Below are positions 1 through 64,000 of a stretch of 64,000 bases of DNA, piece by piece (the first letter of the stretch is position 1; every line of letters starts with the position of its first letter). This stretch comes from Stagnihabitans tardus (lineage in GTDB: Bacteria; Pseudomonadota; Alphaproteobacteria; Rhodobacterales; Rhodobacteraceae). Made by a program: the position numbers and the translations under genes. The stretch is taken from positions 62,001 to 126,000 of the forward strand of contig NZ_JAABNR010000008.1 of assembly GCF_009925085.1 (NCBI RefSeq). The letters are read 5' to 3'. The notes beneath the pieces were generated by a model that had not been told where the DNA came from, ran no database searches, and worked only from the letters and a program-made list of their open reading frames with translations.

Positions 1-10
1 GATGTGCCAT

Positions 11-60
11 TTCATCTTTTCAGAAATATCCCACGGGGGTTTGGGGGTGTGAAACCCCCA
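11..60 (-). repeat. Stem-loop plus GTGGGATATTT element (copy 1)
   Basis: Read on the minus strand this is a GC-rich stem-loop with a TTTCACA loop, followed by CCCGTGGGATATTT and AAAAGATGAAA. The same layout recurs at 6841-6918, 6986-7064, 13474-13524 and, more loosely, at 19637-19686, 31733-31793 and 61087-61147. It probably lies at the 3' end of a minus-strand or convergent gene outside the window. A terminator role is inferred from the hairpin only. Confidence 0.6.
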
Positions 61-123
61 ATCCTCCCTTGGGCGAATGCGCTTCATTTCCCCTTGATCC
101 CCGGCCAAATCCCGCCATAACCA

Positions 124-135
124 GTTTGATCAAAC
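124..135. promoter_or_regulatory. GntR-type operator (GTTTGATCAAAC)
   Basis: A perfect 12-bp palindrome GTTTGATCAAAC ends 10 bp before the start codon of the GntR-family gene. The same TTTGATCA core occurs twice more at 903-946, upstream of the aminotransferase. Shared palindromes in front of a regulator and its neighbour suggest an autoregulated local regulon. This is inferred and no binding data exist here. Confidence 0.65.
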
Positions 136-145
136 CGGGGCAAAG

Positions 146-802
146 ATGACCGAGACGCGCAAGATCCCGACCCACGAGGTCACCTATGTCCGCCTGCGCG
201 ACATGATCCTTTTCGGCAGCCTTGCCCCCGGTCAGCCCGTCACGATCCAGGGCCTCGTCACCGACCTTTCGGCCGGGATGACCCCGGTCCGCGAGGCCAT
301 CCGCCGCCTGGCCGCCGAGGGCGCCCTTCTGCCCCAGGGCAACCGCCGGGTCACCGTCCCGCGCCTCGACCCGGGTCTTCTGGACCAGATCGCCTTCGCC
401 CGCCAGACGATCGAGCCGCACCTGGCCGAACTGGCCGCCCGCGATGCCTCCCCCGACCTTGTCGCCCGGCTCGAGGCCCATGACGGCGCCGTCGACCAGG
501 CCATCCGCGCCGGAGACATTCCGGCCTACCTGGAAAGCAACCATGCCTTCCACTTTGCGCTCTACGAGGCCTCTGGCGCCGGTGTCCTGACCGATATGGC
601 CCGGTCGCTCTGGCTGCGCTTCGGTCCGTCGCTGCGCTTCGTCATCGAAAGGGGCGGCGCCTCCAGCCTGCCCGACCGCCACGAAGAGATGCTGACCGCG
701 ATGCACAGGGGCGATGCCAAGGGGGTTGCCCGCGCCATGCGTGCCGATATCGACCAGGGGCTCGAGCAGGTCCGCGCCGCGCTGGAAAAGGGCGAGATCT
801 GA
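146..802 (+). CDS. GntR family transcriptional regulator (FCD domain)
   Basis: 218 aa, a usual length for FadR-subfamily GntR regulators. The N-terminal winged helix-turn-helix covers about residues 10-75 (VTYVRLRDMILFG, then TPVREAIRRLAAEGAL, the recognition region typical of the family). An all-helical FCD ligand-binding domain follows at about residues 80-205, with the expected Asp/His metal-ligand type residues (NHAFHFALY, DRHEEMLTAM). The ATG at 146 is chosen because it precedes the conserved domain and follows the palindrome at 124-135. The gene lies immediately upstream of, and in the same direction as, an omega-aminotransferase whose promoter region carries the same palindrome, so it probably controls amine or amino-acid catabolism. 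The ligand is unknown. Confidence 0.9.
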   Translation: MTETRKIPTHEVTYVRLRDMILFGSLAPGQPVTIQGLVTDLSAGMTPVREAIRRLAAEGALLPQGNRRVTVPRLDPGLLDQIAFARQTIEPHLAELAARDASPDLVARLEAHDGAVDQAIRAGDIPAYLESNHAFHFALYEASGAGVLTDMARSLWLRFGPSLRFVIERGGASSLPDRHEEMLTAMHRGDAKGVARAMRADIDQGLEQVRAALEKGEI

Positions 803-829
803 CCCAGGAGCGCCCTGGCGCCCTCCCTT

Positions 830-880
830 CAGTCGGCAGGGCAGGGCCCCACGACCTGGCGCAAATGGGGCAGTCGGCAG
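830..880 (+). repeat. CAGTCGGCAG dispersed motif, cluster 1 (two copies)
   Basis: Direct copies CAGTCGGCAGG at 830-840 and CAGTCGGCAG at 871-880, between the GntR gene and the aminotransferase. The motif recurs at 2429-2622, 9661-9712 and 33674-33722. In the chromosomal part I see it only outside genes. Confidence 0.6.
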
Positions 881-890
881 AGCCTTCCAG

Positions 891-946
891 CGGTCTTCGA
901 GGAATTTGATCAAATTTCTTGAAGACCGCGGCGTTTGATCATAAAC
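891..946. promoter_or_regulatory. Extended TTTGATCAAA operator region of the aminotransferase gene
   Basis: A large dyad is centred between 909 and 910. CGGTCTTC (891-898) pairs with GAAGACCG (921-928), and the inner 14 bp AATTTGATCAAATT (903-916) are a perfect palindrome. A second partial site, GTTTGATCATAAAC, lies at 933-946. The core matches the operator before the GntR gene (124-135), so this is the likely control region of the gene starting at 1000. The outer arms could also form an RNA hairpin in the leader. Confidence 0.7.
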
Positions 947-999
947 TCCCCTCAAGCGGTCCTGCACCGCATCAGATTCGACCCAAAGAGGGGGACGCC

Positions 1000-2403
1000 A
1001 TGAACCAGCCCGTCAAGATCACCAACCACCTGCCGACGGCCGAGTTGCAAGCCCTCGACGCCGCCCACCACATGCATCCTTTCACCGACAATTCGGCGCT
1101 GGCCAAGAAGGGCGCGCGGATCATGAAATCGGCCAAGGGCGTCTGGCTGACCGACACCGAGGGTCACAAGATCATCGATGGCATGGCGGGCCTGTGGTGC
1201 GTCAACATCGGCTATGGCCGCAAGGAGCTTGCCGATGCGGCGTCTTCCCAGATGCTGGAACTGGCCTATTACAACACTTTCTTCCAGACCTCGCATATCC
1301 CGGCCATCGCGCTGGCCGCCAAGATCGCCGAAGTGGCGCCCGAGGGCATGAACCACATCTTCTTCGCGGGTTCGGGCTCCGAGGCCAATGACACCAACAT
1401 CCGCATGGTCCGCCGCTATTGGGACATCAAGGGCCAGCCGGAAAAGCGGGTCATCATTGCGCGCAAGAATGGCTATCACGGCTCGACCATGGGCGGCGGG
1501 TCCTTGGGCGGCATGTCGGGCATCCATGCCCATGGCGGCAAGATCGCGGGCATCACCCATATCGGCGAGCCGAACTGGTGGGAGCAGGGCGGCGACATGA
1601 CGCCCGAGGACTTCGGCCTGATGCGCGCGCAAGAGCTGGAGAAGGCCATCCTCGAGATCGGCGTCGAGAACGTCGCGGCCTTCATCGGCGAGCCGATCCA
1701 GGGTGCCGGCGGCGTCATCGTCCCGCCCTCGACCTATTGGCCCGAGATCCAGCGCATCGTCGACAAATATGGCATCCTCCTGATCGCCGACGAGGTCATC
1801 ACGGGCTTTGGCCGCACCGGCAACTGGTTCGGCTCCACCACCTTCGGGATCAAGCCGCATATCATGACCATCGCCAAGGGCCTGTCCTCGGGCTACCAGC
1901 CCATCGGCGGCTCGATCGTCTGCGACGAGGTGGCCGAGGTCATGGGCTCCTCGGGCGATTTCAACCACGGCTATACCTATTCCGGTCACCCGGTGGCGGC
2001 GGCCGTGGCGCTGGAGAATATCCGGATCATGCAGGACGAGGGCATCATCGACCATGTCCGCAATGTCGCCCATCCCTACCTGATGCAGAAATGGCAGGGC
2101 CTGACCGAGCATCCGATGGTCGGCGAGGCGCGGCTCGTGGGCCTGATGGGGTCCATCGCGCTGACGCCGGACAAGGCCAGCCGCGCCAAGTTCGCCGCCG
2201 AGACCGGGACCGTGGGCTACAAGTGCCGCGAGCGCTGCTTTGCCAATGACCTGATCATGCGCCATGTCGGCGACCGGATGATCATTTCCCCGCCCCTGGT
2301 CATCACGCCCGAGGAAATCGACATCCTGATCGAACGGGCCTGGAAGTCGATCGACGAGTGCTACACGGCCGTCAAGGCCGAAGGCCTCTGGCAGGCCCGC
2401 TGA
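1000..2403 (+). CDS. Class III omega-aminotransferase (putrescine/taurine-pyruvate type)
   Basis: 467 aa, PLP fold-type I, class III aminotransferase. The PLP Schiff-base lysine is K293 (TIAKGLSSGYQPIGG). GSGSEANDTNIRM is the phosphate-binding region, and LLIADEVITGFGRTG carries the Asp that contacts the pyridine nitrogen. The sequence strongly resembles the Ruegeria-type omega-transaminases annotated as SpuC-like; these move an amino group from a diamine or beta-amine to pyruvate. The ATG at 1000 follows AGAGGGGGA; an upstream in-frame TTG at 919 would run through the operator and is rejected. Regulation is probably by the adjacent GntR protein. The exact amine substrate cannot be read from sequence. 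Confidence 0.9.
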   Translation: MNQPVKITNHLPTAELQALDAAHHMHPFTDNSALAKKGARIMKSAKGVWLTDTEGHKIIDGMAGLWCVNIGYGRKELADAASSQMLELAYYNTFFQTSHIPAIALAAKIAEVAPEGMNHIFFAGSGSEANDTNIRMVRRYWDIKGQPEKRVIIARKNGYHGSTMGGGSLGGMSGIHAHGGKIAGITHIGEPNWWEQGGDMTPEDFGLMRAQELEKAILEIGVENVAAFIGEPIQGAGGVIVPPSTYWPEIQRIVDKYGILLIADEVITGFGRTGNWFGSTTFGIKPHIMTIAKGLSSGYQPIGGSIVCDEVAEVMGSSGDFNHGYTYSGHPVAAAVALENIRIMQDEGIIDHVRNVAHPYLMQKWQGLTEHPMVGEARLVGLMGSIALTPDKASRAKFAAETGTVGYKCRERCFANDLIMRHVGDRMIISPPLVITPEEIDILIERAWKSIDECYTAVKAEGLWQAR

Positions 2404-2696
2404 GGTCCCTGCGCCCGAGGGGGCTGGTCCTGCCGACTGCCCCCTCTGCGCCCAAGGACCGGCCTTGCCCTGCCGACTGCAGGACGGTTCCCCGGTGACA
2501 GGTCCCTGCAGTCGGCAGAGCCGCAGTCCGGGCCCCGGGCGCAGGCCCATCCGTCGGCAGGGCCCTGCCTGACAGTCGGCAGAGCGCGCTTGCTCGGTGT
2601 TCGCCCGGGGCCAGTCGGCAGGGCGGCCTCTCAATCGCGACATCCCTGGTCGGGGCCGAACGCGGTTCCCCTGCCACGCTGCGCTAAGGTGCAAGG
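2404..2696 (+). repeat. Intergenic region packed with the CAGTCGGCAG motif (cluster 2, six copies)
   Basis: This 293-bp gap holds no convincing gene. It carries six copies of the dispersed motif: reverse orientation at 2429-2439 and 2469-2479, forward at 2509-2518, 2573-2582 and 2612-2622, and the variant CCGTCGGCAGGG at 2551-2562. TGCCGACTGCAGG (2471-2483) and CCTGCAGTCGGCA (2505-2517) are exact inverted copies that can form a 13-bp stem, so part of the array may act as a terminator for the aminotransferase gene. Confidence 0.65.
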
Positions 2697-3827
2697 ATGA
2701 CCGCGATGACCGACCTGCGCCTGGCCCGCGCCCCCCTGGCCTCCTTTTTCGCCATGGGGATCCTCTGGGGCAGCTTTGCCGCCGACCTTCCCGATATCAA
2801 GACCACGCTCGGCGTCGACGAGACGCGGCTGGGTGCGCTTCTCCTCATGACGCCCCTCGCGGCCCTGATCGCCATGGCGCTTTCGGGGCGCATCGCGCGG
2901 GGGCTTGGCACCCTGGCCCTGCCGCTCTCCACCCTGGCCATGGCCCTTGCCTTCATGGTCCCGGGCCAGGTGCCGATCTGGTATCTCTTCCCCCTCGCCA
3001 TGCTGTTCTGCGGCGCCTCCACGGGCGCGGTCGATGTCCTGATGAATGCCCGCATCGCCGCTCTCGAGGCCGGGGGGCGCAGCCTCATGACGCTGGCCCA
3101 TGCCGCCTATTCCTTCGGCTATGCCGGCGGAGCGCTTGGCACCGGTGCCCTTCGGACCCTGGGTCTCGGGCCTGGAGGCGTCCTCTTGACCATGGGCGGG
3201 GTGGCGGCGCTGGTCGCCCTCTTGTGTTTCGAAGGCCAAAGGATCGAGGGCCTGACCAAGGGCGCCCGCGTCCGGCTTGGCCTCGTGCCCTTGATCGGCG
3301 GAGGGATCGTGCTCATCGCCTTCCTGACCGAGAACGCGGCCGAATACTGGTCGGCGCTGCATATCGAGCAGACCCTGGGCGGCTCCCCGGCCTTTGGCTC
3401 GGCCGCGCCTGCGCTTTTGGCCCTGACCATGGGCATCGCGCGGATTGCGGGCCATGGCTTGGCGGACCGTGTCGGCGCGGGTCGGCTCCTGACGCTGGGC
3501 GCCGGGATCTCGGCCTGTGGCGCCATGATCATCGCCACGGCCCCTGGCGCCCCGGTCGCCTACCTGGGCTTTGTCGTCATGGGGCTGGGCTCATCGGTCA
3601 TCGCCCCCACGGCCTTTACCCTGGTGGGCAGGCTCTCGCCGCCCCAAGACCGCGCCCGCGCCATCCAGGCCGCAACCATGCTGGGCTATTCGGGCTATTT
3701 CGTGGGTCCCCCGGGGCTTGGCCTCATCGCGGGAACCTTCGGCCTGCGCGCGGCCTTCGTCGCCGCCGCCATGGCGCTTTGCCTCACCTGGGTGCTGGTC
3801 TGGACCCTCGCGCGGGTCAGGCGGTAA
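2697..3827 (+). CDS. MFS transporter
   Basis: 376 aa with about 12 hydrophobic segments, matching a major facilitator superfamily permease of the small YbjJ/fucose-permease-like type. The N-terminal half contains the conserved region around FFAMGILWGSFAADLPDIK, and a central hydrophilic stretch (residues about 185-200) separates the two six-helix halves. It is an inner-membrane carrier; substrate is unknown. Start at ATG 2697 (AAGG upstream); an ATG three codons later is an alternative. Its 3' end overlaps the convergent P450 gene by 11 bp. Confidence 0.85.
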   Translation: MTAMTDLRLARAPLASFFAMGILWGSFAADLPDIKTTLGVDETRLGALLLMTPLAALIAMALSGRIARGLGTLALPLSTLAMALAFMVPGQVPIWYLFPLAMLFCGASTGAVDVLMNARIAALEAGGRSLMTLAHAAYSFGYAGGALGTGALRTLGLGPGGVLLTMGGVAALVALLCFEGQRIEGLTKGARVRLGLVPLIGGGIVLIAFLTENAAEYWSALHIEQTLGGSPAFGSAAPALLALTMGIARIAGHGLADRVGAGRLLTLGAGISACGAMIIATAPGAPVAYLGFVVMGLGSSVIAPTAFTLVGRLSPPQDRARAIQAATMLGYSGYFVGPPGLGLIAGTFGLRAAFVAAAMALCLTWVLVWTLARVRR

Positions 3828-4983
3828 CCCGAAGCGCCTTCAGCCCGTGGAAGTGGTAGACATCGGCATAGACCGGCGCCTCGGCCAGCTTCAGCCCCGG
3901 CAGGCGGCTCATCAGGATGGGCAGGGCCACTTGCAGCTCCAGCCGGGCCAGGGGGGCGCCGACGCAGAAATGCAGCCCCGCGCCAAAGGTCGCCAGGGGT
4001 TTCGCGGCGCGGGAGGGCTCGAAGACCTCAGGCGCCTCCCAGACGCCCGGGTCACGGTTGGCCGCGCCCAGCAAAAGCCCCACCTGGTCGCCGCGCTGGA
4101 ACGTCACCCCCATGACGTCGATATCCTCATAGGCCCAGCGGGTAAACATGTGCAGCGCGGGATCGAAGCGCAGGATCTCCTCGACGCCCTTTTCCGGGTC
4201 ACCAAGCGCCTTGCCGCTTTCCAGAAGCGCCTTGACCCCGTTGCCGATCGTATGAACCGTCGCCTCATGGCCGGCGTTCAGAAGCAGGATGCAGGTGGTG
4301 ATCAGCTCGTCGGTGGTCAGCCTCTCGCCCGCCTCTTCGGCCTGGATCAGCGAGGTGATCAGGTCGTCGCGCGGGTCCTTGCGGCGGGCCTCGACATAGC
4401 TGCGCATGAAAGCCACGAAGGCCTCGGTGGCGGCGACAGCGCGATCCTCCCGCGCCCGGTCACGGCCGGCCATATACATCCCCACCATGGCATTGGACCA
4501 GCGCAAGAGGTCCGGCGCCATCTCTTCGGGCACGCCCAGAAGCCGGGCGATGATGATGACCGGCAGCTTCTGGCCAAAGGTCTCCAAAAGGTCGAAGTCG
4601 CCTTCGGGGAAGGCGTCGATCAGCTCATGGGTCAGGGTCTCGATCTCGGGCCGCAGCGCCTCGATCCGGCGCGAGGTGAAGGCGCGCAGCACCAATGACC
4701 GCAGGCGGGTGTGGCGCGGCGGCTCCAGCTCCAGCATGGAATGGGCCTCGACCGCGTAGAAGGGGCGCAGGTGGTCGGGGATCACCGGAGCCTTTTCCGG
4801 CGGGGCCTCGCGGCCGAAACGGCGGTCGCGGAAGATCGCATTCACCGCCGCCGCATTGCCGGTGCAAACGAGGTCGTAATCGGCCCAGCGGAAGAAGGGG
4901 CCATGCGCCCTTGCGGTCTCGTAGAAAGGATAGGGGTCCTGGACGAAGGCGGGGTCGGTGGGGGATTGGTGCAGCGTGATCAT
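3817..4983 (-). CDS. Cytochrome P450
   Basis: 388 aa, the usual size of soluble bacterial class I P450s. The heme-thiolate cysteine is C340 in FGAGLHFCVGAPLARLE. The K-helix ExxR is E269-R272 (EEILR), and the I-helix oxygen-activation motif is AGHEAT (237-242). HMFTRWAYEDIDVMG matches the usual meander region. No ferredoxin or reductase gene is adjacent, so redox partners must be elsewhere. The start ATG overlaps the end of the EamA gene by four bases (translational coupling), so both are co-transcribed on the minus strand. Substrate unknown. Confidence 0.93.
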   Translation of the reverse strand: MITLHQSPTDPAFVQDPYPFYETARAHGPFFRWADYDLVCTGNAAAVNAIFRDRRFGREAPPEKAPVIPDHLRPFYAVEAHSMLELEPPRHTRLRSLVLRAFTSRRIEALRPEIETLTHELIDAFPEGDFDLLETFGQKLPVIIIARLLGVPEEMAPDLLRWSNAMVGMYMAGRDRAREDRAVAATEAFVAFMRSYVEARRKDPRDDLITSLIQAEEAGERLTTDELITTCILLLNAGHEATVHTIGNGVKALLESGKALGDPEKGVEEILRFDPALHMFTRWAYEDIDVMGVTFQRGDQVGLLLGAANRDPGVWEAPEVFEPSRAAKPLATFGAGLHFCVGAPLARLELQVALPILMSRLPGLKLAEAPVYADVYHFHGLKALRVTA

Positions 4984-5888
4984 GCTTTGGGTCCGATGAT
5001 ACCCTGGGCGATCAGGACGCCAAGGGCGACGAGTCCGGCGGCTCCGGCTTGCATCCAGGACCAGCCATGGCCGAGGAGGAAGAGAAGAACCATGACGTAA
5101 AACGGCGCGGCGTTGATATGCAGGGCGGAAAGGCCGATGCCCAGCCGCTCGACCGACATGATCCACAGAAGCTGGCTCAGCGCGAAGGAGCCCACCGAAA
5201 AGGCCAAAAGCGCCGCGATCTCCATCGGCCCCCAGAGGCCCAGATCGGGCAGGGGATTGCCGAAAGCCACACCGCCCAGGGCCACGGCCGAGGTGGCGAT
5301 TGCGGCGCCGGAGGTCGTCAGGGCCGTGCGCCCGATGGCTGACAGCTGCGGGAAGGCCGTGACCGACAGCCGCGAGCCGATGGTGAAACTGACGACCGAG
5401 CCAAAGCAGAAGAGCGCGCCCAGGCCCAGCGACAGCCCCCCCGTCCAGTCCAGCGCCACGATGCCGCCGATCAGCGAAAGGATCATGCCCAGGATCAGCC
5501 CCAGCGTCATGCGCCGCCCGTCCAGCAGGACCTCGATGGCGATGCCCACCACGGGCAGGCTGGCCGAGATGACGGCGGCGGTGACCGCTCCGCCCAGGGT
5601 CTGGCCGATGATCAGAAGCCAGGCGCCAAAGCCCAGCATGGCGCCGACCATCGTGCCCTTGATCCAGCTGGCGCGGGCCAGGGCGCCTGGCCCCTCCATC
5701 ACCGCCCAGACCGGCAAGAGCGCGAGCGCCGCCAGCGCCATGCGCAACGCGGTCAATTGGTCGGCGGCCAGGAGCGGGATGATGAAATCGGCAGCCGGAA
5801 GCCCCGCGGCCCAGATCAGCATGGAGGCCATGCAGACGAGATTGGCGGAAAGCGGGCTGGAGCGGGGAGGGGCGCTGGTCGCGGTCAT
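4980..5888 (-). CDS. EamA/DMT family transporter
   Basis: 302 aa with ten predicted membrane helices in two homologous five-helix halves, as in the drug/metabolite transporter (EamA) family. Typical signatures are LIWAAGLPAADFIIPLL near the N-terminus and ASLPVVGIAIEVLLDGRRMTLGLILG at the half boundary. It is an inner-membrane permease, probably an exporter; substrate unknown. It is transcribed just ahead of the P450 gene with a stop/start overlap, so it may export or import a compound handled by that enzyme (inference). ATG at 5888 is the first start that leaves the full first helix intact. Confidence 0.85.
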   Translation of the reverse strand: MTATSAPPRSSPLSANLVCMASMLIWAAGLPAADFIIPLLAADQLTALRMALAALALLPVWAVMEGPGALARASWIKGTMVGAMLGFGAWLLIIGQTLGGAVTAAVISASLPVVGIAIEVLLDGRRMTLGLILGMILSLIGGIVALDWTGGLSLGLGALFCFGSVVSFTIGSRLSVTAFPQLSAIGRTALTTSGAAIATSAVALGGVAFGNPLPDLGLWGPMEIAALLAFSVGSFALSQLLWIMSVERLGIGLSALHINAAPFYVMVLLFLLGHGWSWMQAGAAGLVALGVLIAQGIIGPKA

Positions 5889-5994
5889 GGGGTCATTCTT
5901 GGCGCCAGGGTCACTGGCTTGCGCGCCTGCCCGCGACCTTGGCGCGTCGCTTCGCGGCGGAAAGGGCGACCGGGCGGGGCCCGGCCGCCGAGGG

Positions 5995-6738
5995 TCAGGC
6001 GGCGGAGAGGGCCGCGACGATGGCACCGAAATCGGAGGCCTTAAGGCTGGCTCCCCCCACCAGGGCCCCATCCACATGGGGCACCGCGAAGATCTCGGCC
6101 GCGTTCGAGGGCTTGACCGAGCCGCCGTAAAGGATGCGCACGCCCTGGCCATCCTCTCCCAGCGCCTTGACCAGCTCGGCACGGAGGAAGGCATGGACCT
6201 CGGCGATTTGCGCGATGGTCGGCGTGCGGCCGGTGCCGATGGCCCAGACCGGCTCATAGGCGACGACCGTATTGGCCGCCGAGGCCCCCTGCGGCAAGGA
6301 ACCATGCAGCTGCGCCCCGCAGACCGAAAGCGTGGTCCCCGCATCGCGCTGACCTTCGGTCTCGCCGATGCAGACCACGGCGGTCAGCCCGGCCGCCAGG
6401 GCGGCCTCGGCCTTGGCCTTGACCTGGTCAGAGGTCTCGCCATGGTCGGTGCGGCGCTCGGAGTGGCCGAGGATGACGTAAGTGGCGCCCGCGTCCTTCA
6501 GCATGGCGGCCGAAATGTCGCCGGTATGGGCGCCGGAGGCCTTGGCATGGCAATCCTGCCCGCCGATCTTCAGGGGCCCGCGCGCCGTCATGCCGGCAGC
6601 CGAGGCGATCAGCGTGGCGGGCGGGCAGATCAGCATTTCGCAGGCGGGGGCCGGATGGGCCTCGACCAGGGCCAGAAGCTCCTGCAAGGCGGCGCCTGAG
6701 CCGTTCATCTTCCAATTGCCAGCGGCGAGTTTCTGCAT
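5995..6738 (-). CDS. tpiA: Triose-phosphate isomerase
   Basis: 247 aa, full length. It interconverts dihydroxyacetone phosphate and glyceraldehyde-3-phosphate in the cytoplasm. All catalytic landmarks are present: N8 and K10 in GNWKMNG, the electrophilic H92 in ILGHSERR, the base E162 in [11 protein letters not shown] (phosphate-gripping loop 6), and the phosphate-binding YGGSVKP. It stands alone on the minus strand with no obvious glycolytic neighbour. ATG at 6738 is preceded by an AGGAGG-type site. Confidence 0.98.
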
Positions 6739-7313
6739 CGGGACCTCCTCGGGGTTGCCGGAAAGGGGTAGCGGAAAGGCTGCGCTTAGGGAAGGGGGTC
6801 AGGCAGGCCGCCGGTCATGAGAGGGCGCCAGGGCCGTCGCCGGTCTTTTGCGGATGCCCCGGGAGGGTTTCACACACTCCCGGACCCACCCGTGGGATAT
6901 TTGTGCCAATGTGAAAGGGGAAGAGGGGGCGTGGTGCTGACGGGAGGGCTTTGGGGGATAGCGCGGGAGGTCTTCACGGCCTGCCCGGTCTTTTGCGGAC
7001 CCCCCGGGAGGGTTTCACACCCTCCCGGACCCGCCCGTGGGATATTTGTGCCAAGTATGAAAGGAGAAAGTGGGGCGCGTTGCCTGGGCTTCCCAAGAAG
7101 TGCGGCTTCCCAAGTGCGGCTCCCCATGCTCTGCCCCCCGTGGTCGCTCTTGCAGCGCAGCCCGTTGGCCCCCGCCGTTTGCTTTCAACTTGGCGCAAAT
7201 ACTCCCCAGCGGAGCGACGGCCGAGCCGGTTGGGCCGCCTGCGGCCCAGAGGCGAGACAAAAGAAATGCGGGCCCTCGGGCCCGCTCCATTTGAAAATTT
7301 CCGGTTCGGCCCT
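6739..7313 (+). repeat. Gene-free region with duplicated stem-loop/GTGGGATATTT elements
   Basis: No protein or RNA gene is supported here. Two related copies of about 78 bp lie at 6841-6918 and 6986-7064. Each begins CGGTCTTTTGCGGA, then has the hairpin CCGGGAG...CTCCCGG (6859-6883 in copy 1), then CCCGTGGGATATTTGTGCCAA and TGAAAGG. The copies differ at roughly one position in ten, including one indel. A weaker related string lies near 7186-7212, and a terminator for the gene at 7314 closes the region. Confidence 0.75.
7257..7285 (-). terminator. Rho-independent-type terminator of the iron-sulfur gene group
   Basis: On the minus strand GCGGGCCC-GA-GGGCCCGC (7285-7268) forms an 8-bp perfect stem, followed by a T-rich run (ATTTCTTTTGT). 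It lies 28 bp after the stop of the SufA/IscA-like gene and probably ends the minus-strand transcript coming from 9044 or 9531. Confidence 0.75.
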
Positions 7314-7664
7314 TCAGGCGTCGCGGAACTTGACCGAGGTGCCGCAGCCGCAGGTCTCGGTCACGTTGGGGTTGCGGAATTTGAACCCCGATTCCAGGAT
7401 CCCGATCTCGTAGTCGATCTCGGTGCCGATCAGGAACATCTGGGCCAGCGGCGCGATCAGGATGCGCGCGCCGTCGTCCTCGACCACTTCGTCATGCGGC
7501 TGGGCCTCGGCCACGAAATCCATCGTGTATTCCATTCCCGCGCAGCCGCCCTTCTTCACCCCAAGCCGCAAGCCACGGGCGTTCTGTTCGGCCATGAGCC
7601 GGGTGATCGCCGATTTCGCGGCGGGGGTCAGGGAGACGGCGGCTTTGCCCGGGATCGAGAACAT
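7314..7664 (-). CDS. A-type iron-sulfur carrier (HesB/IscA/SufA family)
   Basis: 116 aa. The three conserved cysteines of A-type carriers are present: C41 (GGCAGMEY), C105 and C107 (CGCG). These proteins carry Fe-S clusters, or iron, from the scaffold to apo-enzymes in the cytoplasm. Whether it is SufA, ErpA or IscA cannot be decided from the sequence. A second Fe-S assembly gene (9169-9531) is on the same strand, with an unrelated-looking DUF3307/SatD pair between them. ATG 7664 is preferred over an upstream start ten codons earlier because the family begins shortly before the SLTPAA motif. Confidence 0.93.
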   Translation of the reverse strand: MFSIPGKAAVSLTPAAKSAITRLMAEQNARGLRLGVKKGGCAGMEYTMDFVAEAQPHDEVVEDDGARILIAPLAQMFLIGTEIDYEIGILESGFKFRNPNVTETCGCGTSVKFRDA

Positions 7665-7695
7665 GACGTTGGTCCTTCGCGCTGGAAGCCTCAAT

Positions 7696-8409
7696 CTAAG
7701 GCGTCAGGTCGGGAATTCCAAGCGGCGCGAGGCCGTTCAACTGAATTTGCGTCAAGCCGCTGACGCCAAGCGCCCAGGCCACCGAGGCCAGGGTGCCGAT
7801 GATGACATATTCGCTGACCTTGCGGTCCGTCTTCGTGTCGGAAAACCGCAGCACCGACTTGGCGGCGATCAGGAAGCCGATGCCCGCCGCCTGGTCCGTC
7901 ACGATCAGCCCCAGGATCAGCCCGCGTTCCAGCTGCCCGATCAGCCAGCCGCCGCGTGCCAGGCCCTCGGGGGCCTCTCCCGCCCAGGGCGCCATCAAGA
8001 GCCCCACCATGAAGCCCCCCGCCCGCGTGGCCAGGACCAGGCCCGAAACCAGCGCCATCAAGGGCGGCACCAGCGGCAGGCCCGCCCAAAGCCCCTGCGC
8101 CATCAGCCCCGGTTGCAGGGCGGCCAGCGCGACGATGGCCGCCAGATGTGCCGCCTGGTCCAGGAGGAAGGCCGCGACGCCCTTCGGAGCCAGGCTCTTG
8201 GCCAGGTCTGTCAGCAGATGCGCCACGGTCAGCCCCAAAAGCCAGGGCGACAGGCTCCCCAGGGCCGCCGCTGCCGTGGCAAAGACGACCAGCCCATGCA
8301 GGCCAAGTGCGGCGGGCTCGCGCTTGGCCTCGGCCATCCACCTGGTCTGCAAGACGAAATCGGCCAGGACATGGGCCAGCAGAAGGGCTGCGAAGGTCTC
8401 GGTCATCAT
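7696..8409 (-). CDS. DUF3307 family membrane protein
   Basis: 237 aa, very hydrophobic, with about six membrane segments. The N-terminal region (LLLAHVLADFVLQTRWMAE) is the hallmark of DUF3307, with conserved His/Asp residues inside the first helix. Function is not known. In other bacteria DUF3307 genes are often paired with SatD-like genes, and here the stop of the SatD-like gene overlaps the start of this one by four bases, so the pair is translationally coupled. ATGATG at 8409/8406 gives two adjacent start choices. Confidence 0.85.
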   Translation of the reverse strand: MMTETFAALLLAHVLADFVLQTRWMAEAKREPAALGLHGLVVFATAAAALGSLSPWLLGLTVAHLLTDLAKSLAPKGVAAFLLDQAAHLAAIVALAALQPGLMAQGLWAGLPLVPPLMALVSGLVLATRAGGFMVGLLMAPWAGEAPEGLARGGWLIGQLERGLILGLIVTDQAAGIGFLIAAKSVLRFSDTKTDRKVSEYVIIGTLASVAWALGVSGLTQIQLNGLAPLGIPDLTP

Positions 8410-9044
8410 GGGGTCTCCGGTGGCAGGGCGGTCATCGCCGCCTCCCAAAGCGCAAGGCTCTCGGTCAGGGCGGCGGCAGAGGCCGCCTTCAGGCGCAGGG
8501 AGACCGCCTGTTTCGTGATCCCCAGCCGCGCGGCGATGACGGTCTGGCGCTGGCCCTCCAGCGCCGGTCCCAGGGCCTCGGCCTGTTCGGGGCTCCAGCG
8601 TCGCGCCAGCGCCTCCCAGAGCCGGGCCAGCGCCTGGTCGCGCGGATTCATCTGGCCCAAGGGGTCGGGGAAGGCACTGGCCAGGGCCAGGACCTGGTCC
8701 GGCGCCATGGCATCCAGCGCCCGTCCCGAGGCGGTCAGCGCGGGCCCTGCGGCCTGCGAGAGGAGTTCTCCCGCGCCCCAGCTCTCGACCCGTCCAAGTC
8801 CGATGGCGATGCGGCTTTGCACCCCCCCTGCCGCCACGAGCCCGGCGATCAGGCGCAGGGCAAGGCGGGGCCCCAAGGCAAGCGTGGTGGCGCAGTGCCA
8901 GCCATCGCCCCGGAACCGGGTGAAGCGTTGCGCGCCATTTTGCACCGCGATGCGCTCGATCAGGTCCAGCGCGGCCCCGGTCGCGTCGCGTCCGGCTTCG
9001 GTCGAGCCGATGAGGTCTCCAGTCAGGATGGCGGCTTGGGACAT
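8406..9044 (-). CDS. SatD-like protein with C-terminal helix-turn-helix
   Basis: 212 aa. The N-terminal part (AAILTGDLIGSTEAGRD, later FTRFRGDGWHCATTLAL) resembles the SatD family, whose fold recalls nucleotidyl-cyclase-like domains. The C-terminal 45 residues contain a sigma/LuxR-like helix-turn-helix (TVIAARLGITKQAVSLRLKAA). A putative ligand domain joined to a DNA-binding helix, together with four 18-bp palindromes directly upstream (9048-9160), suggests an autoregulated sensor-regulator for itself and the coupled DUF3307 membrane protein. Operator site 1 ends only three bases before the ATG, so no normal Shine-Dalgarno is visible. Function otherwise unknown. Confidence 0.75.
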   Translation of the reverse strand: MSQAAILTGDLIGSTEAGRDATGAALDLIERIAVQNGAQRFTRFRGDGWHCATTLALGPRLALRLIAGLVAAGGVQSRIAIGLGRVESWGAGELLSQAAGPALTASGRALDAMAPDQVLALASAFPDPLGQMNPRDQALARLWEALARRWSPEQAEALGPALEGQRQTVIAARLGITKQAVSLRLKAASAAALTESLALWEAAMTALPPETP

Positions 9045-9047
9045 GGG

Positions 9048-9160
9048 TCAAGCATAGGGGCTTGATCCCGCATCAGTCAAGCCCCTATGCTTGACTCTTG
9101 CCGCTCTTGGCAATCAAGCCCCTGGGCTTGACGAAGGTTCCAACAAGCCCAGGGGCTTGT
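9048..9160. promoter_or_regulatory. Array of four 18-bp palindromes (TCAAGC-N6-GCTTGA)
   Basis: Sites are 9048-9065 (TCAAGCATAGGGGCTTGA), 9077-9094 (TCAAGCCCCTATGCTTGA), 9114-9131 (TCAAGCCCCTGGGCTTGA) and 9143-9160 (ACAAGCCCAGGGGCTTGT). Start-to-start spacings are 29, 37 and 29 bp. Sites 1 and 2 are inverted copies of each other. The array fills the gap between the SatD-like gene and the SufT-like gene. It looks like a multi-site operator, most simply for the HTH of the SatD-like protein; stem-loop formation in RNA is an alternative. Confidence 0.8.
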
Positions 9161-9168
9161 CGCCTGCG

Positions 9169-9531
9169 TCACATGAAGCCAAGCTCCAGCCGCGCCTCGT
9201 CCGACATCATCTCCATCCCCCAGGGCGGATCGAAGACCATGGCGACCTTGACCTCCTTGACGCCGGGCACCGCCTCGACGGCACTTTCCACCCAGCCGGG
9301 CATTTCGCCGGCCACGGGGCAGCCGGGCGCCGTCAGGGTCATGGCGATGGCCACGGCGTCATCGCTGCCGATCTCGACGGTGTAGACCAGGCCGAGGTCA
9401 TAGATATTCACCGGGATTTCAGGGTCATAGACCGTCCGGCACGCATCGACCACCGCCTCGTAAAGCGGGTGATCCGTGGTGGAGGGACGGATCAGCGGAG
9501 TCCCCTCCAGCGTTTCTGGCTGTTCGGTCAT
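9169..9531 (-). CDS. SufT/MIP18-type iron-sulfur assembly protein (DUF59)
   Basis: 120 aa. The MIP18/DUF59 domain spans about residues 22-115, with the motifs VYDPEIPVNIYDLGLVY and TLTAPGCPVAGEMP (conserved Cys in TxPGCP) and the C-terminal DPPWGMEMMSDEARLELG found in SUF-associated SufT proteins. These proteins help maturation of Fe-S enzymes. It is on the same strand as the A-type carrier at 7314-7664, suggesting a former SUF gene neighbourhood now split by the SatD/DUF3307 pair and its operators. Start at ATG 9531. Confidence 0.93.
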   Translation of the reverse strand: MTEQPETLEGTPLIRPSTTDHPLYEAVVDACRTVYDPEIPVNIYDLGLVYTVEIGSDDAVAIAMTLTAPGCPVAGEMPGWVESAVEAVPGVKEVKVAMVFDPPWGMEMMSDEARLELGFM

Positions 9532-9783
9532 GATGGTATCCCAGAGATGTTGAGAGATTATATAGGAAATCCCGCCCCCAACGTCCAGAGGGGCCGGACG
9601 GGCTTTCCCCCTTCCCAGGGCGGCTACCCCCGAAGACCCTGCCCGCAAGCCCCCGTCCCCCAGTCGGCGGGGCAGGGCTTCGGCCCTTGGCGCTGGCCTT
9701 GCAGTCGGCAGGACCCAAGCAAAAGGCGCGCCCCGGATCCTCTCCCGGGCGCGCCCTCGTCATCTCCTGCGGTCAAGCGTGGC
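9532..9783 (-). terminator. ssb downstream region: terminator at 9721-9755 and two CAGTCGGC motifs
   Basis: This 252-bp gap has no gene. On the minus strand, GGCGCGCCCGG (9755-9745) and CCGGGGCGCGCC (9736-9725) form a strong stem with one bulge, followed by TTTTGC, a good intrinsic terminator for ssb. Cluster 3 of the dispersed motif is here too: CAGTCGGCGG at 9661-9670 and CAGTCGGCAGG at 9702-9712. Confidence 0.7.
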
Positions 9784-10329
9784 TCAGAACGGGATCTCGT
9801 CGTCGATGTCCGAGCGACCACCACCACCACCGCCACCACCATAGCCGCCCTGGCCCCCGCCGCTGCCGCCACCATAGCCGCCACCCGAGCCGCCGCGACC
9901 GCCACCGCCAGAGCCGCCGCCCTGATCCTCGTAGCCCCCGCGGTCGTCGTAGGACGCGCCACCGCCGCCGCCATCGCCGCGCCCGCCCAGAAGCGTCAGC
10001 TCGCCGCGGAACTGCTTGACCACGATCTCGGTCGTATAGCGGTCCTGACCGTTCTGGTCCTGCCACTTGCGGGTCTCAAGCTGGCCCTCGACATAGACCG
10101 AAGAGCCCTTGCGCAGGTATTGCTCGGCCACCTTGGCCAGGTTCTCGTTGAAGATCGCGACCGAGTGCCACTCGGTCTTCTCCTTGCGCTCGCCCGACTG
10201 GCGGTCGCGCCAGGTTTCCGTCGTGGCGATGCGCAGGTTCACCACCTTGCCGCCGTTCGAAAAGGTCCGCACCTCGGGGTCGCGCCCGAGATTGCCCACC
10301 AGGATCACCTTGTTGACCGATCCGGCCAT
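9784..10329 (-). CDS. ssb: Single-stranded DNA-binding protein
   Basis: 181 aa. The OB-fold covers residues 1-110 ([17 protein letters not shown], then [20 protein letters not shown] and [21 protein letters not shown]). A long Gly-rich, low-complexity linker (about residues 115-172) follows, and the acidic tip DIDDEIPF recruits partner proteins in replication and repair. The Gly repeats give the CCACCACC-like DNA pattern seen on the plus strand. ATG 10329 matches the conserved N-terminus MAGSVNKV; an upstream in-frame start adds 15 unrelated residues. Confidence 0.98.
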
Positions 10330-10523
10330 GCCACTCTCCCTTGTCTCGCAGCCCGCGCACGGGCCCTTGCCCAAGCTATGCCGCAGACGAAGACAAAGCG
10401 CAACTTGAAGCCACCGGCCGCCTGCCCGGGCAGATTCCGGCCCGCCCCGGGGGGCGGCACTTGCCTGTCCGGCAGAATCACCTATCTTGCGCAGGGTTGG
10501 TTGAATTGGTCGAGGGTGCGGGC

Positions 10524-11126
10524 ATGGCGGCGAAGCGGATCGGGCGGGCTGTGGTTCTGTCCCTTGCGGTCTTGCCCCTGCCGTTTGGCGCTCTGGCCGA
10601 GGGCCTGGTCCTGGGCGGCAAGGGCAGCCGCTCGGCCGCTTTCCAGAGCCAGGTCGCCCTCCTGGAGGGCCGCCTGTCCCAGCAATACTCCGGCTCCGTG
10701 CGGTTGAAACCCGGGGCCGAGGCCGACAAGGATGCCACCAAGGTCCGCTATTCCGGGCGCTACAAGGGCGAGTATCTCGACGTCGCCCGCGCCGCCGCCC
10801 GCAAGCATGGCGTGCCCGAGGACCTCTTCCTGCGCCTCGTCCAGCGCGAGAGCGGCTGGAATCCCGGCGTGGTCTCCTCCAAGGGCGCCATCGGGCTGGC
10901 CCAGCTCATGCCGGGCACGGCTGACCTCCTTTCGGTCGATCCGAACGATCCGGCCGACAATCTCGACGGCGGTGCCCGCTACCTGGCCATGATGTACAGC
11001 CGCTTCGGCTCCTGGAAACTGGCCCTGGCCGCCTATAATGCCGGCCCCGGCGCGGTCGAGGAGGCGGGCAATACCGTCCCCGACTTCGAGGAAACCAAGG
11101 CCTATGTCGCGGCGATCCTGGGCTAG
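10524..11126 (+). CDS. Lytic transglycosylase (SLT family)
   Basis: 200 aa. The first 25 residues are a signal peptide ending near FGALA-EG, so the protein is periplasmic. The SLT domain spans about residues 83-195 with catalytic E109 in VQRESGWNP, followed by [16 protein letters not shown] and [13 protein letters not shown], all hallmark motifs. It would cleave peptidoglycan glycan strands with 1,6-anhydro product formation. It is monocistronic, divergent from ssb. The ATG at 10524 gives the signal peptide directly, so the longer upstream reading is rejected. Confidence 0.93.
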
Positions 11127-11364
11127 GCTCTTGCACGCGTGCAAGCGCAGCCAAGCTCCTGAAACCGCTACACTTTCCCTGCGGCGTTAACCTTTCTTCA
11201 ACCACGTTGTCGCGGTCCCGGGGTGTTCCAAGAGGGGCTTGGCCCCTCTTGGCCAGGGGGTGCGGGGGGCGGGAGCCCCCCGCTTTGGCCCGGAGCCCGA
11301 AGACCGCCCCTTCCAATAGCGCCACGGCGGCAAGCCTTGCTCCGCCGCGACCTTGCGGCTAGCG
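11127..11364 (+). terminator. Palindrome and hairpins downstream of the transglycosylase
   Basis: This 238-bp gap has no gene. It holds a perfect 16-bp palindrome CTTGCACGCGTGCAAG (11130-11145), four bases past the transglycosylase stop. It also has a stem-loop AAGAGGGGC-TTG-GCCCCTCTT (11230-11250) and a second GCGGGGGGC-GGGA-GCCCCCCGC (11262-11283). The hairpins sit between convergent genes and probably serve as bidirectional terminators, although T-runs are weak. Confidence 0.55.
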
Positions 11365-13446
<2,082 letters not shown>

Positions 13447-13473
13447 CGGTGGCTCCTGTGACTGCGGGCGGAG

Positions 13474-13524
13474 CGGGGGTTTCACACCCCCGCACCCCCG
13501 TGGGATATTTATGAAAAGATGAAA
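13474..13524 (+). repeat. Stem-loop plus GTGGGATATTT element (copy 4)
   Basis: CGGGGGT-TTCAC-ACCCCCG (13474-13492) forms a 7-bp stem, followed by CCCCCGTGGGATATTTATGAAAAGATGAAAG up to 13524. It lies between two genes of the same minus-strand operon, in the orientation opposite to transcription, like a mobile or recombinogenic intergenic element. Confidence 0.65.
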
Positions 13525-13558
13525 GAGGGGCGGGGCGCCTGGGGAGCGGCGCTCTCTT

Positions 13559-14719
13559 TCAGTCTTTCAGGCTTTCTTCGCGCAGCCCATCGGCCAGGAG
13601 GTTCAGGCCGAGGACGAGGGACATGAGGGCGAGCGCCGGGACCACGGCGGGGTGCGGGACCATGGAGAGGATCTTGCGACCGGCGTTGATCGTGGAGCCC
13701 CAGTCGGGGCTCTCCGGCGAGACGCCGAGGCCGAAGAAACCAAGGGTGCCCAGCAGGATCGTGGTGTAGCCGATGCGCAGGCAGAAATCGACGATCAGGG
13801 GGCCGCGGGCATTGGGCAGGATCTCCCACATCATGATGTAGGAGGGGGTTTCGCCGCGCGTTTGGCCTGCGGCCACGTAATCGCGGGATTTGATGTCCAT
13901 GACGATGCCGCGCACGATGCGGAACACGGTCGGCGCGTTCACGAAGACCACCGAGACGAAGACGTTCAGAAGATTGGGCTCCATCCCCCAGACGCCGAGC
14001 GGGTCCATGTTGAAGGCGAGGCCGGAATAGGCCCAGAGGCCGAAGACCAGGGTCACGCCGACGTAAAGGTTGCGGCGCGGCGGGTTGGTGCGGTAGCGGC
14101 CGTTCAACAGGACGACGCAGAAGATCACCGGGAAGATGAAGAGCACGGCGGCCAGATAGATCGGGATGCCGGTGTTGCGGATCTCGGGGGTGACCAGCAG
14201 GTAGAAGAGCAGGATCACCGGGAAGGCCAGGACGAGGTTGGCGAGGAAGGAGAGCCCGGTGTCGAGCTTGCCGCCGAAGTAACCGGCAGGCAGGCCGAGC
14301 GTGATGCCCACGAGGAAGGCGAAGGTCGTGGCGGCCGGGGCGATGATCAGCACCTGGCGCGCACCGGCCACCATGCGCGAGAAGACGTCGCGGGCGAGGT
14401 GGTCGCCTCCGAGCAGGAAGAAGGGATAGGGCGAGCCGTCGGGCGTGGGGGCTCCGGGCAGGGGGTTCTTGGCGGAGCCGAACTGATCGAGCGGCGGCAG
14501 GGTCTGGATCATCGGCGCGAAGACGGCGGTGAAGACCCAGAACATCACGATGGCAAAGCCCACCATGCCCACTGGGCTGTCAAAGAGCTTGCCGTAAAGG
14601 CCAAGGCGGCGCTTGAAGCGGATCGAGACGACGAAGGTCACCACCAGCGCGGCCCAGACGGGCCAGAACTGCTTGACCATGAGGCCGATGATCATGGGCC
14701 AGGAAAGCATGTCGGGCAT
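13559..14719 (-). CDS. ABC transporter permease (DppC-like)
   Basis: 386 aa, longer than typical DppC because of an extended N-terminal region with two extra hydrophobic segments before the standard LFDSPVGMVGFAIVMFWVFTAVFAP entry helix. The cytoplasmic EAA-type loop is visible (DYVAAGQTRGETPSYIMMWEILPN). Inner membrane, partner of the DppB-like permease encoded one base upstream. The extra hydrophobic stretch at about residues 185-205 is also unusual for the family. Function is inferred from the operon with a family-5 binding protein. Confidence 0.9.
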   Translation of the reverse strand: MPDMLSWPMIIGLMVKQFWPVWAALVVTFVVSIRFKRRLGLYGKLFDSPVGMVGFAIVMFWVFTAVFAPMIQTLPPLDQFGSAKNPLPGAPTPDGSPYPFFLLGGDHLARDVFSRMVAGARQVLIIAPAATTFAFLVGITLGLPAGYFGGKLDTGLSFLANLVLAFPVILLFYLLVTPEIRNTGIPIYLAAVLFIFPVIFCVVLLNGRYRTNPPRRNLYVGVTLVFGLWAYSGLAFNMDPLGVWGMEPNLLNVFVSVVFVNAPTVFRIVRGIVMDIKSRDYVAAGQTRGETPSYIMMWEILPNARGPLIVDFCLRIGYTTILLGTLGFFGLGVSPESPDWGSTINAGRKILSMVPHPAVVPALALMSLVLGLNLLADGLREESLKD

Positions 14720-14720
14720 G

Positions 14721-15806
14721 TCAGCTCAGCCTTATGCGGGGGTTGAGGAAGACATAGCCGATGTCGGAGATCAGCTGCGTCACGAGAACCACGATGACGG
14801 CGACGACGGAACAGCCCAGGAGCATGTCGATGTCGTTGTTGCCGGCGGCCGTCACCAGGGTCCAGCCGAAGCCCTTGTAGTTGAAGAGCGATTCCGCCAC
14901 GACCACGCCATTCAAGAGCCAGGGGAATTGCAGCATGATGACGGTGAAGGGCGCAATCAGGGCGTTGCGCAGCGCGTGGCGGATCACCACGTCGCGGAAG
15001 CGCACGCCTTTCAGCCTGGCGGTGCGGATGTACTGCTGGGTCATGACCTCGGTCATCGAGGCCCGCGTCATCCGGGCGATATAGCCGATGCCGTAGAGCG
15101 CGATGGTCATGACCGGCAGGAAGAAGTTCCAGAAGGTGATGTCGTCCATGGCCGATGTGGCCGAGCCCTGGAAGAGCGTCTTCGACCCGATCACGCCCCA
15201 TTCGTTCAAGAGGGGCGAGAGGCCGGTCATCGGCGAGGCCAGAAGCGCCACCAGGATCACGCCCGAGACATATTCCGGCGTCGCGGTCGAGGCGATGGAA
15301 AAGGTCGACAGCACGCGGTCCGTGCGGCTCCCCTCGCGCATGCCGGCGATGATGCCGATGATCAGCGAGGTGGGCACCATCACGATCATGACCCACATCA
15401 TGAGCCAGCCCGTCGCACCCAGCTTGCCCGCGACCTCGTCCAGCACCGGGTTCTTGAAGACGGTCGAAAAGCCCCAGTTGCCCTGCAAGACGCCGCAATA
15501 GGTCGCAGCCTCGGCCGGGTCGCTGCCCTGGGGGATGCAGCGGCCGCGCGTCGTGCCCTTCTCGTCGGTATGGGTCCAGCCCGGCACCACGCCCAGCCAT
15601 TCGCCATAGCGATAGACCACCGGCTTGGCGAAGCCGTTCTCGGCCAGCCAGACCTTCACCGATTCCTCGGTCATCCGCACCGACCCCTCGGAGCGGGCGA
15701 GCTTTTCCAGGTTGGGTTGCAGGTTGGTCAGGTAAAAGACCACGAAGGTCAGGACCAGCGCCGTCAGGGCCATGACCCCAAGTCGCCGGAGCACGAATAT
15801 CAGCAT
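14721..15806 (-). CDS. ABC transporter permease (DppB-like)
   Basis: 361 aa. The N-terminal helix (MLIFVLRRLGVMALTALVLT), a large periplasmic loop and the C-terminal permease core with EAA loop (YIRTARLKGVRFRDVVIRHALRN) match DppB/OppB. It ends one base before the second permease gene begins. The unusually long periplasmic loop (about residues 60-125) includes three cysteines. Inner membrane; forms the translocation pore with the protein encoded at 13559-14719. Confidence 0.92.
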   Translation of the reverse strand: MLIFVLRRLGVMALTALVLTFVVFYLTNLQPNLEKLARSEGSVRMTEESVKVWLAENGFAKPVVYRYGEWLGVVPGWTHTDEKGTTRGRCIPQGSDPAEAATYCGVLQGNWGFSTVFKNPVLDEVAGKLGATGWLMMWVMIVMVPTSLIIGIIAGMREGSRTDRVLSTFSIASTATPEYVSGVILVALLASPMTGLSPLLNEWGVIGSKTLFQGSATSAMDDITFWNFFLPVMTIALYGIGYIARMTRASMTEVMTQQYIRTARLKGVRFRDVVIRHALRNALIAPFTVIMLQFPWLLNGVVVAESLFNYKGFGWTLVTAAGNNDIDMLLGCSVVAVIVVLVTQLISDIGYVFLNPRIRLS

Positions 15807-15866
15807 CCCGCTCTCTCCTGTCCGGTTTCACCGGCGCATGACGCTTGATCCGGCAGGCGCCGGATA

Positions 15867-15900
15867 GAAAAAGGGCGGGGGCGCACTGGCGCCTCCGCCC
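15867..15900 (-). terminator. Intra-operon terminator/attenuator between binding protein and permease genes
   Basis: On the minus strand GGGCGGAGGCGC-CAGT-GCGCCCCCGCCC (15900-15873) makes a 12-bp stem with one wobble pair, followed directly by TTTTTC. It lies 14 bp past the stop of the substrate-binding protein gene and before the permeases. Such a site would make binding protein mRNA more abundant than permease mRNA. Confidence 0.8.
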
Positions 15901-15913
15901 CGGGATCAGCCGA

Positions 15914-17599
15914 TCAGGCGAGCGACCACTTGTAGTGGTGGTGCTCGAAGGCCGGGTGCATGTCATAGCCCACGACATTCGCCTTCTGGTGATGGAAGAG
16001 CGAACGCCAGTAGGGCTGGATGATATAGCCCTCGTCCTGGAGGATCTGCTCCATGATCGCGGCCTGTTCGCGGCGCTGGTCGGCATCGGCCAGCGACAGG
16101 GCCTTGGCCATGGCGGCGTCGAAATCGGCATTGGCCATGCCGGTCTCGTTCCAGGAGCCCGTGGAGGTATAGGCATAAGCCATGTTCTGCACGGCCAGCG
16201 GGCGGTGGTTCCAGGTCGTGGAGGAGAAGGGATACTTCTGCCAGTCGTTCCAGAAGGTCGAGCCCGGCATCACGGTCCGCTTCACGTTCACGCCCGCTTC
16301 GCGCATCTGGGCCGCGATGGCGTCCGAGGTGTCGAGTTCAAAGCCGCCATCCAGCGAGATGAATTCGAACTCGGCATCCGCGAGGTTATACTTGGCCAGG
16401 ATGTCCTTGACGCCGTCCTTGGTCAGGACCTGGGGCGGCAGTTGGGCATATTCCGGGTGGATCGGACCGGCATGGTGGTTCTCGGCGGTGGTGCCGAGGC
16501 CCTTGTAGCCCAGTTCCAGAACGACCTTGGGATCGACCGTCTTTTGCAGCGCCTGGCGGACTTCCTTTTCCTTGTAGAGGTCGGAGTTCGAGTTGAAGCG
16601 CGCCACGATGGTCGACATGGTCACGGCTTCGACCTTGGTCCAGCCGAGGCCGTCCATCTGCTCGATGAAGTCGCCGGTGGTCTCGTAGTTGGCGTCGATT
16701 TCTTCCGAGGCGGCGAGGTTCACCATGGCCGAGGGATCGGTGCCGAAGTCGATGTAGTGGATCTCGTCCAGCGGCGCGGTGCCACCCCACCAGGTGTGGT
16801 TCGGCGCGCGGACCAGCGTGGCCTTTTGGCCGACGGCGATTTCGCCCGGGACGTAAGGCCCGGTGCCGATCGGGGTGACCGAGGGATCATCGCCGTCCTT
16901 GAACGACCGGTGCACGATGGCGGCCGGATAGTCCGAGATCGAGGCCACGACCGCGATATCGGAGGCGTTCATCTTCAGCGCGACGGTCATGTCGTCGACC
17001 TTGACGATGGCGCCGTCACGCGGGCGGGTCACCATGACCGGCTCGCCCTTGTCGTTGACGGCGGGGGTGCCATCGGCGGCGGTGGCCTGGACGCTCTCGG
17101 TCAGGCCGGGGAAGCGCGAGGCCATGGCATTGCCCTCGACCGAGCCATCGCACCAGCGGGTGAAGTTGAAGACCACGTCATCGGCGGTGAAGTCGTCGCC
17201 GTTGTTCCACTTGACGCCCGGACGGACCTTGAGCGTGTATTCGGTGGCGTCGGCATTGGCCTCGAAGCTTTCCAGGAGCCGCGGCTCGAAGGAGCCATCG
17301 GGGTTGTACTGGACGAGATACTCCAGCCAGCCGCGATAGATGTTGGCGATCTGCGGCCAGTCGGCCAGGCGCGGGTCCTTCTGCGCCTTGACTTCCATGC
17401 CCACGCGCATGATGCCGCCGACCTTGGCTTCCTGCGCCACGGCCGGAGCCTCGGCGCCCATCAGCGCATAGGCGCCCGCAGCGGTCACGCCCAGGGCGGT
17501 GACGCGGGTCAGGAACTCGCGACGGTCGAGCTGGCCGGCTTTCAGCTCGGCCAGATGCATTTCGGCAGCGGGATGGAGCCCCATCTTCATGTCTTTCAT
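15914..17599 (-). CDS. ABC transporter substrate-binding protein, family 5 (peptide type)
   Basis: 561 aa. The N-terminus carries a Tat-type signal ([21 protein letters not shown], then APAVAQ), so the protein is probably exported folded to the periplasm. The mature part has the SBP_bac_5 layout, with [43 protein letters not shown] as the family signature region (about residues 105-150). It captures peptides or related solutes for the permease/ATPase genes downstream. Start ATG 17599 follows GGGAGAGA; upstream in-frame ATGs would bury the Tat motif deeper. Confidence 0.93.
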
Positions 17600-17860
17600 C
17601 AGTCTCTCCCTGTCAGGCCCAGGCCTTTCGGCGACCCGGTTTTTCATTCTGGCACGGCGCCCGTTCCGGGGCGCGATTGCAATGGTATTCGGCCCGTTTT
17701 TCCCCGTCACGTCAACGCTTGGTTTCGTCGCATGGTATCTCATTTGCGACATCGACATGACGCGATGCCCCGGGCTGGGCAAATGCCGCGCTGCGGCGCA
17801 GGGATGGGGGGGATTCGCGCCCGGTGGCCGGGCCTCCGTTAGAACGGAATCGAATCGCCG

Positions 17861-18652
17861 TCAGAGCGAGCGGCGGAAGGCCGTCGGAGAGGCGCCGGTC
17901 AGGTGCTGGAAGGCGCGGGTGAAATAGGCGGCGGAGTGGAAGCCCAGGCTCTCGCCGATCTGGTTCACCGGCAGCTTGGTCTCGGCCAGCAGGCGCCGCG
18001 CCTCGAAGATGCGGCGGTCCTGCAAGAGGTCGATGGCCGAGCGCCCGCAGGTCTGGCGGCAGCAGCGCGTCAGGTGGGTGGCGGTGACGCCAAGCTCTGC
18101 CGCAAGATCGCCCACGCCGGCGCCGGAGCGGAAGCGTTCCTCCATCAGCTTGGTGAAGCGGGCCACCAGCTTGCGCGCCCCATCGGGCTTCAAGGTCTCG
18201 CCCGATTTGGCGGCCTGGCGTTCGATCCAGACGGCCAGGAGGCCCAGATGCGCGCGGGCGGCCTTGTCATGGCCGGGCGTATCGGCATCGAGCTCGCGCT
18301 GGATGGCGTCGAGCGTGACGTTCAGCTCTTGCTGGGCATGGACCTCGCGGATGCGCAGATGCAGCGGATCGGCGGGCAGGTCCAGCTCGGGCTCTTTCCC
18401 GAAAAACACGGCCGTGCCAAAGACTTGCGGACCGACCTCAAAGCCGTGCATGACCCCCGCCGGAATGAAGATCCCGTTGTGCGCCGTATAGCCGCGCGTC
18501 TGGCCCGCAATGGTGATCCGGCCCTGTCCCTTGGTGAACCAGAGGAAGCAGGCCTCCGAGAGGGTGCGCATCGCCTCGACACGCCAACGCCCACCGGCGG
18601 CAAGACGCGGGATGGCCACGAGGCGGAAACTGGGTGTGGAGGGCGCGGACAT
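17861..18652 (-). CDS. AraC family transcriptional regulator
   Basis: 263 aa. An N-terminal cupin-like sensor (about residues 10-130, with QGRITIAGQTRGYTAHNGIFIPAGVMHGF) is followed by a C-terminal double helix-turn-helix (about residues 165-262: VGDLAAELGVTATHLTRCCRQ and VNQIGESLGFHSAAYFTRAFQHLTGASPTAFR). It lies directly upstream of, and in the same direction as, the peptide ABC operon, with a 261-bp gap, so it is a candidate regulator of that operon. ATG 18652 chosen; ATG 18664 is four codons earlier. Confidence 0.9.
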   Translation of the reverse strand: MSAPSTPSFRLVAIPRLAAGGRWRVEAMRTLSEACFLWFTKGQGRITIAGQTRGYTAHNGIFIPAGVMHGFEVGPQVFGTAVFFGKEPELDLPADPLHLRIREVHAQQELNVTLDAIQRELDADTPGHDKAARAHLGLLAVWIERQAAKSGETLKPDGARKLVARFTKLMEERFRSGAGVGDLAAELGVTATHLTRCCRQTCGRSAIDLLQDRRIFEARRLLAETKLPVNQIGESLGFHSAAYFTRAFQHLTGASPTAFRRSL

Positions 18653-18788
18653 TCTGGCTCGCATCTTCGTGAACCTTACCGATAGCAAGGCATGGCCGCA
18701 GTCCCAAGCGAAAAAAGTGGCCAAAGCAGGGCGAGATTGCAACCTGAGGCGGAATGCCGCGCAGGCGTCACCCTGGGGTCACAGGGGC

Positions 18789-19643
18789 TCAGCCCGGAAC
18801 GATCCCGCGCCAGGCGCCCATGCGGCTGCGAAACCAGGTCCTTTGCCGCTTGGCATATTGCCGCGAGGCGAGGATGGCCGCCGCCTCCGCCTCGGCCAGG
18901 GAGAGCTCTCCGCGCAGATGGGCGACAAGCTCCGGCGCGCCGATGGCCCGGGCCCATGGGGCCTGGGGCTGCCAATGGGGCAGGGCGGCGCGGGCCTCCT
19001 CCAGCGCGCCCTCCTCCAACATGACGGAAAAACGCCGGGCGATGCGGGCGTCGAGCCAGGGCACGGAGGGGCGGAACACCAGGGCCTCGGCAGCCTCCAG
19101 CGGCACGAGGGGCGCGGGCGTCGCCTCCTGCCAGGCGGCCAGGCCCCGGCCCGAGGCGCGCAGGACCTCCCAGGCGCGCTGCACCCGCATCGGGTTGCGC
19201 AGGTCGGTCTTCGCCGCCGTCTGGGCATCGAGCCCCGCCACCATGGCAGCGAAATCCCCCAGCCGCAGGGCATCGGCCTCGGCCCGGACCTCGGGCGGGA
19301 TCTCGGGCACTTCGGCCAGGCCCTCGGTCAGGGCCATGAAGTAAAGCCCCGTGCCCCCCACGATCACCACGGGCCGGTCAAGAAGCCCCCGCACCTCGCG
19401 CAGCCAGTCCCCCACCGAATAAGGCACGCGTCCGACATGGCCATAAAGCGCATGCGCGGCCCCCGCCTCCTCCGCCACCGAGGGCCGCGCTGTCAGCACC
19501 CGCCAGCAGCCATAGACCTGAAGCGCATCGGCATTGACCACGACCCGCCCATCCCGCGCCGCAAGCTCCAAGGCCAGGGCCGACTTTCCGCTCGCCGTCG
19601 GCCCCGCGATCAGCACCGGGCGCTCTCTCGATATGGCTTTCAA
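18789..19643 (-). CDS. miaA: tRNA dimethylallyltransferase
   Basis: 284 aa from the chosen start. It transfers a dimethylallyl group to A37 of tRNAs reading UNN codons. Visible motifs are the P-loop GPTASGKS (residues 14-21), [20 protein letters not shown] (substrate/tRNA-binding DSxQvY region), [13 protein letters not shown] and [12 protein letters not shown] near the C-terminus. No ATG lies between the upstream GC-rich hairpin and the P-loop; the best start is TTG at 19643, inside the dispersed element at 19637-19686. The first ATG upstream (19802) adds about 50 residues of non-homologous repeat translation and is rejected. Divergent from pyrH. Confidence 0.9.
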
Positions 19644-19686
19644 TTTGGCCCAAATATCTCCGGGGGTCCGGGGGCAGCGCCCCCGG
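19637..19686 (-). repeat. Stem-loop plus GATATTTGGGCCAAATTGAAAG element (copy 5, overlapping miaA start)
   Basis: On the minus strand CCGGGGGC-GCT-GCCCCCGG (19686-19668) is followed by ACCCCCGGAGATATTTGGGCCAAATTGAAAG. The last part contains the TTG codon proposed as the start of miaA. The motif matches the other intergenic elements in layout (stem, GGATATTT-like, CCAA, TGAAAG). Confidence 0.6.
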
Positions 19687-19776
19687 CTGCGCGTGGAATC
19701 AGGGGCTGGCCCCCGGACGGTTGATCCTGCCGCCGTTTTGGCCCATTTTGCGGCCAAATCCAACCGAGGGGCAGCC

Positions 19777-20505
19777 ATGACCGAACAAGAACCGAAAATC
19801 ACCTACAACCGCGTCATGCTGAAAATCTCGGGCGAGGCCCTGATGGGCGACCAGGGCTTCGGTCTGCACCCCCCCACCGTCCAGCGCATCGCCGAAGAGG
19901 TCAAATCGGTCCGCGACCTCGGCGTCGAGATCTGCATGGTGATCGGCGGCGGCAATATCTTTCGCGGCCTCCAGGGCTCGGCGCAAGGCATGGAGCGGAC
20001 CACGGCCGATTACATGGGCATGCTGGCCACCGTGATGAATGCGCTGGCCATGCAAGCGGCGCTGGAATCCATCGGGGTCTTCACCCGCGTCATCTCGGCC
20101 ATCCCGATGGACCAGGTCTGCGAACCTTACATCCGCCGCCGCGCCGTCCGCCACCTCGAGAAGAAGCGGGTCTGCATCTTTGCCGCGGGCACCGGCAACC
20201 CCTATTTCACCACCGATACGGCAGCCACCCTGCGGGCCAACGAGATGGCCTGCCAGGCGGTCTTCAAGGGCACCAAGGTCGACGGCGTCTACAACAAGGA
20301 CCCGAAAAAGCACGCCGATGCGGTGCGTTACGACACGGTTTCCTACGACGAGTGCCTCGAGAAGAACCTCGGCGTGATGGATGCCACGGCCATTGCGCTG
20401 GCCCGCGACAACAAGCTGCCCATCGTGGTCTTCTCCTTGGATGAGCCGGGCGGCTTCCGTGCGATCCTCTCGGGGCGCGGGACCTACACCAAGGTCGGGG
20501 GCTAA
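19777..20505 (+). CDS. pyrH: UMP kinase
   Basis: 242 aa, hexameric amino-acid-kinase fold; phosphorylates UMP to UDP with ATP in the cytoplasm. Motifs: [13 protein letters not shown] (phosphate-binding N-terminus), [43 protein letters not shown] and [14 protein letters not shown], all diagnostic for bacterial PyrH. First gene of the pyrH-frr-uppS-cdsA-dxr-rseP-bamA line. Start ATG 19777 is preceded by GAGGGGCAGCC. Confidence 0.98.
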
Positions 20506-20520
20506 GCCCCACCCCGGGAC

Positions 20521-20583
20521 GGTGCGTGCAAGCACGCACCCTACCGCGAGATAGCCGGGGTAGGGTGCGTGGTTCCACGCACC
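20521..20583. repeat. Pair of GGTGCGTG hairpins (REP-like) between pyrH and frr
   Basis: Hairpin 1 is GGTGCGTGC-AA-GCACGCACC (20521-20540) followed by CTACC. Hairpin 2 is GGTAG then GGTGCGTGG-TT-CCACGCACC (20564-20583). Together they form a larger inverted repeat. A third copy is at 28289-28310. The base pair next to the loop changes from C-G to G-C to A-T between copies, which supports selection for pairing. Confidence 0.8.
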
Positions 20584-20685
20584 GCCTGCACGATTCCTGC
20601 ACGCGCGCCCGCTATACCTGCGGGGCGCTTTCGCCTATAGAGACGAAAAACGCCCCCGCGAGAGGGGCTCGACGATGAGGACACC

Positions 20686-21252
20686 ATGGCCCAGGACGAT
20701 CTGGATATCGACACCGATGCGCTGCAGCGCCGGATGGATGGGGCGCTGAATGCGCTGAAGAACGAATTCGCCTCGCTGCGGACGGGACGGGCCTCGGCCT
20801 CGATGCTCGACCCGATCCAGGTCGATGCCTATGGCCAGATGACGCCGATCAACCAGCTGGGCACGATCAACGTGCCCGAGCCGCGCATGGTCGTCATCAA
20901 CGTCTGGGACAAGGGTATGATCGCCAAGGTCGAAAAGGCGATCCGCGAGAGCGGCCTCGGCATCAACCCGGTCAGCGATGGGCCGCTCATTCGCCTGCCC
21001 ATCCCCGAACTCAACGAACAGCGCCGCCGCGAGCTGACCAAGGTCGCCAGCCAATATGCCGAACACGCCAAGGTCTCGGTCCGCAACGTGCGCCGCGATG
21101 GCATGGACCAGATCAAGAAGGCCAAGGCCAATGGCATGGGCGAGGATGATCAGAAGATGTGGCAGGACGAGGTCCAGGAGATGACCGACAAATGCATCCT
21201 GGTCATCGACAAGATGCTGGAGACGAAATCCGCCGAGATCATGCAGGTCTGA
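20686..21252 (+). CDS. frr: Ribosome recycling factor
   Basis: 188 aa, full length. With EF-G it splits post-termination ribosomes. Conserved: [25 protein letters not shown], the NINVPEPR-like [19 protein letters not shown], and [43 protein letters not shown], the family signature. It follows pyrH after a 180-bp gap that holds the REP-like hairpins and precedes uppS by four bases. ATG 20686. Confidence 0.98.
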
Positions 21253-21256
21253 AACA

Positions 21257-21973
21257 GTGACCTCTTTGCGCCCCGCCGAACATGTGGCCATCATCATGGA
21301 TGGCAATGGCCGCTGGGCCACGAACAAGGGGTGGCCCCGCCTGGTGGGCCACCGCAAGGGCGCCGAACGCGTCAAGGAGATCGTCCGCTGCGCCCCTGAC
21401 CTTGGGATCAAATGGCTGACGATCTATGCCTTTTCGACCGAGAACTGGAAGCGCTCGACCGAGGAGGTCCTGGGCCTCATGTCGCTCTTTGCGCGCTATA
21501 TCGAGGACCAGGCCGACCGCCTGGCCTCGGAATCGGTGCGGATGCGGTTCATCGGGGATCGGTCGCGCCTCGATGCGCGGCTGCAAAAGCTGATGGCGGG
21601 GATCGAGGCGCGGACCTCGGTCTATTCGCGCCTGAACCTGACCATCGCGATCAACTACGGCGGCCGCGATGAGCTGCGCCGGGCCGTGGCGGGCATCGCG
21701 CGCGACGTGGCCTCGGGGAACCTCGCGCCCGAGGATGTGAGCGAGCAGCTGATCTCCTCGCGTCTGGACACGGCCGCCTTGCCCGACCCGGACCTGGTGA
21801 TCCGCACCAGCGGAGAGACCAGGACCTCGAATTTCCTGCCCTGGGCTGCGGCCTATGCGGAATATGAATTCACCCCCACGCTTTGGCCCGATTTCACGCC
21901 CGAGGAGCTGGCCCGCATCGTGGCCCGCTTCGGCAACCGGGAGCGGCGTTTCGGCGGAGTTGTCTCGGCATGA
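21257..21973 (+). CDS. uppS: Undecaprenyl diphosphate synthase (isoprenyl transferase)
   Basis: 238 aa. A cis-prenyltransferase that makes undecaprenyl diphosphate for peptidoglycan and O-antigen carriers. HVAIIMDGNGRWA holds the catalytic D15; GHRKGAERVKEIVRCAPDLGIKWLTIYAFSTENWKR and the C-terminal RTSGETRTSNFLPW...YAEYEF follow the family pattern, although the usual Gln after the last Trp is Ala here. The start is GTG 21257, four bases after the frr stop; the stop overlaps cdsA (ATGA). Confidence 0.96.
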   Translation: MTSLRPAEHVAIIMDGNGRWATNKGWPRLVGHRKGAERVKEIVRCAPDLGIKWLTIYAFSTENWKRSTEEVLGLMSLFARYIEDQADRLASESVRMRFIGDRSRLDARLQKLMAGIEARTSVYSRLNLTIAINYGGRDELRRAVAGIARDVASGNLAPEDVSEQLISSRLDTAALPDPDLVIRTSGETRTSNFLPWAAAYAEYEFTPTLWPDFTPEELARIVARFGNRERRFGGVVSA

Positions 21974-22746
21974 CATCGGGGCGGTGGGCGGACCTGGGCG
22001 TCAGGCTGGTCTCTGGGCTGGTGCTGGCGGGGCTTGGCGGGATCTCGGTCTGGTCGGGCGGGCTGGTCTTCGTCGTGATGACGGCGGTGATCTTCGCGCT
22101 GATGGCCTGGGAGCTGGCGGCGATGACCGACCGCCCGGCCAATCCGGGCTTGCGGCTGGTGGTGGCGGGGCTGGCGGGGGTCTCGATCCTTGCGGCCCAG
22201 GGCGGCTGGGTCGTGGCCCTGCTGGCCGCGCCCCTGGTCCTGGCCCTGACCCCGCGCAAGGATGCCAGGCTCTTGGGGGTCTATGGCCTGGCCGTGATGC
22301 TTTCGGCGCATGAGTTCATCGAGATCGACCAGCGCGGCGCCATCCTGATCGTCTGGCTGGTGGGCGTGGTCGTGGCCTCGGACATCATGGGATATTTCAT
22401 AGGCCGCCTGGTGGGCGGGCCGAAGTTCTGGCCCAAGGCGAGCCCGAAGAAGACCTGGTCCGGCACGGTTGCGGGCTGGGTGGGCGCGGCCCTGGTGGGG
22501 CTGGCCCTGGTGATGAGCGGTCATGGGCAGCCGGCCCTGGTGCTCTTGTCGCCCCTGGTGGGCTTTGCCGGGCAGTTGGGCGACATCGCCGAGAGCCTCT
22601 TGAAGCGCCGGGCGGGGATCAAGGATGCCTCGCGGCTGATCCCGGGCCATGGCGGCGTGCTGGACCGTTTCGATGCGCTGGTCGGCGCGGTCCTGGCGGT
22701 TTGGCTGTGGCAATTGGTCCTGCCCCTGCCGATCGGGGGCCCGTGA
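21970..22746 (+). CDS. cdsA: Phosphatidate cytidylyltransferase
   Basis: 258 aa integral membrane enzyme that makes CDP-diacylglycerol from phosphatidic acid and CTP. About seven to eight hydrophobic helices. The C-terminal signature is KRRAGIKDASRLIPGHGGVLDRFDAL, and GRLVGGPKFWPKASPKKTWSGTVAG is the other conserved loop. Overlaps uppS by four bases and dxr by one; part of the envelope operon. Confidence 0.96.
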   Translation: MTSGRWADLGVRLVSGLVLAGLGGISVWSGGLVFVVMTAVIFALMAWELAAMTDRPANPGLRLVVAGLAGVSILAAQGGWVVALLAAPLVLALTPRKDARLLGVYGLAVMLSAHEFIEIDQRGAILIVWLVGVVVASDIMGYFIGRLVGGPKFWPKASPKKTWSGTVAGWVGAALVGLALVMSGHGQPALVLLSPLVGFAGQLGDIAESLLKRRAGIKDASRLIPGHGGVLDRFDALVGAVLAVWLWQLVLPLPIGGP

Positions 22747-23912
22747 TGCGCAGGGTTTCCGTCCTGGGCGCCACGGGGTCTATCGGCGAAAGCACCTTCG
22801 ACCTTTTGCGCGACGGGACCCACCAGGTCGTGGCCCTGACCGGGGGGCGCAATGTCGCGCGCCTGGCCGAACAGGCCCGCGCGCTTCGGGCTGAGGTTGC
22901 GGTCATCGCCGAGGAGGCGCTTTTGCCCGACCTGCGGGCGGCCCTTGAGGGCTCGGGGGTCGAGGCAGCGGCGGGGCCGCAAGCGGTGATCGAGGCGGCA
23001 AGCCGTCCGGCCGATTGGGTCATGTCGGCCATCGTGGGGGCTGCGGGGCTCGCGCCCGGCATGGCGGCCCTGGGGCAGGGGGCGACGCTGGCCCTTGCCA
23101 ACAAGGAGAGCCTGGTGACGGCGGGGCCCCTGATCCTGTCCCATGCCAAGGCCCATGGCGCGCGCATCCTGCCCGTGGACAGCGAACATTCCGCCATCTT
23201 CCAGGCGCTGGCGGGCGAGGACACGAGGGCCCTGACCCGGATCATCCTGACTGCCTCGGGCGGGGCGTTGCGGGACTGGCCCTTGGAACGGCTCGCCTCG
23301 GCCAAGCTGAAGGATGCGCTGGCCCATCCCAACTGGTCGATGGGCCAGCGCATCACCATCGATTCCGCCTCGATGTTCAACAAGGCGCTGGAGGTCATCG
23401 AGGCGAAGGAGTTCTTTGCCGTCCGCCCGGATCAGATCGAGGTCGTGATCCATCCCCAAAGCATCGTCCATTCGGCGGTGGAGTTCCATGACGGCGCGAT
23501 CATGGCCCATATGGGCGCCCCCGACATGCGCCATGCCATCGGTTACGCGCTGAACTGGCCCGAACGCGGCCCGCTGCCCGTGGCGCGGCTGGATTTCGCG
23601 ACCCTGGGGCAATTGACCTTCCGCGCCCCCGAGCCCGGACGCTATCCCGCCCTGCGGCTGGCCCATGAGGTCATGGCGGCGGGCGGCATGGCGGGCGCGG
23701 TCTTCAACGCGGCCAAGGAGATCGCGCTGGACCTTTTCATCGCCGAACGCATCGGCTTCCTGCAAATGGCCGAGATCGTCGAGGCGACGCTGTCCCGGCT
23801 TTCAGGCACAAGTGATTTCCACGAGGCTCCACAAGGGCTTGAACAGGTGCTGGCGATGGACCATCTCGCTCGCAAGGCCGCGCATCAGATCGCGGCGCAA
23901 AGGGGGCTTTGA
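22746..23912 (+). CDS. dxr: 1-deoxy-D-xylulose-5-phosphate reductoisomerase
   Basis: 388 aa. Second step of the MEP isoprenoid pathway (DXP to MEP, NADPH dependent). NADPH-binding VLGATGSIGESTFDLL at the N-terminus, ALANKESLV, metal-binding DSEHSAIFQAL, and substrate-loop LAHPNWSMGQRITIDSASMFNKALEVIEA are all conserved. It feeds the isoprenoid precursor used by UppS two genes upstream. ATG 22746 shares one base with the cdsA stop; GTG 22743 is an alternative. Confidence 0.98.
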   Translation: MRRVSVLGATGSIGESTFDLLRDGTHQVVALTGGRNVARLAEQARALRAEVAVIAEEALLPDLRAALEGSGVEAAAGPQAVIEAASRPADWVMSAIVGAAGLAPGMAALGQGATLALANKESLVTAGPLILSHAKAHGARILPVDSEHSAIFQALAGEDTRALTRIILTASGGALRDWPLERLASAKLKDALAHPNWSMGQRITIDSASMFNKALEVIEAKEFFAVRPDQIEVVIHPQSIVHSAVEFHDGAIMAHMGAPDMRHAIGYALNWPERGPLPVARLDFATLGQLTFRAPEPGRYPALRLAHEVMAAGGMAGAVFNAAKEIALDLFIAERIGFLQMAEIVEATLSRLSGTSDFHEAPQGLEQVLAMDHLARKAAHQIAAQRGL

Positions 23913-25216
23913 TGGAAGTGATCGGCGTGTTGTGGTTTCTCGTGGCGCTGGTCGTCATCGTCACGGTCCATGAATATGGCCATTACATCGTCGGCCGCTG
24001 GTCGGGCATCAAGGCCGAGGTCTTCTCCATCGGCTTCGGCCAGGTGATCTATTCCCGCACCGACCGGCACGGCACGCGCTGGCAGATCGCGGCCATTCCC
24101 CTGGGCGGCTATGTGAAGTTCAAGGGCGACAGCGACGCCTCCTCGCGGCCCACGGCGGGCGGGCTGGAGGGGCTGTCGGCGGCAGAGCGGCGCCAGACCA
24201 TGCAGGGCGCACCCCTCTGGGCGCGGTCGGCCACTGTGCTGGCCGGGCCCTTTGCCAATTTCCTTCTGGCCGTGGCGATCCTGGTGGGGCTGATCTTCTG
24301 GCAGGGCCTTCCGGTCAACGAGGTGCGCGTCGGATCGGTCGCGCCCATGGCGCAAGGCGTGTTGCAGGAAGGCGACCTGATCCAGGCCATCGACGGGCAG
24401 GAAACCCCGGATTTCACGGCCTTTTACACCGTGGCCGATGGGCTTTCGACCAAGCCCCGCGTGGCCTATCAGATCGAGCGGGCCGGCGCCGAAGTCACGG
24501 TCGAGGGCCCGAACCCCCTGCCGCCCCTGGTGGGCCAGGTCATGCTGAAATCGGCAGCCCTCGAGGCCGATCTGCGGCCCGGCGACCTGATCGTCAAGGC
24601 GGGCGGCCAGGACATCGCGAGCTTTGGCCAGCTTCCCGACATCGTCAAGGCGGGCGACGGCGCGCCCGTGACCCTGACGGTGCAGCGCGACGGGGAAAGC
24701 TTCGACTTGACCCTGACCCCGCGCCGCTCGGACCTGCCCAAGGCCGAGGGCGGCTTCGAGACGCGCTGGCTGATCGGGCTGAATGCCGGGTCGCTCTTCG
24801 AACCCGCGACCCGCACCCCGGGCGTGCTGGAGGCCACGGGGCTCGCCGTCGAACAGGGCTTCGGGCTGTTGAAGGTCAATGTCGAGGGCGTGGTGGCGAT
24901 GCTGGCGGGCAAGATCTCGGTCTGCCGCAACCTCTCCTCGCCAGTGGGCATGGCCCAGGCCGTGGCCCAGGCGGCCGAGCAGGGGGCTGCGGCCTATCTG
25001 AGCCTTCTGGCGGTCTTTTCGCTGGGCATCGGCCTGATGAACCTGTTCCCGATTCCGGTGCTGGATGGCGGCCACCTGGTCTTTCACCTTTACGAGGCCG
25101 TGACGCGGCGTCCGCCCTCGGACCGGGCGATGCAGGTCTTGATGATGGCGGGGATCGCGGTGCTGGTCAGCATCATGCTTTACGCCGTGCTGAGCGACCT
25201 TGTCGGCTGCCTCTGA
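23912..25216 (+). CDS. rseP: RIP metalloprotease RseP (site-2 protease)
   Basis: 434 aa inner-membrane zinc protease that performs intramembrane cleavage (for example of anti-sigma factors or signal peptides). Zinc ligands are in VHEYGH (H20, E21, H24); the third ligand is in the C-terminal NLFPIPVLDGGH. Two PDZ regions (about residues 120-280) lie between the membrane segments. Start ATG 23912 overlaps the dxr stop; TTG at 23909 is also in frame. Confidence 0.96.
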   Translation: MEVIGVLWFLVALVVIVTVHEYGHYIVGRWSGIKAEVFSIGFGQVIYSRTDRHGTRWQIAAIPLGGYVKFKGDSDASSRPTAGGLEGLSAAERRQTMQGAPLWARSATVLAGPFANFLLAVAILVGLIFWQGLPVNEVRVGSVAPMAQGVLQEGDLIQAIDGQETPDFTAFYTVADGLSTKPRVAYQIERAGAEVTVEGPNPLPPLVGQVMLKSAALEADLRPGDLIVKAGGQDIASFGQLPDIVKAGDGAPVTLTVQRDGESFDLTLTPRRSDLPKAEGGFETRWLIGLNAGSLFEPATRTPGVLEATGLAVEQGFGLLKVNVEGVVAMLAGKISVCRNLSSPVGMAQAVAQAAEQGAAAYLSLLAVFSLGIGLMNLFPIPVLDGGHLVFHLYEAVTRRPPSDRAMQVLMMAGIAVLVSIMLYAVLSDLVGCL

Positions 25217-25337
25217 CTTATCCACAGGGAAGTCCACAGGAAAGGCCGCCATGGGCCTCTTGCCGGGCGGGGCCTTTTTGACAAGGCCCGCTCAAGGGGC
25301 TAGTCAGGCAGGAATTGGGTGATGGCGGATCGGTAAG

Positions 25338-27698
25338 ATGATGCGGAATGTGGGCGTTATGGGGCGGCTGGCCTCGGCTGTGGCGGTTGCGGCTCTGGTC
25401 GGGCTTGTCCTGCCCGAACCTCCGGTCTTTGCGCAGACCGCCGAGGAGCTGGGCCTGTCCATGGGTCTGCCGGACGAGCAGGTGCAACCCACCGTCGCCC
25501 CCGTGCCCCAGGGCTTTGTCGCCGACAGCGTCAGCATCAGCGGCAATGCGCTGGTGGATGGCGCCACGATCACCGCCTTCCTCGCCCTGCCGCGCGGCAA
25601 GGAACTGTCCCAGGCCGAGCTGAACGACGCCTGGCAGCGGCTTTTTGGCTCGGGGCTGTTCCGGTCGGTGCAACTGGTGCCGCAGGGCCGGGTCCTGGCC
25701 GTGACGGTGGTGGAAAACCCGATGATCGGCGAGGTCGATTTCCAGGGCAATGACGTGATCAAGGACGAAGAGCTGTCCAAGGTCGTCAAGCTGGCCGGGC
25801 GCCGGATCCTGTCGGTCACCCAGGCCGAGGCCGATGCGGCGGCCATCACCGACCTCTACCAGGCGCGCGGAAGGGCATCTGTCCGCGTCACCCCCAAGAT
25901 CATCCGCCGCACCGCCAACCAGGTCGACCTGGTCTTCGAGATCATCGAAGGCAATGTGAACGAGATCGCCGAGATCACCTTCGTCGGCAACCAGGCCTTT
26001 TCGGATTACCGCCTGCGCCAGGTGCTGAACACCAAGCAGGCGGGCATCCTGCACCGGCTGATCCAGCGCGACACTTTCAACGAGGACCGGCTGGAGCTGG
26101 ACAAGAAGCTCCTGGCCGATTTCTACCTGTCGCGCGGCTACCTGGATTTCCGCATCGTCGATGCCTCGGCCACCTATGCGCGCGAACGCGACCGGACCTT
26201 CCTGTCCTTCACCATCGAAGAGGGCCAGGCCTTCAAGATCGGCGCGGTCACCGTGGTCTCCGAGATCGAGGGGCTGGATGCAGAGGGCTTCCAGCGGGCG
26301 CGCAAGCCGCGCTCGGGGACGGCCTATTCGCCCAATGCCGTGCAGAACACGGTCGAGGCGCTGGAGACCATGGCCCTGCAACAGGGGCTGAACTTCGTGA
26401 CCGTCGATCCGCGCCTGACGCGCAATGATGCGGCGGGGACGGTGGATGTGGCCTTCGTGCTGATCAAGGGCGAGCGCGCCTTCGTCGAGCGCATCGACAT
26501 CGAGGGCAATACGACGACGCTGGACCAGGTGATCCGCCGCCAGTTCCGCACGGTCGAGGGCGACCCCCTGAACCGCCGCGACATCGCCCAGGCGGCCGAG
26601 CGCATCCGGGCCCTCGGCTTCTTCACCGATGTGGCCGTGACCCAGGCGCCGGGCAATTCGCCCGACAGCGCCGTGGTCAAGGTCGCGGTCGAGGAAGAGC
26701 CCACCGGCACGCTGACCCTGGGGGCGGCCTATGGCAAGGCCTCGGGCCTGGGGCTGAACATCGGCTATTCCGAGCGCAACTTCCTGGGCCGGGGCCAGGG
26801 GCTGACGGTGAACATCCAGTCGGGCTCGGACAATGTCGACAGCCGCATCGACTTTACCGAACCGGCGCTTCTGGGCCGCGATCTGTCGCTTGGGCTCCAG
26901 GCCACCTATGGGACGACCGAACACCCGAACAATGCCAATTACGACACGGTCATCGCCACCTTCTCGCCGAGCCTGACCTTCCCCATCGCCTCGAACACCA
27001 GGCTGCGGCTGAACTACAAGCTCTCGAGCGAGACGATCAGCAATGTGGACGGCGGCTCGACGCTTCTGGCGGCCGAGGCCGGGGAGAAGCTCTCCTCCTC
27101 GCTGGGCTACAGCGTCACCTGGGACACGCGGGGCACCGGGCTGAACCCCAAGGGCGGGACGCTGGTGCAATTCGGCCAGGATTTTGCCGGGCTGGCGGGC
27201 GATGTCCAGGCCGTGACGACCAATTTGCGCGCCGTGACCGAGACGAGGGTGCTCAGCGACGAGGTCACCTTGCGCTTCAGCCTCGAGGGCGGGGCCGTGA
27301 CCTCGCTGGGCGACGATACGACGCGGGTCGTGGACCGTTTCTCGGGCATCGGCAAGATCCGCGGCTTCGAGGTTCGCGGCATCGGCCCGCGCGAGAATGA
27401 CCAGGCCCTGGGCGGCAATCTCTTCGCCGTGGCCAAGTTCGAGAGCGAGTTCCCGCTGGGCCTGCCCGAGGAATATGGCATCACCGGCGGGGCTTTCGTC
27501 GACATGGGCTCGGTCTGGGGCTTGGACCAGACCGTGGCCGGGGTGGACGACGGCTTCCGCCTGCGCACGGTGGCGGGGGTTTCGCTGCTGTGGGATACGC
27601 CGATCGGGCCTTTGCGCTTTGACTTCACCAAGGCGCTGAAGAAGGAAAGCTACGACCGCGAGCAGACCTTCGACTTCACCATCTCGGCCAAGTTCTGA
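25338..27698 (+). CDS. bamA: Outer membrane protein assembly factor BamA
   Basis: 786 aa. A signal peptide (about residues 1-32, ending VFAQ-TA) is followed by five POTRA repeats (about residues 60-425) and a C-terminal 16-strand beta-barrel. Barrel landmarks: GYSVTWDTRGTGLNPKGG, the VRGI variant of the VRGY/F motif in FEVRGIGPRENDQALGG, and a terminal aromatic (ISAKF). It inserts beta-barrel proteins in the outer membrane. It is co-located with rseP and skp as in most Gram-negative bacteria, with a 121-bp gap after rseP where a separate promoter may lie. Confidence 0.98.
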   Translation: MMRNVGVMGRLASAVAVAALVGLVLPEPPVFAQTAEELGLSMGLPDEQVQPTVAPVPQGFVADSVSISGNALVDGATITAFLALPRGKELSQAELNDAWQRLFGSGLFRSVQLVPQGRVLAVTVVENPMIGEVDFQGNDVIKDEELSKVVKLAGRRILSVTQAEADAAAITDLYQARGRASVRVTPKIIRRTANQVDLVFEIIEGNVNEIAEITFVGNQAFSDYRLRQVLNTKQAGILHRLIQRDTFNEDRLELDKKLLADFYLSRGYLDFRIVDASATYARERDRTFLSFTIEEGQAFKIGAVTVVSEIEGLDAEGFQRARKPRSGTAYSPNAVQNTVEALETMALQQGLNFVTVDPRLTRNDAAGTVDVAFVLIKGERAFVERIDIEGNTTTLDQVIRRQFRTVEGDPLNRRDIAQAAERIRALGFFTDVAVTQAPGNSPDSAVVKVAVEEEPTGTLTLGAAYGKASGLGLNIGYSERNFLGRGQGLTVNIQSGSDNVDSRIDFTEPALLGRDLSLGLQATYGTTEHPNNANYDTVIATFSPSLTFPIASNTRLRLNYKLSSETISNVDGGSTLLAAEAGEKLSSSLGYSVTWDTRGTGLNPKGGTLVQFGQDFAGLAGDVQAVTTNLRAVTETRVLSDEVTLRFSLEGGAVTSLGDDTTRVVDRFSGIGKIRGFEVRGIGPRENDQALGGNLFAVAKFESEFPLGLPEEYGITGGAFVDMGSVWGLDQTVAGVDDGFRLRTVAGVSLLWDTPIGPLRFDFTKALKKESYDREQTFDFTISAKF

Positions 27699-28282
27699 TG
27701 CCGAGGCTCCTGCTGGCGGCTCTGCTGGCGGCGGGGCTTGGGTGCGGGATCGCGGCCGGGATCGGGGCCGGGGCTTCGGCCCAGACCACGGTGACCCCTG
27801 CGCCGCAGATCGCGACCCTGGACCAGGACCGGCTTTACAGCGAAAGCCGCTTCGGCCGCGCGCTGGAGGCCAAGGCCCAGGCCGCGAGCCAGGCCCTGGC
27901 CTCGGAGAACCGCCGGATCGAGGCGGAGCTCACGGCCGAAGAGACCGACCTGACGGCACGGCGCCAGAGCCTGACCGCCCAGGCCTTCGAGCCCCTCGCT
28001 GCGGCCTTCGACGCCAAGGTCGAGAAGCTGCGCGCCGACCAGGCCGCCAAGATCGAGGCCCTGAAGGCCGAGCGCGACGCCGACCGCCAGGCCTTTTTCG
28101 CCGCCGCAGTGCCGATCCTGGCCGATCTGATGCGCGAGTTGGGGGCCTATGCGATCCTGAACAAGCAGGCGGTGATCCTGTCCTTCGACACGATCGACAT
28201 GACCGACCGCGCTATCGAGGCGCTGGATGCGCGGCTTGGCGACGGCACCGGCCCCAGGGATGAGCCCCCCGCCGCGCCCTGA
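27698..28282 (+). CDS. skp: OmpH/Skp family periplasmic chaperone
   Basis: 194 aa. Signal peptide about residues 1-29 (LLAAGLGCG ... GASAQ). The mature part begins with IATLDQDRLYSESRFGRALEAKAQAASQ, followed by a long charged helical arm (about residues 55-135), the tentacle of the Skp jellyfish fold, and a return segment LSFDTIDMTDRAIEALD. It shields unfolded outer-membrane proteins for BamA. Start ATG overlaps the bamA stop by one base. Confidence 0.9.
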   Translation: MPRLLLAALLAAGLGCGIAAGIGAGASAQTTVTPAPQIATLDQDRLYSESRFGRALEAKAQAASQALASENRRIEAELTAEETDLTARRQSLTAQAFEPLAAAFDAKVEKLRADQAAKIEALKAERDADRQAFFAAAVPILADLMRELGAYAILNKQAVILSFDTIDMTDRAIEALDARLGDGTGPRDEPPAAP

Positions 28283-28578
28283 GCCCCAGGGTGCGTGAGA
28301 TCACGCACCCTACCCACGGCGTGCCCCTGGCGTGACCCGGGGCCCGGCCCCGAAGCCCCTGCGCTCCCTCCCCGCCGCGTAGCCCGGGGTATACCCCGGG
28401 TCTTCTCCCTCCCCCGACCCTGCGCACCGGACCCTGCGCTCCCTCCCCGCCGCGTAGCCCGGGGTATACCCCGGGCCTCCTTCTCCAAACCCACCCGCCA
28501 TGGCGCTGCCAACAGCCCCCCGCTTGTCCTGTCCCTTCTCCCCTGCTACTCAGGCCCAAAGACGTTCAGGGGGATTTC
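28283..28578. repeat. Repeat-rich gap at the usual lpxD position
   Basis: No gene is seen in these 296 bp. They contain the third GGTGCGTG hairpin (28289-28310, GGGTGCGTGA-GA-TCACGCACCC then TACC) and a perfect 44-bp direct repeat at 28357-28400 and 28432-28475. Each copy ends in the perfect 18-bp palindrome CCCGGGGTATACCCCGGG (28383-28400 and 28458-28475). In many Gram-negatives lpxD sits here; it is absent from this cluster. Confidence 0.8.
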
Positions 28579-29034
28579 ATGACCGCAGCCGCCACCACCG
28601 CCGATCTGGAACTGATCAAGCGGATCATCCCGCATCGCTATCCGTTCCTCCTGATCGACAAGGTGCGCGACGTGGTGATCAACGAGAGCTGCGTCGGCAT
28701 CAAATGCGTCACCAACACCGAGCCGCATTTCCAGGGCCATTTCCCCGACATGCCCATCATGCCCGGCGTCATGATCATCGAGGCCATGGCCCAGACCTCC
28801 GGCGTGCTGGTCGGCCTGTCCATGGACCTGGTCGACAAGCAGGCCAAGGTCTTCTTCATGGGCGTCGATGCGGTGAAATTCCGCCGCAAGGTCGTGCCGG
28901 GCGATGTCCTTGAGCTCCATGTCAAGGCGCTGCGCGGTGGCGGCAAGGTCTGGAAATTCGAAGGCAAGGCCATGGTCGATGGTGAACTGGCCACCGAGGC
29001 CACCTTCACCGCCATGTTCGATCTGCCGAAGTAA
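28579..29034 (+). CDS. fabZ: 3-hydroxyacyl-ACP dehydratase FabZ
   Basis: 151 aa hot-dog fold enzyme of fatty acid synthesis. Catalytic pair H54 ([19 protein letters not shown]) and E68 are in place, with [12 protein letters not shown] at the N-terminus. Dehydrates (R)-3-hydroxyacyl-ACP; neighbouring lpxA competes for the same type of substrate. Its stop and the lpxA start overlap by one base. ATG 28579 follows AGGGGG. Confidence 0.98.
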
Positions 29035-29816
29035 TGCCGGTCGTCGTCCATCCTTCGTCGGTGATCGAGCCCGGGGCGCAACTGGGCGAGAATGTCACCG
29101 TGGGCCCCTTCTGCCTCGTGGGCCCCGAGGTCACGCTTGGCGACGGGGTCGAGCTGAAATCCCATGCCGTGGTCTCGGGCTGGACCGAGGTCGGCGCGGG
29201 CACGGTGATCTTTCCCCATGCGACGGTCGGCGGCGTGCCGCAGGATCTGAAATACAAGGGCGAACGCACGCGGCTTATCGTGGGCCAAAGGAACCGCATC
29301 CGCGAGGGCGCGACCCTGAACCTCGGCACCGAGGGCGGGGGCGGGGTCACGCGCGTGGGCGAAGACAACCTCTTCATGGCGGGCAGCCATGTCGGCCATG
29401 ACTCGGTCGTGGGCAACCGCGTCGTGGTGGCCAATTGCGCCGCCATCGCGGGCCACTGCCAGATCGGCGACGACGTGATCCTGGGTGGGCTTTGCGGCAT
29501 CCACCAATGGGTCCGCATCGGGCGCGGCGCCATCATTGGCGCCCTGACCATGGTGACCAATGACGTGATCCCTTACGGCCTCGTGCAGGCCCCGCGCGGA
29601 GAGCTGGACGGGCTGAACCTGGTGGGGCTGAAGCGCCGGGGCCTGGACCGCGCCGCCATCACGGCCTTGCGCCATGCCTTTGACGAGCTCGCCCGGGGCG
29701 AGGGCTCCTTCCAGGACCGCGCCCGGCGCCTGGCGGATGCCGTGACGCCCGAAGTGGCCGAGATCGCCGCCTTCGTCCTCGGGTCCTCGGACCGCAGCTT
29801 CCTGACGCCGAAATGA
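29034..29816 (+). CDS. lpxA: UDP-N-acetylglucosamine acyltransferase
   Basis: 260 aa. First step of lipid A synthesis. Built of hexapeptide repeats forming a left-handed beta-helix (about residues 1-185; SSVIEPGAQLGENVTVGPFCLVG and onward), with the catalytic-base region GSHVGHDSVVGNRVVVANCAAIAGH and IHQWVRIGRGAIIGA, then a helical C-terminus (LVGLKRRGLDRAAI). Overlaps fabZ by one base and lpxI by four. Confidence 0.98.
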   Translation: MPVVVHPSSVIEPGAQLGENVTVGPFCLVGPEVTLGDGVELKSHAVVSGWTEVGAGTVIFPHATVGGVPQDLKYKGERTRLIVGQRNRIREGATLNLGTEGGGGVTRVGEDNLFMAGSHVGHDSVVGNRVVVANCAAIAGHCQIGDDVILGGLCGIHQWVRIGRGAIIGALTMVTNDVIPYGLVQAPRGELDGLNLVGLKRRGLDRAAITALRHAFDELARGEGSFQDRARRLADAVTPEVAEIAAFVLGSSDRSFLTPK

Positions 29817-30607
29817 GCGGTCCGGCGAAACTGGCCCTGATCGCCGGAGCCGGGGGCCTGCCCGGAGCGGTCCTGGCCGCCTTGCCCCGGCGCCCCTATC
29901 TTTGCGCGCTCGAGGGATTTGCCGCCGATGCGACCCCCGATGTGACCCTGCGGGCCGAGCGGCTGATCCCCTTCCTGCATCACCTGAGGGAAGAGGGCAT
30001 CACCGAGGTCTGTCTCGTGGGCGCCGTCCGCCGCCCGCGCATGGACCCCGCGCTCTTCGACCCTGCCACGGCCATGCTGGTCCCCGCCATGATCGCGGCC
30101 TTTGCCGCCGGGGACGATGCGACGCTGCGCTTCTTCCTCGGCCTTCTCGAGGAGCACGGGCTTGAGGTCCGGGGCGTCGATGAGCTGGCGCCGGGGCTCT
30201 TGCCCGGCCCGGGGCTCTTGGCGGGCAGCCTGCCGCCCCAGGCCGAGGCCGATGCGACCCGCGCTGCCGCCATCGTGGCGGCTCTGGGGGCCGTGGATGT
30301 GGGCCAGGCCTGCGTCGTCGCGGGGGGCCTGTGCCTCGGGGTCGAGGCCTTGCCCGGCACCGATGCGCTGCTCTCCCAGGTGGCGGCCTGCGCGCCGCAA
30401 TCCGGCAAGGGGCTCCTGTTCAAGGGCGCCAAGCCGGGCCAGGACCGCCGCGTCGATCTGCCGACCGTCGGCCTGGCGACGGTCCAGGGCATCGCCCGCG
30501 CCGGTCTTGCAGGGCTGGTGATCGAGGCGGGCTCGGTCATCCTTCTCGACCGGGACCAGGTCCTGGACTTCGCCGCCGCCCAAGGGCTTTTCCTGTGGGC
30601 GCGCTGA
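29813..30607 (+). CDS. lpxI: UDP-2,3-diacylglucosamine pyrophosphatase LpxI (DUF1009)
   Basis: 264 aa. The alphaproteobacterial replacement for LpxH; hydrolyses UDP-2,3-diacylglucosamine to lipid X. Recognised by LALIAGAGGLPGAVLAAL, VCLVGAVRRPRMDPALFD, GLLAGSLPPQAEADA and GLLFKGAKPGQDRRVDLPTVGLATV (the catalytic-domain signature with conserved Asp). It lies between lpxA and lpxB as expected; the coding end overlaps the lpxB start by 13 bases. An LpxH-like phosphoesterase also occurs at the right edge of the window but in another context. Confidence 0.95.
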   Translation: MSGPAKLALIAGAGGLPGAVLAALPRRPYLCALEGFAADATPDVTLRAERLIPFLHHLREEGITEVCLVGAVRRPRMDPALFDPATAMLVPAMIAAFAAGDDATLRFFLGLLEEHGLEVRGVDELAPGLLPGPGLLAGSLPPQAEADATRAAAIVAALGAVDVGQACVVAGGLCLGVEALPGTDALLSQVAACAPQSGKGLLFKGAKPGQDRRVDLPTVGLATVQGIARAGLAGLVIEAGSVILLDRDQVLDFAAAQGLFLWAR

Positions 30608-31716
30608 GCTTCTTCCTGGTGGCCGGAGAGCCCTCGGGCGACAAGCTTGGCGCCGCGCTGATGGCGGGGCTGAAAGAGCTCTCCCCGGGCGTGACCTTCC
30701 AGGGCGTGGGCGGGCCCTTGATGCAAGAGCAGGGGATGGTGTCACTCTTCCCGATGGAAGAGCTCTCGATCATGGGCCTGGCCGAGGTCCTGCCCAAGTA
30801 TTTCCACCTCAAGCGCCGCATCCGCGAGACGGCCGAAGCCTGCCTGGCCGCCAATCCCGCCGCTCTCATCACCATCGACAGCCCGGATTTCTGCCTGTGG
30901 GTGGCGGGGCTGGTGAAGGCCGCGACGCCCCTGCGCACGATCCATTACGTCGCGCCCTCGGTCTGGGCCTGGCGCCCGGGGCGTGCGCGCAAGATGGCCC
31001 GGGTGATCGACCATGTCCTGGCTTTGCTGCCCTTCGAGCCGCCCCTGATGACCTCCGCCGGCATGACCTGCGATTTCGTGGGCCATCCGGTCGTGGCCGA
31101 GCCGCGGGCCTCCAAGGCCGAGCTTGCGCTGATCCCCGGCGGCGATCCGCTGGTCCTGTGTCTGCCCGGCTCACGCCGGGGCGAGATCCTGCGCCTTGCC
31201 CCAAGGATGGGAGAGACTCTGACCGCGCTGAAGGCCCGCCATCCCGGGGTCAGGGCCGTGCTGCCGACCCTGCCGCATCTGAAGGCCCTCATCGAGGAGA
31301 TGACCCAGGACTGGCCCGTTCCGCCGCAGATCACCACGGATCCGGCCGAAAAGCGCGCGGCCTTTGGCCTGGCCGATGTGGCGCTTGCGGCTTCGGGCAC
31401 CGTCAGCCTGGAATTGGCCGCCAACCAATGCCCCATGGTCATCGCCTATGACCTGCATCCGATCACGCTGTGGCTGATGCGGCGCATGTCCCTGACCGAC
31501 ACCTATACTCTGGTGAACCTGGTCTCCGAGACGCGCCATATCCCTGAATATATCGGCGAAGACTTCCTGCCCGGCCCGGTCGCCAAGGCGCTGGAGCGGG
31601 TCCTGGCCAATCCCGGACCGCAAGAGGATGCCATGGCGCTCACCATGGTGCGCCTGGGGCTAGGCGCCGAGCCCCCCGGCCTGCGCGCCGCAAGGTCCGT
31701 CCTCGCGCATCTTTAG
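30595..31716 (+). CDS. lpxB: Lipid-A-disaccharide synthase
   Basis: 373 aa, GT19 family. Joins lipid X and UDP-2,3-diacylglucosamine. Motifs: FFLVAGEPSGDKLGAALM at the N-terminus, GVGGPLM, APSVWAWRPGRARKM, LPGSRRGEILRL and ALAASGTVSLELAANQCPMVIAY. Start GTG 30595 inside the end of lpxI; the conserved FFLVAGEPSGD follows at once, so no longer N-terminus is needed. Last gene of the envelope cluster, followed by a 61-bp repeat with a hairpin. Confidence 0.97.
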   Translation: MGALSFFLVAGEPSGDKLGAALMAGLKELSPGVTFQGVGGPLMQEQGMVSLFPMEELSIMGLAEVLPKYFHLKRRIRETAEACLAANPAALITIDSPDFCLWVAGLVKAATPLRTIHYVAPSVWAWRPGRARKMARVIDHVLALLPFEPPLMTSAGMTCDFVGHPVVAEPRASKAELALIPGGDPLVLCLPGSRRGEILRLAPRMGETLTALKARHPGVRAVLPTLPHLKALIEEMTQDWPVPPQITTDPAEKRAAFGLADVALAASGTVSLELAANQCPMVIAYDLHPITLWLMRRMSLTDTYTLVNLVSETRHIPEYIGEDFLPGPVAKALERVLANPGPQEDAMALTMVRLGLGAEPPGLRAARSVLAHL

Positions 31717-31732
31717 CCTTTCACCCGTCCCC

Positions 31733-31793
31733 AAATATCCACGGGGATTTTCAAGGGGAGCGTGCTCCCCTTGAAGCGGGGGGCTCGGGGGGC
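31733..31793. repeat. 61-bp perfect repeat with long hairpin (copy A)
   Basis: Identical over 61 bp to 61087-61147. It includes AAATATCCACGGGG (reverse form of the CCCCGTGGATATTT motif) and a near-perfect hairpin TCAAGGGGAGC-GT-GCTCCCCTTGA (31751-31774), then a G-rich tail. It sits 16 bp after lpxB and probably acts as its terminator. Further GC hairpins continue to about 31850. Confidence 0.85.
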
Positions 31794-31868
31794 TTGCGGC
31801 CCCCCGATTGCGGGGGTGCGGGGGCGGCAGCCCCCGCTTCGGGCGACGGCGTCAGCCGGCGCAATCCC

Positions 31869-33530
31869 TCAATACCGCGCATCCCCCAAGCCACAAAACG
31901 GATCCACCGGCGTCCCCGTCCCCCAGTCCGCCCGCCCCATCAAGCACTCCACCACCGCCCTTTGCATCGAGGGCATCGTGGCCCAAGCATTCACATAGCA
32001 GGGCACGCGGGGCGCATCGTAAAGGTAATAGGGCCAGCCGAAAGAGATCATGACCGTCGGGATATCATGCCAGCGCCGCGCCATTGCCTCGCCGAAATGG
32101 CCGGTCAGCTTCAGCCAATCGAGGAAGATATGGCTGCGGGTCAACAGCGTCTCCTCGCCGAAGAGATAAAGCATCAGGTCCCAGTCCTCCGGCACCACCT
32201 TCATCCCCGGGGCAAACATCGTCACCTCGAAGCCTTCCGCCTTCAGCATCTCCGGCAGGTCAAAGGGCAGGGGATGGGGCACGAAGGGCACGACCACCCC
32301 GCCCGAGACCACCAGGACCCGCCGATGGCGCGCGGGCGACAGGGGCAGCGTCGCGCGCACATCCTTCACCAGGTGCGGCGCGCGCTGCGTCACCGCCATG
32401 GCCGCCTCGCGCGCCTCCGCCCGGCCCAAAGCCGCGCGGTCGACCTTGAAGGGCCCCGCCACATGCAGCCCCGCCCAGGCCTTCAGCCCCAGGACCCGCG
32501 TCAGCGCCTCATCGAGCCGCCGCTCCGAGATCCGCCCCTCCGCCACCGCCACCTTGATGCGCGCCACATCGGCCTCGGCATCGGTGGAGAACAGGATGAT
32601 GTCGCAGCCATTCTCGATCACCTCGGGCAGCATCTCGTCCCGGCTCGCCCAGGCGCCAAACCCCGCCATCGGCGTTGCATCCGAGACGATGACCCCGTTG
32701 AACCCCAGCTCCCCGCGCAGAAGGTCGATGTTCAAGGCCCGGTTGACCGAGGCCGGACGGTAAGCCTCCACCCCCGCGCCGCCATAGGCCGGCAGGGCGA
32801 TATGGGCCGACATGACCGACATGACCCCCGCCTTGATCGCATTGCCGTAAAGCCGACCGAAGGTGGCCCGCCACTCTTCCATCGACAGCGGATTGATCGT
32901 GGTCACCAGGTGCTGGTCGCGGTCGTCATAGCCCTCGCCCGGCCAGTGCTTGACCGTGGCCGCCACGCCAAGCGACTGGAATTCGTCGATCTGCGCCAGG
33001 GCCTGGGCCTCGACCGTGTCGATATCGGCGCCGAAGCCACGCGTCGCCACGATGGCCGACCGCCAGGCCTTGTTCAGATCCACGACCGGGGTAAAGCTCC
33101 AGTTGATGCCCACGGCCCGCGCCTCGGTCCCCATGATCCGCGCGATGCGGCGGCTCGCCTGCAGGTCATTCACCGCCGCCAGCGCGATGGGGTTCGGCAC
33201 CTCGGTCCCCACGGCAAGGCTCATCCGGCTGCCCTCGAGGTCGGCCGAGACCAGGAGCGGCACATTGGCCTGCCCTTGAGCCGCCTCGATGAAACCCGCC
33301 TCGTAATCGAGGTCCGGCGTATAGCTCCGCGTGATCCCGGCCGGTTTCAGGGCGCCAAGCCGCGCCAGCGCCTCGGGGTCCTGACCCATGGAGTGAAAGA
33401 CGAAGAGCTGGCCGACCTTCTCTTCGGGCGAGAGCCGCGCCTTGGTCTGGCGCACCCATTCGATGGACTCGGGGCCCAGGTTGAAGGGCGCGCGGGACAG
33501 GATTTCGGTTTCGGTATCAGTATGGGACAT
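31869..33530 (-). CDS. Glycoside hydrolase family 3 protein (beta-N-acetylhexosaminidase-like)
   Basis: 553 aa. GH3 TIM-barrel domain about residues 20-345: KVGQLFVFHSMG, DLEGSRMSLAVGTEVPNP, NWSFTPVVDLNKAWRSAIVATRGFG, VKHWPGEGYDDRDQH (the NagZ-type KHFPGHG loop, here changed) and the nucleophile Asp in GVIVSDATPMAG. A C-terminal alpha/beta domain (residues about 385-553) is present, unlike short NagZ enzymes. It lacks a signal peptide, so a cytoplasmic role in sugar or muropeptide turnover is likely. ATG 33530 is preceded by GAGGAGG. Confidence 0.88.
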   Translation of the reverse strand: MSHTDTETEILSRAPFNLGPESIEWVRQTKARLSPEEKVGQLFVFHSMGQDPEALARLGALKPAGITRSYTPDLDYEAGFIEAAQGQANVPLLVSADLEGSRMSLAVGTEVPNPIALAAVNDLQASRRIARIMGTEARAVGINWSFTPVVDLNKAWRSAIVATRGFGADIDTVEAQALAQIDEFQSLGVAATVKHWPGEGYDDRDQHLVTTINPLSMEEWRATFGRLYGNAIKAGVMSVMSAHIALPAYGGAGVEAYRPASVNRALNIDLLRGELGFNGVIVSDATPMAGFGAWASRDEMLPEVIENGCDIILFSTDAEADVARIKVAVAEGRISERRLDEALTRVLGLKAWAGLHVAGPFKVDRAALGRAEAREAAMAVTQRAPHLVKDVRATLPLSPARHRRVLVVSGGVVVPFVPHPLPFDLPEMLKAEGFEVTMFAPGMKVVPEDWDLMLYLFGEETLLTRSHIFLDWLKLTGHFGEAMARRWHDIPTVMISFGWPYYLYDAPRVPCYVNAWATMPSMQRAVVECLMGRADWGTGTPVDPFCGLGDARY

Positions 33531-33804
33531 GGGGGTTCCTCCTCGCCGCAGGAAAGTCCGCCCCGCCAGGGAAAGCAAGCCCGCAGGAGCGCCCCGCCAA
33601 CCGCCGTCCCCCGGTTTTCCGCCGCCGCACCCCCGCCAGGCCCCCGGAGACCAGGGCCCCCGGACCCGATCCCCAGTCGGCGGGGCCACCTCGACCCTGT
33701 CGCCCCAGGGTGCAGTCGGCGGGGCGCCGCCATCCGCCGCCGCGCCTTCCCCTGCAAGCCCCCATTGCAACTCCGCCCCGCCCGCGCCAAGGTCCGGGCC
33801 CATC
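33531..33804 (+). repeat. GC-rich divergent intergenic region with CAGTCGGCGG cluster 4
   Basis: This 274-bp region separates the divergent GH3 and TauE genes. No gene is supported. It holds two copies of the dispersed motif, CAGTCGGCGG at 33674-33683 and 33713-33722, both followed by GGGC. Promoters for both genes must be here but I cannot assign clear -35/-10 boxes. Confidence 0.5.
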
Positions 33805-34563
33805 ATGACCCTGACCGAAATCCTGCTTCTCTATGCCGGCGGCCTTCTCGCGGGCGTCATCAATGTCATCGTCGGAGGCGCAGGCTTTCTGACCTTCCCC
33901 CTCCTCCTCGCCGCCGGGATGACCGAGATCGAGGCCAATGCCTCGAATTTCGTCGCCGTTCTGCCCGCCAACCTGGTGGGCACCTGGGTCTATCGCCACG
34001 AGATGAAGGTCATCCCCCATCTGCCGCTGCGCCTGGGACTGGCCGCCACCGGAGGGCTCCTGGGCGCGGTTCTCCTGATCACGACGGGCGAGCAGAGCTT
34101 CCAGGCCGCCATCCCCTGGCTCCTCCTTTTCGCCACGACCTCCTTCGCCGTGGGCCCCACGATTCGCGCAGGGGTCGAGCGCCTGGGCAGCTTCGACCGT
34201 GGCCGCTGGCTTGGCCTGCAACTGGCGCTGGAATTCGGCGTCTATGTCTATTCGGGTTACTTCGGCCTTGGCATGGGGATCATCCTCTTTGCCATCTACG
34301 GCGTCTTCACCACCATGACGATCCACGAGGGCAACGCGGTCCGCAACATCACGACCTCGGTTTCGAGCCTGGTGGCGATCGGGCTTTTCATCCGCGGCGG
34401 GCTGATCGACTGGGGGCCTGCGCTGATCATGATGGCGGGCGCGGTCTGTGGCGGCTATGTCGCGGTCAAGGTCGCCCGCAGCATCCCCGCCGTCGTGGTT
34501 CGCCGCAGCATCCTCGTCTGGGCCGTGGTCCTGACCGCCGTCGCCTTCTGGCGCTACCTCTGA
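33805..34563 (+). CDS. TauE/SafE family sulfite-exporter-like permease
   Basis: 252 aa with about eight membrane helices in two repeats, each starting with the family's VNVIVGGAGFLTFPLLL-type motif (GLLAGVINVIVGGAGFLTFPLL; GLGMGIILFAIYGVFTTM). Inner membrane; members move sulfite, organosulfonates or other small anions. It was the chromosomal neighbour of the tRNA-Cys gene before phage insertion. ATG 33805; the longer in-frame upstream reading is GC-rich noise. Confidence 0.88.
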   Translation: MTLTEILLLYAGGLLAGVINVIVGGAGFLTFPLLLAAGMTEIEANASNFVAVLPANLVGTWVYRHEMKVIPHLPLRLGLAATGGLLGAVLLITTGEQSFQAAIPWLLLFATTSFAVGPTIRAGVERLGSFDRGRWLGLQLALEFGVYVYSGYFGLGMGIILFAIYGVFTTMTIHEGNAVRNITTSVSSLVAIGLFIRGGLIDWGPALIMMAGAVCGGYVAVKVARSIPAVVVRRSILVWAVVLTAVAFWRYL

Positions 34564-34623
34564 CGCAAGGCCCGGCACCGCGCCCGGCGCGGCCCTGCAA
34601 GTATCTGAACTGGAAGGGAACCT

Positions 34624-34670
34624 TGGAGGCGGGTACCGGAATCGAACCGGTCTACACGGATTTGCAATCC
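34624..34670 (-). repeat. attL: displaced 3' part of the original tRNA-Cys
   Basis: On the minus strand this reads as the anticodon loop, variable region, T-arm and acceptor 3' strand of a tRNA-Cys (GGATTGCAAATCCGTG ... ACCCGCCTCCA) with no matching 5' half beyond 34670. It matches 53748-53794 closely: 16 bp CACGGATTTGCAATCC (34655-34670) and 11 bp TGGAGGCGGGT (34624-34634) are identical. The T-stem is ACCGG/CCGGT here and GCGGG/CCCGC in the intact tRNA. This is the left attachment site. Confidence 0.9.
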
Positions 34671-34743
34671 AGTAGACTTTGCAGGCGCAGCAACGCCCTA
34701 CGCTGAAAAGCGTATCGGGACAAACGGCGACCATTTGGGGAAC

Positions 34744-34757
34744 CTGATACAGGGGGG
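34744..34757 (+). promoter_or_regulatory. Candidate integrase arm site, left (CTGATACAGGGGGG)
   Basis: CTGATACAGGGGGG lies 74 bp inside the left core. Related strings TGATACGGGGG (53693-53703) and CTGATACGGTGG (53704-53715) lie 64-86 bp inside the right core, in the same orientation. Repeats on both phage arms at similar distance from the core resemble integrase arm-type sites (inference). Close by are a TACGCT-GAAA-AGCGTA hairpin (34699-34714) and GGGAACC/GGTTCCC arms (34738-34744, 34756-34762) around the RBS of the next gene. Confidence 0.45.
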
Positions 34758-34762
34758 TTCCC

Positions 34763-35515
34763 GTGGCTAGGGTCATCCAATTGAACGGCCAGAGGCCGGG
34801 CGGGTGGGCCAAGGATCGGTGGGAATGGCTGAAGCGCGTGAGGCGGGATGACCGCTTGGCGCCCATGACCCGCCTGATAGCGCACGCCCTGGGGTTCGGC
34901 TTTGCCAACTGGGATAACGGCGAGTGCCGCCCGGGACATGCCGCCATTGCGGAAGATTGTGGAACTTCCATTCGCACGGTCGAACGGTCCATGGCCGAAC
35001 TTGAGCGCGGTGGGTGGGTGGTTCGGATCGGTCGGGAAGCGCCCGGCCTCTCGGCCCTGATCCGGTTTTCCTTCCCCGAACGCCCGCCAGAAATGGCGGC
35101 CGAACGCCCGCCAGAAATGGCGGCCGAACGCCCGCCAGAAATGGCGGGCGACGAAGATCAACGCCCGCCAAATCTGTCGTCAACGCCCGCCAAATCTGGC
35201 GGGACATATAAGGAAGAACCAAAATTGAACCATAAAACACGCCTGCCCCTGCACGCTACCCGCGTCACTGTTCCGGGGGGTGCGAGGCCCACGCCGCTGC
35301 AAGCCCTGGTTGGCATCAACAGCGAGGCCAGGGCCGATTGGGACGAGTGGCTGAGGTCGCATGGCTTCCCGACCCTGGACAAGATCGGCCAGCATATCCC
35401 CCACGCCGGGGCGGTGTATTTCGATATGCCCTGGCGCTACCCGCCCCGGGCAGACGACGAGGCGTCCACCCGCACCGCTGGCAGGTTCGCTGAGTGGCTG
35501 AGAATTAGGGCCTGA
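34763..35515 (+). CDS. Winged-helix phage protein, probable replication initiator carrying iteron repeats
   Basis: 250 aa, GTG start at 34763 behind AGGGGGG. The N-terminal part (about residues 20-105) is a helix-turn-helix domain of the kind found in phage replication or DnaD/lambda-O-like proteins (GHAAIAEDCGTSIRTVERSMAELERGGWVVRIG). The middle (residues about 105-150) is encoded by tandem DNA repeats giving ERPPEMAA three times, then related sequence. A C-terminal domain (about residues 185-250) is of unknown function. First phage gene after attL. Replication role is inferred from position, HTH and the embedded iterons; it could instead be a regulator. Confidence 0.65.
   Translation: MARVIQLNGQRPGGWAKDRWEWLKRVRRDDRLAPMTRLIAHALGFGFANWDNGECRPGHAAIAEDCGTSIRTVERSMAELERGGWVVRIGREAPGLSALIRFSFPERPPEMAAERPPEMAAERPPEMAGDEDQRPPNLSSTPAKSGGTYKEEPKLNHKTRLPLHATRVTVPGGARPTPLQALVGINSEARADWDEWLRSHGFPTLDKIGQHIPHAGAVYFDMPWRYPPRADDEASTRTAGRFAEWLRIRA
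35077..35203 (+). repeat. Iteron-like tandem repeats, candidate phage replication origin
   Basis: Three exact or near-exact 24-bp tandem copies start at 35077, 35101 and 35125. Each contains the inverted repeat CCGCCA-GAAA-TGGCGG. Two further 22-bp copies start at 35159 and 35181 with AACGCCCGCCAAATCTG. All five share AACGCCCGCCA. The array is within the coding sequence of the HTH protein, as lambda ori iterons are within gene O. Confidence 0.8.
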
Positions 35516-35519
35516 GAAA

Positions 35520-35729
35520 ATGACGGGGGCAGGGATGAACGAAAACGGCGCAAAGCTGGAAGGTGTGAAGCGGATTGCTGACTTCCTCGGGGTGGACGAA
35601 AGCACGGTGCGGCGGTGGATCAAGAACCCGAAAAGGGGGGCGCCGATCCGCAAGTTGGGCGGGCGCTATTTCGCCTGGGAGGCCGATCTTGTGAACTGGC
35701 TTTCGGGGCAGGGCCTCTTGCCCGCCTAG
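35520..35729 (+). CDS. Small helix-turn-helix DNA-binding protein
   Basis: 69 aa. Residues about 14-62 form a helix-turn-helix of the HTH_17/terminase-small-like type (VKRIADFLGVDESTVRRWIKNPKRGAPIRKLGGRYFAWEADLVNWL). It starts four bases after the previous stop; ATG 35535 (M6) is an alternative start. It sits at the head of the morphogenesis module, just before a run of 10-bp repeats (35735-35774), so it could be a packaging or late-transcription DNA-binding factor. A separate P27-type small terminase exists at 41762. Confidence 0.75.
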   Translation: MTGAGMNENGAKLEGVKRIADFLGVDESTVRRWIKNPKRGAPIRKLGGRYFAWEADLVNWLSGQGLLPA

Positions 35730-35734
35730 TGATT

Positions 35735-35774
35735 GCCCGGTTTCGCCCGGTTCCGCCCGATTTTGCGCGGTTTG
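35735..35774 (+). repeat. Four 10-bp direct repeats before the portal gene
   Basis: GCCCGGTTTC, GCCCGGTTCC, GCCCGATTTT and GCGCGGTTTG follow each other without gaps at 35735-35774, about one helical turn apart. They fill the only gap between the small HTH gene and the portal gene. Helically phased repeats here suggest a protein-binding array, either an operator or a packaging (cos/pac) recognition site; CTAGG...CCTAG arms follow at 35780-35796. Confidence 0.6.
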
Positions 35775-35817
35775 CGGGACTAGGCACAACCCCTAGGGGC
35801 GGGCGTAGAAAAGGAGC

Positions 35818-37020
35818 ATGGAAAAGCAATCCCTCTTCGCCCGCCTCTTCCGCCCCTCGGCCAAGTCTGTGGCCGATCCCTGGGCCGATCTTTTCCAGCT
35901 TTTCGGCGTGGTCCAGACTTCCACCGGCGTGGCGATTTCGGCCGATGCGGCCGCCCGGGTGCCTGCGGTGGGCCATGCAATCCGCCTGATTTCCAACGCG
36001 GCGGCGATCCTGCCCCGGGTGGTCAAGAAGGTGGCTGAAGATGGCACCGAAACCCGCATGGCGGGGCATTGGGCGGAAGCCCTCTTGAACCGCCAAGCCA
36101 ATGACTGGACTTCGGGCTTTGACCTGATCCGGGATTGCATGGTGGACGCCCTGACCGATGACCGGGGCGGCCTGATCTATGCCAACCGGTCATCCTCGGG
36201 CAAGGTGGTGGAGTTGATCCGCTATCGGTCGGGCGTCATGACGGTGGATTATCACCAGAAGACCGGCCAGCCGTTTTACCGGATGGAAAGCGCCCCGGTC
36301 GAGGCGGCCAAGGTGGTGCATCTGCGGCCGATCTTCGGCAAGTCGCCTCTCACCATGTTCCGGGAAGCCATCGGGATTGCGGTTGTCCTGGAGCAACACG
36401 CGGCCGCGCTTTTCAGCAAGGGGGCGCGGCCCTCGGGTGTTTTGTCGTTCCCAAAGGGGATGGGTCAAGACGCGGTGAACAAGGCGCGGGAAGGCTGGAG
36501 GGCGACCCATGAGGGCGCCGACCCCGGGGGGAAAACCGCAATCCTGTATGACGGGGCAGAGTTCAAGCCGCTGGCCTTCACGTCCACCGATGCGCAATTC
36601 ATCGAAAACCGCAACTTCCAGATTTTGGAGGTTGCCCGGGCCTTCGGGGTGCCGCCGTCGATGCTTTACCAACTGGACCGCGCCACCTGGGGCAATACGG
36701 AACAGATGGGCAAGGAGTTTCTGGTGTGGTGCCTGGAACCGTGGCTTCAGGCCCTTGAAGGCGCCTTCACCCGGTGCCTTTTGGGCAAGGGCGATCTGGT
36801 CATCCGGTTTGACCGGGATGACATGACCCGCGCCGATCTGGTCACCCGCGCCACGGCAATTTCCTCTCTGACTTCGGCCCGGGTCATCAACCCCAATGAA
36901 GGCCGGGGATGGCTTGGCATGGCGCCCTATGCGGGCGGGGAAGAGTTTGCCAACCCGCATATCAACCCGGATCGGGACGGCGCCCCGGCCAAGAATGAGG
37001 CGCCGAATGGAACTCTCTGA
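35818..37020 (+). CDS. Phage portal protein (HK97 family)
   Basis: 400 aa. It forms the dodecameric DNA gateway at one capsid vertex. Family features: AAARVPAVGHAIRLISNAAAILPRVV near the N-terminus, HWAEALLNRQANDWTSGFDLIRDCMVDALTDDRGGLIYANR, VHLRPIFGKSPLTMFREAIGIAVVLEQHAAALFSKGARPSGVLSFP, and FGVPPSMLYQLDRATWGNTEQMGKEFLVWCLEPWLQALE, the diagnostic C-terminal core. ATG 35818 follows AAAAGGAGC. The end overlaps the next gene by 14 bases. Confidence 0.95.
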   Translation: MEKQSLFARLFRPSAKSVADPWADLFQLFGVVQTSTGVAISADAAARVPAVGHAIRLISNAAAILPRVVKKVAEDGTETRMAGHWAEALLNRQANDWTSGFDLIRDCMVDALTDDRGGLIYANRSSSGKVVELIRYRSGVMTVDYHQKTGQPFYRMESAPVEAAKVVHLRPIFGKSPLTMFREAIGIAVVLEQHAAALFSKGARPSGVLSFPKGMGQDAVNKAREGWRATHEGADPGGKTAILYDGAEFKPLAFTSTDAQFIENRNFQILEVARAFGVPPSMLYQLDRATWGNTEQMGKEFLVWCLEPWLQALEGAFTRCLLGKGDLVIRFDRDDMTRADLVTRATAISSLTSARVINPNEGRGWLGMAPYAGGEEFANPHINPDRDGAPAKNEAPNGTL

Positions 37021-37408
37021 AATCCTCTCGACTGTGGACGAGCAAAGCGCCGGGCGCTGGTTTGAAATCCTGCACCCGGTCGAGGGCGGGCCGCTGGGGC
37101 TGCGCCTGAAGCTGGCCGGGCCTGACAGTCGGCAACAGGCCGAAGCGCTGGCCATCATGACCGATGAATTGGCCGAAGCTGCGGACGCTGAAGGGCGCGT
37201 GACCGGGCAGGATCGGGAAGCCATCCGGCGCCGGTTCCTGGCGCGGATCGTGCTTGACTGGGAAGCCACGGAAGATGGCAAGCCGGTGCCCTTCAGCTTT
37301 TCGGCCGTTCTGAAGCTGATGGGCGTGGCCTATGTGCGGTCGCAGGTTGACGCTTACGGCGCGGCCCGGGCGCCCTATTTCGTGGGGGCTTATGATGCAG
37401 AGGCTTGA
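37007..37408 (+). CDS. Conserved phage protein between portal and capsid genes
   Basis: 133 aa, function not recognised with certainty. Residues about 60-133 (DREAIRRRFLARIVLDWEATEDGKPVPFSFSAVLKLMGVAYVRSQVDAYGAARA) read like the small tail-assembly or head-module proteins in which a WEGV..DGKPVPFS motif precedes a helical end; I recall that pattern but cannot confirm the family. It overlaps both portal (14 bases) and the protease-capsid gene (17 bases), so translation is coupled to head proteins. Confidence 0.7.
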   Translation: MELSEILSTVDEQSAGRWFEILHPVEGGPLGLRLKLAGPDSRQQAEALAIMTDELAEAADAEGRVTGQDREAIRRRFLARIVLDWEATEDGKPVPFSFSAVLKLMGVAYVRSQVDAYGAARAPYFVGAYDAEA

Positions 37409-38963
37409 GTTCAAGGCGAAGGTCACGGCCGGGCTTGAAGGCCGGATCGAGGGCTTGGCCTCGGTCTTTGGTGCGCTGGATCGGGGCGGCGATGTGGTCC
37501 ACAAGGGCGCCTTCGCCTCGGCCAAGGCGCCGATCCCGATGCTTGACAGCCATCACCCTGACGCCCCGATTGGGGTCTGGGAAGAGGTCACGGAAACGGC
37601 CGATGGGCTGGCCGTGAAAGGGCGCTTGCTGGTGCAAGAGGTGCCCCGGGCGGCCGAAGTGCTGGCCCTGATCGAGGCGGGCGCAATGCGTGGCCTGTCC
37701 ATCGGATACATCGCCCGCAAGGCGGCCCGCCGTGCCAACGGGGTGCGCGATCTTACGGCGGTTGAACTCGTGGAAATCAGTGTGGTGGCGGTGCCGATGT
37801 GCCCCGGCGCCGATATCAGCGCGGTGAAATCCGCAGAAGGGGAAACCATGACCAAGGAAGAACTGGCCAAGATGCTGGCCGAACTCGGCATCACGGCCGA
37901 GCAAAAGGCCTTCGACCCGGCCAAGGCCATGGCCGACGCGGTGGCGGCCGCCGTGGCGCCCGTGGCGGCCAAGCTGGAAGAGGTCGAGACCAAGTTGAAC
38001 CGCCCGGGCGGCATCGGCGGGGCGCCTGCCAAGGAACGCTCGGCCGAGTTCAAGGCCTTCTCGGCATACCTGATCCGGGGGCCTCACCTGGACCAAACCG
38101 AACTGAAGCTTCTGAGCGTGGCCAGCGACCCCAACGGCGGCTATCTGGCATCGCCCGAGTTCTCTTCGGAGGTCTTGCGCGATCTGGTGGACATGTCGCC
38201 CATGCGGTCCATCGCGTCCATCCGGGGCACCAACGCGCCCTCGGTGATCTATCCGACCCGCAAGCCGATGGGCAACGCGACCTGGGATGATGACACCACG
38301 GCCGAACCGGAAACCTCGGTCACGAACATCTTCGGGCAACTGGAAATCATCCCGCGCGGGATTTCCACCTTCGTGGATATCCCCAACACCCTTCTTCAGG
38401 ACGCCCCGGCCGTCGAGGCTGAAGTGCGGGCGGCGCTGGCCGAAGATTTCGCCAAGAAGGAAAGCGTGGCCTTCGTCAACGGCGACGGCATCGCGGCCCC
38501 GGAAGGTCTCATGACCAACGCGGATATCGTGTCGTTCAACAACGGCGCCACCACGTTCACTTCGCCGGATGGCCTGATCAAGTTCCTCTATTCCTTCGCC
38601 CCGTCCTATCGCAATCGGGGCGTCTGGGCGATGAACGGGACGACGCTGGGCATTCTGCGGACCATGAAGGGCACGGATGGGCAAATGATCTGGCAGCGGT
38701 CCCTTGCGGAAGGCCAGCCGGAAACGATCCTGGGCCGCCCCGTGGTCGAAATGATCGACATGCCCGACATCGCGGCCAACGCAACGCCCATCATCTACGG
38801 CGACTTCTCGGGCTATCGCATTCTGGACCGGCTGGCCCTGTCCATGCTGGTGGACCCCTACAGCCAAGCGACCCTGAAGCGCACCCGCTACCATGCCGGG
38901 CGCCGGGTCGGGGGCCGCGTCATTCAGGCGGCCAAGTTCAAGAAACTCAAGATGGCGGTGTAA
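37392..38963 (+). CDS. Fused HK97-type prohead protease and major capsid protein
   Basis: 523 aa, one uninterrupted frame. Residues 1-150 are an HK97-family (U35/S78) prohead protease: H54 in MLDSHHPDAPIGVW and S103 in MRGLSIGY are the catalytic pair, and EISVVAVPMCPGA closes the domain. Residues 153-220 are a helical scaffold (delta) region. Residues about 225-523 are the HK97-fold capsid protein (SVASDPNGGYLASPEFSSEVLRDLVDMSPMRSIA ... ILGRPVVEMIDMPDIAANATPIIYGDFSGY). Start is ATGATG at 37392/37395. A second in-frame start at 37848 (see separate entry) could supply free capsid protein. Confidence 0.93.
   Translation: MMQRLEFKAKVTAGLEGRIEGLASVFGALDRGGDVVHKGAFASAKAPIPMLDSHHPDAPIGVWEEVTETADGLAVKGRLLVQEVPRAAEVLALIEAGAMRGLSIGYIARKAARRANGVRDLTAVELVEISVVAVPMCPGADISAVKSAEGETMTKEELAKMLAELGITAEQKAFDPAKAMADAVAAAVAPVAAKLEEVETKLNRPGGIGGAPAKERSAEFKAFSAYLIRGPHLDQTELKLLSVASDPNGGYLASPEFSSEVLRDLVDMSPMRSIASIRGTNAPSVIYPTRKPMGNATWDDDTTAEPETSVTNIFGQLEIIPRGISTFVDIPNTLLQDAPAVEAEVRAALAEDFAKKESVAFVNGDGIAAPEGLMTNADIVSFNNGATTFTSPDGLIKFLYSFAPSYRNRGVWAMNGTTLGILRTMKGTDGQMIWQRSLAEGQPETILGRPVVEMIDMPDIAANATPIIYGDFSGYRILDRLALSMLVDPYSQATLKRTRYHAGRRVGGRVIQAAKFKKLKMAV
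37835..37850 (+). promoter_or_regulatory. Internal ribosome binding site and ATG for separate capsid product
   Basis: AGAAGGGGA (37835-37843) is followed after four bases by an in-frame ATG (37848-37850), exactly at the protease/scaffold border (residue 153 of the fusion). Translation from here gives 371 aa, a normal HK97-type capsid protein with delta domain. This would let the phage make many capsid subunits and few fusion molecules from one frame. Confidence 0.65.
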
Positions 38964-38964
38964 C

Positions 38965-39351
38965 ATGCAGTATCGTGACCAATATTCGCAACAGGCGGTG
39001 CGAACCTCGGTGGTTCCGCAGGCCATCGCGGCCGCCAAGGCGGGAACCGCTGTGGACCTGGCCGGGGCGAAATCCTGCCTGATCCTGGCTTCCACCGGCG
39101 CCTTCGCCGGGGCTGAGGTCATCAGCGTCAAGCTGCAAGAGGCCGACGCCTCGGGCGGGCCGTGGTCGGATGTTCCGGCCGCCTATGTGCAGTCGGACGC
39201 CCCGGCGTCTCTGGCGGCAAGCTTCAGCTACCGCCTGGGCTATCTGGGCGGCAAGCGCTTCGTGCGGCCGATGTTCGTCTGGACCTCCGGCACCTCGGCG
39301 CAGGTTGCCGCCTTGGCCGTGGTCGAGCCGCTCGTTCGCCCCGTGCCCTGA
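38965..39351 (+). CDS. Conserved phage virion protein downstream of the capsid gene
   Basis: 128 aa. Begins MQYRDQYSQQAVRTSVVPQAI and contains VDLAGAKSCLILASTGAFAGAEVISVKLQEADASGGPWSDV, a beta-rich pattern common in proteins that follow the major capsid gene in alphaproteobacterial phages. It may be a head decoration or head-tail protein; no specific role can be assigned. ATG two bases after the capsid stop; stop overlaps the HNH start by one base. Confidence 0.75.
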   Translation: MQYRDQYSQQAVRTSVVPQAIAAAKAGTAVDLAGAKSCLILASTGAFAGAEVISVKLQEADASGGPWSDVPAAYVQSDAPASLAASFSYRLGYLGGKRFVRPMFVWTSGTSAQVAALAVVEPLVRPVP

Positions 39352-39695
39352 TGCCCACGAAAGCCCCGCGCCTGTGCCCTTGCGGAAAGGTGATCCCCTC
39401 GGGGGAGCGCTGCACCTGTGAGCGCAAGGCAGAGACGGCCCGGAAAGCGATCTATGACCGCAACCGGCCTTCTTCTTCGGCGCGGGGCTATACGGGGGCT
39501 TGGGACAAGGCCAAGCGGGCCTTCCTGGCCAAGCACAAGCACTGTGTGCGCTGCGGCAAAGACGCGGACACGGTGGACCATATCAAGCCCCATCGGCAGG
39601 ACCGGGAATTGTTCTGGGATAGGGCCAACTGGCAGGCCCTTTGCGCGTCCTGTCACAACAGCACCAAGCAGCGCGAAGAGCGCAAAGGAGGCTAA
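39351..39695 (+). CDS. HNH endonuclease
   Basis: 114 aa. The HNH core is at about residues 61-107: CVRCGKDADTVDHIKPHRQD (CxxC and the DH pair), DRANWQALCASCHNSTKQ (second CxxC and the His-Asn). An N-terminal CPCG...CTC zinc-knuckle is also present. In HK97-type phages an HNH protein works with the terminase in genome packaging; here the gene is separated from terminase by five genes. Confidence 0.92.
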   Translation: MPTKAPRLCPCGKVIPSGERCTCERKAETARKAIYDRNRPSSSARGYTGAWDKAKRAFLAKHKHCVRCGKDADTVDHIKPHRQDRELFWDRANWQALCASCHNSTKQREERKGG

Positions 39696-39698
39696 ACC

Positions 39699-40196
39699 AT
39701 GGCGGTTTACACGATTGCCGGTTCCAAGTTTGAGGTGGGCATCGCTGGCCCGCTTCAGAACACGGACTATGTGGCGGCGGATTTCACGGGCGCGACCAAG
39801 CCGCTTTCGGCGGTCAATGAAGTGGGTGAACCCGAGACCTTCGGCACTGTCTCCGATCCCTGGGATACGGAAGACTTCACCAACGTGACCTATGCCCGCA
39901 CCCGTGTCTTCAAGACGGTGCGCAAGGGGTCCACGGTGGAACTGACCTGCGGCCTCGACCCGACCGACACGGGCCAAATCTTCATGCGCACGGCCTACGC
40001 GGCCACGCTGAACTATGGCTTCCGCCTGACCCTTGCGGACAAGCCCACGAGCGGCGCCACGCCCAAGAACTCCACCCGCATGTTCATGGGCACGGTCATC
40101 AACGTGGAAGATGACCCCTCGGGCAAGATCGGGAAGGTGAAGTTCACCATCCAAATCAACAGCAACATTGTCAGGACGGACGCAAGCCCGACCTGA
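39699..40196 (+). CDS. Major tail (tube) protein
   Basis: 165 aa. Starts MAVYTIAGSKFEVG and has the all-beta composition of siphovirus tail tube proteins, with the FxxVTYARTRVFKTVRKGSTVELTCG region and GTVINVEDDPSGKIGKVKFTIQINS at the C-terminus. Monomers stack as hexamers to form the tail tube. In most long-tailed phages it follows the connectors and is followed by tail chaperones; here it precedes the connectors. ATG three bases after the HNH stop region (AAAGGAGG). Confidence 0.85.
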   Translation: MAVYTIAGSKFEVGIAGPLQNTDYVAADFTGATKPLSAVNEVGEPETFGTVSDPWDTEDFTNVTYARTRVFKTVRKGSTVELTCGLDPTDTGQIFMRTAYAATLNYGFRLTLADKPTSGATPKNSTRMFMGTVINVEDDPSGKIGKVKFTIQINSNIVRTDASPT

Positions 40197-40206
40197 TCCG
40201 GGTGCC

Positions 40207-40245
40207 GGGCGGCAAGGGGGGGGGTGGTTCCCAACTTTGCCGCCC
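40207..40245 (+). terminator. Hairpin after the tail tube gene
   Basis: GGGCGGCAA (40207-40215) and TTGCCGCCC (40237-40245) are perfect 9-bp arms with a 21-nt G-rich loop, 10 bp after the tail tube stop and in the largest gap inside the structural module (112 bp). There is no T-run, so it may be a weak terminator or an mRNA-stabilising structure that raises tail tube yield. Confidence 0.55.
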
Positions 40246-40308
40246 CCCATGGGGACCGGCGCGGGGTGTCTTGCGGCAGAAAGTCGCTAATTGGAGATTT
40301 TGGGGCAA

Positions 40309-40620
40309 ATGGCAATCGTCACGCTGGCACAAGTCAAAGAGGAATTGGCCTTCACGGCCGACCTGGGCGCGACGGATGACGCCATGTTGACCGCGAAAAT
40401 TGACGCGGCCCAAGATCACGTCGAGCGCCTCTTGGGTTACAAGATCGAAACCCAATACGGCACCGCGCCGGGGCAAGAGCCGATCCCGGCCAGCCTGCGC
40501 CAAGCCGTCATGTCCCTGGCGGCCCACTGGTATGAACAGCGCGGCGCGGTCGGGCGCGAGGCGGAAGCGCCCTACTGGATTGAAGATATCGTTTCGACCT
40601 ATCGCGGGTGGACCTTCTGA
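40309..40620 (+). CDS. Head-tail connector protein (gp6-like)
   Basis: 103 aa. MAIVTLAQVKEELAFTADLGATDDAMLTAKIDAAQDHVERLLGYKI and LRQAVMSLAAHWYEQRGAV match the small helical HK97 gp6-like adaptor that binds under the portal. ATG 40309 gives the canonical N-terminus; TTG 40291 is an upstream in-frame option. Followed by a gp10-like gene after one base. Confidence 0.9.
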   Translation: MAIVTLAQVKEELAFTADLGATDDAMLTAKIDAAQDHVERLLGYKIETQYGTAPGQEPIPASLRQAVMSLAAHWYEQRGAVGREAEAPYWIEDIVSTYRGWTF

Positions 40621-40621
40621 C

Positions 40622-41029
40622 ATGGGAGCCAATGGCCTTGCATCCTTCAAAGCCCGACTGTCGGGCATCCCGGCCGCCGTGCGCGAGACGCTGGCCGGTG
40701 ATCTGGTCGAGGCGGCAACGGATGTTGCGGCGGCCGTGGCGCGGATTGCCCCGCGAGACGAGGGCGACTTGGCGGCCTCGGTCGCGGTCACGGGGCCGGG
40801 CCAGCCCACGCCGGAATACAGCCAACCGGGCGGGTCTTTCGTGGTCGGGACCAACGCGGCCGCCGTGACGGTCGGCAACAGCGAAGTGCGCTATCCGCAC
40901 CTGGTCGAATACGGCACGACCAAGGCCCCGGCGCAGCCGTTTTTCTGGCCCGCCGTGAACGTGACGCGGGGGGCCGTCAAAGCCAAGATCAAGGCCGGTA
41001 TGCGCCGGGCAATCAGGGGGGGCAAATGA
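40622..41029 (+). CDS. HK97 gp10-like head-tail/tail-completion protein
   Basis: 135 aa. The family pattern is visible: LVEAATDVAAAVARIAPRDEGDLAASVAV followed by VRYPHLVEYGTTKAPAQPFFWPAVN, the standard HK97_gp10 ending. It joins head and tail during assembly. Overlaps the next gene by four bases (ATGAG). Confidence 0.92.
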   Translation: MGANGLASFKARLSGIPAAVRETLAGDLVEAATDVAAAVARIAPRDEGDLAASVAVTGPGQPTPEYSQPGGSFVVGTNAAAVTVGNSEVRYPHLVEYGTTKAPAQPFFWPAVNVTRGAVKAKIKAGMRRAIRGGK

Positions 41030-41442
41030 GCGCGGACCTTGCCCTTCAGAAGGCCTTGCGGGCGCGGCTGGTGGCCACCTCGGCCGTTACCGCCCTTGTG
41101 CCTGCCTCGGCTATCCTGGACCGGCATACGGCCCCGGTGGTGGACCCGGCGTTGATCTTGGGCGAGACGGTCGAGGCCCTGGACCCCTCGGCCGCCTCGG
41201 ATAACCGGGTCACGTTTGCCCATACCCTGCACGTCTGGAAGAAGGAGCCTTCCTTTACCGGTGCAAAGCTGATCGTGGCGGCTATCCGGGCGGCCCTGAA
41301 GGGCAATCGGCCCGCCCTTGAAAATGGCTACCATCTGGCCGGGTGGCGCGTGGCCTCGGCCCGGTTCCTGCGTGATCCTGATGGCCTGACCTCTCACGCG
41401 GTGGTGACGGTAGAGGCGACTGTGGGCGGGGGTGCGCTGTGA
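41026..41442 (+). CDS. DUF3168 family tail-completion protein
   Basis: 138 aa. LQKALRARLVATSAVTALVPASAILDRH, ILGETVEALDPSA and THTLHVWKKEPSFTGAKLIVAAIRAAL follow the DUF3168 pattern (tail terminator type). It caps the end of the tail tube that meets the head. Overlaps its neighbours by four bases on both sides. Confidence 0.88.
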   Translation: MSADLALQKALRARLVATSAVTALVPASAILDRHTAPVVDPALILGETVEALDPSAASDNRVTFAHTLHVWKKEPSFTGAKLIVAAIRAALKGNRPALENGYHLAGWRVASARFLRDPDGLTSHAVVTVEATVGGGAL

Positions 41443-41765
41443 GGGTGGGCCGGTTCCGCGAGACGATCTTGATTGAGGCGGCCACGCCCGGCGCGGCTGA
41501 TGGCTACGGCGCCCCGGCCGTTGCCTGGGCGCCCCGCTGCACCTTGCGGGCCGAGCTGGTGACGGCAGAGCGCGAGGGCGCCCCGGCCGGATCGGCGGGT
41601 AAGCGTGACAAGCGCACGGTGACCTTTCGGACCCGGGCCTTTGGCGGGGTCATGACCCGCGACCGGGTGACCTGGAAGGGCGACCTTTACACGGTCACGG
41701 CCGTCAAGTCGGGCGACTTCGCAGCGGCGGCGGGTATGGAACTGACCTGCGAGGCGCTGACATGA
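41439..41765 (+). CDS. Head-tail adaptor (SPP1 gp16/HK97 gp7-like)
   Basis: 108 aa, GTG start overlapping the previous stop (GTGA). RVGRFRETILIEAATPGAADGYGAPAVAW and RTRAFGGVMTRDRVTWKGDLYTVTAVK are typical of the head-closure/stopper family. Usually this gene comes before gp10 and DUF3168; here it comes after them. Overlaps the small terminase gene by four bases. Confidence 0.9.
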   Translation: MRVGRFRETILIEAATPGAADGYGAPAVAWAPRCTLRAELVTAEREGAPAGSAGKRDKRTVTFRTRAFGGVMTRDRVTWKGDLYTVTAVKSGDFAAAAGMELTCEALT

Positions 41766-42232
41766 AGGGCCGGAAGCCTGAAGTGCGCGTGGCCCGGGAT
41801 GCCCTGGGCGAAGTGCCGCCCCCCGAATGGCTGGGCGACTATGCCCAAGCCTATTGGGTCGAGGTGGTGCGCGACCTCTCGGCCCGCAAGATCCTGACCA
41901 ATGACAACCTGCCCTCGGTGGCAAGCTATTGCATCGCCCTGGGCGCGGTGCGCGAGGCTGAAGAGGATATCCGGGAACTAGGCCGGGTGGTGAAGACCTA
42001 CAGCGAAACCAAGAGCGGCGACGTGATCCTGACCGGCGTCAAGCCCAACCCGGCCGTCAAGCAGCGCGGGGACGCCATGTCCCTGGCCCTGCGTCTTGCG
42101 GCCGAACTTGGCGCCACGCCTATCAGCCGCAGCCGCCCGAGCCTTCCCGATGATGACGGGCAGGACGATCTTTTTGACTTTGAAGTGGACCCGACATGCT
42201 ACGGCCAGCCTGGATTGATGCGCCAGAATTGA
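41762..42232 (+). CDS. Terminase small subunit (P27 family)
   Basis: 156 aa. KGRKPEVRVARDALGEVPPPEWLGDYAQAYWVEVVRDLSARKILTNDNLPSVASYCIALGAVREAEEDIRELG and KPNPAVKQRGDAMSLALRLAAELG are the P27 signature regions. It recognises phage DNA for packaging. Its location in the middle of the structural genes, far downstream of portal, is unusual. Overlaps the large subunit gene by 37 bases. Confidence 0.92.
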   Translation: MKGRKPEVRVARDALGEVPPPEWLGDYAQAYWVEVVRDLSARKILTNDNLPSVASYCIALGAVREAEEDIRELGRVVKTYSETKSGDVILTGVKPNPAVKQRGDAMSLALRLAAELGATPISRSRPSLPDDDGQDDLFDFEVDPTCYGQPGLMRQN

Positions 42233-43818
42233 TCCCCGATCCGATGGGATACGGGGAGCGGGCGGTTCGGTTTCTGCGGAAGCTGCGCCACCCAAAAAGC
42301 ACCTTGCCGGGCAAGCCGTTTCAGCTTGACCCGTGGCAAGAGGCAATCATTCGGGCGATCTATGGACCCCGCGACGAGGCCGGGCGCCGGATCGTGCGCC
42401 GGGTGGTCTTGCTGGTGCCCCGGGGCAATCGGAAAACCTCTTTGGCGGCAGCAATCACCCTCTTGCACCTGATCGGGCCGGAACGGCAACCCGGTCAACT
42501 GGTGGTTTCGGCCGCCTCGGCCCATGAGCAGGCGCGGGAACTCTTCGGGGAAGCGGCCATGATCGTGCAGGACGATCCCCGGTTGCGGGGCAAGCTGGCG
42601 GTGCGGGATTACATGAGCCGGATTGCCTACACCGGCACGGAAGGGAGCGCCCGGGGGTCGCGGTATCTGGCCGTTGCGGCCGATGGCAACGCCCTGCATG
42701 GCAAGACGCCCAATGTCGTTCTGATGGACGAGTTGCACGCCTGGGCGGGCGGCAAGGGGCAGTTGCAATATGAGGCCCTGGATAGCGCCTTGGTGAAGGT
42801 GCCCGGAACCCTGTCGGTGATCCTCTCGACCTCGGGCCGGGGGCAGGAAAACCTTGCTTGGCGGGCGGTGGAATATGCGATCCGGGTGCAGAAGGGCCAG
42901 ATTGATGACCCCGCGACCCTTCCCGTGATCTTCATGGCCGAACCTGAAGACGATTGGCGGGATGAAGCCCTTTGGGCGGCCCTCAATCCTGGGATGCGCC
43001 ACGGTTACCCGGACCTTTACGCCTTCCGCGACAAGGCCAAGAAGGCCGAGTTTTCGCCCTTTGAGCGGGAAAGCTTCCAACAATTCAACCTGAACCGCTG
43101 GCTTGACCAATCGACTTCGCCATTCGTTGACATGGCGGTTTACGATCAAGGCGCCTGGGAAGTGGACCTTGACGACCTGGAAATGGAGCAAGCGCCGTGC
43201 TGGATCGGCGTTGACCTGTCCAAGAATGACGACCTTACGGCCGTTGTCGCCTGTTGGCGGGGCGAAGATGGGGGATACACGGTCCACCCGTGGTTTTTCT
43301 GCCCGGAAGAGAGCCTACGGCGCCGGGGCGAGTTGCACGGGGTGGACTATGTGACCTGGGCGGAAGATGGCCATATCATCCCGACCCCGGGCAATACGGT
43401 GGACCTGCGGACGGTCGAAAGCCATATCCGCGACCTTTGCGCCCGGTTCAAGGTCGAGGAAATCGCCTTTGACCCCGCCTTTGGCCGGGTCATGATGGCC
43501 AACCTTGCCGAAGATGGCTTGCCCGCCGTGGAACATCGGCAAGGGTGGGTTTCCATGGGTCCAGCCGTCAAAGAGTTGGAACGGGTGATGTTGGCGGGCC
43601 TCTTCCGTCACGGCGGAAACCCGATCCTTCGGTGGAACTTTGAAAACGTCCAAGTCGAGACCGACAAGGCCGGGGTGCGCATGTTCCACAAGTCCAAGAG
43701 CGGGAACAAGATTGACGGGGCGGTTGCCTGCGCCATGGCCGTGGGCCGGGCCGCAATCGGGCAAGAGCGGTTCACGACCTCGGCCGCTTGGTTCAAAGAT
43801 GACATGATGTGGGCCTGA
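42196..43818 (+). CDS. Terminase large subunit
   Basis: 540 aa motor and nuclease of DNA packaging. The ATPase domain has an atypical Walker A VPRGNRKTS (residues 74-82), Walker B VVLMDEL (D178, E179) and the coupling motif LSTSGRG. The RNase H-like nuclease starts at GVDLSKNDDL (D340) and continues with EEIAFDPAFGRVMMANL and a C-terminal acidic/His region (SKSGNKIDGAVACAMAVG). Length and motifs fit the HK97-like P27-associated type. Ends five bases before the tape measure ATG. Confidence 0.96.
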   Translation: MLRPAWIDAPELIPDPMGYGERAVRFLRKLRHPKSTLPGKPFQLDPWQEAIIRAIYGPRDEAGRRIVRRVVLLVPRGNRKTSLAAAITLLHLIGPERQPGQLVVSAASAHEQARELFGEAAMIVQDDPRLRGKLAVRDYMSRIAYTGTEGSARGSRYLAVAADGNALHGKTPNVVLMDELHAWAGGKGQLQYEALDSALVKVPGTLSVILSTSGRGQENLAWRAVEYAIRVQKGQIDDPATLPVIFMAEPEDDWRDEALWAALNPGMRHGYPDLYAFRDKAKKAEFSPFERESFQQFNLNRWLDQSTSPFVDMAVYDQGAWEVDLDDLEMEQAPCWIGVDLSKNDDLTAVVACWRGEDGGYTVHPWFFCPEESLRRRGELHGVDYVTWAEDGHIIPTPGNTVDLRTVESHIRDLCARFKVEEIAFDPAFGRVMMANLAEDGLPAVEHRQGWVSMGPAVKELERVMLAGLFRHGGNPILRWNFENVQVETDKAGVRMFHKSKSGNKIDGAVACAMAVGRAAIGQERFTTSAAWFKDDMMWA

Positions 43819-43820
43819 CC

Positions 43821-45923
43821 ATGAGCGCAGCCGGAGACGTTGAACGCCTGATCGTGGTGCTTGAAGCCAAGATCAACGACTTTGAAAAGGGGATGAAGCG
43901 GGCCGAAAACCAAGGCACCGCGACCTTCCAAAAACTGGTCGATGGGTCTTACAAGGCCACGACCTCGGTTGAAAAGCAGATGCAGGCGACGGCGGCCGCG
44001 ATGGGCCGCAGCATGGAACAGATTTTCGGATCGGCAAAGACCTGGGCCAGCCGGGCGGCGATGAACGCAGAGTTCAAGGGGTTCATTCAGGCCAAGGCGG
44101 CCGTGGATCAACTGCGGGCGTCCTATGATCCGGCCTTTGCCGCCTCGGAGCGGTTCCGGCAAGGGGTGGCGCAGCTTGACGAGGCTTTGGCCAAGGGCGC
44201 GATTGAAACGGCCGAACATGCGGCCATGGTGGCGCGACTGAAGGCCGAATATGCGGCGGCCGTGCCATCAGTGGATGCGCAAACGGGCGTCCTGGGGCGC
44301 CTCGGCAACATGTCGAGCGCGACCAAGGCCAAGGTGCAGGGGGTCGGGTTTCAGGTCCAAGATATGGCCGTTCAAATGGCGGCCGGAACCTCGGCAACCA
44401 CGGCCATGGCGCAACAGCTTCCGCAACTCTTGGGCGGTTTCGGCCTTGTGGGGGTGGCAGTTGGCACCTTGGCTTCTGTCGGCTTGCCGCTTCTGGGGGC
44501 GATGTTCGGCAAGACCAAGGGCGGGGCGGATAGCCTTTCCGGGTCCATCACGGCCCTGGAAAACAGTGTGGCGGCCCTGAACGAAGCCGCGACCCGCTAC
44601 ACGGCGGACGGGCTGGAGGCCATGCGCAAGAAGTATGGCGAGATTGACTTGGCCGTTGTGGGCCTGATGAACCGCCAAGCGCAATTTGCCAAGGATCGGG
44701 CGGAGGTCGATGCTGACGCGGCCGTCACGGCGCTGGCCGAAGCCTACGGGGTCATGTCCATCAATCTGAACGCGGTGGGCAATGCTGCGAAACCCACGGC
44801 CATGGCGCTTCTGAACCTTCAAAACTCTCTCGGCCTGACCCTGGATCAAGCCAAGGCCTTGGTGCGGGCCATGCAGGATGCTGACGCGGCAACGACCTTT
44901 GAGGGCAAGGCCGAAGCCCTCGGCCGGGTCGCGGATATCATGCAGGAAAGCACCGCCCGCGCCTCGGACCTGACCAAGGGGGTGCTGGACGCTGAAAGCG
45001 CCATGCGGGAACTTGCCAACGCGGCGCCCCGGTCAACATGGCTTGGGGCCGCCATGGCTCAGGTCGAGGAACTGACGGCAAAGCTTTGGGCGGCGGTTTA
45101 CGCAAAAGGTGCCCTTGGGGACAAGACCGGAACGGTCCTGGGGTCGCAAGGTTTCGGCGGGCGCCCGGAAGGGCTGGCCGATCAAAACGGCGGGGCCATC
45201 GGCGCGGCAAAGAACCGGATTGCCGCCAATGCCTCGGCCGGGGCTGGCCGTGGCGGCGGTGGCGGCGGCGGGTCTGGTCGGGTCGAGGCCCTTTTGCAAG
45301 ACCTTCAGACAGAGCGCGAGACGGTCGAGGCCTGGAACGCGGAAAGCCTTGCCACTCTGGCCACGGCCACCGATGCGCAATTGGCGGCCGTGGGGGGGCG
45401 CCATGCGGCCCTTGAGCGTCTGGAGGCGGAACACCAAGAGCGGTTGCGGGGCATCCGGGACACGGCCAGCGGCGGGGCGCTGGCCAATGCCGAAACGTTC
45501 TTTGGCGCCATGGCCACTGTCTCGGCCGCAGGCGGGGCCAAGCTGGCCCGGGCGGCGCAGGCCTCGGCCGCGATTGAAGCGGGTATCAACGTCTTGCGGG
45601 CGCAAGCCCAAGTTCTGGCCGATCCCAAGCTTGGCTTCTGGGCCAAGCTTCCCGCCATGGCTGCGATTGGCGCGGCCGGTCTGAAGGTGGTAAGCGCCCT
45701 GGGCGGCGGCGGCCGGGCGGTGGCGGCGAGTTCGGCCGCGTCAAGTTCTGGCGCCTCGGCCGGATCGGCCACGCCCTCGGCCCCGGCCGTGCCGGATATC
45801 ACAATCAACTTCAAGGGCGTGGAGCCGGGCAAAATCCTTTCCACCGACATGGTGCGAGACATGGCCGATGTTCTGACCAAGGAATTTGGCAGGCGGGGAA
45901 TGAACGTGGGGTTTGCGCTATGA
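43821..45923 (+). CDS. Tail tape measure protein
   Basis: 700 aa. Ala/Gly/Lys-rich, mainly helical at the N-terminus (VERLIVVLEAKINDFEKGMKRAENQGTATFQKL), with a hydrophobic segment at about residues 200-245 (LGGFGLVGVAVGTLASVGLPLLGAMFG). A second membrane-prone region (FFGAMATVSAAGG ... VLRAQAQVLADPKLGFWAKLPAMAAIGAAGLKVV) lies near the C-terminus. By the usual 0.15 nm per residue, the tail would be about 100 nm. No pair of frameshifted tail chaperone genes precedes it, contrary to the norm. ATG 43821 is preferred to GTG 43809. Confidence 0.9.
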   Translation: MSAAGDVERLIVVLEAKINDFEKGMKRAENQGTATFQKLVDGSYKATTSVEKQMQATAAAMGRSMEQIFGSAKTWASRAAMNAEFKGFIQAKAAVDQLRASYDPAFAASERFRQGVAQLDEALAKGAIETAEHAAMVARLKAEYAAAVPSVDAQTGVLGRLGNMSSATKAKVQGVGFQVQDMAVQMAAGTSATTAMAQQLPQLLGGFGLVGVAVGTLASVGLPLLGAMFGKTKGGADSLSGSITALENSVAALNEAATRYTADGLEAMRKKYGEIDLAVVGLMNRQAQFAKDRAEVDADAAVTALAEAYGVMSINLNAVGNAAKPTAMALLNLQNSLGLTLDQAKALVRAMQDADAATTFEGKAEALGRVADIMQESTARASDLTKGVLDAESAMRELANAAPRSTWLGAAMAQVEELTAKLWAAVYAKGALGDKTGTVLGSQGFGGRPEGLADQNGGAIGAAKNRIAANASAGAGRGGGGGGGSGRVEALLQDLQTERETVEAWNAESLATLATATDAQLAAVGGRHAALERLEAEHQERLRGIRDTASGGALANAETFFGAMATVSAAGGAKLARAAQASAAIEAGINVLRAQAQVLADPKLGFWAKLPAMAAIGAAGLKVVSALGGGGRAVAASSAASSSGASAGSATPSAPAVPDITINFKGVEPGKILSTDMVRDMADVLTKEFGRRGMNVGFAL

Positions 45924-46738
45924 TCGTGGTCAACGGCGATGCGGTCGGGGCCGAGTTCCCCACGGTGCTTTTCGACAATGCCTTGGCCTCGGCCACCCTC
46001 TCGGGCGCCACGGTTTCCGCCGGGGCCGCCCGGGAAAACGTCCTGGGGCCGCAAACCTTCGACTACTGGGAGCCGATAACGCAAACGGGCGTCCTGACGG
46101 CAACTTGGGCGGCGCCCATTCAGTTGGACATGGTGGCAATCGCGGCCCATAACCTGCACCTGACCGGCGCCAATCTGCGCGTCCATGCGGCGCCCGATCT
46201 GGTGGCCGTTACATCCAATATCACGGTCTTTGCTGCGGCCGATCTTGCGGCCAATGGAGCGGGGCCGCTTGCGGTGGTGTTTGGGTCGCGGACGGTGCAG
46301 AAGCTTTCTTTCACCTGCACGGCCGGGCCGGGCGCCCCCTTGCCTCGGATCGGAATTATCTATGCGGGGCAGCGACTGGCCATCCCCGGTGGCATCGCGC
46401 CCCCCTATGTGCAGGCCGAAGACGCCCGCAAGGTCGAGACGAACGCGGCCCAAAGCCTGGGCGGCCATTACCTGCGAGGTATGGCGCGGCGCAAGGCCAT
46501 GCGGCAAACGGCGCAGATTTCCGCCGTGGAGCGGGCTTGGGCTGACGGTGCCCTTCAGCCCTTCCGGGCCGCCTATGACATGGGGGCGCCGTTCTTTTGG
46601 GCCGGTTCCCCGGCCTTCCTGACCCGTGATCTGTCTTACGCTTGGCGCCCGGATGATGCGCCCGAACTGCGGCCGCAAGTGCTGGCAGGCGGGGCGCGGG
46701 TGGGCCTGACTTTGGAGTTGGCAGGTTATGGCGGTTGA
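45920..46738 (+). CDS. Distal tail/baseplate protein (putative)
   Basis: 272 aa. Directly follows the tape measure gene with a four-base overlap, the classical place of the distal tail protein. The beta-rich N-terminal half contains LGPQTFDYWEPITQTGVLTATWAAPIQLDMVAIAAHNLHLTGANLRVHAAPD, a jelly-roll-like carbohydrate-binding pattern. The C-terminal half reads VERAWADGALQPFRAAYDMGAPFFWAG. Function is inferred mainly from position. Confidence 0.75.
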   Translation: MIVVNGDAVGAEFPTVLFDNALASATLSGATVSAGAARENVLGPQTFDYWEPITQTGVLTATWAAPIQLDMVAIAAHNLHLTGANLRVHAAPDLVAVTSNITVFAAADLAANGAGPLAVVFGSRTVQKLSFTCTAGPGAPLPRIGIIYAGQRLAIPGGIAPPYVQAEDARKVETNAAQSLGGHYLRGMARRKAMRQTAQISAVERAWADGALQPFRAAYDMGAPFFWAGSPAFLTRDLSYAWRPDDAPELRPQVLAGGARVGLTLELAGYGG

Positions 46739-48479
46739 ACCCTTCACCATCGTGGAAATTGACGTGGGCCGGTGTGCCAACGTCTTCGGAACGGCGCCTT
46801 GCACGGCCGCCCTTGGCGGGGCCGTGGCGGCCAAGTGCTTCAACACCTTTGGCACCTGTGAAGCCACTGTGGCCTTCGTGCCGGGCGTCATGACGCTGCG
46901 GTATACCCTGCCCACGCCTGGGGCGCCTCTGGCCCCGCTGACCTTCCCGGCGCTTGTCTCAGTCTCGGCCGATACCTCAACTGTGAACATCGCCGGGGCT
47001 GATGACAGCATGGGCGCTTTTGGGCGGCGCGGTTCGGTCGAAATCGAATTGCAAGACTTCCTGCACCATGACCGGGGGATTGACCTCTATCAGGCCGAGC
47101 GGGTGACCGGGGCGGCGCAAGCCGATGGCATCGGATACACGCCCGAAAGCCGGGGAACCCATTTCGGCCGGCTGCGGGCGCGGTGGCCCCATTATGCGGG
47201 CCGGGCCTGTCGCGTGATCGAGGGTTATTTGGTGGGGGGCGCCGTGGTCAACACTGTGACCCGGCATTACGTCTTGACCGGGTTTACGGCGCCAGACAGT
47301 TCCGGCCGCGTCAAGCTTGCGGCGGCCGATGTGCTTAACCTTGCGGACAATGACCGGGCGCAATGCCCCAAGCCGGGGGCGGGCGTCCTGGCAGCGGCCA
47401 TAGGCACGGGCGACACGGCCTTGACCTTGGCGCCCTCGGGCATCGGGGCGCAATACCCTGCGGCCGGGCGGGCGGTGATCGGATCGGAGATTGTCGACTA
47501 CACCCGGGCGGGCGATCTGGTGACCCTGACGGCCCGGGCGGTATCGGGGTCCACCCTCTCGACCCACGCGGCGGCCGATACCTTCCAACCGGTCTGGACG
47601 GCGGCCGGGGTGCGGATTGATGACGCCCTGAAGGATTGGCTTGTGAACTTCGCCGGGGTGCCCTCGGCCTTCATACCGGCGGCAGCCTGGGCCGCTGAAG
47701 TCACGCGATGGGCGCCTGATGTGCGCCTCTGGTCGGACGTGTGCAGCCCTACGGGGGTCAACAAGCTTGCGGGCGAGTTGGCGGCCCTTGGGGTTTCGGT
47801 CTGGTGGGATGACGCGGCCCAACTGGTGGGCCTGAAGGTCAACCGGCCGCCTGATGGGGATACGGTCTGGACCCTGACAGAGGGCGACAATCTGCTTTCG
47901 ATCGAGATCATGGACCGAGACGAGGACCGGTTGACCGATCTTCTTTTCCTCACGGTCCAGAAAGACCCGACCAAGAGCGCCACCGATCCGGCCAACTTCC
48001 TGCGGGCCGCCTGGATACAGGACACCAAGGCCAAGCGCCCGGAAGCTTATGGCGACACGAAAACCCGCAAGGTCTTCTGTCGCTGGTTCAACAGGGGTGA
48101 CGACTCGGCCGCCCTGACCTTGGGAACCCGCGTCTTGAAGCGGTTTTCCTCGGCGCCCGCCCGCGTCAAGCTGACGGTGAGCAAGAATGACCGCGCCATT
48201 GGCCTGACTGACGTTCTGTCCCTGACCTCGGCCGGATTGCAGGACAAGACCGGCGCGACCCCGGCCAGCCTTTGGCAGGTCATCAGCCGCAAGGAAACGG
48301 CCGATGCAGTCGAGTTGCTGGCCCAAGCCTACCAATGGGCCGGGCGCTATGGCTTTGCCCTGGTCAATACCGCGCCCGTCTGGGCCTCGGCCTCGGCCGC
48401 TGAAAAGGCCGTGGGGGAATGGGCCTGTGATGCAACCCTGAAAATGCCGGACGGAACCCCGGCTTATGAGGCGATCTGA
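46728..48479 (+). CDS. Tail hub/tip protein with four-cysteine N-terminal motif
   Basis: 583 aa. The N-terminal 60 residues hold C-x8-C-x11-C-x6-C (CANVFGTAPC ... KCFNTFGTC), conserved in tail proteins of many proteobacterial siphophages and reminiscent of the iron-sulfur-binding cysteines of lambda gpL. The rest is beta-rich (VRLWSDVCSPTGVNKLAGELAALGVSVWWDDAAQLVGLKVNRPP is typical of hub domains). It overlaps the previous gene by 11 bases. Likely the central hub below the tube; metal binding is inferred. Confidence 0.8.
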   Translation: MAVEPFTIVEIDVGRCANVFGTAPCTAALGGAVAAKCFNTFGTCEATVAFVPGVMTLRYTLPTPGAPLAPLTFPALVSVSADTSTVNIAGADDSMGAFGRRGSVEIELQDFLHHDRGIDLYQAERVTGAAQADGIGYTPESRGTHFGRLRARWPHYAGRACRVIEGYLVGGAVVNTVTRHYVLTGFTAPDSSGRVKLAAADVLNLADNDRAQCPKPGAGVLAAAIGTGDTALTLAPSGIGAQYPAAGRAVIGSEIVDYTRAGDLVTLTARAVSGSTLSTHAAADTFQPVWTAAGVRIDDALKDWLVNFAGVPSAFIPAAAWAAEVTRWAPDVRLWSDVCSPTGVNKLAGELAALGVSVWWDDAAQLVGLKVNRPPDGDTVWTLTEGDNLLSIEIMDRDEDRLTDLLFLTVQKDPTKSATDPANFLRAAWIQDTKAKRPEAYGDTKTRKVFCRWFNRGDDSAALTLGTRVLKRFSSAPARVKLTVSKNDRAIGLTDVLSLTSAGLQDKTGATPASLWQVISRKETADAVELLAQAYQWAGRYGFALVNTAPVWASASAAEKAVGEWACDATLKMPDGTPAYEAI

Positions 48480-49027
48480 TGACTGATTACAGCGCGATTG
48501 CGGAGACTGAAACCGACCCCGGGGCGCCGTCCAAGTCCAGCCTGTGGAAGCGGTGGGCCAAGAACTGGATTGCCGGTTTTGAAGGGGCAGCGGGCGCCCC
48601 GCGGCTGATGGGCGAGGCCATCGCCACGGCGGCCAACGGCGCCTTGCCGGTGCTGACTGTCACGGCCTCGGACGCCTTCGACCTGGGCGAGGGCATGGCG
48701 CCGGTTGCGGGAACGGCCGTTGCCACCACGGCGGCCGAAGTGGTGGCGCAAACCTACACGGTGGCATTGTTCACCGGTTCGGTTCGGGTGCGGGCCACCA
48801 TCACGGCGGGGGGCGGCGGGGTCGCAACCGCGATCCTCTACAAGAATGGGGTTTCGTTCGGCTCTTCCACGACCTCTTCCCAATCCTATGACGTGCCGGT
48901 TGTGCCGGGCGATGTGCTGCAATGGCGGCACAAGACCAACGGAACCGGAACTTCCACCTTCTCGGGCGCGGTGGCCCGGGCAAGCAACAGCTATTTGCCG
49001 CAATCCGCTTTCCGAAAGGCGGTCTAA
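48479..49027 (+). CDS. Phage tail-tip associated protein of unknown function
   Basis: 182 aa. N-terminal 45 residues are polar and Trp-rich (SLWKRWAKNWIAGFEGAAGAPRLMGEAIATAANG); the remainder is Thr/Val-rich beta structure (VRVRATITAGGGGVATAILYKNGVSFGSSTTSSQSYDVPVVPGDVLQW), like a small collagen-free fibre or receptor-binding head. Last gene before the lysis cassette, so a short tail fibre/tip role is plausible. No family recognised. Confidence 0.7.
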   Translation: MTDYSAIAETETDPGAPSKSSLWKRWAKNWIAGFEGAAGAPRLMGEAIATAANGALPVLTVTASDAFDLGEGMAPVAGTAVATTAAEVVAQTYTVALFTGSVRVRATITAGGGGVATAILYKNGVSFGSSTTSSQSYDVPVVPGDVLQWRHKTNGTGTSTFSGAVARASNSYLPQSAFRKAV

Positions 49028-49030
49028 AAA

Positions 49031-49216
49031 ATGAAAGGGCAGGCTTTGAACAGAGTGACCAATGGAGTGGCGGCGGCGGGGGTGACCCTGCCCGCCTGGG
49101 AAGTGCATCTGCAACACGCCGGGGTGATTGCCGCCTCGGTGGTGCCGATTCTCTCGGCCCTGTGGCTGGCCGTGCAAATCGTGCGGTTCGTCCAAGCCTG
49201 GAGGGCCGCCAAATGA
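49031..49216 (+). CDS. Small membrane protein, putative holin
   Basis: 61 aa. One clear hydrophobic segment at about residues 30-53 (HAGVIAASVVPILSALWLAVQIVRF) with a positively charged C-terminus. It directly precedes, and overlaps by four bases, a GH24 endolysin gene, the usual place of a holin. A single-helix holin or a pinholin would suit a signal-anchor-release endolysin. Holin role is inferred from position and topology. Confidence 0.7.
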   Translation: MKGQALNRVTNGVAAAGVTLPAWEVHLQHAGVIAASVVPILSALWLAVQIVRFVQAWRAAK

Positions 49217-49677
49217 AAAGCCGGTTGGCGATGGCGGCCGGTCTGATGGCGGCCGCCGTGGCGCTGGTGGGTGGGTTCGAGGGGCGGCGCCTCTCGGCCT
49301 ATCTCGACGGCGGCGGGGTGCCCACGATCTGCTTTGGCGCAACCAAGGGGGTGCGCCTGGGCGACACGGCCACGGCGGGCGAGTGTGACAGTCGGTTGCG
49401 GGCCGATCTGGTCGAACATGAGGCGGCCTTGCGCGCCTGCCTGAAGGCGCCCGATGCGATCCCGGATCAATCCTATCTGGCGCTGGTGTCTTGGGCCTTC
49501 AACGTGGGCACCGGCGCGGCCTGCAAGTCAACGGCCGTGCGCCTGGTCAACGCGGGTGATCTGCGGGCCGCCTGCAATCAACTGCCCCGGTGGGTGCGAG
49601 ACAACGGCCGGGTGATCCCCGGCCTTGTCAACCGGCGCCAATCCGAACAGGCGCTGTGTCTGGAGGGCCTGCGATGA
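49213..49677 (+). CDS. Endolysin, glycoside hydrolase 24 lysozyme, likely SAR type
   Basis: 154 aa. The T4-lysozyme-like catalytic Glu is in GGFEGRRLSAY, followed by YLDGGGVPTICFGAT with the Asp and Thr of the E-D-T triad. LVSWAFNVGTGAACKSTAVRLVNAGDLRAACNQLPRWVRDNGRVIPGLVNRRQSEQALCL completes the fold. The first 20 residues are a weakly hydrophobic Ala/Gly-rich helix (LAMAAGLMAAAVALVGG), as in signal-anchor-release endolysins, which are held in the membrane until the holin depolarises it. Confidence 0.93.
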   Translation: MKSRLAMAAGLMAAAVALVGGFEGRRLSAYLDGGGVPTICFGATKGVRLGDTATAGECDSRLRADLVEHEAALRACLKAPDAIPDQSYLALVSWAFNVGTGAACKSTAVRLVNAGDLRAACNQLPRWVRDNGRVIPGLVNRRQSEQALCLEGLR

Positions 49678-49937
49678 TCCGGCTTTACATCGTGGCGGGC
49701 CTTTGCCTGGTGATCTGGGCTTTGATGGCGCGGGCGGAATTGACGGCCGCCCGGGCCGATCTGGCGCGGGTCGAGGCCAAGGCGGCGGGGCTGGAAGAGG
49801 CGGCCCGGTTTCACGCGGTCGAGGCCCGGCGCCGGGAAGCGGCGGCCGCCCTGGACATGGAACTTCAACAGGGAGCCGGGGCCGATGCGCCGTTATCTGA
49901 TTATCTGCGCCTTGGCGCTGGCAGGGTGTGGCCCTGA
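49674..49937 (+). CDS. Rz-like inner-membrane spanin
   Basis: 87 aa. N-terminal membrane anchor (IRLYIVAGLCLVIWALMA) followed by a charged coiled coil (ELTAARADLARVEAKAAGLEEAARFHAVEARRREAAAALD). This is the i-spanin layout. It overlaps the endolysin stop by four bases, and an Rz1-type lipoprotein gene is nested in its end in another frame. Together they bridge and fuse the two membranes at lysis. Confidence 0.85.
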   Translation: MIRLYIVAGLCLVIWALMARAELTAARADLARVEAKAAGLEEAARFHAVEARRREAAAALDMELQQGAGADAPLSDYLRLGAGRVWP

Positions 49938-50100
49938 CCCGGCCACGATCCCGCCCGACCTGCTGACGCCCTGCCCGGGATGGGTGGGGCCTCGGCCCGA
50001 GACCGAAGGCCAGTTGATCCGGGCGGCGCTGGCAGAGAAAGGGGGGAGGCAATGCGCAAACGGCAAGCTTCAGGCCATAGCCACGCTTTCGGGCGGCTGA
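49885..50100 (+). CDS. Rz1-like outer-membrane spanin lipoprotein, nested
   Basis: 71 aa. Lipoprotein signal RRYLIICALALAGC with lipobox ALAGC (Cys 15), then a Pro-rich mature segment (GPDPATIPPDLLTPCPGWVGP) as in Rz1. The start lies 53 bases inside the Rz-like gene in a different frame, the embedded arrangement known from lambda. Longer than lambda Rz1. Confidence 0.85.
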   Translation: MRRYLIICALALAGCGPDPATIPPDLLTPCPGWVGPRPETEGQLIRAALAEKGGRQCANGKLQAIATLSGG

Positions 50101-50417
50101 AGGTCCAGCTTTGCGAGGCCCTGCGGCGCCACCTGAATGAAGGCGGGCGGCCCCGGGTGCCGGTGGCGGGCGTGATGCTGTGGCAGGCCTTCGCCACGCT
50201 GTGCGAGGGCAGGACATGGCGCGGGGGGATACCCGATCCGATCCGGTGGGGGGACGGCCTGGCGCGGCTGGCGCTGGCCCGGATCGTGCTGCACCCGCAC
50301 CACGTCGAGGCCCTGGAGGCAATGGACGCGGAATGGCTGGCATGGGCCGCCGTGCCGCCATCGGAGCGCGTGGCGGGGCCTCTGACCGGCGCGGCCTTTG
50401 ATGCGATGTTCAGCTAG
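50052..50417 (+). CDS. Hypothetical phage protein after the lysis cassette
   Basis: 121 aa. Starts at ATG 50052 behind GGGGGGAGG, inside the end of the Rz1-like gene. Basic N-terminus (MRKRQASGHSHAFGRLKVQLCEALRRHL), then a helical region with several Trp (RTWRGGIPDPIRWGDGLARLALARIVLHPHHVEALEAMDAEWLAW). No family recognised. Its 3' end overlaps the convergent Arc-type gene by eight bases. Confidence 0.65.
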   Translation: MRKRQASGHSHAFGRLKVQLCEALRRHLNEGGRPRVPVAGVMLWQAFATLCEGRTWRGGIPDPIRWGDGLARLALARIVLHPHHVEALEAMDAEWLAWAAVPPSERVAGPLTGAAFDAMFS

Positions 50418-50760
50418 TCCGGGGGGTGATCGGCAGGAACACCATGGGGCCATGGTGCGGAACGTCTTTCACCATGGCCGTTGACCCAAGAGCGGCAATC
50501 TTGGCGTTCACCTCGGCTTTGCGCGCCTCGGTTTCCTCGGGGGTCGAGGCGGAAAGGATATAGGCCAGAAGGTCGCGGGCTGCGGTTTCGGATAGTGGGT
50601 CTGGTTCCGGGTAGGTGGCTTCTAGCGTGGCCACAATTTCCGCGTTCATGGAGCGCCCGGCCGCCTCGGCTGCGGCCCGTATGCGGTCCCGCATGCCTGG
50701 AGGCATGCGCACAATGAAGCGTTCCATGAGTTCTGACGGGTATGGGTCACGATCCTGCAT
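50410..50760 (-). CDS. Arc family ribbon-helix-helix protein (leftward)
   Basis: 116 aa, the only minus-strand gene in the prophage. Residues about 11-52 are an Arc/Mnt-type ribbon-helix-helix (ERFIVRMPPGMRDRIRAAAEAAGRSMNAEIVATLEATYP): beta strand FIVRMP, then two helices with SMNAEIV. The longer C-terminal region (about residues 55-116) may mediate oligomer formation. It is divergent from a second Arc-type gene, with a perfect inverted repeat between them, and is a candidate lysogeny repressor. Confidence 0.88.
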   Translation of the reverse strand: MQDRDPYPSELMERFIVRMPPGMRDRIRAAAEAAGRSMNAEIVATLEATYPEPDPLSETAARDLLAYILSASTPEETEARKAEVNAKIAALGSTAMVKDVPHHGPMVFLPITPRTS

Positions 50761-50805
50761 GGCCTTGCATATCAGGTCATGCTTCCGAGTCGCAACCTAT
50801 CCTTC

Positions 50806-50865
50806 TTGACATGATGCCAACTTGGCGCCAAGTATCGTTTAATGCCAAGTTGGCATCATAGGAGG
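50806..50865. promoter_or_regulatory. Divergent promoter/operator between the two Arc-type genes
   Basis: ATGATGCCAACTTGGC (50811-50826) and GCCAAGTTGGCATCAT (50844-50859) are perfect 16-bp inverted copies 17 bp apart. Each arm holds its own palindromic core GCCAA-N-TTGGC, and TTGGCGCCAA (50822-50831) gives a third overlapping dyad. TTGACA (50806-50811), a consensus -35 box, runs into the left arm, so a bound Arc-type repressor would block the rightward promoter. AGGAGG (50860-50865) serves the gene at 50871. Confidence 0.85.
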
Positions 50866-50870
50866 TTTTA

Positions 50871-51074
50871 ATGAAGAAGTTTCCTTCGGACAGCGCCAAG
50901 AAGTTCAACGTTCGCATGTCGGATGAACTGCACTCGCAACTGAAGGCGGCCGCAGCGATCAACCGCCGTTCCCTGAACTCGGAAATCCTGGTTCGCCTTG
51001 GCTGCGAGGGCAAAGCGAAGATGGCTCCCGTTTCCGGCGATCATGCGGCGCAACTGAGGCGGGAAGGCGCATGA
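50871..51074 (+). CDS. Arc family ribbon-helix-helix protein (rightward)
   Basis: 67 aa, the size of Arc or Mnt. KKFNVRMSDELHSQLKAAAAINRRSLNSEILVRL is a clear ribbon-helix-helix: DNA-contacting strand KFNVRM and helix B with SLNSEIL. Its RBS lies next to the inverted repeat, so it is likely autoregulated and opposes or cooperates with the leftward Arc-type protein. It heads the early rightward operon up to the integrase. Confidence 0.9.
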   Translation: MKKFPSDSAKKFNVRMSDELHSQLKAAAAINRRSLNSEILVRLGCEGKAKMAPVSGDHAAQLRREGA

Positions 51075-51298
51075 GTTTGCACAAGCTTTGGCTGAACCCG
51101 TGCCCGCATTGTCTGCACGACATTGCCAAGCCCATGCGGGCCGTTGGCCACGGTGACGGAGCGTTTTTCGCGGTTGTTTGCGTGATCGGATACGGCGGCT
51201 GCGGCCATGTTGGCCCGGTGCTGGAAGGTGAAGGCGCGGCAATCGACGGATGGAACCGGGCAAACTTGCCCTACTGGTTGGAGGAAATGGCGGGATGA
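51071..51298 (+). CDS. Lar-like zinc-ribbon protein 1
   Basis: 75 aa. LNPCPHCLHDIAKPMRAVG ... VCVIGYGGCGHVGPVLEGEGAAIDGWNRANLP resembles the restriction-alleviation protein Lar family: a CPxC pair near the N-terminus, a single-Cys second half and a C-terminal A..GWN. The second zinc pair is degenerate (only GGCGH). If it acts like Lar it would modulate host restriction; this is inference from weak similarity. Confidence 0.6.
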   Translation: MSLHKLWLNPCPHCLHDIAKPMRAVGHGDGAFFAVVCVIGYGGCGHVGPVLEGEGAAIDGWNRANLPYWLEEMAG

Positions 51299-51507
51299 AA
51301 CCGAAAGCACTTTACGCCGATCTGGCGGCGCTGGCCTGCCACTGCGGCGGCGGCGATCCGGTCGAGGTCTGGGACATGATGGGCAATGCCTTTTGGTGCC
51401 AGTGCGCGACCTGCGGCAACACTGTTCACGGCGACACGCCCGATGATGCCAGGGCGTCCTGGAACATGGAAGCGCGGGCGATGCTGGCCCGGGGGGTGGC
51501 GGCATGA
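51295..51507 (+). CDS. Lar-like zinc-ribbon protein 2
   Basis: 70 aa. Two Cys clusters, ALACHCGGGDPVEVWDM and FWCQCATCGNTVHGDTPDDARASWN, match the small Lar zinc-ribbon pattern, including the final DDARASWN. It overlaps the previous and next genes by four bases. Two adjacent Lar-like genes suggest duplication or two complementary anti-restriction factors. Confidence 0.65.
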   Translation: MKPKALYADLAALACHCGGGDPVEVWDMMGNAFWCQCATCGNTVHGDTPDDARASWNMEARAMLARGVAA

Positions 51508-51836
51508 CCCGGAAACCGAAGATGAAGGAAACGGCCGAAGATCAAGCCGTGACCGGCAAGGCCCTGGAGAACAGCGGCGCCCGCCTCTTGGAGATTGTCG
51601 AGGGGCTTGAGGAACTGGCCGACCGAATGGACGTGCTGAAGGAAGACCGCAAGAAGCGCTTGGCGGCCGCCAAGTCGGATGGCTACGACCCGAAAGCCAT
51701 TCAGCGGGTCATCCGGCAACGGGCCATGACCACGGAAGCGAAGAGCAAGGAGCGCGATCTTTTCGCGGTGGTCGGGGTCTATGAAGCCGCGATCTGGGAA
51801 GCGGAGCGCGGCCCGGAAATGGATGGGATGAAATGA
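51504..51836 (+). CDS. GapR-like (DUF2312) DNA-binding protein
   Basis: 110 aa. SGARLLEIVEGLEELADRMDVLKEDRKKRLAAAKSDGYDPKAIQRVIRQRAMT has the DUF2312/GapR pattern: coiled N-terminal helix, then AKSDGYDPKAIQRVIRQR. Caulobacter GapR binds overtwisted DNA and supports replication. A phage-borne copy might help phage replication or mimic the host factor. The ERD...VYEAAI end is also conserved. Confidence 0.8.
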   Translation: MTRKPKMKETAEDQAVTGKALENSGARLLEIVEGLEELADRMDVLKEDRKKRLAAAKSDGYDPKAIQRVIRQRAMTTEAKSKERDLFAVVGVYEAAIWEAERGPEMDGMK

Positions 51837-52519
51837 CGCCCCGGGCGCTGATCGGCTGCGAAACCTCGGGCCAGATGCGGCGGGCCTTTGCCGCCCGGGG
51901 GTGGGATGTTTGGTCCTGCGATCTGTTGCCCGCTGATGATGGGTCAAACCGGCATATCCGGGGCGACGTGCGCGACCTCTTGGGGGAAGGGTGGGATTTG
52001 CTGGCCGTCCTGCACCCGCCTTGCACCCGCCTTTGTCGGGCGGGGCAGCGGTGGCTTTACGGCCCGGGCAAGACGCGGCCCAAGGCCCTGCCCAAGGGTC
52101 GGACCTGGGAAAGCATGGTGGCGGAGTTTGAAGAGGCTTGCGCCCTTTTCTCGGCCTGTCTTCATGCCCCGATCCCGCGCCGGATGATCGAAAATCCCGT
52201 GATGCACTGTCACGCGGTCGAGGCCATCCAGCCGCCAAAGCCGCAGGTTGTTCAACCGTGGTGGTTTGGTGATCCGGCCTTTAAAGCCACCGGCCTCTAT
52301 CTGGCCGGGCTTCCGCCCTTGGTCGCGTCCAGTCCATTGACCCCGCCCGCCCATGGGTCGGAAGAGTGGCGCCGGTGGTCTGCGGTCCACCGGGCGGCGC
52401 CTGGGCCGGATCGGTGGAAAATCCGCAGCGCGACCTTTCCGGGGCTGGCGCGGGCCTGTGCCGATCAATGGGGGCCGCTGGTCGAGGCGGCCACGGGGTG
52501 GACCCATGCGGCGGCCTGA
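51833..52519 (+). CDS. Methyltransferase-like phage protein with HPPCT motif
   Basis: 228 aa. The N-terminus ALIGCETSGQMRRAFAARGWDVWSCDLLP is arranged like the SAM-binding motif I/II of cytosine-C5 methyltransferases, and LLAVLHPPCTRLCRAGQRW has a PPC motif as at their catalytic Cys. A target recognition domain and motifs IX-X are not evident, and the protein is short. I recall this family as common in phages under the label of DNA methyltransferase or hypothetical. Candidate for DNA modification or protection from restriction. Confidence 0.6.
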   Translation: MTPRALIGCETSGQMRRAFAARGWDVWSCDLLPADDGSNRHIRGDVRDLLGEGWDLLAVLHPPCTRLCRAGQRWLYGPGKTRPKALPKGRTWESMVAEFEEACALFSACLHAPIPRRMIENPVMHCHAVEAIQPPKPQVVQPWWFGDPAFKATGLYLAGLPPLVASSPLTPPAHGSEEWRRWSAVHRAAPGPDRWKIRSATFPGLARACADQWGPLVEAATGWTHAAA

Positions 52520-52706
52520 TCCGATCTTTGCCGCAGAGGCCACGGCCGCCCGGCTTTGCGACATGACGGCCGAAGAGTTTCGGCGCCTGGTCGAGGCGGG
52601 GCACCTTCCGCCCCCTCGGGTGATTGGCAAGCTGCGGCGCTACGACGTGGAAGAGCTGCGGCGCGTGATCCGGGGCGAGGCTGCGGCAGAGGCCTTGACA
52701 TGGTGA
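52506..52706 (+). CDS. Excisionase-like helix-turn-helix protein
   Basis: 66 aa. ARLCDMTAEEFRRLVEAGHLPPPRVIGKLRRYDVEELRRVIRG is a MerR/excisionase-type winged helix (AlpA/Xis-like). The start lies inside the methyltransferase-like gene, and its end overlaps the integrase start by seven bases. Position right before int suggests recombination directionality factor, but it could also be a regulator. Confidence 0.75.
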   Translation: MRRPDPIFAAEATAARLCDMTAEEFRRLVEAGHLPPPRVIGKLRRYDVEELRRVIRGEAAAEALTW

Positions 52707-53668
52707 CGGGGGGGAAGCGCTTTGTCTGGTCACCCGATGGCAAGCGGTGGTATTTCCGGCGCCTCGGCAAGCTGGTCAGGATCAAGGCCGAACCCGGGAC
52801 AGAAGAGTTTGACCGGGAATACTGGGAAATCATGCGGGGCAGGGTCGCGCCCCGGGGCACGTCCTGGGCGGAACTGATTGCCAGCTATCGGGCTTCCGAT
52901 CGGTGGCTTGGCCTGAAGCCTCGGACCCGGCGCGACTACGAAACCGTCATGGAATACATCACGGAAAAGAACGGCCGCAGGGATGCGACCCGGACGCGGC
53001 GGGCCGATGTAATCGCGGCCATGGATGCCAACCGGCATCGGACCCGGTTTGCAAACTATCTGCCCTCGGTCATGTCGCAAATCTTTGAACATGCCCAAGA
53101 CCTCGGCCTTATGGCCACCAATCCGGCCAAAGGGGTTCGGCGGCAAAAGGTGCCAGAGGATCGGCGCCGGGCGCATATCCCCTGGCCGGATGAGGCGGTG
53201 GACAAGTTCCGGGCAGAGGCCCGCCCGGCCGCCCGGCTGATCTTTGAGGTTGGGGTGGGCAGCGTCCAGCGGCCTAGCGATTGGCTGGCAATCCCCTGGG
53301 GCGCCTATGACGGGGACAGCCTGAGCCTTGTGCAGGGTAAGACGGGGGTCAAGCTGGTGATCCCCTGCACGGCCGCCCTGCGGGCCGCCCTAGACGCGGC
53401 GCGGCCGCCTGGTGTTGATCCTGCCCGGCCGATGACTTACAACAGCATGGCTTACCTGATGCTTAGGGAGCGGCGGCGCCTCGGCCTCGGCGCCTATGAC
53501 CTTCACGCCCTGCGGTATCGGGGGGTGATCGAACTGACCTGGGCGGGCTGCACTGATGACGAGATAGAGGCCTACAGCGGTCACGAGACAATCGAGATGA
53601 TCCGCAAATATGCGGGGGAAGCACGGCAGGAAATGCGGGCGCGGCAGGCCCGGGAAAAGCGGCCGTGA
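52700..53668 (+). CDS. Tyrosine recombinase (phage integrase)
   Basis: 322 aa. Full catalytic set: R191 (SVQRPSDWLAIPW), K214 (GKTG), H269-x-x-R272 (DLHALRYRG), H295 (YSGHETIEM) and nucleophile Y304 (IRKYAGEARQ). Core-binding SAM-like domain at about residues 52-140, N-terminal arm-binding part before that. ATG 52700 is chosen because it begins MVTGGKRF right after the excisionase-like overlap. It would recombine attP with the tRNA-Cys anticodon-arm region 110 bp downstream. Confidence 0.96.
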   Translation: MVTGGKRFVWSPDGKRWYFRRLGKLVRIKAEPGTEEFDREYWEIMRGRVAPRGTSWAELIASYRASDRWLGLKPRTRRDYETVMEYITEKNGRRDATRTRRADVIAAMDANRHRTRFANYLPSVMSQIFEHAQDLGLMATNPAKGVRRQKVPEDRRRAHIPWPDEAVDKFRAEARPAARLIFEVGVGSVQRPSDWLAIPWGAYDGDSLSLVQGKTGVKLVIPCTAALRAALDAARPPGVDPARPMTYNSMAYLMLRERRRLGLGAYDLHALRYRGVIELTWAGCTDDEIEAYSGHETIEMIRKYAGEARQEMRARQAREKRP

Positions 53669-53692
53669 ACGAACACGGCACAAAGCGGCATT

Positions 53693-53715
53693 TGATACGG
53701 GGGCTGATACGGTGG
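53693..53715 (+). promoter_or_regulatory. Candidate integrase arm sites, right (two TGATAC repeats)
   Basis: TGATACGGGGG (53693-53703) and CTGATACGGTGG (53704-53715) are adjacent direct repeats between the integrase stop and attR. A similar copy is near the left end (34744-34757). In attP all three would point the same way on both sides of the core. Confidence 0.45.
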
Positions 53716-53747
53716 AACGGGCAAGGGCCAGAAAGGCCTTGTTTACT

Positions 53748-53821
53748 TGGAGGCGGGTGCGGGAATCGAACCCGCCTTCACGGATTTGCAATCCGCTGCG
53801 TAACCTCTCCGCCAACCCGCC
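53748..53821 (-). tRNA. tRNA-Cys (anticodon GCA), reconstituted by the prophage
   Basis: 74 nt with encoded CCA. Acceptor GGCGGGT/ACCCGCC, D stem GCG/CGC, anticodon stem GCGGA/TCCGT with loop TTGCAAA (GCA, Cys), T-stem GCGGG/CCCGC with TTCGATT loop. The 3' half up to the 16-bp core (53779-53794) comes from the phage; the former chromosomal 3' half with a different T-stem is at 34624-34670. The gene should still give functional tRNA. Confidence 0.96.
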
Positions 53822-53960
53822 GCCGAAGGTAGGGGGGATTTAACGGCAGGCGCGGGCTTTGGCAAGGGGCTTCGGACAGGCTGCGCAAAGGGTCGGAAGT
53901 GCGAAGGGGGCGCCGCACGGGTGGCTTGCAACCCGGCCCCTCTCACCGCAGTCTGGCGCC

Positions 53961-54308
53961 ATGGAACCCCGTCTTCACCTGCGCCTCTATTTCGGCGAGA
54001 TCCCCTTCGGCCCCGGCAAGGCCGCGCTTCTGGACCAGATCGCGGCCCAGGGCTCGATTTCGGCCGCGGGCCGCGCCATGGGGATGAGCTACAAGCGCGC
54101 CTGGGACCTGGTCGAGGAGATGAACGCGCTGTTCGCAAGCCCCCTGGTCGTGACGGCGCGGGGCGGCGCTGCCAAGGGCGGGGCCCAAGTCACCGAGGCG
54201 GGCCAGGCCGTGCTGGCCCATTACCGCGCGCTGATGGACCTGGTGGCCGAGCAGGGGGCAGGGGACCTTGCCGCAATCTCTGCCCTGCTTGCGCCCGCAA
54301 AGGGGTGA
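53961..54308 (+). CDS. ModE-like winged-helix regulator (no molbindin domain)
   Basis: 115 aa. RLYFGEIPFGPGKAALLDQIAAQGSISAAGRAMGMSYKRAWDLVEEMNALFASPLVVTARGGAAKGGAQVTEAGQAVLAHYRALM is the ModE/LysR-type DNA-binding domain. The C-terminal molybdate-binding MOP domains of full ModE are missing, a common short form. Just upstream of modABC with a ModE-box palindrome between (54321-54362). Without a MOP domain, molybdate sensing needs another explanation, such as residual binding or a partner. Confidence 0.88.
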   Translation: MEPRLHLRLYFGEIPFGPGKAALLDQIAAQGSISAAGRAMGMSYKRAWDLVEEMNALFASPLVVTARGGAAKGGAQVTEAGQAVLAHYRALMDLVAEQGAGDLAAISALLAPAKG

Positions 54309-54320
54309 CTTGCCGCGCCA

Positions 54321-54362
54321 GGCGACCTCCGTTATGTTCATGCAAACATAACGGAGGTCGCC
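54321..54362. promoter_or_regulatory. ModE-type operator and RBS-sequestering hairpin before modA
   Basis: GGCGACCTCCGTTATGTT (54321-54338) and AACATAACGGAGGTCGCC (54345-54362) are perfect 18-bp inverted arms around a 6-nt loop. The inner CGTTATGT...ACATAACG fits the known ModE box pattern. The right arm contains GGAGG, the modA Shine-Dalgarno, paired with CCTCC of the left arm; the ATG follows at 54364. If transcription starts upstream of 54321, the mRNA would hide its own RBS. Confidence 0.85.
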
Positions 54363-54363
54363 G

Positions 54364-55107
54364 ATGCGTCACTTTCTCCTTGCGGGCCTCCTGTCCCTGG
54401 CCAGCCCGATCCAGGCTGCCGAGATCACGGTCTTTGCCGCGGCCTCCTTGAAAGGCCCGCTCGATGCGGTGGCCGAAGCCTGGCAGGCCGCGACGGGCAA
54501 TGGGGTCACGATTTCCTATGGCGGCTCTTCGGCCCTGGCCAAGCAGATCGAACAGGGCGCTCCGGCCGATGTCTTTCTCTCGGCAGCCGAGAGCTGGATG
54601 GACAAGCTGGCCGAGGACAAGTTGATCCAGGAGCCGACGCGGCGGGATTTCTTCGGCAATGCCCTGGTCCTGATCGCGGCAGACCCTGCCGCCGCCCCGG
54701 TGACGCTGGATGACAAGACCGACCTGAACGCGCTTCTGGCCGGGGGGAAACTGGCCATGGCCCTGGTCGATTCGGTCCCGGCGGGGCAATATGGCCGCGA
54801 GGCGCTGACTGCGCTCGGCCTGTGGGAGGGCGTGGCGCCCAACGTGGCCCAGGCCCAGGACGTGAAGGCGACCCTGACTCTGGTGACCAGCGGAGAGGCG
54901 CCTTACGGCATCGTCTATGCCACGGATGCCAAGGGTGCGGGGCTGACCCCGGTCGCCATCTTCCCCAAGACCAGCCACAAGCCGATCCTCTACCCCGGCG
55001 CGGCGACCGTCACGGCCAAGCCCGAGGCGGCGGCCTTCCTCGACTTCCTTGCGACGCCCGAGGCCGGCCAGGTCTTTGCCGAGGCGGGCTTTGCGGTCTT
55101 GCCGTGA
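54364..55107 (+). CDS. modA: Molybdate ABC transporter substrate-binding protein
   Basis: 247 aa. Signal peptide about residues 1-19 (FLLAGLLSLASPIQAAE). The mature protein has ITVFAAASLKGPLDAVAEAW, SYGGSSALAKQIEQGAPADVFLSAAESWMDKL, and GEAPYGIVYATDA: the Ser/Ala/Tyr oxyanion-binding pattern of ModA. Periplasmic capture of molybdate or tungstate. First gene of modABC. Confidence 0.97.
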   Translation: MRHFLLAGLLSLASPIQAAEITVFAAASLKGPLDAVAEAWQAATGNGVTISYGGSSALAKQIEQGAPADVFLSAAESWMDKLAEDKLIQEPTRRDFFGNALVLIAADPAAAPVTLDDKTDLNALLAGGKLAMALVDSVPAGQYGREALTALGLWEGVAPNVAQAQDVKATLTLVTSGEAPYGIVYATDAKGAGLTPVAIFPKTSHKPILYPGAATVTAKPEAAAFLDFLATPEAGQVFAEAGFAVLP

Positions 55108-55162
55108 GCGCGCGCAGCGTGTCTGATGGGCCGCCGGAGCGGTCTGGCGGCTTTCCGGTGGG

Positions 55163-55858
55163 ATGATGGAGCTGACGGCGGATCAATGGGCGGCGGTGGG
55201 CCTGTCGCTGAAGGTCTCGTTCTGGGCGGTGGTCGCAAGCCTGCCCTTCGGCATCGCCGTGGCCTGGGTCCTGGCGCGGTGCCGGTTTCCGGGCCATGGG
55301 CTCTTGAACGCCGTGGTCCATCTGCCCCTGATCCTGCCGCCCGTCGTCACGGGCTATGCGCTGCTTCTGCTTTTCGGCCGCAAGGGGCTCTTGGGTGAGG
55401 CCCTGGCCAGCATCGGCATCGTCCTGGCCTTTCGCTGGACCGGCGCGGTCCTGGCCGCCGCCGTCATGGCCTTTCCCCTGATGGTCCGCGCCATCCGCCT
55501 GGGGTTCGAAGCGGTCGACCCCAAGATCGAGGAGGCCGCGCGGACCCTTGGCGCGCCCCCCTCTTCGGTCTTTGCCCGCGTGACCCTGCCGCTGATCCTG
55601 CCCGGGATCATCGCCGGGGCGATCCTGGCCTTCGCCAAGGCGCTTGGAGAGTTCGGGGCGACGATCACCTTCGTCTCGAACATCCCGGGCCAGACCCAGA
55701 CCCTGCCGACCGCGATCTACACCTTCTTGCAGCAACCCGACGGAGACGCCGTGGCGGCAAGGCTGGTCGCGGTCTCGGTCGCCCTGGCCTTTGCGGCGCT
55801 TGGCCTGTCAGAGCTCTTGTCGCGCGCCGTGGCCCGCCGCATCCGGGGGCGGGCATGA
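55163..55858 (+). CDS. modB: Molybdate ABC transporter permease
   Basis: 231 aa with five to six membrane helices. EAA loop IEEAARTLGAPPSSVFARVTLPLILPG, preceded by LPLILPPVVTGYALLLLFGRKG typical of ModB, and GEFGATITFVSNIPGQTQTLPTAIY. Inner membrane. Start ATGATG 55163/55166; 55 bases after the modA stop. The stop overlaps modC by four bases. Confidence 0.97.
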   Translation: MMELTADQWAAVGLSLKVSFWAVVASLPFGIAVAWVLARCRFPGHGLLNAVVHLPLILPPVVTGYALLLLFGRKGLLGEALASIGIVLAFRWTGAVLAAAVMAFPLMVRAIRLGFEAVDPKIEEAARTLGAPPSSVFARVTLPLILPGIIAGAILAFAKALGEFGATITFVSNIPGQTQTLPTAIYTFLQQPDGDAVAARLVAVSVALAFAALGLSELLSRAVARRIRGRA

Positions 55859-56898
55859 CGCTGCGGATCGCCATCCAGCACCGCTTTCCGGGCGCCGAGA
55901 TCGCGGTGGATTTCAGCGTGCCGCCGGGGGTGACGGCGCTGTTCGGCCCCTCGGGCGCGGGGAAATCTTCGGTGCTGATGGCGATCGCCGGGCTCTTGCG
56001 CCCCGACCGGGCCACGATCACCCTGGACGGCGCGGCCTTGCCCCGCGCCCCTCACCGCCGCCGCGTCGCCGTGGTCTTCCAGGAGGCGCGGCTCTTCCCG
56101 CATATGTCGGTGCGCCAGAACCTGGGCTTTGGCCTGCGCTGGGCGCCACAGGGGGGCCCGGCGCTGGGGGAGGTGGCGGGCCTTCTTGGCCTCACCGCGC
56201 TTCTCGACCGTCACCCCGCCACGCTCTCGGGGGGCGAGGCGCAGAGGGTGGCCATCGGTCGCGCGCTTCTCTCCCATCCGCAGGTTCTCTTGATGGACGA
56301 GCCGCTGTCGGCGCTGGATGCCCCGCGCAAGGCCGAGATCCTGCCCTGGCTCGAGGCCCTGGCCGCCCGCACCCGCATCCCGCTGCTTTACGTCTCCCAT
56401 GCCCTGCCCGAGATCGCCCGGCTTGCCGCGCGGATGGTGGTCATCGACCGGGGGCGGATCAGGGCCGAGGGCCGGCTGGAAGAGATCCTCTCCGATCCCG
56501 ATCTGGCGCCGCTGATCGGCCTGACCGAGATGGGCGCGGTCATCGAGGCGGAGGTGGCCGAGACCGCGCCGGACGGGCTGGCGCGGCTGATCACCCCGGG
56601 CGGGCCGCTGTTCCTTGCGGTCCAGGCGGCCCCGGGGGCAAGGCTGCGCCTGCGGCTTGCCGCCCAGGACATCATCCTGTCCCATGCGCGCCCCGAGGGG
56701 CTTTCGGCGCTGAACATCCTCACTGCCCGCATCCTGCGGCTGAACAGCGGCGAGGGTTCGGTCCTGGTGCAACTGGGGATGGGAGAGAGCCGCTTCCTGG
56801 CCCGCGTCACGCAGCGCTCGGCCCAGGCCATGGACCTGCGCCCGGGGCAAGAGGTCCATGCCATCCTCAAGACCGTCGCACTTGCCGGAGCGCTTTGA
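55855..56898 (+). CDS. modC: Molybdate ABC transporter ATP-binding protein
   Basis: 347 aa. Walker A GPSGAGKSS, signature LSGGEAQR, Walker B VLLMDEPLSALD, H-loop VSHALPEIA. The C-terminal part (about residues 285-347) is a molbindin (MOP) domain (GLSALNILTARILRLNSGEGSVLVQL), as usual for ModC. Energises ModB and may sense molybdate, which could compensate for the MOP-less regulator upstream. Confidence 0.97.
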   Translation: MTLRIAIQHRFPGAEIAVDFSVPPGVTALFGPSGAGKSSVLMAIAGLLRPDRATITLDGAALPRAPHRRRVAVVFQEARLFPHMSVRQNLGFGLRWAPQGGPALGEVAGLLGLTALLDRHPATLSGGEAQRVAIGRALLSHPQVLLMDEPLSALDAPRKAEILPWLEALAARTRIPLLYVSHALPEIARLAARMVVIDRGRIRAEGRLEEILSDPDLAPLIGLTEMGAVIEAEVAETAPDGLARLITPGGPLFLAVQAAPGARLRLRLAAQDIILSHARPEGLSALNILTARILRLNSGEGSVLVQLGMGESRFLARVTQRSAQAMDLRPGQEVHAILKTVALAGAL

Positions 56899-56920
56899 TA
56901 TTTCGCCGCAGGGTTGTGTG

Positions 56921-56936
56921 GTAAGCAAACGTTTAC
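56921..56936. promoter_or_regulatory. Possible operator before the BetI-like gene
   Basis: GTAAGCAAACGTTTAC (56921-56936) lies 58 bp before the start of the TetR-family gene. It contains the 8-bp palindrome AAACGTTT and GTAA/TTAC ends, but the full dyad is imperfect. It is the only candidate repressor site I see in the modC-betI gap. Confidence 0.35.
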
Positions 56937-56993
56937 ATCGCGCGAAGGGGATGCCATGATCAGCGCTGGACCGGATCTTGCGCGGAGGATGTC

Positions 56994-57656
56994 ATGGCCC
57001 AGACAGACATGGGCGAGGCCCAGGACGAACGTGACCAACGCGGCCCGCGCAAGCAAAGCCGCGAGGCCCGCCGCAGCCAGTTGATCGAGGCCACGCTCGA
57101 GACCCTGGCCGCAAGGGGCTATGCAAGGGTCACCCTGCTCGAGGTCGCGCGCACGGCGGGGCTGTCGCATGGGCTGGTGAATTTCCACTTCTCCAGCAAG
57201 GAAAAGCTCCTGGAGGCCACGCTGACGCAACTGGCCGAAGAATACCGCGCCAACTGGCTGCGTCATGTCGAGGAGGCGGGCGAGGACCCGGCCGCGCAAC
57301 TGGCGGCGATGGTGGCGGCGGATTTCGACCCGGTCATCAATTCTCCGCTGCGCATCGCGGCCTGGTGTGCCTTTCTGGGCGAGGCGCAGGTGCGTCCCCT
57401 GTACCAGGCGCAGTGCCAGGCCAATGACGAGGCCTATGTCGACCGGATGGAGGTCATCGTCCGCCAGCTTCTGAACCGGAATGGCATGACCGGCCATGCC
57501 TGTCGCATCGCCCGGGCGATCCGGCTGGTCTCCCTGGGTTCATGGGTCGATGTCGTGACCCTGACCGCGCCCTATACCATGGCCGAGGCGCGCGAGACCG
57601 CCTTCACCGCCGCAAGGGCCTTCTTTCCGGACGAGCCCGCCTTGCAGACCGCCTGA
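56994..57656 (+). CDS. BetI-like TetR family regulator
   Basis: 220 aa. TetR helix-turn-helix at about residues 28-75: RRSQLIEATLETLAARGYARVTLLEVARTAGLSHGLVNFHFSSKEKLLEATL, closely like BetI, the choline-responsive repressor (GLSxGxVxFHFxxKxxLL). The C-terminal ligand domain includes WCAFLGEAQVRPLYQAQCQANDEAYVDRME. Downstream are a choline-kinase-like gene and a sarcosine/dimethylglycine dehydrogenase, which fits control by choline or betaine. ATG 56994 follows GCGGAGG. Confidence 0.88.
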   Translation: MAQTDMGEAQDERDQRGPRKQSREARRSQLIEATLETLAARGYARVTLLEVARTAGLSHGLVNFHFSSKEKLLEATLTQLAEEYRANWLRHVEEAGEDPAAQLAAMVAADFDPVINSPLRIAAWCAFLGEAQVRPLYQAQCQANDEAYVDRMEVIVRQLLNRNGMTGHACRIARAIRLVSLGSWVDVVTLTAPYTMAEARETAFTAARAFFPDEPALQTA

Positions 57657-57717
57657 CGCCTTTTCAAGTTGACTTGACCTTGCGGGCGCATTCTCTTGGG
57701 CCCAAGGGGGGGCGGGA

Positions 57718-58584
57718 ATGCGTCCGATCGACAGGGTTCTGGGGCTGAAAATCTGGCAGGGAGAGGTCGTGGCCGATCCGCTGGGCGGCGGCATCACCAA
57801 TGTCAATTTCCGGGTCCGCGATGGGCGGGGCTCTTGCGTGGTGCGGGTGGGCGACGATATCCCCGTCCACCAGATCATGCGGTTCAACGAGCTTGCGGCC
57901 AGCCGCGCGGCCTATCTCGCGGGGGTCTCGCCGCAGGTCCTGCACCATGAACCCGGGCTCCTGGTCATCGACTTCATCGAGGGCCGCACCCTGACCGCCG
58001 CCGACCTTTGCGACTGGGCGCTGGACCAGGCGCTGGAGATGGTGATCCGCACCCACCGCGACATTCCGCGCCACCTGCGCGGCCCCTCGCTGACCTTCTG
58101 GGTCTTCCAGGTGATCCGCGACTATGCCCTGACGCTGACCGATGGCGACAGCCGCCACCTGGAAGCCTTGCCCGCGCTTATGACCCAGGCCCAGGCGCTC
58201 GAGGCCGCCGTGGGCCGGATCGAGATGGTCTTCGGCCACAACGACCTGCTTCCGGCGAATTTCCTGCATGACGGGGCGCGGATGTGGCTGGTGGACTGGG
58301 ACTATGCGGGCTGGGGATCTCCCTTGTTCGACCTTGGGGGGCTGGCGGCCAATGCGGGCCTGTCGCAGGCGCAGGAAAGCGTCATGTTGACGCGCTATTT
58401 CGGCCAGGTGGACCGCGACCTGATGCGGCGCTATGCGGCGATGAAGGCCGCCGCCGCCCTGCGCGAGGCCATGTGGTCCATGGTCTCGGAAATCCATTCC
58501 GAGCTGGATTTCGATTACGCCGCCTATACTTCGGCCAATCTTCTCACCTATCGGGCGGCCTATGACGCCTGGACGCAAACCTGA
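57718..58584 (+). CDS. Choline/ethanolamine kinase-like phosphotransferase
   Basis: 288 aa, aminoglycoside-phosphotransferase fold. Nucleotide-binding N-lobe (GGGITNVNFRVRDGRGSCVVRVG), ATP-binding hinge LLVIDFIEGRTL, catalytic loop MVFGHNDLLPANFLHD (Brenner-type HNDxxxxN) and metal-binding MWLVDWDYAGWGSPLFDLGG. These match bacterial choline kinases (LicA-like). It may phosphorylate choline or a related amino-alcohol. Followed after seven bases by the dehydrogenase gene, so probably one transcript. A TTGACT box at 57669-57674 is a possible -35. Confidence 0.87.
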   Translation: MRPIDRVLGLKIWQGEVVADPLGGGITNVNFRVRDGRGSCVVRVGDDIPVHQIMRFNELAASRAAYLAGVSPQVLHHEPGLLVIDFIEGRTLTAADLCDWALDQALEMVIRTHRDIPRHLRGPSLTFWVFQVIRDYALTLTDGDSRHLEALPALMTQAQALEAAVGRIEMVFGHNDLLPANFLHDGARMWLVDWDYAGWGSPLFDLGGLAANAGLSQAQESVMLTRYFGQVDRDLMRRYAAMKAAAALREAMWSMVSEIHSELDFDYAAYTSANLLTYRAAYDAWTQT

Positions 58585-58591
58585 GGGCATC

Positions 58592-61006
58592 ATGCTTCCC
58601 ACCACTGCAAAAGCCGTCATCATCGGCGGCGGCATCATTGGCTGTTCGACCGCCTATCACCTGGGGAAACTGGGGTGGACCGATACCGTGCTGTTGGAGC
58701 GCGCCAAGCTGACCTCGGGCACGACCTTCCATGCGGCGGGGCTGGTGGGGCAGCTGCGCACCTCGGCCAATATCACCCAGCTTCTGGGCTATTCGGTGGA
58801 CCTGTACAAACGCCTGGCCGAGGAGACCGGCCTTGCCACGGGCTGGAAGATGAACGGCGGCCTGCGTCTTGCCTGCAATGCCGACCGCTGGATCGAGGTC
58901 AAGCGCCAGGCCACAACGGCGCATAGTTTCGGGCTGGAGATGCATCTTTTGACGCCCAAGGAGGCGCAGGAGCTTTGGCCCCTGATGCGCATCGACGACC
59001 TCGTGGGCGCCGCCTACCTGCCGACCGATGGCCAGGCCAACCCTTCCGATATCACCCAAAGCCTGGCCAAGGGCGCCCGCATGTCCGGCGTGAAGATCTT
59101 CGAGGACACGCCGGTCACAAGGATCATCGTGGAAGACGGCAAGGTGAAAGGCGTCGAGACCGCCCAAGGGGTCATCACTTGCGAAAAGGTGGTGATCTGC
59201 GCGGGCCAATGGACAAGGGCGCTGGCGGCCACAGTGGGGGTGAATGTCCCCCTCGTCTCGGTCGAGCATCAATACATGATCACCGAAAAGGTCCCCGGCG
59301 TGACCTCCAACCTCCCGACCCTGCGGGACCCCGACCGGCTGACCTATTGGAAGGAAGAGGTCGGCGGCCTGGTCTGGGGCGGCTATGAGCCCAACCCCAA
59401 GCCCTGGGCGCAGAATGGCATCCCCGAGGGCTTCCATTTCCAGACCCTGCAACCCGATTTCGACCACTATTCCCAGTTCATGGAAGACGCGATCTACCGC
59501 GTCCCCGCCTTGGAGACGGCGGGGGTGAAACAGCTCCTGAACGGCCCCGAAAGCTTCACCCCCGATGGCAATTTCATCCTGGGCGAGGCGCCGGAGCAGC
59601 AGGGCATCTTCATCGGCGCGGGCTTCAACGCCTTTGGGATTGCCTCTGGCGGTGGCGCGGGCATGGCGCTGGCCGAATGGGTCGCCACGGGCAGCGCGCC
59701 CTACGATCTCTGGCCCGTCGACATCCGCCGCTTTGGGCCCCATCACCGCTCGACCGACTGGGTGCGGGCCCGCACGATGGAGGCCTATGGCAAGCATTAC
59801 ACCATCGCCTGGCCCTCCGAGGAGATGACCTCGGCCCGCCCCACCCGCCGCTCGCCGCTTTACGGCAGCCTGAAGGCGGCAGGCGCCGTCTTCGGCGAAA
59901 AGCTCGGCTGGGAGCGGCCGAACTGGTTCGCGCAGGGCGAAGAGCCGCGCGATGTCTACAGCTACACCCGCCCCGGCTGGTTCGACGCGGTCAAGCGCGA
60001 ACACCATGCCGCGCGCACCGGCTGCGTGCTGATCGACCAGACCTCCTTCGCCAAGTTCCGCCTGCGCGGGCCCGATTCGGAAAAGGCCCTGTCCTGGATC
60101 GCCGCCGGGCGCGTGGAGCGCGCCCCGGGGACCCTGACCTATACCCAGATGCTGAACGACAAGGGCGGCATCGAGGCCGATGTGACCGTGGCGCGCCTCG
60201 GCTCCGACGACTATTACATCGTCACCGGAACGGGCTTTGCGACCCGCGATTTCAACTGGATCTCCCGCAATCTCCAAGGCGATTGCCACTTGACCGATGT
60301 GACCTCGGGCCTGGCCGTCCTGTCGCTGATGGGTCCCAAGGCGCGCGAGGTCCTGCAAGTCCTGACCCCCGATGACCTCTCGAACCAGGCTTTCCCCTTC
60401 GGCACCGCCCGGACCATCTCGGTCGCCCTTTGTCCCGTCCTCGCGCTGCGCGTCACCTATGTCGGCGAGCTCGGCTGGGAGCTGCATATGCCCGTCGAGG
60501 TCGCCCAGAGCGTCTATGATGCGCTGATGGGGCAGGGGGTGACGCTGGCGGGTTACCGCGCCATCGAGACCCTGCGCCTGGAGAAAGGCTACCGCGCCTG
60601 GGGCGCCGAGATCGGCCCGGACCATACGCCCCTGGAATCGGGCCTCGGCTGGGCGGTGAAGCTGAAAAGCGGCACCCCCTTCAAGGGCCGCGAGGCGCTC
60701 CTCCGCCAAGAGGCCGAGGGCGTGAAGAAGCGCCTCGCCACCTTCTGGGTGGACGATCCGAACGTCACCCTCCTTGGCCGCGAAACGATCTACCGCAACG
60801 GCGAGCGCATGGGCTGGCTGGCCTCCGGCGGCCATGGTCATACGCTGGACCGTCCCATCGGCCTGGGCTTCATCCGCCGCCCGGGCGTCGACCAGGCCTT
60901 CCTGGACGAGGGGGAATGGGAGCTCGAAGTCGCCTCCGAACGCCACAAGGCCCAGGTCACCTTCGCCCCCCTCTACGACCCCAAGGGCGAAAGGGTGAAG
61001 GCCTGA
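58592..61006 (+). CDS. FAD-dependent sarcosine/dimethylglycine dehydrogenase with GcvT domain
   Basis: 804 aa. N-terminal DAO/FAD domain (residues about 8-370): VIIGGGIIGCSTAYHLGKLG dinucleotide fold and GTTFHAAGLVGQLR, where the histidine in FHAAG is the residue that carries covalent FAD in DMGDH/SARDH enzymes. A FAO_M linker follows, and the C-terminal GcvT-type tetrahydrofolate domain (about residues 425-800) has GIEADVTVARLGSDDYYIVTG, GELGWELHMPVE and LEKGYRAWGAEIGPDHTPLESGLGW. It demethylates dimethylglycine or sarcosine and passes formaldehyde to folate. Fits betaine breakdown with the BetI-like regulator. Confidence 0.95.
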   Translation: MLPTTAKAVIIGGGIIGCSTAYHLGKLGWTDTVLLERAKLTSGTTFHAAGLVGQLRTSANITQLLGYSVDLYKRLAEETGLATGWKMNGGLRLACNADRWIEVKRQATTAHSFGLEMHLLTPKEAQELWPLMRIDDLVGAAYLPTDGQANPSDITQSLAKGARMSGVKIFEDTPVTRIIVEDGKVKGVETAQGVITCEKVVICAGQWTRALAATVGVNVPLVSVEHQYMITEKVPGVTSNLPTLRDPDRLTYWKEEVGGLVWGGYEPNPKPWAQNGIPEGFHFQTLQPDFDHYSQFMEDAIYRVPALETAGVKQLLNGPESFTPDGNFILGEAPEQQGIFIGAGFNAFGIASGGGAGMALAEWVATGSAPYDLWPVDIRRFGPHHRSTDWVRARTMEAYGKHYTIAWPSEEMTSARPTRRSPLYGSLKAAGAVFGEKLGWERPNWFAQGEEPRDVYSYTRPGWFDAVKREHHAARTGCVLIDQTSFAKFRLRGPDSEKALSWIAAGRVERAPGTLTYTQMLNDKGGIEADVTVARLGSDDYYIVTGTGFATRDFNWISRNLQGDCHLTDVTSGLAVLSLMGPKAREVLQVLTPDDLSNQAFPFGTARTISVALCPVLALRVTYVGELGWELHMPVEVAQSVYDALMGQGVTLAGYRAIETLRLEKGYRAWGAEIGPDHTPLESGLGWAVKLKSGTPFKGREALLRQEAEGVKKRLATFWVDDPNVTLLGRETIYRNGERMGWLASGGHGHTLDRPIGLGFIRRPGVDQAFLDEGEWELEVASERHKAQVTFAPLYDPKGERVKA

Positions 61007-61211
61007 CAGAAAAGACCGGGGAGGGGGCGCCCCTCCCCGGACCCCACCGGGACTTGAGGCAAAGCGCCCCCCATTCATCTTTTCCAAAATATCCACGGGG
61101 ATTTTCAAGGGGAGCGTGCTCCCCTTGAAGCGGGGGGCTCGGGGGGCGGCAGCCCCCCGATCTGGGTCCGCAGAGCGGCGCGAGCGACAGCGAGCGCCCC
61201 CTGTTTCCCGC
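61007..61211. repeat. Gene-free gap with GC hairpins, containing the 61-bp repeat copy B
   Basis: 61087-61147 is identical to 31733-31793, including the TCAAGGGGAGC-GT-GCTCCCCTTGA hairpin. In addition GGGGAGGGGCGCCCCTCCCC (61018-61037) is a perfect 20-bp palindrome right after the dehydrogenase stop, and GGGGGGCGGCAGCCCCCC (61141-61158) forms a third hairpin. Upstream of the repeat, CATTCATCTTTTCCAAAATATCCACGG is the reverse form of the GTGGATATTTT...AAAAGATGAATG element. Located between convergent genes, so bidirectional termination is likely. Confidence 0.8.
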
Positions 61212-61895
61212 TCAGACCCGCATGCGCCGCATCGCGATGATCTGCCGGATCAGCCCCAGGGGCGGCACGGCGCGGAAGAGGTCGCGCATCATCAGCACAT
61301 CGCCCCAAATCCCCGCCCAAAACCCGTATTTCGCCGACTTCAACGGGCTCACCACGCCGGGCAGGCGCACGACGGCGATCTTCACCCCGGCCTTGATGGC
61401 AAGCCCGTTCAAAAACACCTCGAAGCCGAATTTCGGCAGGCGCCGCAAGGCCTCGTCCTGGCCCGCAATCAGGTCGCGCCTTATCGCCCGCTCGCCCGAG
61501 ATGTAGTCCAGCCCGATCCAGCGCCAGGGCCCGGGCGCATTGTCGCGGAGCGAGATCGACATGGCGGCCCGCCCCTCCTTCACCGGCGCGATCAGCGCCG
61601 TCAGATGCGCGGGCGAAAGCCCCACGAGGTCGGCGTCGATCAGCAGAACGACCTCGGACGCGGTCTCGGCAAAGCCCCGGGCGAGGGCCGCCGTCTTGCC
61701 GCCGTTCTGCGCCAGCGTGATCAGCCGCACCGGGTAGCCCCGCGCGACCTCGGAGGTGCCATCCGAGGAACCGTCATCGACCACCAGGACCTCGTCGATC
61801 AGCGGATGGCCGATGACCGCCTGCAGGACAGATCCCAGCCGCGCGGCCTCGTTATAGGCCGGGATGATGCAGGTCAGGCGGATTTGCGCCTCCAC
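61212..61895 (-). CDS. Family 2 glycosyltransferase
   Basis: 227 aa. GT-A fold: IIPAYNEAARLGSVLQAV, nucleotide-binding LVVDDGSSDGT, and LLIDADLVG with the DxD-like metal site; KFGFEVFLNGLAIKAG follows. No C-terminal membrane pair is obvious; a short amphipathic end is seen. The best start is GTG 61895, which overlaps the DedA gene by 22 bases; ATG starts in frame are far upstream within DedA-coding DNA. Probably acts on a lipid carrier or glycolipid with the neighbouring GT21. Confidence 0.85.
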   Translation of the reverse strand: MEAQIRLTCIIPAYNEAARLGSVLQAVIGHPLIDEVLVVDDGSSDGTSEVARGYPVRLITLAQNGGKTAALARGFAETASEVVLLIDADLVGLSPAHLTALIAPVKEGRAAMSISLRDNAPGPWRWIGLDYISGERAIRRDLIAGQDEALRRLPKFGFEVFLNGLAIKAGVKIAVVRLPGVVSPLKSAKYGFWAGIWGDVLMMRDLFRAVPPLGLIRQIIAMRRMRV

Positions 61896-62437
61896 ATCCA
61901 GAAGACCACGACCAGCCCCACCAGCCCCAGGGCCAGGGAGCCGCGCCAGATCCAGGTATCGGCCGCCGCATAGGCCGAACCCAGGACCCAGCCAAGCCCC
62001 ACGAAGACCGCCGATTTCGGCACGGTTCCGATGAAATTCCACAGCATATAGGCGCGGAAATCCATCCGCGCGGCGCCCGAGGCCAGCATGATGGGCAGGC
62101 CCGTCGAATGGGTGAACTTGCCGAAAAGCAGCGTCTTGCCCCCCCGTTCGGCGAAATGGGCCGAGAGCGCCATCTGCCGCGCCTCGGTCATGCCCAGCTT
62201 GCGCAACCAGCGTTCGGGCAGGATCTTGGGCCCGGCGCGCCCGATCCAGTAATACATGGCGTCCCCCACCAGGTCGCCCAACACGCAGACGACATAGACG
62301 CTGGCCAGCCCCATATAGCCCGCTTTCGCAAGCCAGGCCGCGATGATCGTGACGATGGGCCCCTCGATCACCGCCAAGGGCCCCACGACCCAAAGCCCAT
62401 GGCTCTGCATCAGAAGCTGGACCCCTTCCAGCGTCAT
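61874..62437 (-). CDS. DedA family membrane protein
   Basis: 187 aa with four to five hydrophobic segments. VIEGPIVTIIAAWLAKAGYMGLASVYVVCVLGDLVGDAMYYWIGRAGP is the DedA/SNARE-associated signature (E...P then GD..G....Y..GR..G), and FGKFTHSTGLPIMLASGAARMDFRAYMLWNFIGTVPKS is the second re-entrant region. DedA proteins are linked to flipping of lipid carriers (undecaprenyl phosphate or phospholipids). Embedded between two glycosyltransferase genes with overlaps, suggesting a shared lipid substrate. Confidence 0.9.
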   Translation of the reverse strand: MTLEGVQLLMQSHGLWVVGPLAVIEGPIVTIIAAWLAKAGYMGLASVYVVCVLGDLVGDAMYYWIGRAGPKILPERWLRKLGMTEARQMALSAHFAERGGKTLLFGKFTHSTGLPIMLASGAARMDFRAYMLWNFIGTVPKSAVFVGLGWVLGSAYAAADTWIWRGSLALGLVGLVVVFWMWRRKSA

Positions 62438-63474
62438 CTCGGCGCCTCGGAGGACATGGCATTGCCGCGCCATTCGAAGGAATTGCCCATCCAGCCCTTG
62501 ACCCAAAGGACCGGGTTCAAGGCATCGCGCAAAATCCAGGCCGCCACATCCTCGACCTGGCGCGGCCAGCCGCCGCGGGCGGCGAGGATGGCCTCGGGCA
62601 GATACCACAGGACCAGGAAGCCGGGCAGGGCCCAGGGCGCTGCCAGGGCCAGCGCCAGGGCGGGAAGGGCGGCGCCGGCAAGGACCTCGGGCAGGTAAAG
62701 CGCCGGAAAGCCCATGCGCCGCACCTTGGCCCAGCGGACCTGGCGGCTCCAGACCGTGGCGAGGTCGCGCTGGCCGATGGGCTGTTCGAAGAAGCGCCCC
62801 GGCAGGCGGACCTTCAACCCCGCCGCCCGCACCACCTTGGTCGAGGCCACATCTTCGGCCATCTCGGCCCCCAGGACCGCGATGCCGCCCGCCTGTTCCA
62901 GCACCTCTTTCCGCCAGAACAGCATTTTGCCCTGGGCATAGCCCTGGCCCAAGGCGCTGCCCGCCATCTGCCAGCGCGCCTGGTGGGTGTTCAGGAAGGC
63001 GCATTCCAGCCGTGCCGCAAAGCCCTCGGGCCTTATGCCGATGGGCGGAGAGGAGACGAGCCCGGTATCCGCCCGAAACTCCGCCAGGCAGCGCGCCAGG
63101 TAGTCGGGCGGCAAGAGCACGTTGGAATCGCTCATCAGGATGCGGTCGTGGCGCGCGGCCTTCCAGCCCTTGACCAGGTTGTTCAGCTTCGGATTGCCCG
63201 AGACCCTGTCATCGCCCACCAGGACCTGGGACGGCACGCCCGGATGGCGCGCCATGATCTCGCGGGCGAGGGGGATGGCCGGGTCATCGGGAGAGGCCGC
63301 GCAGAAGATCACCTCGTAATCCCCTGTCGCCGAGAAGGTGCTCTCCAGCGTCTCGGCCAGGTTGTTTTCCAGCCCGCAGATCGGGCGCAGGACCGTGACG
63401 GGCGCAGGCGCCCCCGGCCCGGGCGCGCGGGACAGGGCCCAAAGCGCGAGGCCGGTTCCGACATATTGCAGCAC
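62434..63474 (-). CDS. GT21 ceramide-glucosyltransferase-like glycosyltransferase
   Basis: 346 aa from GTG 63474. VTVLRPICGLENNLAETLESTF, VGDDRVSGNPKLNNLVKGWKAARHDRILMSDSNVLLPPDYL (D-x-N site) and RDLATVWSRQVRWAKVRR (RxxRW motif) match the HpnI/ceramide glucosyltransferase (GT21) family. C-terminal membrane segments at about residues 265-300. In frame, a CTG at 63510 behind GAGAGG would add 12 residues that complete an N-terminal membrane helix, so the true start may be non-ATG. It probably glycosylates a sphingolipid, diacylglycerol or hopanoid. Confidence 0.85.
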   Translation of the reverse strand: MLQYVGTGLALWALSRAPGPGAPAPVTVLRPICGLENNLAETLESTFSATGDYEVIFCAASPDDPAIPLAREIMARHPGVPSQVLVGDDRVSGNPKLNNLVKGWKAARHDRILMSDSNVLLPPDYLARCLAEFRADTGLVSSPPIGIRPEGFAARLECAFLNTHQARWQMAGSALGQGYAQGKMLFWRKEVLEQAGGIAVLGAEMAEDVASTKVVRAAGLKVRLPGRFFEQPIGQRDLATVWSRQVRWAKVRRMGFPALYLPEVLAGAALPALALALAAPWALPGFLVLWYLPEAILAARGGWPRQVEDVAAWILRDALNPVLWVKGWMGNSFEWRGNAMSSEAPR

Positions 63475-63522
63475 CAGGCAAAGGGCTGCGAAGGCAAGCA
63501 GGATCGACAGGGCACACCTCTC

Positions 63523-64000
63523 TCAGGCCGGGCTGAGCCCGATATGCGCCTTGGAATGGGGAATTTCCACCCCCTGGGCTTGCGAGGCCAGGGCCCAGTC
63601 GATCAGGACCAGCCGCCCGCCCGTTGTTTCGACCAGGGCCGTGGCATTTTCCACCCAGTCGCCGCAATTGGCATAAAGCGCATCCGGGCGCTCGGTCAGG
63701 GCGGGCTTGTGGAAATGGCCGCAGATGATGCCATCGGCCTGATGCGCCAGGGCGATGCCGGACAGCCGCGTCTCGAAATCGTCGCAGGCGCGCGCCGCAT
63801 CGTTCACCCATTTCACCACGAGGTCCGCGAGCCGCGAGGGCGCGAGGCCCATCCGCGCCCGGACCCGGTTCCAGCCCGCCACAGCGCCCCGGAAGGCGCC
63901 ATCCACCCGCGCCACCAGCCGCGTGATGCGGGGGAAATGCGTCTCGAAGACATCGCCCTCGTCGCCATGCACGACCAGCAGCCTGCGCCCCTCGGCGGTC
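63523..64000 (-). CDS. Metallophosphoesterase, UDP-2,3-diacylglucosamine diphosphatase-like (5' end outside window)
   Basis: The C-terminal 158 residues are visible; the start lies beyond position 64000. RRLLVVHGDEGDVF, the helical region with RVRARMGLAPSRLADLVVKWVNDAARACDDFE, GIICGHFHKPAL (GHxH metal ligands) and YANCGDWVENATALVE match calcineurin-like phosphoesterases of the LpxH-like group. As lpxI is already present in the lipid A cluster, this copy probably serves another glycolipid pathway together with the GT21/DedA/GT2 genes downstream. The stop is 13 bases before the possible CTG start of the GT21 gene. Confidence 0.88.
   Translation of the reverse strand, partial: TAEGRRLLVVHGDEGDVFETHFPRITRLVARVDGAFRGAVAGWNRVRARMGLAPSRLADLVVKWVNDAARACDDFETRLSGIALAHQADGIICGHFHKPALTERPDALYANCGDWVENATALVETTGGRLVLIDWALASQAQGVEIPHSKAHIGLSPA

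Follow-up and report, generated by a model that had tools for sequence, protein, structure and literature searches.

The common picture of a satellite is of an element that takes its head or its tail from elsewhere. Capsid-forming PICIs (cf-PICIs), reportedly described by Alqurainy et al. in 2023, encode capsid, protease, portal, connectors, small and large terminase subunits (TerS and TerL) and HNH, obtain tails from a helper rather than from tail genes of their own, are mobilized only with the aid of a helper phage, and by definition lack lysis genes. Their mean size is given as 14 kb in the available text of PMC10803314, and cf-PICIs bearing a tape measure protein (TMP) are already in print, since putative tmp genes are noted for cf-PICIs in the legend to Extended Data Fig. 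10b in the accessible part of PMC12987554. The element analyzed here resembles cf-PICIs, as described in the available portions of PMC10690885, PMC10803314 and PMC11389934, in encoding its own capsid, protease, portal, connectors, HNH endonuclease, TerS and TerL, and shares with them an integrase, an excisionase/AlpA-like gene and small size. It differs in adding its own tail (tube, chaperone and TMP), a tip, and lysis genes that include a phage lysozyme; its relatives without a tip likewise differ in having a tail shaft.

The window, the whole 64,000-nucleotide stretch of Stagnihabitans tardus DNA that was analyzed, carries a 19,124-bp element (34655–53794) inserted at a tRNA-Cys gene. The element is bounded by a 49-bp direct repeat of 90% identity, the core of which is exact over 16 bp and starts at 34655 and 53779. 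Profile matches to Pfam and PHROGs identified genes for the head, connectors, tail shaft, tip, lysis, regulation and integration:

34622–34670, no strand: left att copy, a 3' tRNA-Cys half displaced from the host gene; 16-bp core at 34655–34670
34763–35515, plus: O-like replication initiation protein (phrog_270, E 2e-10)
35077–35201, plus: five 22-nt direct repeats, 73–100% alike, within the initiator gene (repeat search)
35520–35729, plus: excisionase-like small HTH protein (phrog_66, 2e-7; family in 110 loci)
35818–37020, plus: portal protein (PF04860, 4e-78)
37007–37408, plus: tail assembly chaperone (phrog_313, 1e-11)
37392–38963, plus: fused head protease and major capsid protein (PF04586, PF05065; RcGTA capsid, 9e-40)
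38965–39351, plus: family-conserved protein with no function name (family in 111 loci)
39348–39695, plus: HNH endonuclease (PF01844)
39699–40196, plus: major tail tube protein (phrog_158, 4e-8)
40309–40620, plus: gp6-like head–tail adaptor (phrog_40, 2e-20)
40622–41029, plus: HK97 gp10-like neck protein (PF04883, phrog_5)
41026–41442, plus: tail terminator, gp17/DUF3168 (PF11367, phrog_176)
41439–41765, plus: head closure/head–tail adaptor (PF05521)
41762–42232, plus: TerS (PF05119)
42196–43818, plus: TerL (PF20441, PF03354; phrog_9, 3e-126)
43809–45923, plus: TMP (phrog_1538, 2.5e-4)
45920–46738, plus: distal tail ring candidate, 272 aa (phrog_11633, unknown function; homolog of P12026 gp17)
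46728–48479, plus: tail hub/adhesin candidate hub583, 583 aa (phrog_11439 'tail fiber protein', 3e-81; homolog of P12026 gp18)
48479–49027, plus: receptor-binding protein candidate, 182 aa (conserved anchor, variable head)
49031–49216, plus: holin candidate (position and hydrophobic stretch only, without a family match)
49213–49677, plus: phage lysozyme, endolysin (PF00959, 4e-39)
49674–49937, plus: Rz-like spanin, weak match (phrog_5151, 0.048)
49885–50100, plus: Rz1-like spanin, overlapping the Rz frame (phrog_456, 9e-7)
50052–50417, plus: second tail chaperone candidate (phrog_3817, 0.0097 here and 1.8e-6 for the copy in relative L065)
50410–50760, minus: Arc-like regulator (phrog_3178, 2e-15)
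50871–51074, plus: divergent Arc-like regulator (phrog_3178, 2e-9)
51833–52519, plus: DNA methyltransferase family protein (phrog_757, 2e-53)
52506–52706, plus: excisionase/AlpA-like protein (phrog_66, 6e-4; the label AlpA is our own)
52703–53668, plus: tyrosine integrase (PF00589; phrog_1, 4e-24)
53746–53794, no strand: right att copy, within the reconstituted tRNA-Cys (53748–53821, minus)

Portal, capsid, terminase, tube, TMP, tip, lysis and integrase genes all lie within this one mobile unit, as in a temperate long-tailed phage. An uninterrupted site is present in a locus of the same genus (L204), where a single tRNA-Cys is flanked by the left-flank and right-flank genes. The viral contig of a close relative (G295), rather than the window copy, supplies the evidence for attP: it reads integrase, one att core, rep and portal, with no host DNA between. 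Whereas a GTA is a resident cluster without the mobility conferred by att sites and an integrase, here att sites, an integrase and an empty site are all present. A first-pass annotation had proposed a compact, seemingly complete long-tailed prophage, and the boundaries, the empty site and the full gene set bear this out, with a profile match or candidate for each of the portal, capsid, tube, connector, terminase, TMP, hub, lysis, switch and integrase genes that it listed. The permuted order that it gave (portal, capsid, HNH, tube, gp6, gp10, DUF3168, adaptor, TerS, TerL, TMP) is found as described and is conserved in relatives. Its remark that no tail-chaperone pair is seen needs correcting: two chaperone-like genes were overlooked (phrog_313 and the phrog_3817 family); they lie apart and do not form a frameshift pair. 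The second belongs to a family found soon 3' of the TMP gene in tip-less relatives, with which the window TMP also shares its N-terminal ~60 aa. By a common rule of thumb, the 704 residues of this TMP would predict a tail of near 100 nm. Pfam and PHROGs scans of the element gave no primase, helicase or polymerase match beyond the one O-like initiator; the 22-nt repeats inside the initiator gene are a possible replication origin.

As that annotation also noted, there is no large fiber gene; hub583 and the 182-aa protein are candidates for the tail-tip role in its place. The tip genes after the TMP gene match P12026 gp17, gp18 and gp19 in order (E 2e-11, 3e-66 and 1e-3). Within the 182-aa protein the first 45 residues are conserved (57% mean identity) and the remainder is variable (23%), and its predicted model (pLDDT 55.8) gave weak C1q/TNF-like matches, the best at E 2.6e-3 and none at 0.001; we treat this fold as a lead rather than as evidence. 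For hub583 no sequence match was found in the PDB, and the predicted model has a pLDDT of 50.4.

Turning to the family, 29 repeat-bounded elements (the window element and 28 relatives) span 15.5–19.1 kb, in relative loci about 21.6 kb long, where elements above about 21 kb could not show. This set was taken from 78 loci and was divided into 3 complete, 17 tip-less and 9 elements then termed head-only; the other loci had no convincing repeat, ran off a contig end or were set aside, as were L110 (11.9 kb, with a 15-bp repeat and neither portal nor capsid detected), L111 and L138 (14 bp each) and L162. Three further elements, L136, L156 and L174, the ends of which are less sure, were added to the later gene-content comparison. 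The head-only class was first drawn too wide, as L121 has a 1336-aa tape measure and L134, L143 and L171 each have a TMP-labeled ORF; L093, considered as a complete element on its distal-tail gene, has no hub and was placed in the tip-less set. Among 59 ORFs of head-only elements there was one unplaced match to 'central tail fiber J', which was not seen in ten ORFs rescanned, and PADLOC returned 3 families on 106 ORFs from ten elements.

Where portal, TerL and TMP lie in one run (106 loci), the order of the detected genes is exact in 83, or in 70 of the 93 distinct TerL stretches to which these loci reduce. Of the loci that could be assigned a class (93), the tip family of the window element is absent from 64, which are spread across Alphaproteobacteria, and in 13 of these tube and TMP are missing as well; the hub583 family occurs in 12 of 152 TerL loci, many of the remaining loci being cut contigs. 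The earlier suggestion of a distinct lineage of minimal temperate phages in Rhodobacterales therefore needs qualification: the element is compact, intact and distinct, but the family reaches Rhizobiales families and Sphingobium, and with 64 of 93 classed loci lacking the window's tip proteins its members are not simply minimal phages. Hosts of the complete form, besides that of the window, include Tabrizicola and Cypionkella of environmental origin. Searches of viral databases, advised in the same annotation, gave only distant phages for TerL (tblastn; at most 34% identity among the 40 matches listed) and no match for the whole element against phages (megablast).

The tip-less relatives were compared with the window element in gene content. 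Neither the hub583 nor the lysozyme family was found in the 17 bounded tip-less elements by profile search, six-frame ORFs included, and no lysis family was among the 24 Pfam families matched by 133 unlabeled ORFs (≥60 aa). A PHROG scan gave two unplaced 'tail fiber' matches among the 25 of 83 families listed. Gene calling in these elements passed over several ORFs of 280–510 aa; those inspected resemble zinc-finger proteins, replication proteins or proteins of no known kind, and phage records gave no tail match for four of them, although a hub of unfamiliar type may yet be encoded in these elements. A search for helpers covered 13 of the 17 elements (all but L167, L177, L158 and L153). In Pararhodobacter aggregans D1-19 the tip-less element L107 and a prophage region, L217, lie on one contig. 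The distal-tail protein found its best match in a prophage region of the same genome in three of three cases (59, 56.5 and 39%), as did the last 100 aa of the TMP in four of seven, failing in L118, L132 and L145; with a 200-aa window L123 fails too (3/7). The binomial values are 0.003 for the distal-tail protein and 0.010 for the TMP end, in a calculation that assumes seven equal candidates, with two tests that share elements and a 100-aa window used beside the 200-aa one. Such matching is expected if the tip of a helper docks there.

We consider it somewhat probable (roughly 0.58, on sequence comparison) that the window holds an intact 19.1-kb temperate long-tailed phage nested in a satellite-like family, in a clade that acquired lysis genes together with those for a hub and a receptor-binding protein. 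Many family members probably lack the tip and cell-bursting genes and borrow both from bigger viruses. Tip-less relatives would make their own head and tail shaft, on which the tip of a helper would dock by way of a match in tape-measure ends and in distal-tail rings. That these relatives are instead decaying or domesticated, GTA-like or tailocin-like, and not mobile satellites is improbable: they have no recognized hub or lysis genes, and the closest PDB entry to the window capsid is that of RcGTA (9e-40), but the bounded ones keep integrases, and their end repeats are similarly spaced and in most cases coincide in part with a tRNA gene, L069 (18.2 kb) bears a 127-bp end repeat, and their tail genes are under purifying selection (8 pairs; dN/dS 0.13–0.31 for tube, one value saturated, and 0.11–0.36 for TMP, with dS near saturation). 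Descent of the window element by deletion from an ordinary 35–45 kb phage, for which its small size for a siphovirus and the distance of TerL matches in phage records might speak, is hardly credible. The same order recurs at 15.5–19.1 kb in relatives of many genera, one relative spans attP, and no relative of 35–45 kb with the same gene set was found, although loci of about 21.6 kb could have hidden one. None of the four longer viral contigs checked holds a longer element: those of 26, 37 and 56 kb each carry two portals and so more than one element, and on the 42-kb contig the integrase lies at 24.2 kb, giving an element of about 18 kb.

The elements that carry a hub form a single clade, which in two of three gene trees (TerL and portal) is nested among tip-less rows; in the second TerL tree, which left out three rows whose contigs stop before the hub, the nine hub-positive rows are monophyletic (99) inside forks (100, 100 and 91) shared with tip-less rows. 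The tube tree separates complete from tip-less rows across a single branch, with no nesting, and the TerL tree has a poorly supported outgroup root (69), so the trees may fit either gain or loss of the tip. It is thus quite possible, if less than probable, that the complete form is ancestral and that recurrent loss of the tip and lysis genes turned phages into tip-less and head-only elements, loss being easier than gain; yet nesting in two trees would require several losses against one gain, and hub583 is in no other branch among the loci sampled. Alternatively, and rather doubtfully, the window element could still be a satellite, producing particle and lysis proteins itself but dependent on a helper to be activated or replicated. 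Its nesting among satellite-like elements, its single initiator and the excisionase/AlpA-like gene adjoining the integrase would fit, but lambda-type phages likewise use one or two initiators plus host enzymes, and in the host genome the only PF13550 hub is of GTA-type length and no second PF05065 capsid is present, which leaves no obvious resident helper. Returning to the nested-phage reading, we propose that a P12026-like hub, receptor-binding protein and lysis genes may have been acquired as one block, so that no helper would be needed for those functions, and that the window's clade probably became a self-sufficient phage. That this was a satellite turned phage, one clade of a helper-docking family reaching independence through this capture, we advance tentatively.

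One alphaproteobacterial family covers forms with a head only, with head and shaft, and with the complete set, all of similar genome size, which opens the boundary between satellite and phage to study within one lineage. An apparently complete, very small virus in a family seemingly rich in dependents suggests how dependent element and independent virus could interconvert. From the members that form a shaft, an exact place of docking on co-resident prophages can be predicted, at the tape-measure C-terminus and distal-tail ring.

Among known systems, some relatives are head-only and resemble cf-PICI satellites; L136, L140, L154, L157, L168 and L169 broadly match these, as compared by the gene list in the available publications only. 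MulchRoom and MiniFlayer, Streptomyces satellite viruses, are likewise small with their own capsid, and MiniFlayer has a tail fiber gene, but their helpers are virulent and 'tape measure' does not occur in the main text of PMC10690885 as available. In PLE satellites of Vibrio cholerae, which have chimeric tails, the satellite's own tape measure and chaperone join helper tail proteins, as proposed here; in the part of PMC12987554 at hand, the PLE tube is proposed to come from ICP1, with TMP, TAC and, in some, hub of their own, whereas tip-less relatives have their own tube, terminator and TMP, the hub being the missing part. Marinomonas phage P12026 and Oceanospirillum phage GJ44 differ from the window element in size (31.8 and 33.8 kb) and in their conventional order of head, connectors, tube, TMP and tip, but GJ44 has homologs of its first two tip proteins, and P12026 has homologs of all three, in the same order 3' of the tape measure.

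In the element at 34655–53794, profiles from Pfam and PHROGs name the portal, protease–capsid fusion, HNH, adaptor, gp10, gp17, head closure, TerS and TerL, the tube, tape measure (TMP), lysozyme, Rz1-like spanin, methyltransferase and integrase, together with two Arc-like regulators and two excisionase-like proteins. The Rz-like spanin gave a weak match (0.048), and the holin candidate is named by position alone. The first-pass annotation had reported no tail-chaperone pair; a tail assembly chaperone had been overlooked at 37007–37408 (phrog_313), and a second chaperone-like gene at 50052–50417 gave a weak match in the window and a clearer one in the related locus L065. Five 22-nt direct repeats at 35077–35201 lie within the initiator gene and may constitute a replication origin; in lambda, origin repeats lie within the O gene. 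The host genome holds one PF13550 hub, of GTA-type length (G000:C1:78246–78719), and its sole PF05065 capsid match is the element's own.

A 49-bp direct repeat (90%), whose exact 16-bp core lies within tRNA-Cys, marks both ends of the element; measured between the copies, its length is 19,124 bp. A genome of the same genus, L204, has the uninterrupted site, with the left-flank genes followed directly by tRNA-Cys and then by the right-flank genes. The tRNA there carries the T-arm seen in the window's left copy, which identifies that copy as the displaced host half and implies that the phage supplied a 3' half of its own. L203 carries the same tRNA-Cys as L204, with a match limited to the right flank. 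Comparing the tRNA-Cys at 53746–53821 with 34622–34670, the host T-arm ACCGG/CCGGT has become the phage's GCGGG/CCCGC, both stem sides being altered. A 61-bp exact repeat with the inner palindrome GGGGAGCGTGCTCCCC occurs in host DNA on either side of the element, at 31733 and 61087, 29.4 kb apart.

Viral contig G295 (19,371 bp, behind L023), whose TerL is 85% identical to the window's, carries integrase (12722–13699), a single att core (13814), rep and portal (14987) in that order, with no host DNA in between. Its ends both lie near the tube–gp6 gap and do not overlap each other, indicating a nearly complete permuted unit, compatible with an excised circle as well as with packaged DNA. Among 37 whole contigs tested, tip-less L069 alone has an end repeat (127 bp). 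In Limimaricola hongkongensis (L062 and L122, the latter a 19,042-bp contig), the gene block is permuted on a small separate contig, perhaps an extrachromosomal form; the window's integrase has no match in the contig of L062.

TerL relatives numbered 251 in viral contigs and 198 in species genomes; 80 were kept from each, the two sets partially overlapping. Their hosts comprise Paracoccaceae, Roseobacteraceae, Sphingobium and several families of Rhizobiales, including Xanthobacteraceae, Aurantimonadaceae, Rhizobiaceae and Bartonellaceae. A 14,541-bp contig with the same element family (L043 and L114) sits in a genome labelled Cytophagaceae and is probably misbinned. Using profiles from the window's genes, gene order was assessed in loci with portal, TerL and TMP on one strand and portal before TerL, of which there were 106 (93 distinct TerL stretches). 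The whole order is kept, among genes detected, in 83 (70 distinct); the other 23 deviate mainly in HNH versus tube or in neighbouring connectors, an effect due in part to defining ORFs from stop to stop. Together, the ends, empty site, gene set and conserved order confirm the initial observation of a compact, seemingly complete long-tailed prophage with permuted order. The suggestion of a minimal-phage lineage of Rhodobacterales is partly supported: the element is compact and complete, but its family spans Rhizobiales and Sphingobium and includes tip-less and head-only forms.

Window included, TerL occurs in 152 loci, hub583 (the 583-aa hub/adhesin candidate) in 12 and the lysozyme family in 11. 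Of the TerL loci, 59 are too cut to class, 16 have hub583 or dtp272, the 272-aa distal tail ring candidate (counting L093, reassigned to tip-less), 64 are tip-less, and 13 lack tube and TMP. Complete elements have a gene set like the window's. Tip-less elements encode head, connectors, tube, TMP and, in some cases, a distal-tail protein (phrog_1302 in L107, L123, L128 and L163; minor-tail phrog_14 in L147), then a chaperone-like gene, regulators and integrase. The head-only grade includes L136, L140, L154, L157, L168 and L169; in L136 (Ancylobacter), kinase-like and helicase-like ORFs at 11770–14237 after TerL, read by eye outside the gene calls and PADLOC scan, are possible defence cargo.

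The hub583 and lysozyme families are found in none of 17 bounded tip-less elements, and the 24 Pfam families matched by 133 unlabelled tip-less ORFs of at least 60 aa include no lysis enzyme. In a PHROG scan of tip-less ORFs, the 25 of 83 families listed include tail-tube, distal-tail and minor-tail families as well as two 'tail fiber' matches. Some larger ORFs passed over by gene calling were read by eye: cysteine-rich, zinc-finger-like, low-GC proteins after the chaperone-like gene (L137:13918–14889, L144:13715–15106, L147:14173–15321), an HTH protein in L166 and unknown proteins in L153 and L158. Four such ORFs searched against phage records gave no tail match. L093 has a stretch similar to the cysteine-rich proteins, for which no tail protein of a phage was matched.

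Bounded elements measure 18.7–19.1 kb when complete (n = 3, window included), 16.3–18.8 kb when tip-less (n = 17) and 15.5–19.0 kb for nine first termed head-only (a TMP-like gene is present in four of them), within loci of about 21.6 kb in which larger elements could not show. The similarity in size across elements of differing content suggests that they share a packaging limit. Four longer viral contigs were examined: three have two portals each (G303, 26.5 kb; G332, 36.6 kb; G333, 56.1 kb), and a 42-kb one has its integrase at 24.2 kb, giving an element of about 18 kb. In G303 the two portals share a strand and are separated by 17.8 kb, as would be the case for two elements in tandem.

The tip-less elements do not appear to be in decay, judging from dN/dS in eight tip-less pairs of 0.13–0.31 for tube (one saturated) and 0.11–0.36 for TMP, rough values at high dS. 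They may join a helper's tip via the TMP end and distal-tail protein. In 7 of 13 tip-less hosts searched, a phrog_1302 distal-tail gene has a PF13550 hub, other than the main GTA-length one, no more than about 4 kb away; we term these putative prophage regions and compared nine from seven genomes (L225 without a nearby hub). The tip-less distal-tail protein is closest to the same-genome region in all three cases:

L107: 59.1% to its own-genome region, others at most 35.3%
L123: 56.5% to its own-genome region, next 26.0%
L163: 38.9% to its own-genome region, next 28.1%

Similarly, for the last 100 TMP residues the same-genome region is closest in four of seven (L107, L123, L163, L144) and second in L132; it is not closest in L118, and L145 gave no significant match. 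The first 250 TMP residues gave no significant same-genome match, and head proteins lack this pattern, capsid matching mostly L218 best and TerL L219, regardless of host.

In the TerL tree, nine hub-positive rows group as a single clade (SH-aLRT 99) that is nested within tip-less rows, the forks having support of 100, 100 and 91, under a weak outgroup root (69). In the portal tree, complete rows form one clade (94) within a starred set whose rows are 23 tip-less, 8 complete and 1 head-only; the tube tree splits complete from tip-less cleanly (99), without nesting. Two of the three trees favour a single gain by the hub-bearing clade, the probable direction of evolution, with loss as a less probable alternative. 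The most likely interpretation of the window element is a small, complete phage within a satellite-like family.

Its tip has homologs in Marinomonas phage P12026, where gp17, gp18 and gp19 stand after the tape measure. These are matched, in preserved order, by dtp272 (25% identity, E 2e-11), hub583 (31%, E 3e-66) and the 182-aa receptor-binding candidate (30%, E 1e-3). The last has a conserved start (first 45 residues, 57% mean identity) and a variable remainder (23%; 8 sequences), an arrangement common in receptor-binding proteins. In tip-less L093, the distal-tail protein and short TMP end resemble those of P12026.

No published account of this element family was found in the open-licence PMC literature. 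For cf-PICIs, capsid-forming satellites, the gene list is given in PMC10690885 and the main hosts and mean size (14 kb) in PMC10803314, the available portion of which names no Alphaproteobacteria among the hosts. Further literature includes parts of PMC11389934 and PMC12846349. Excerpts of PMC10448857 describe putative satellites with tape measures, and those of PMC12987554 report chimeric tails of PLE, the Vibrio cholerae satellites, and, in the legend to Extended Data Fig. 10b, refer to putative tmp genes in cf-PICIs, so that TMP-bearing satellites as such are not new.
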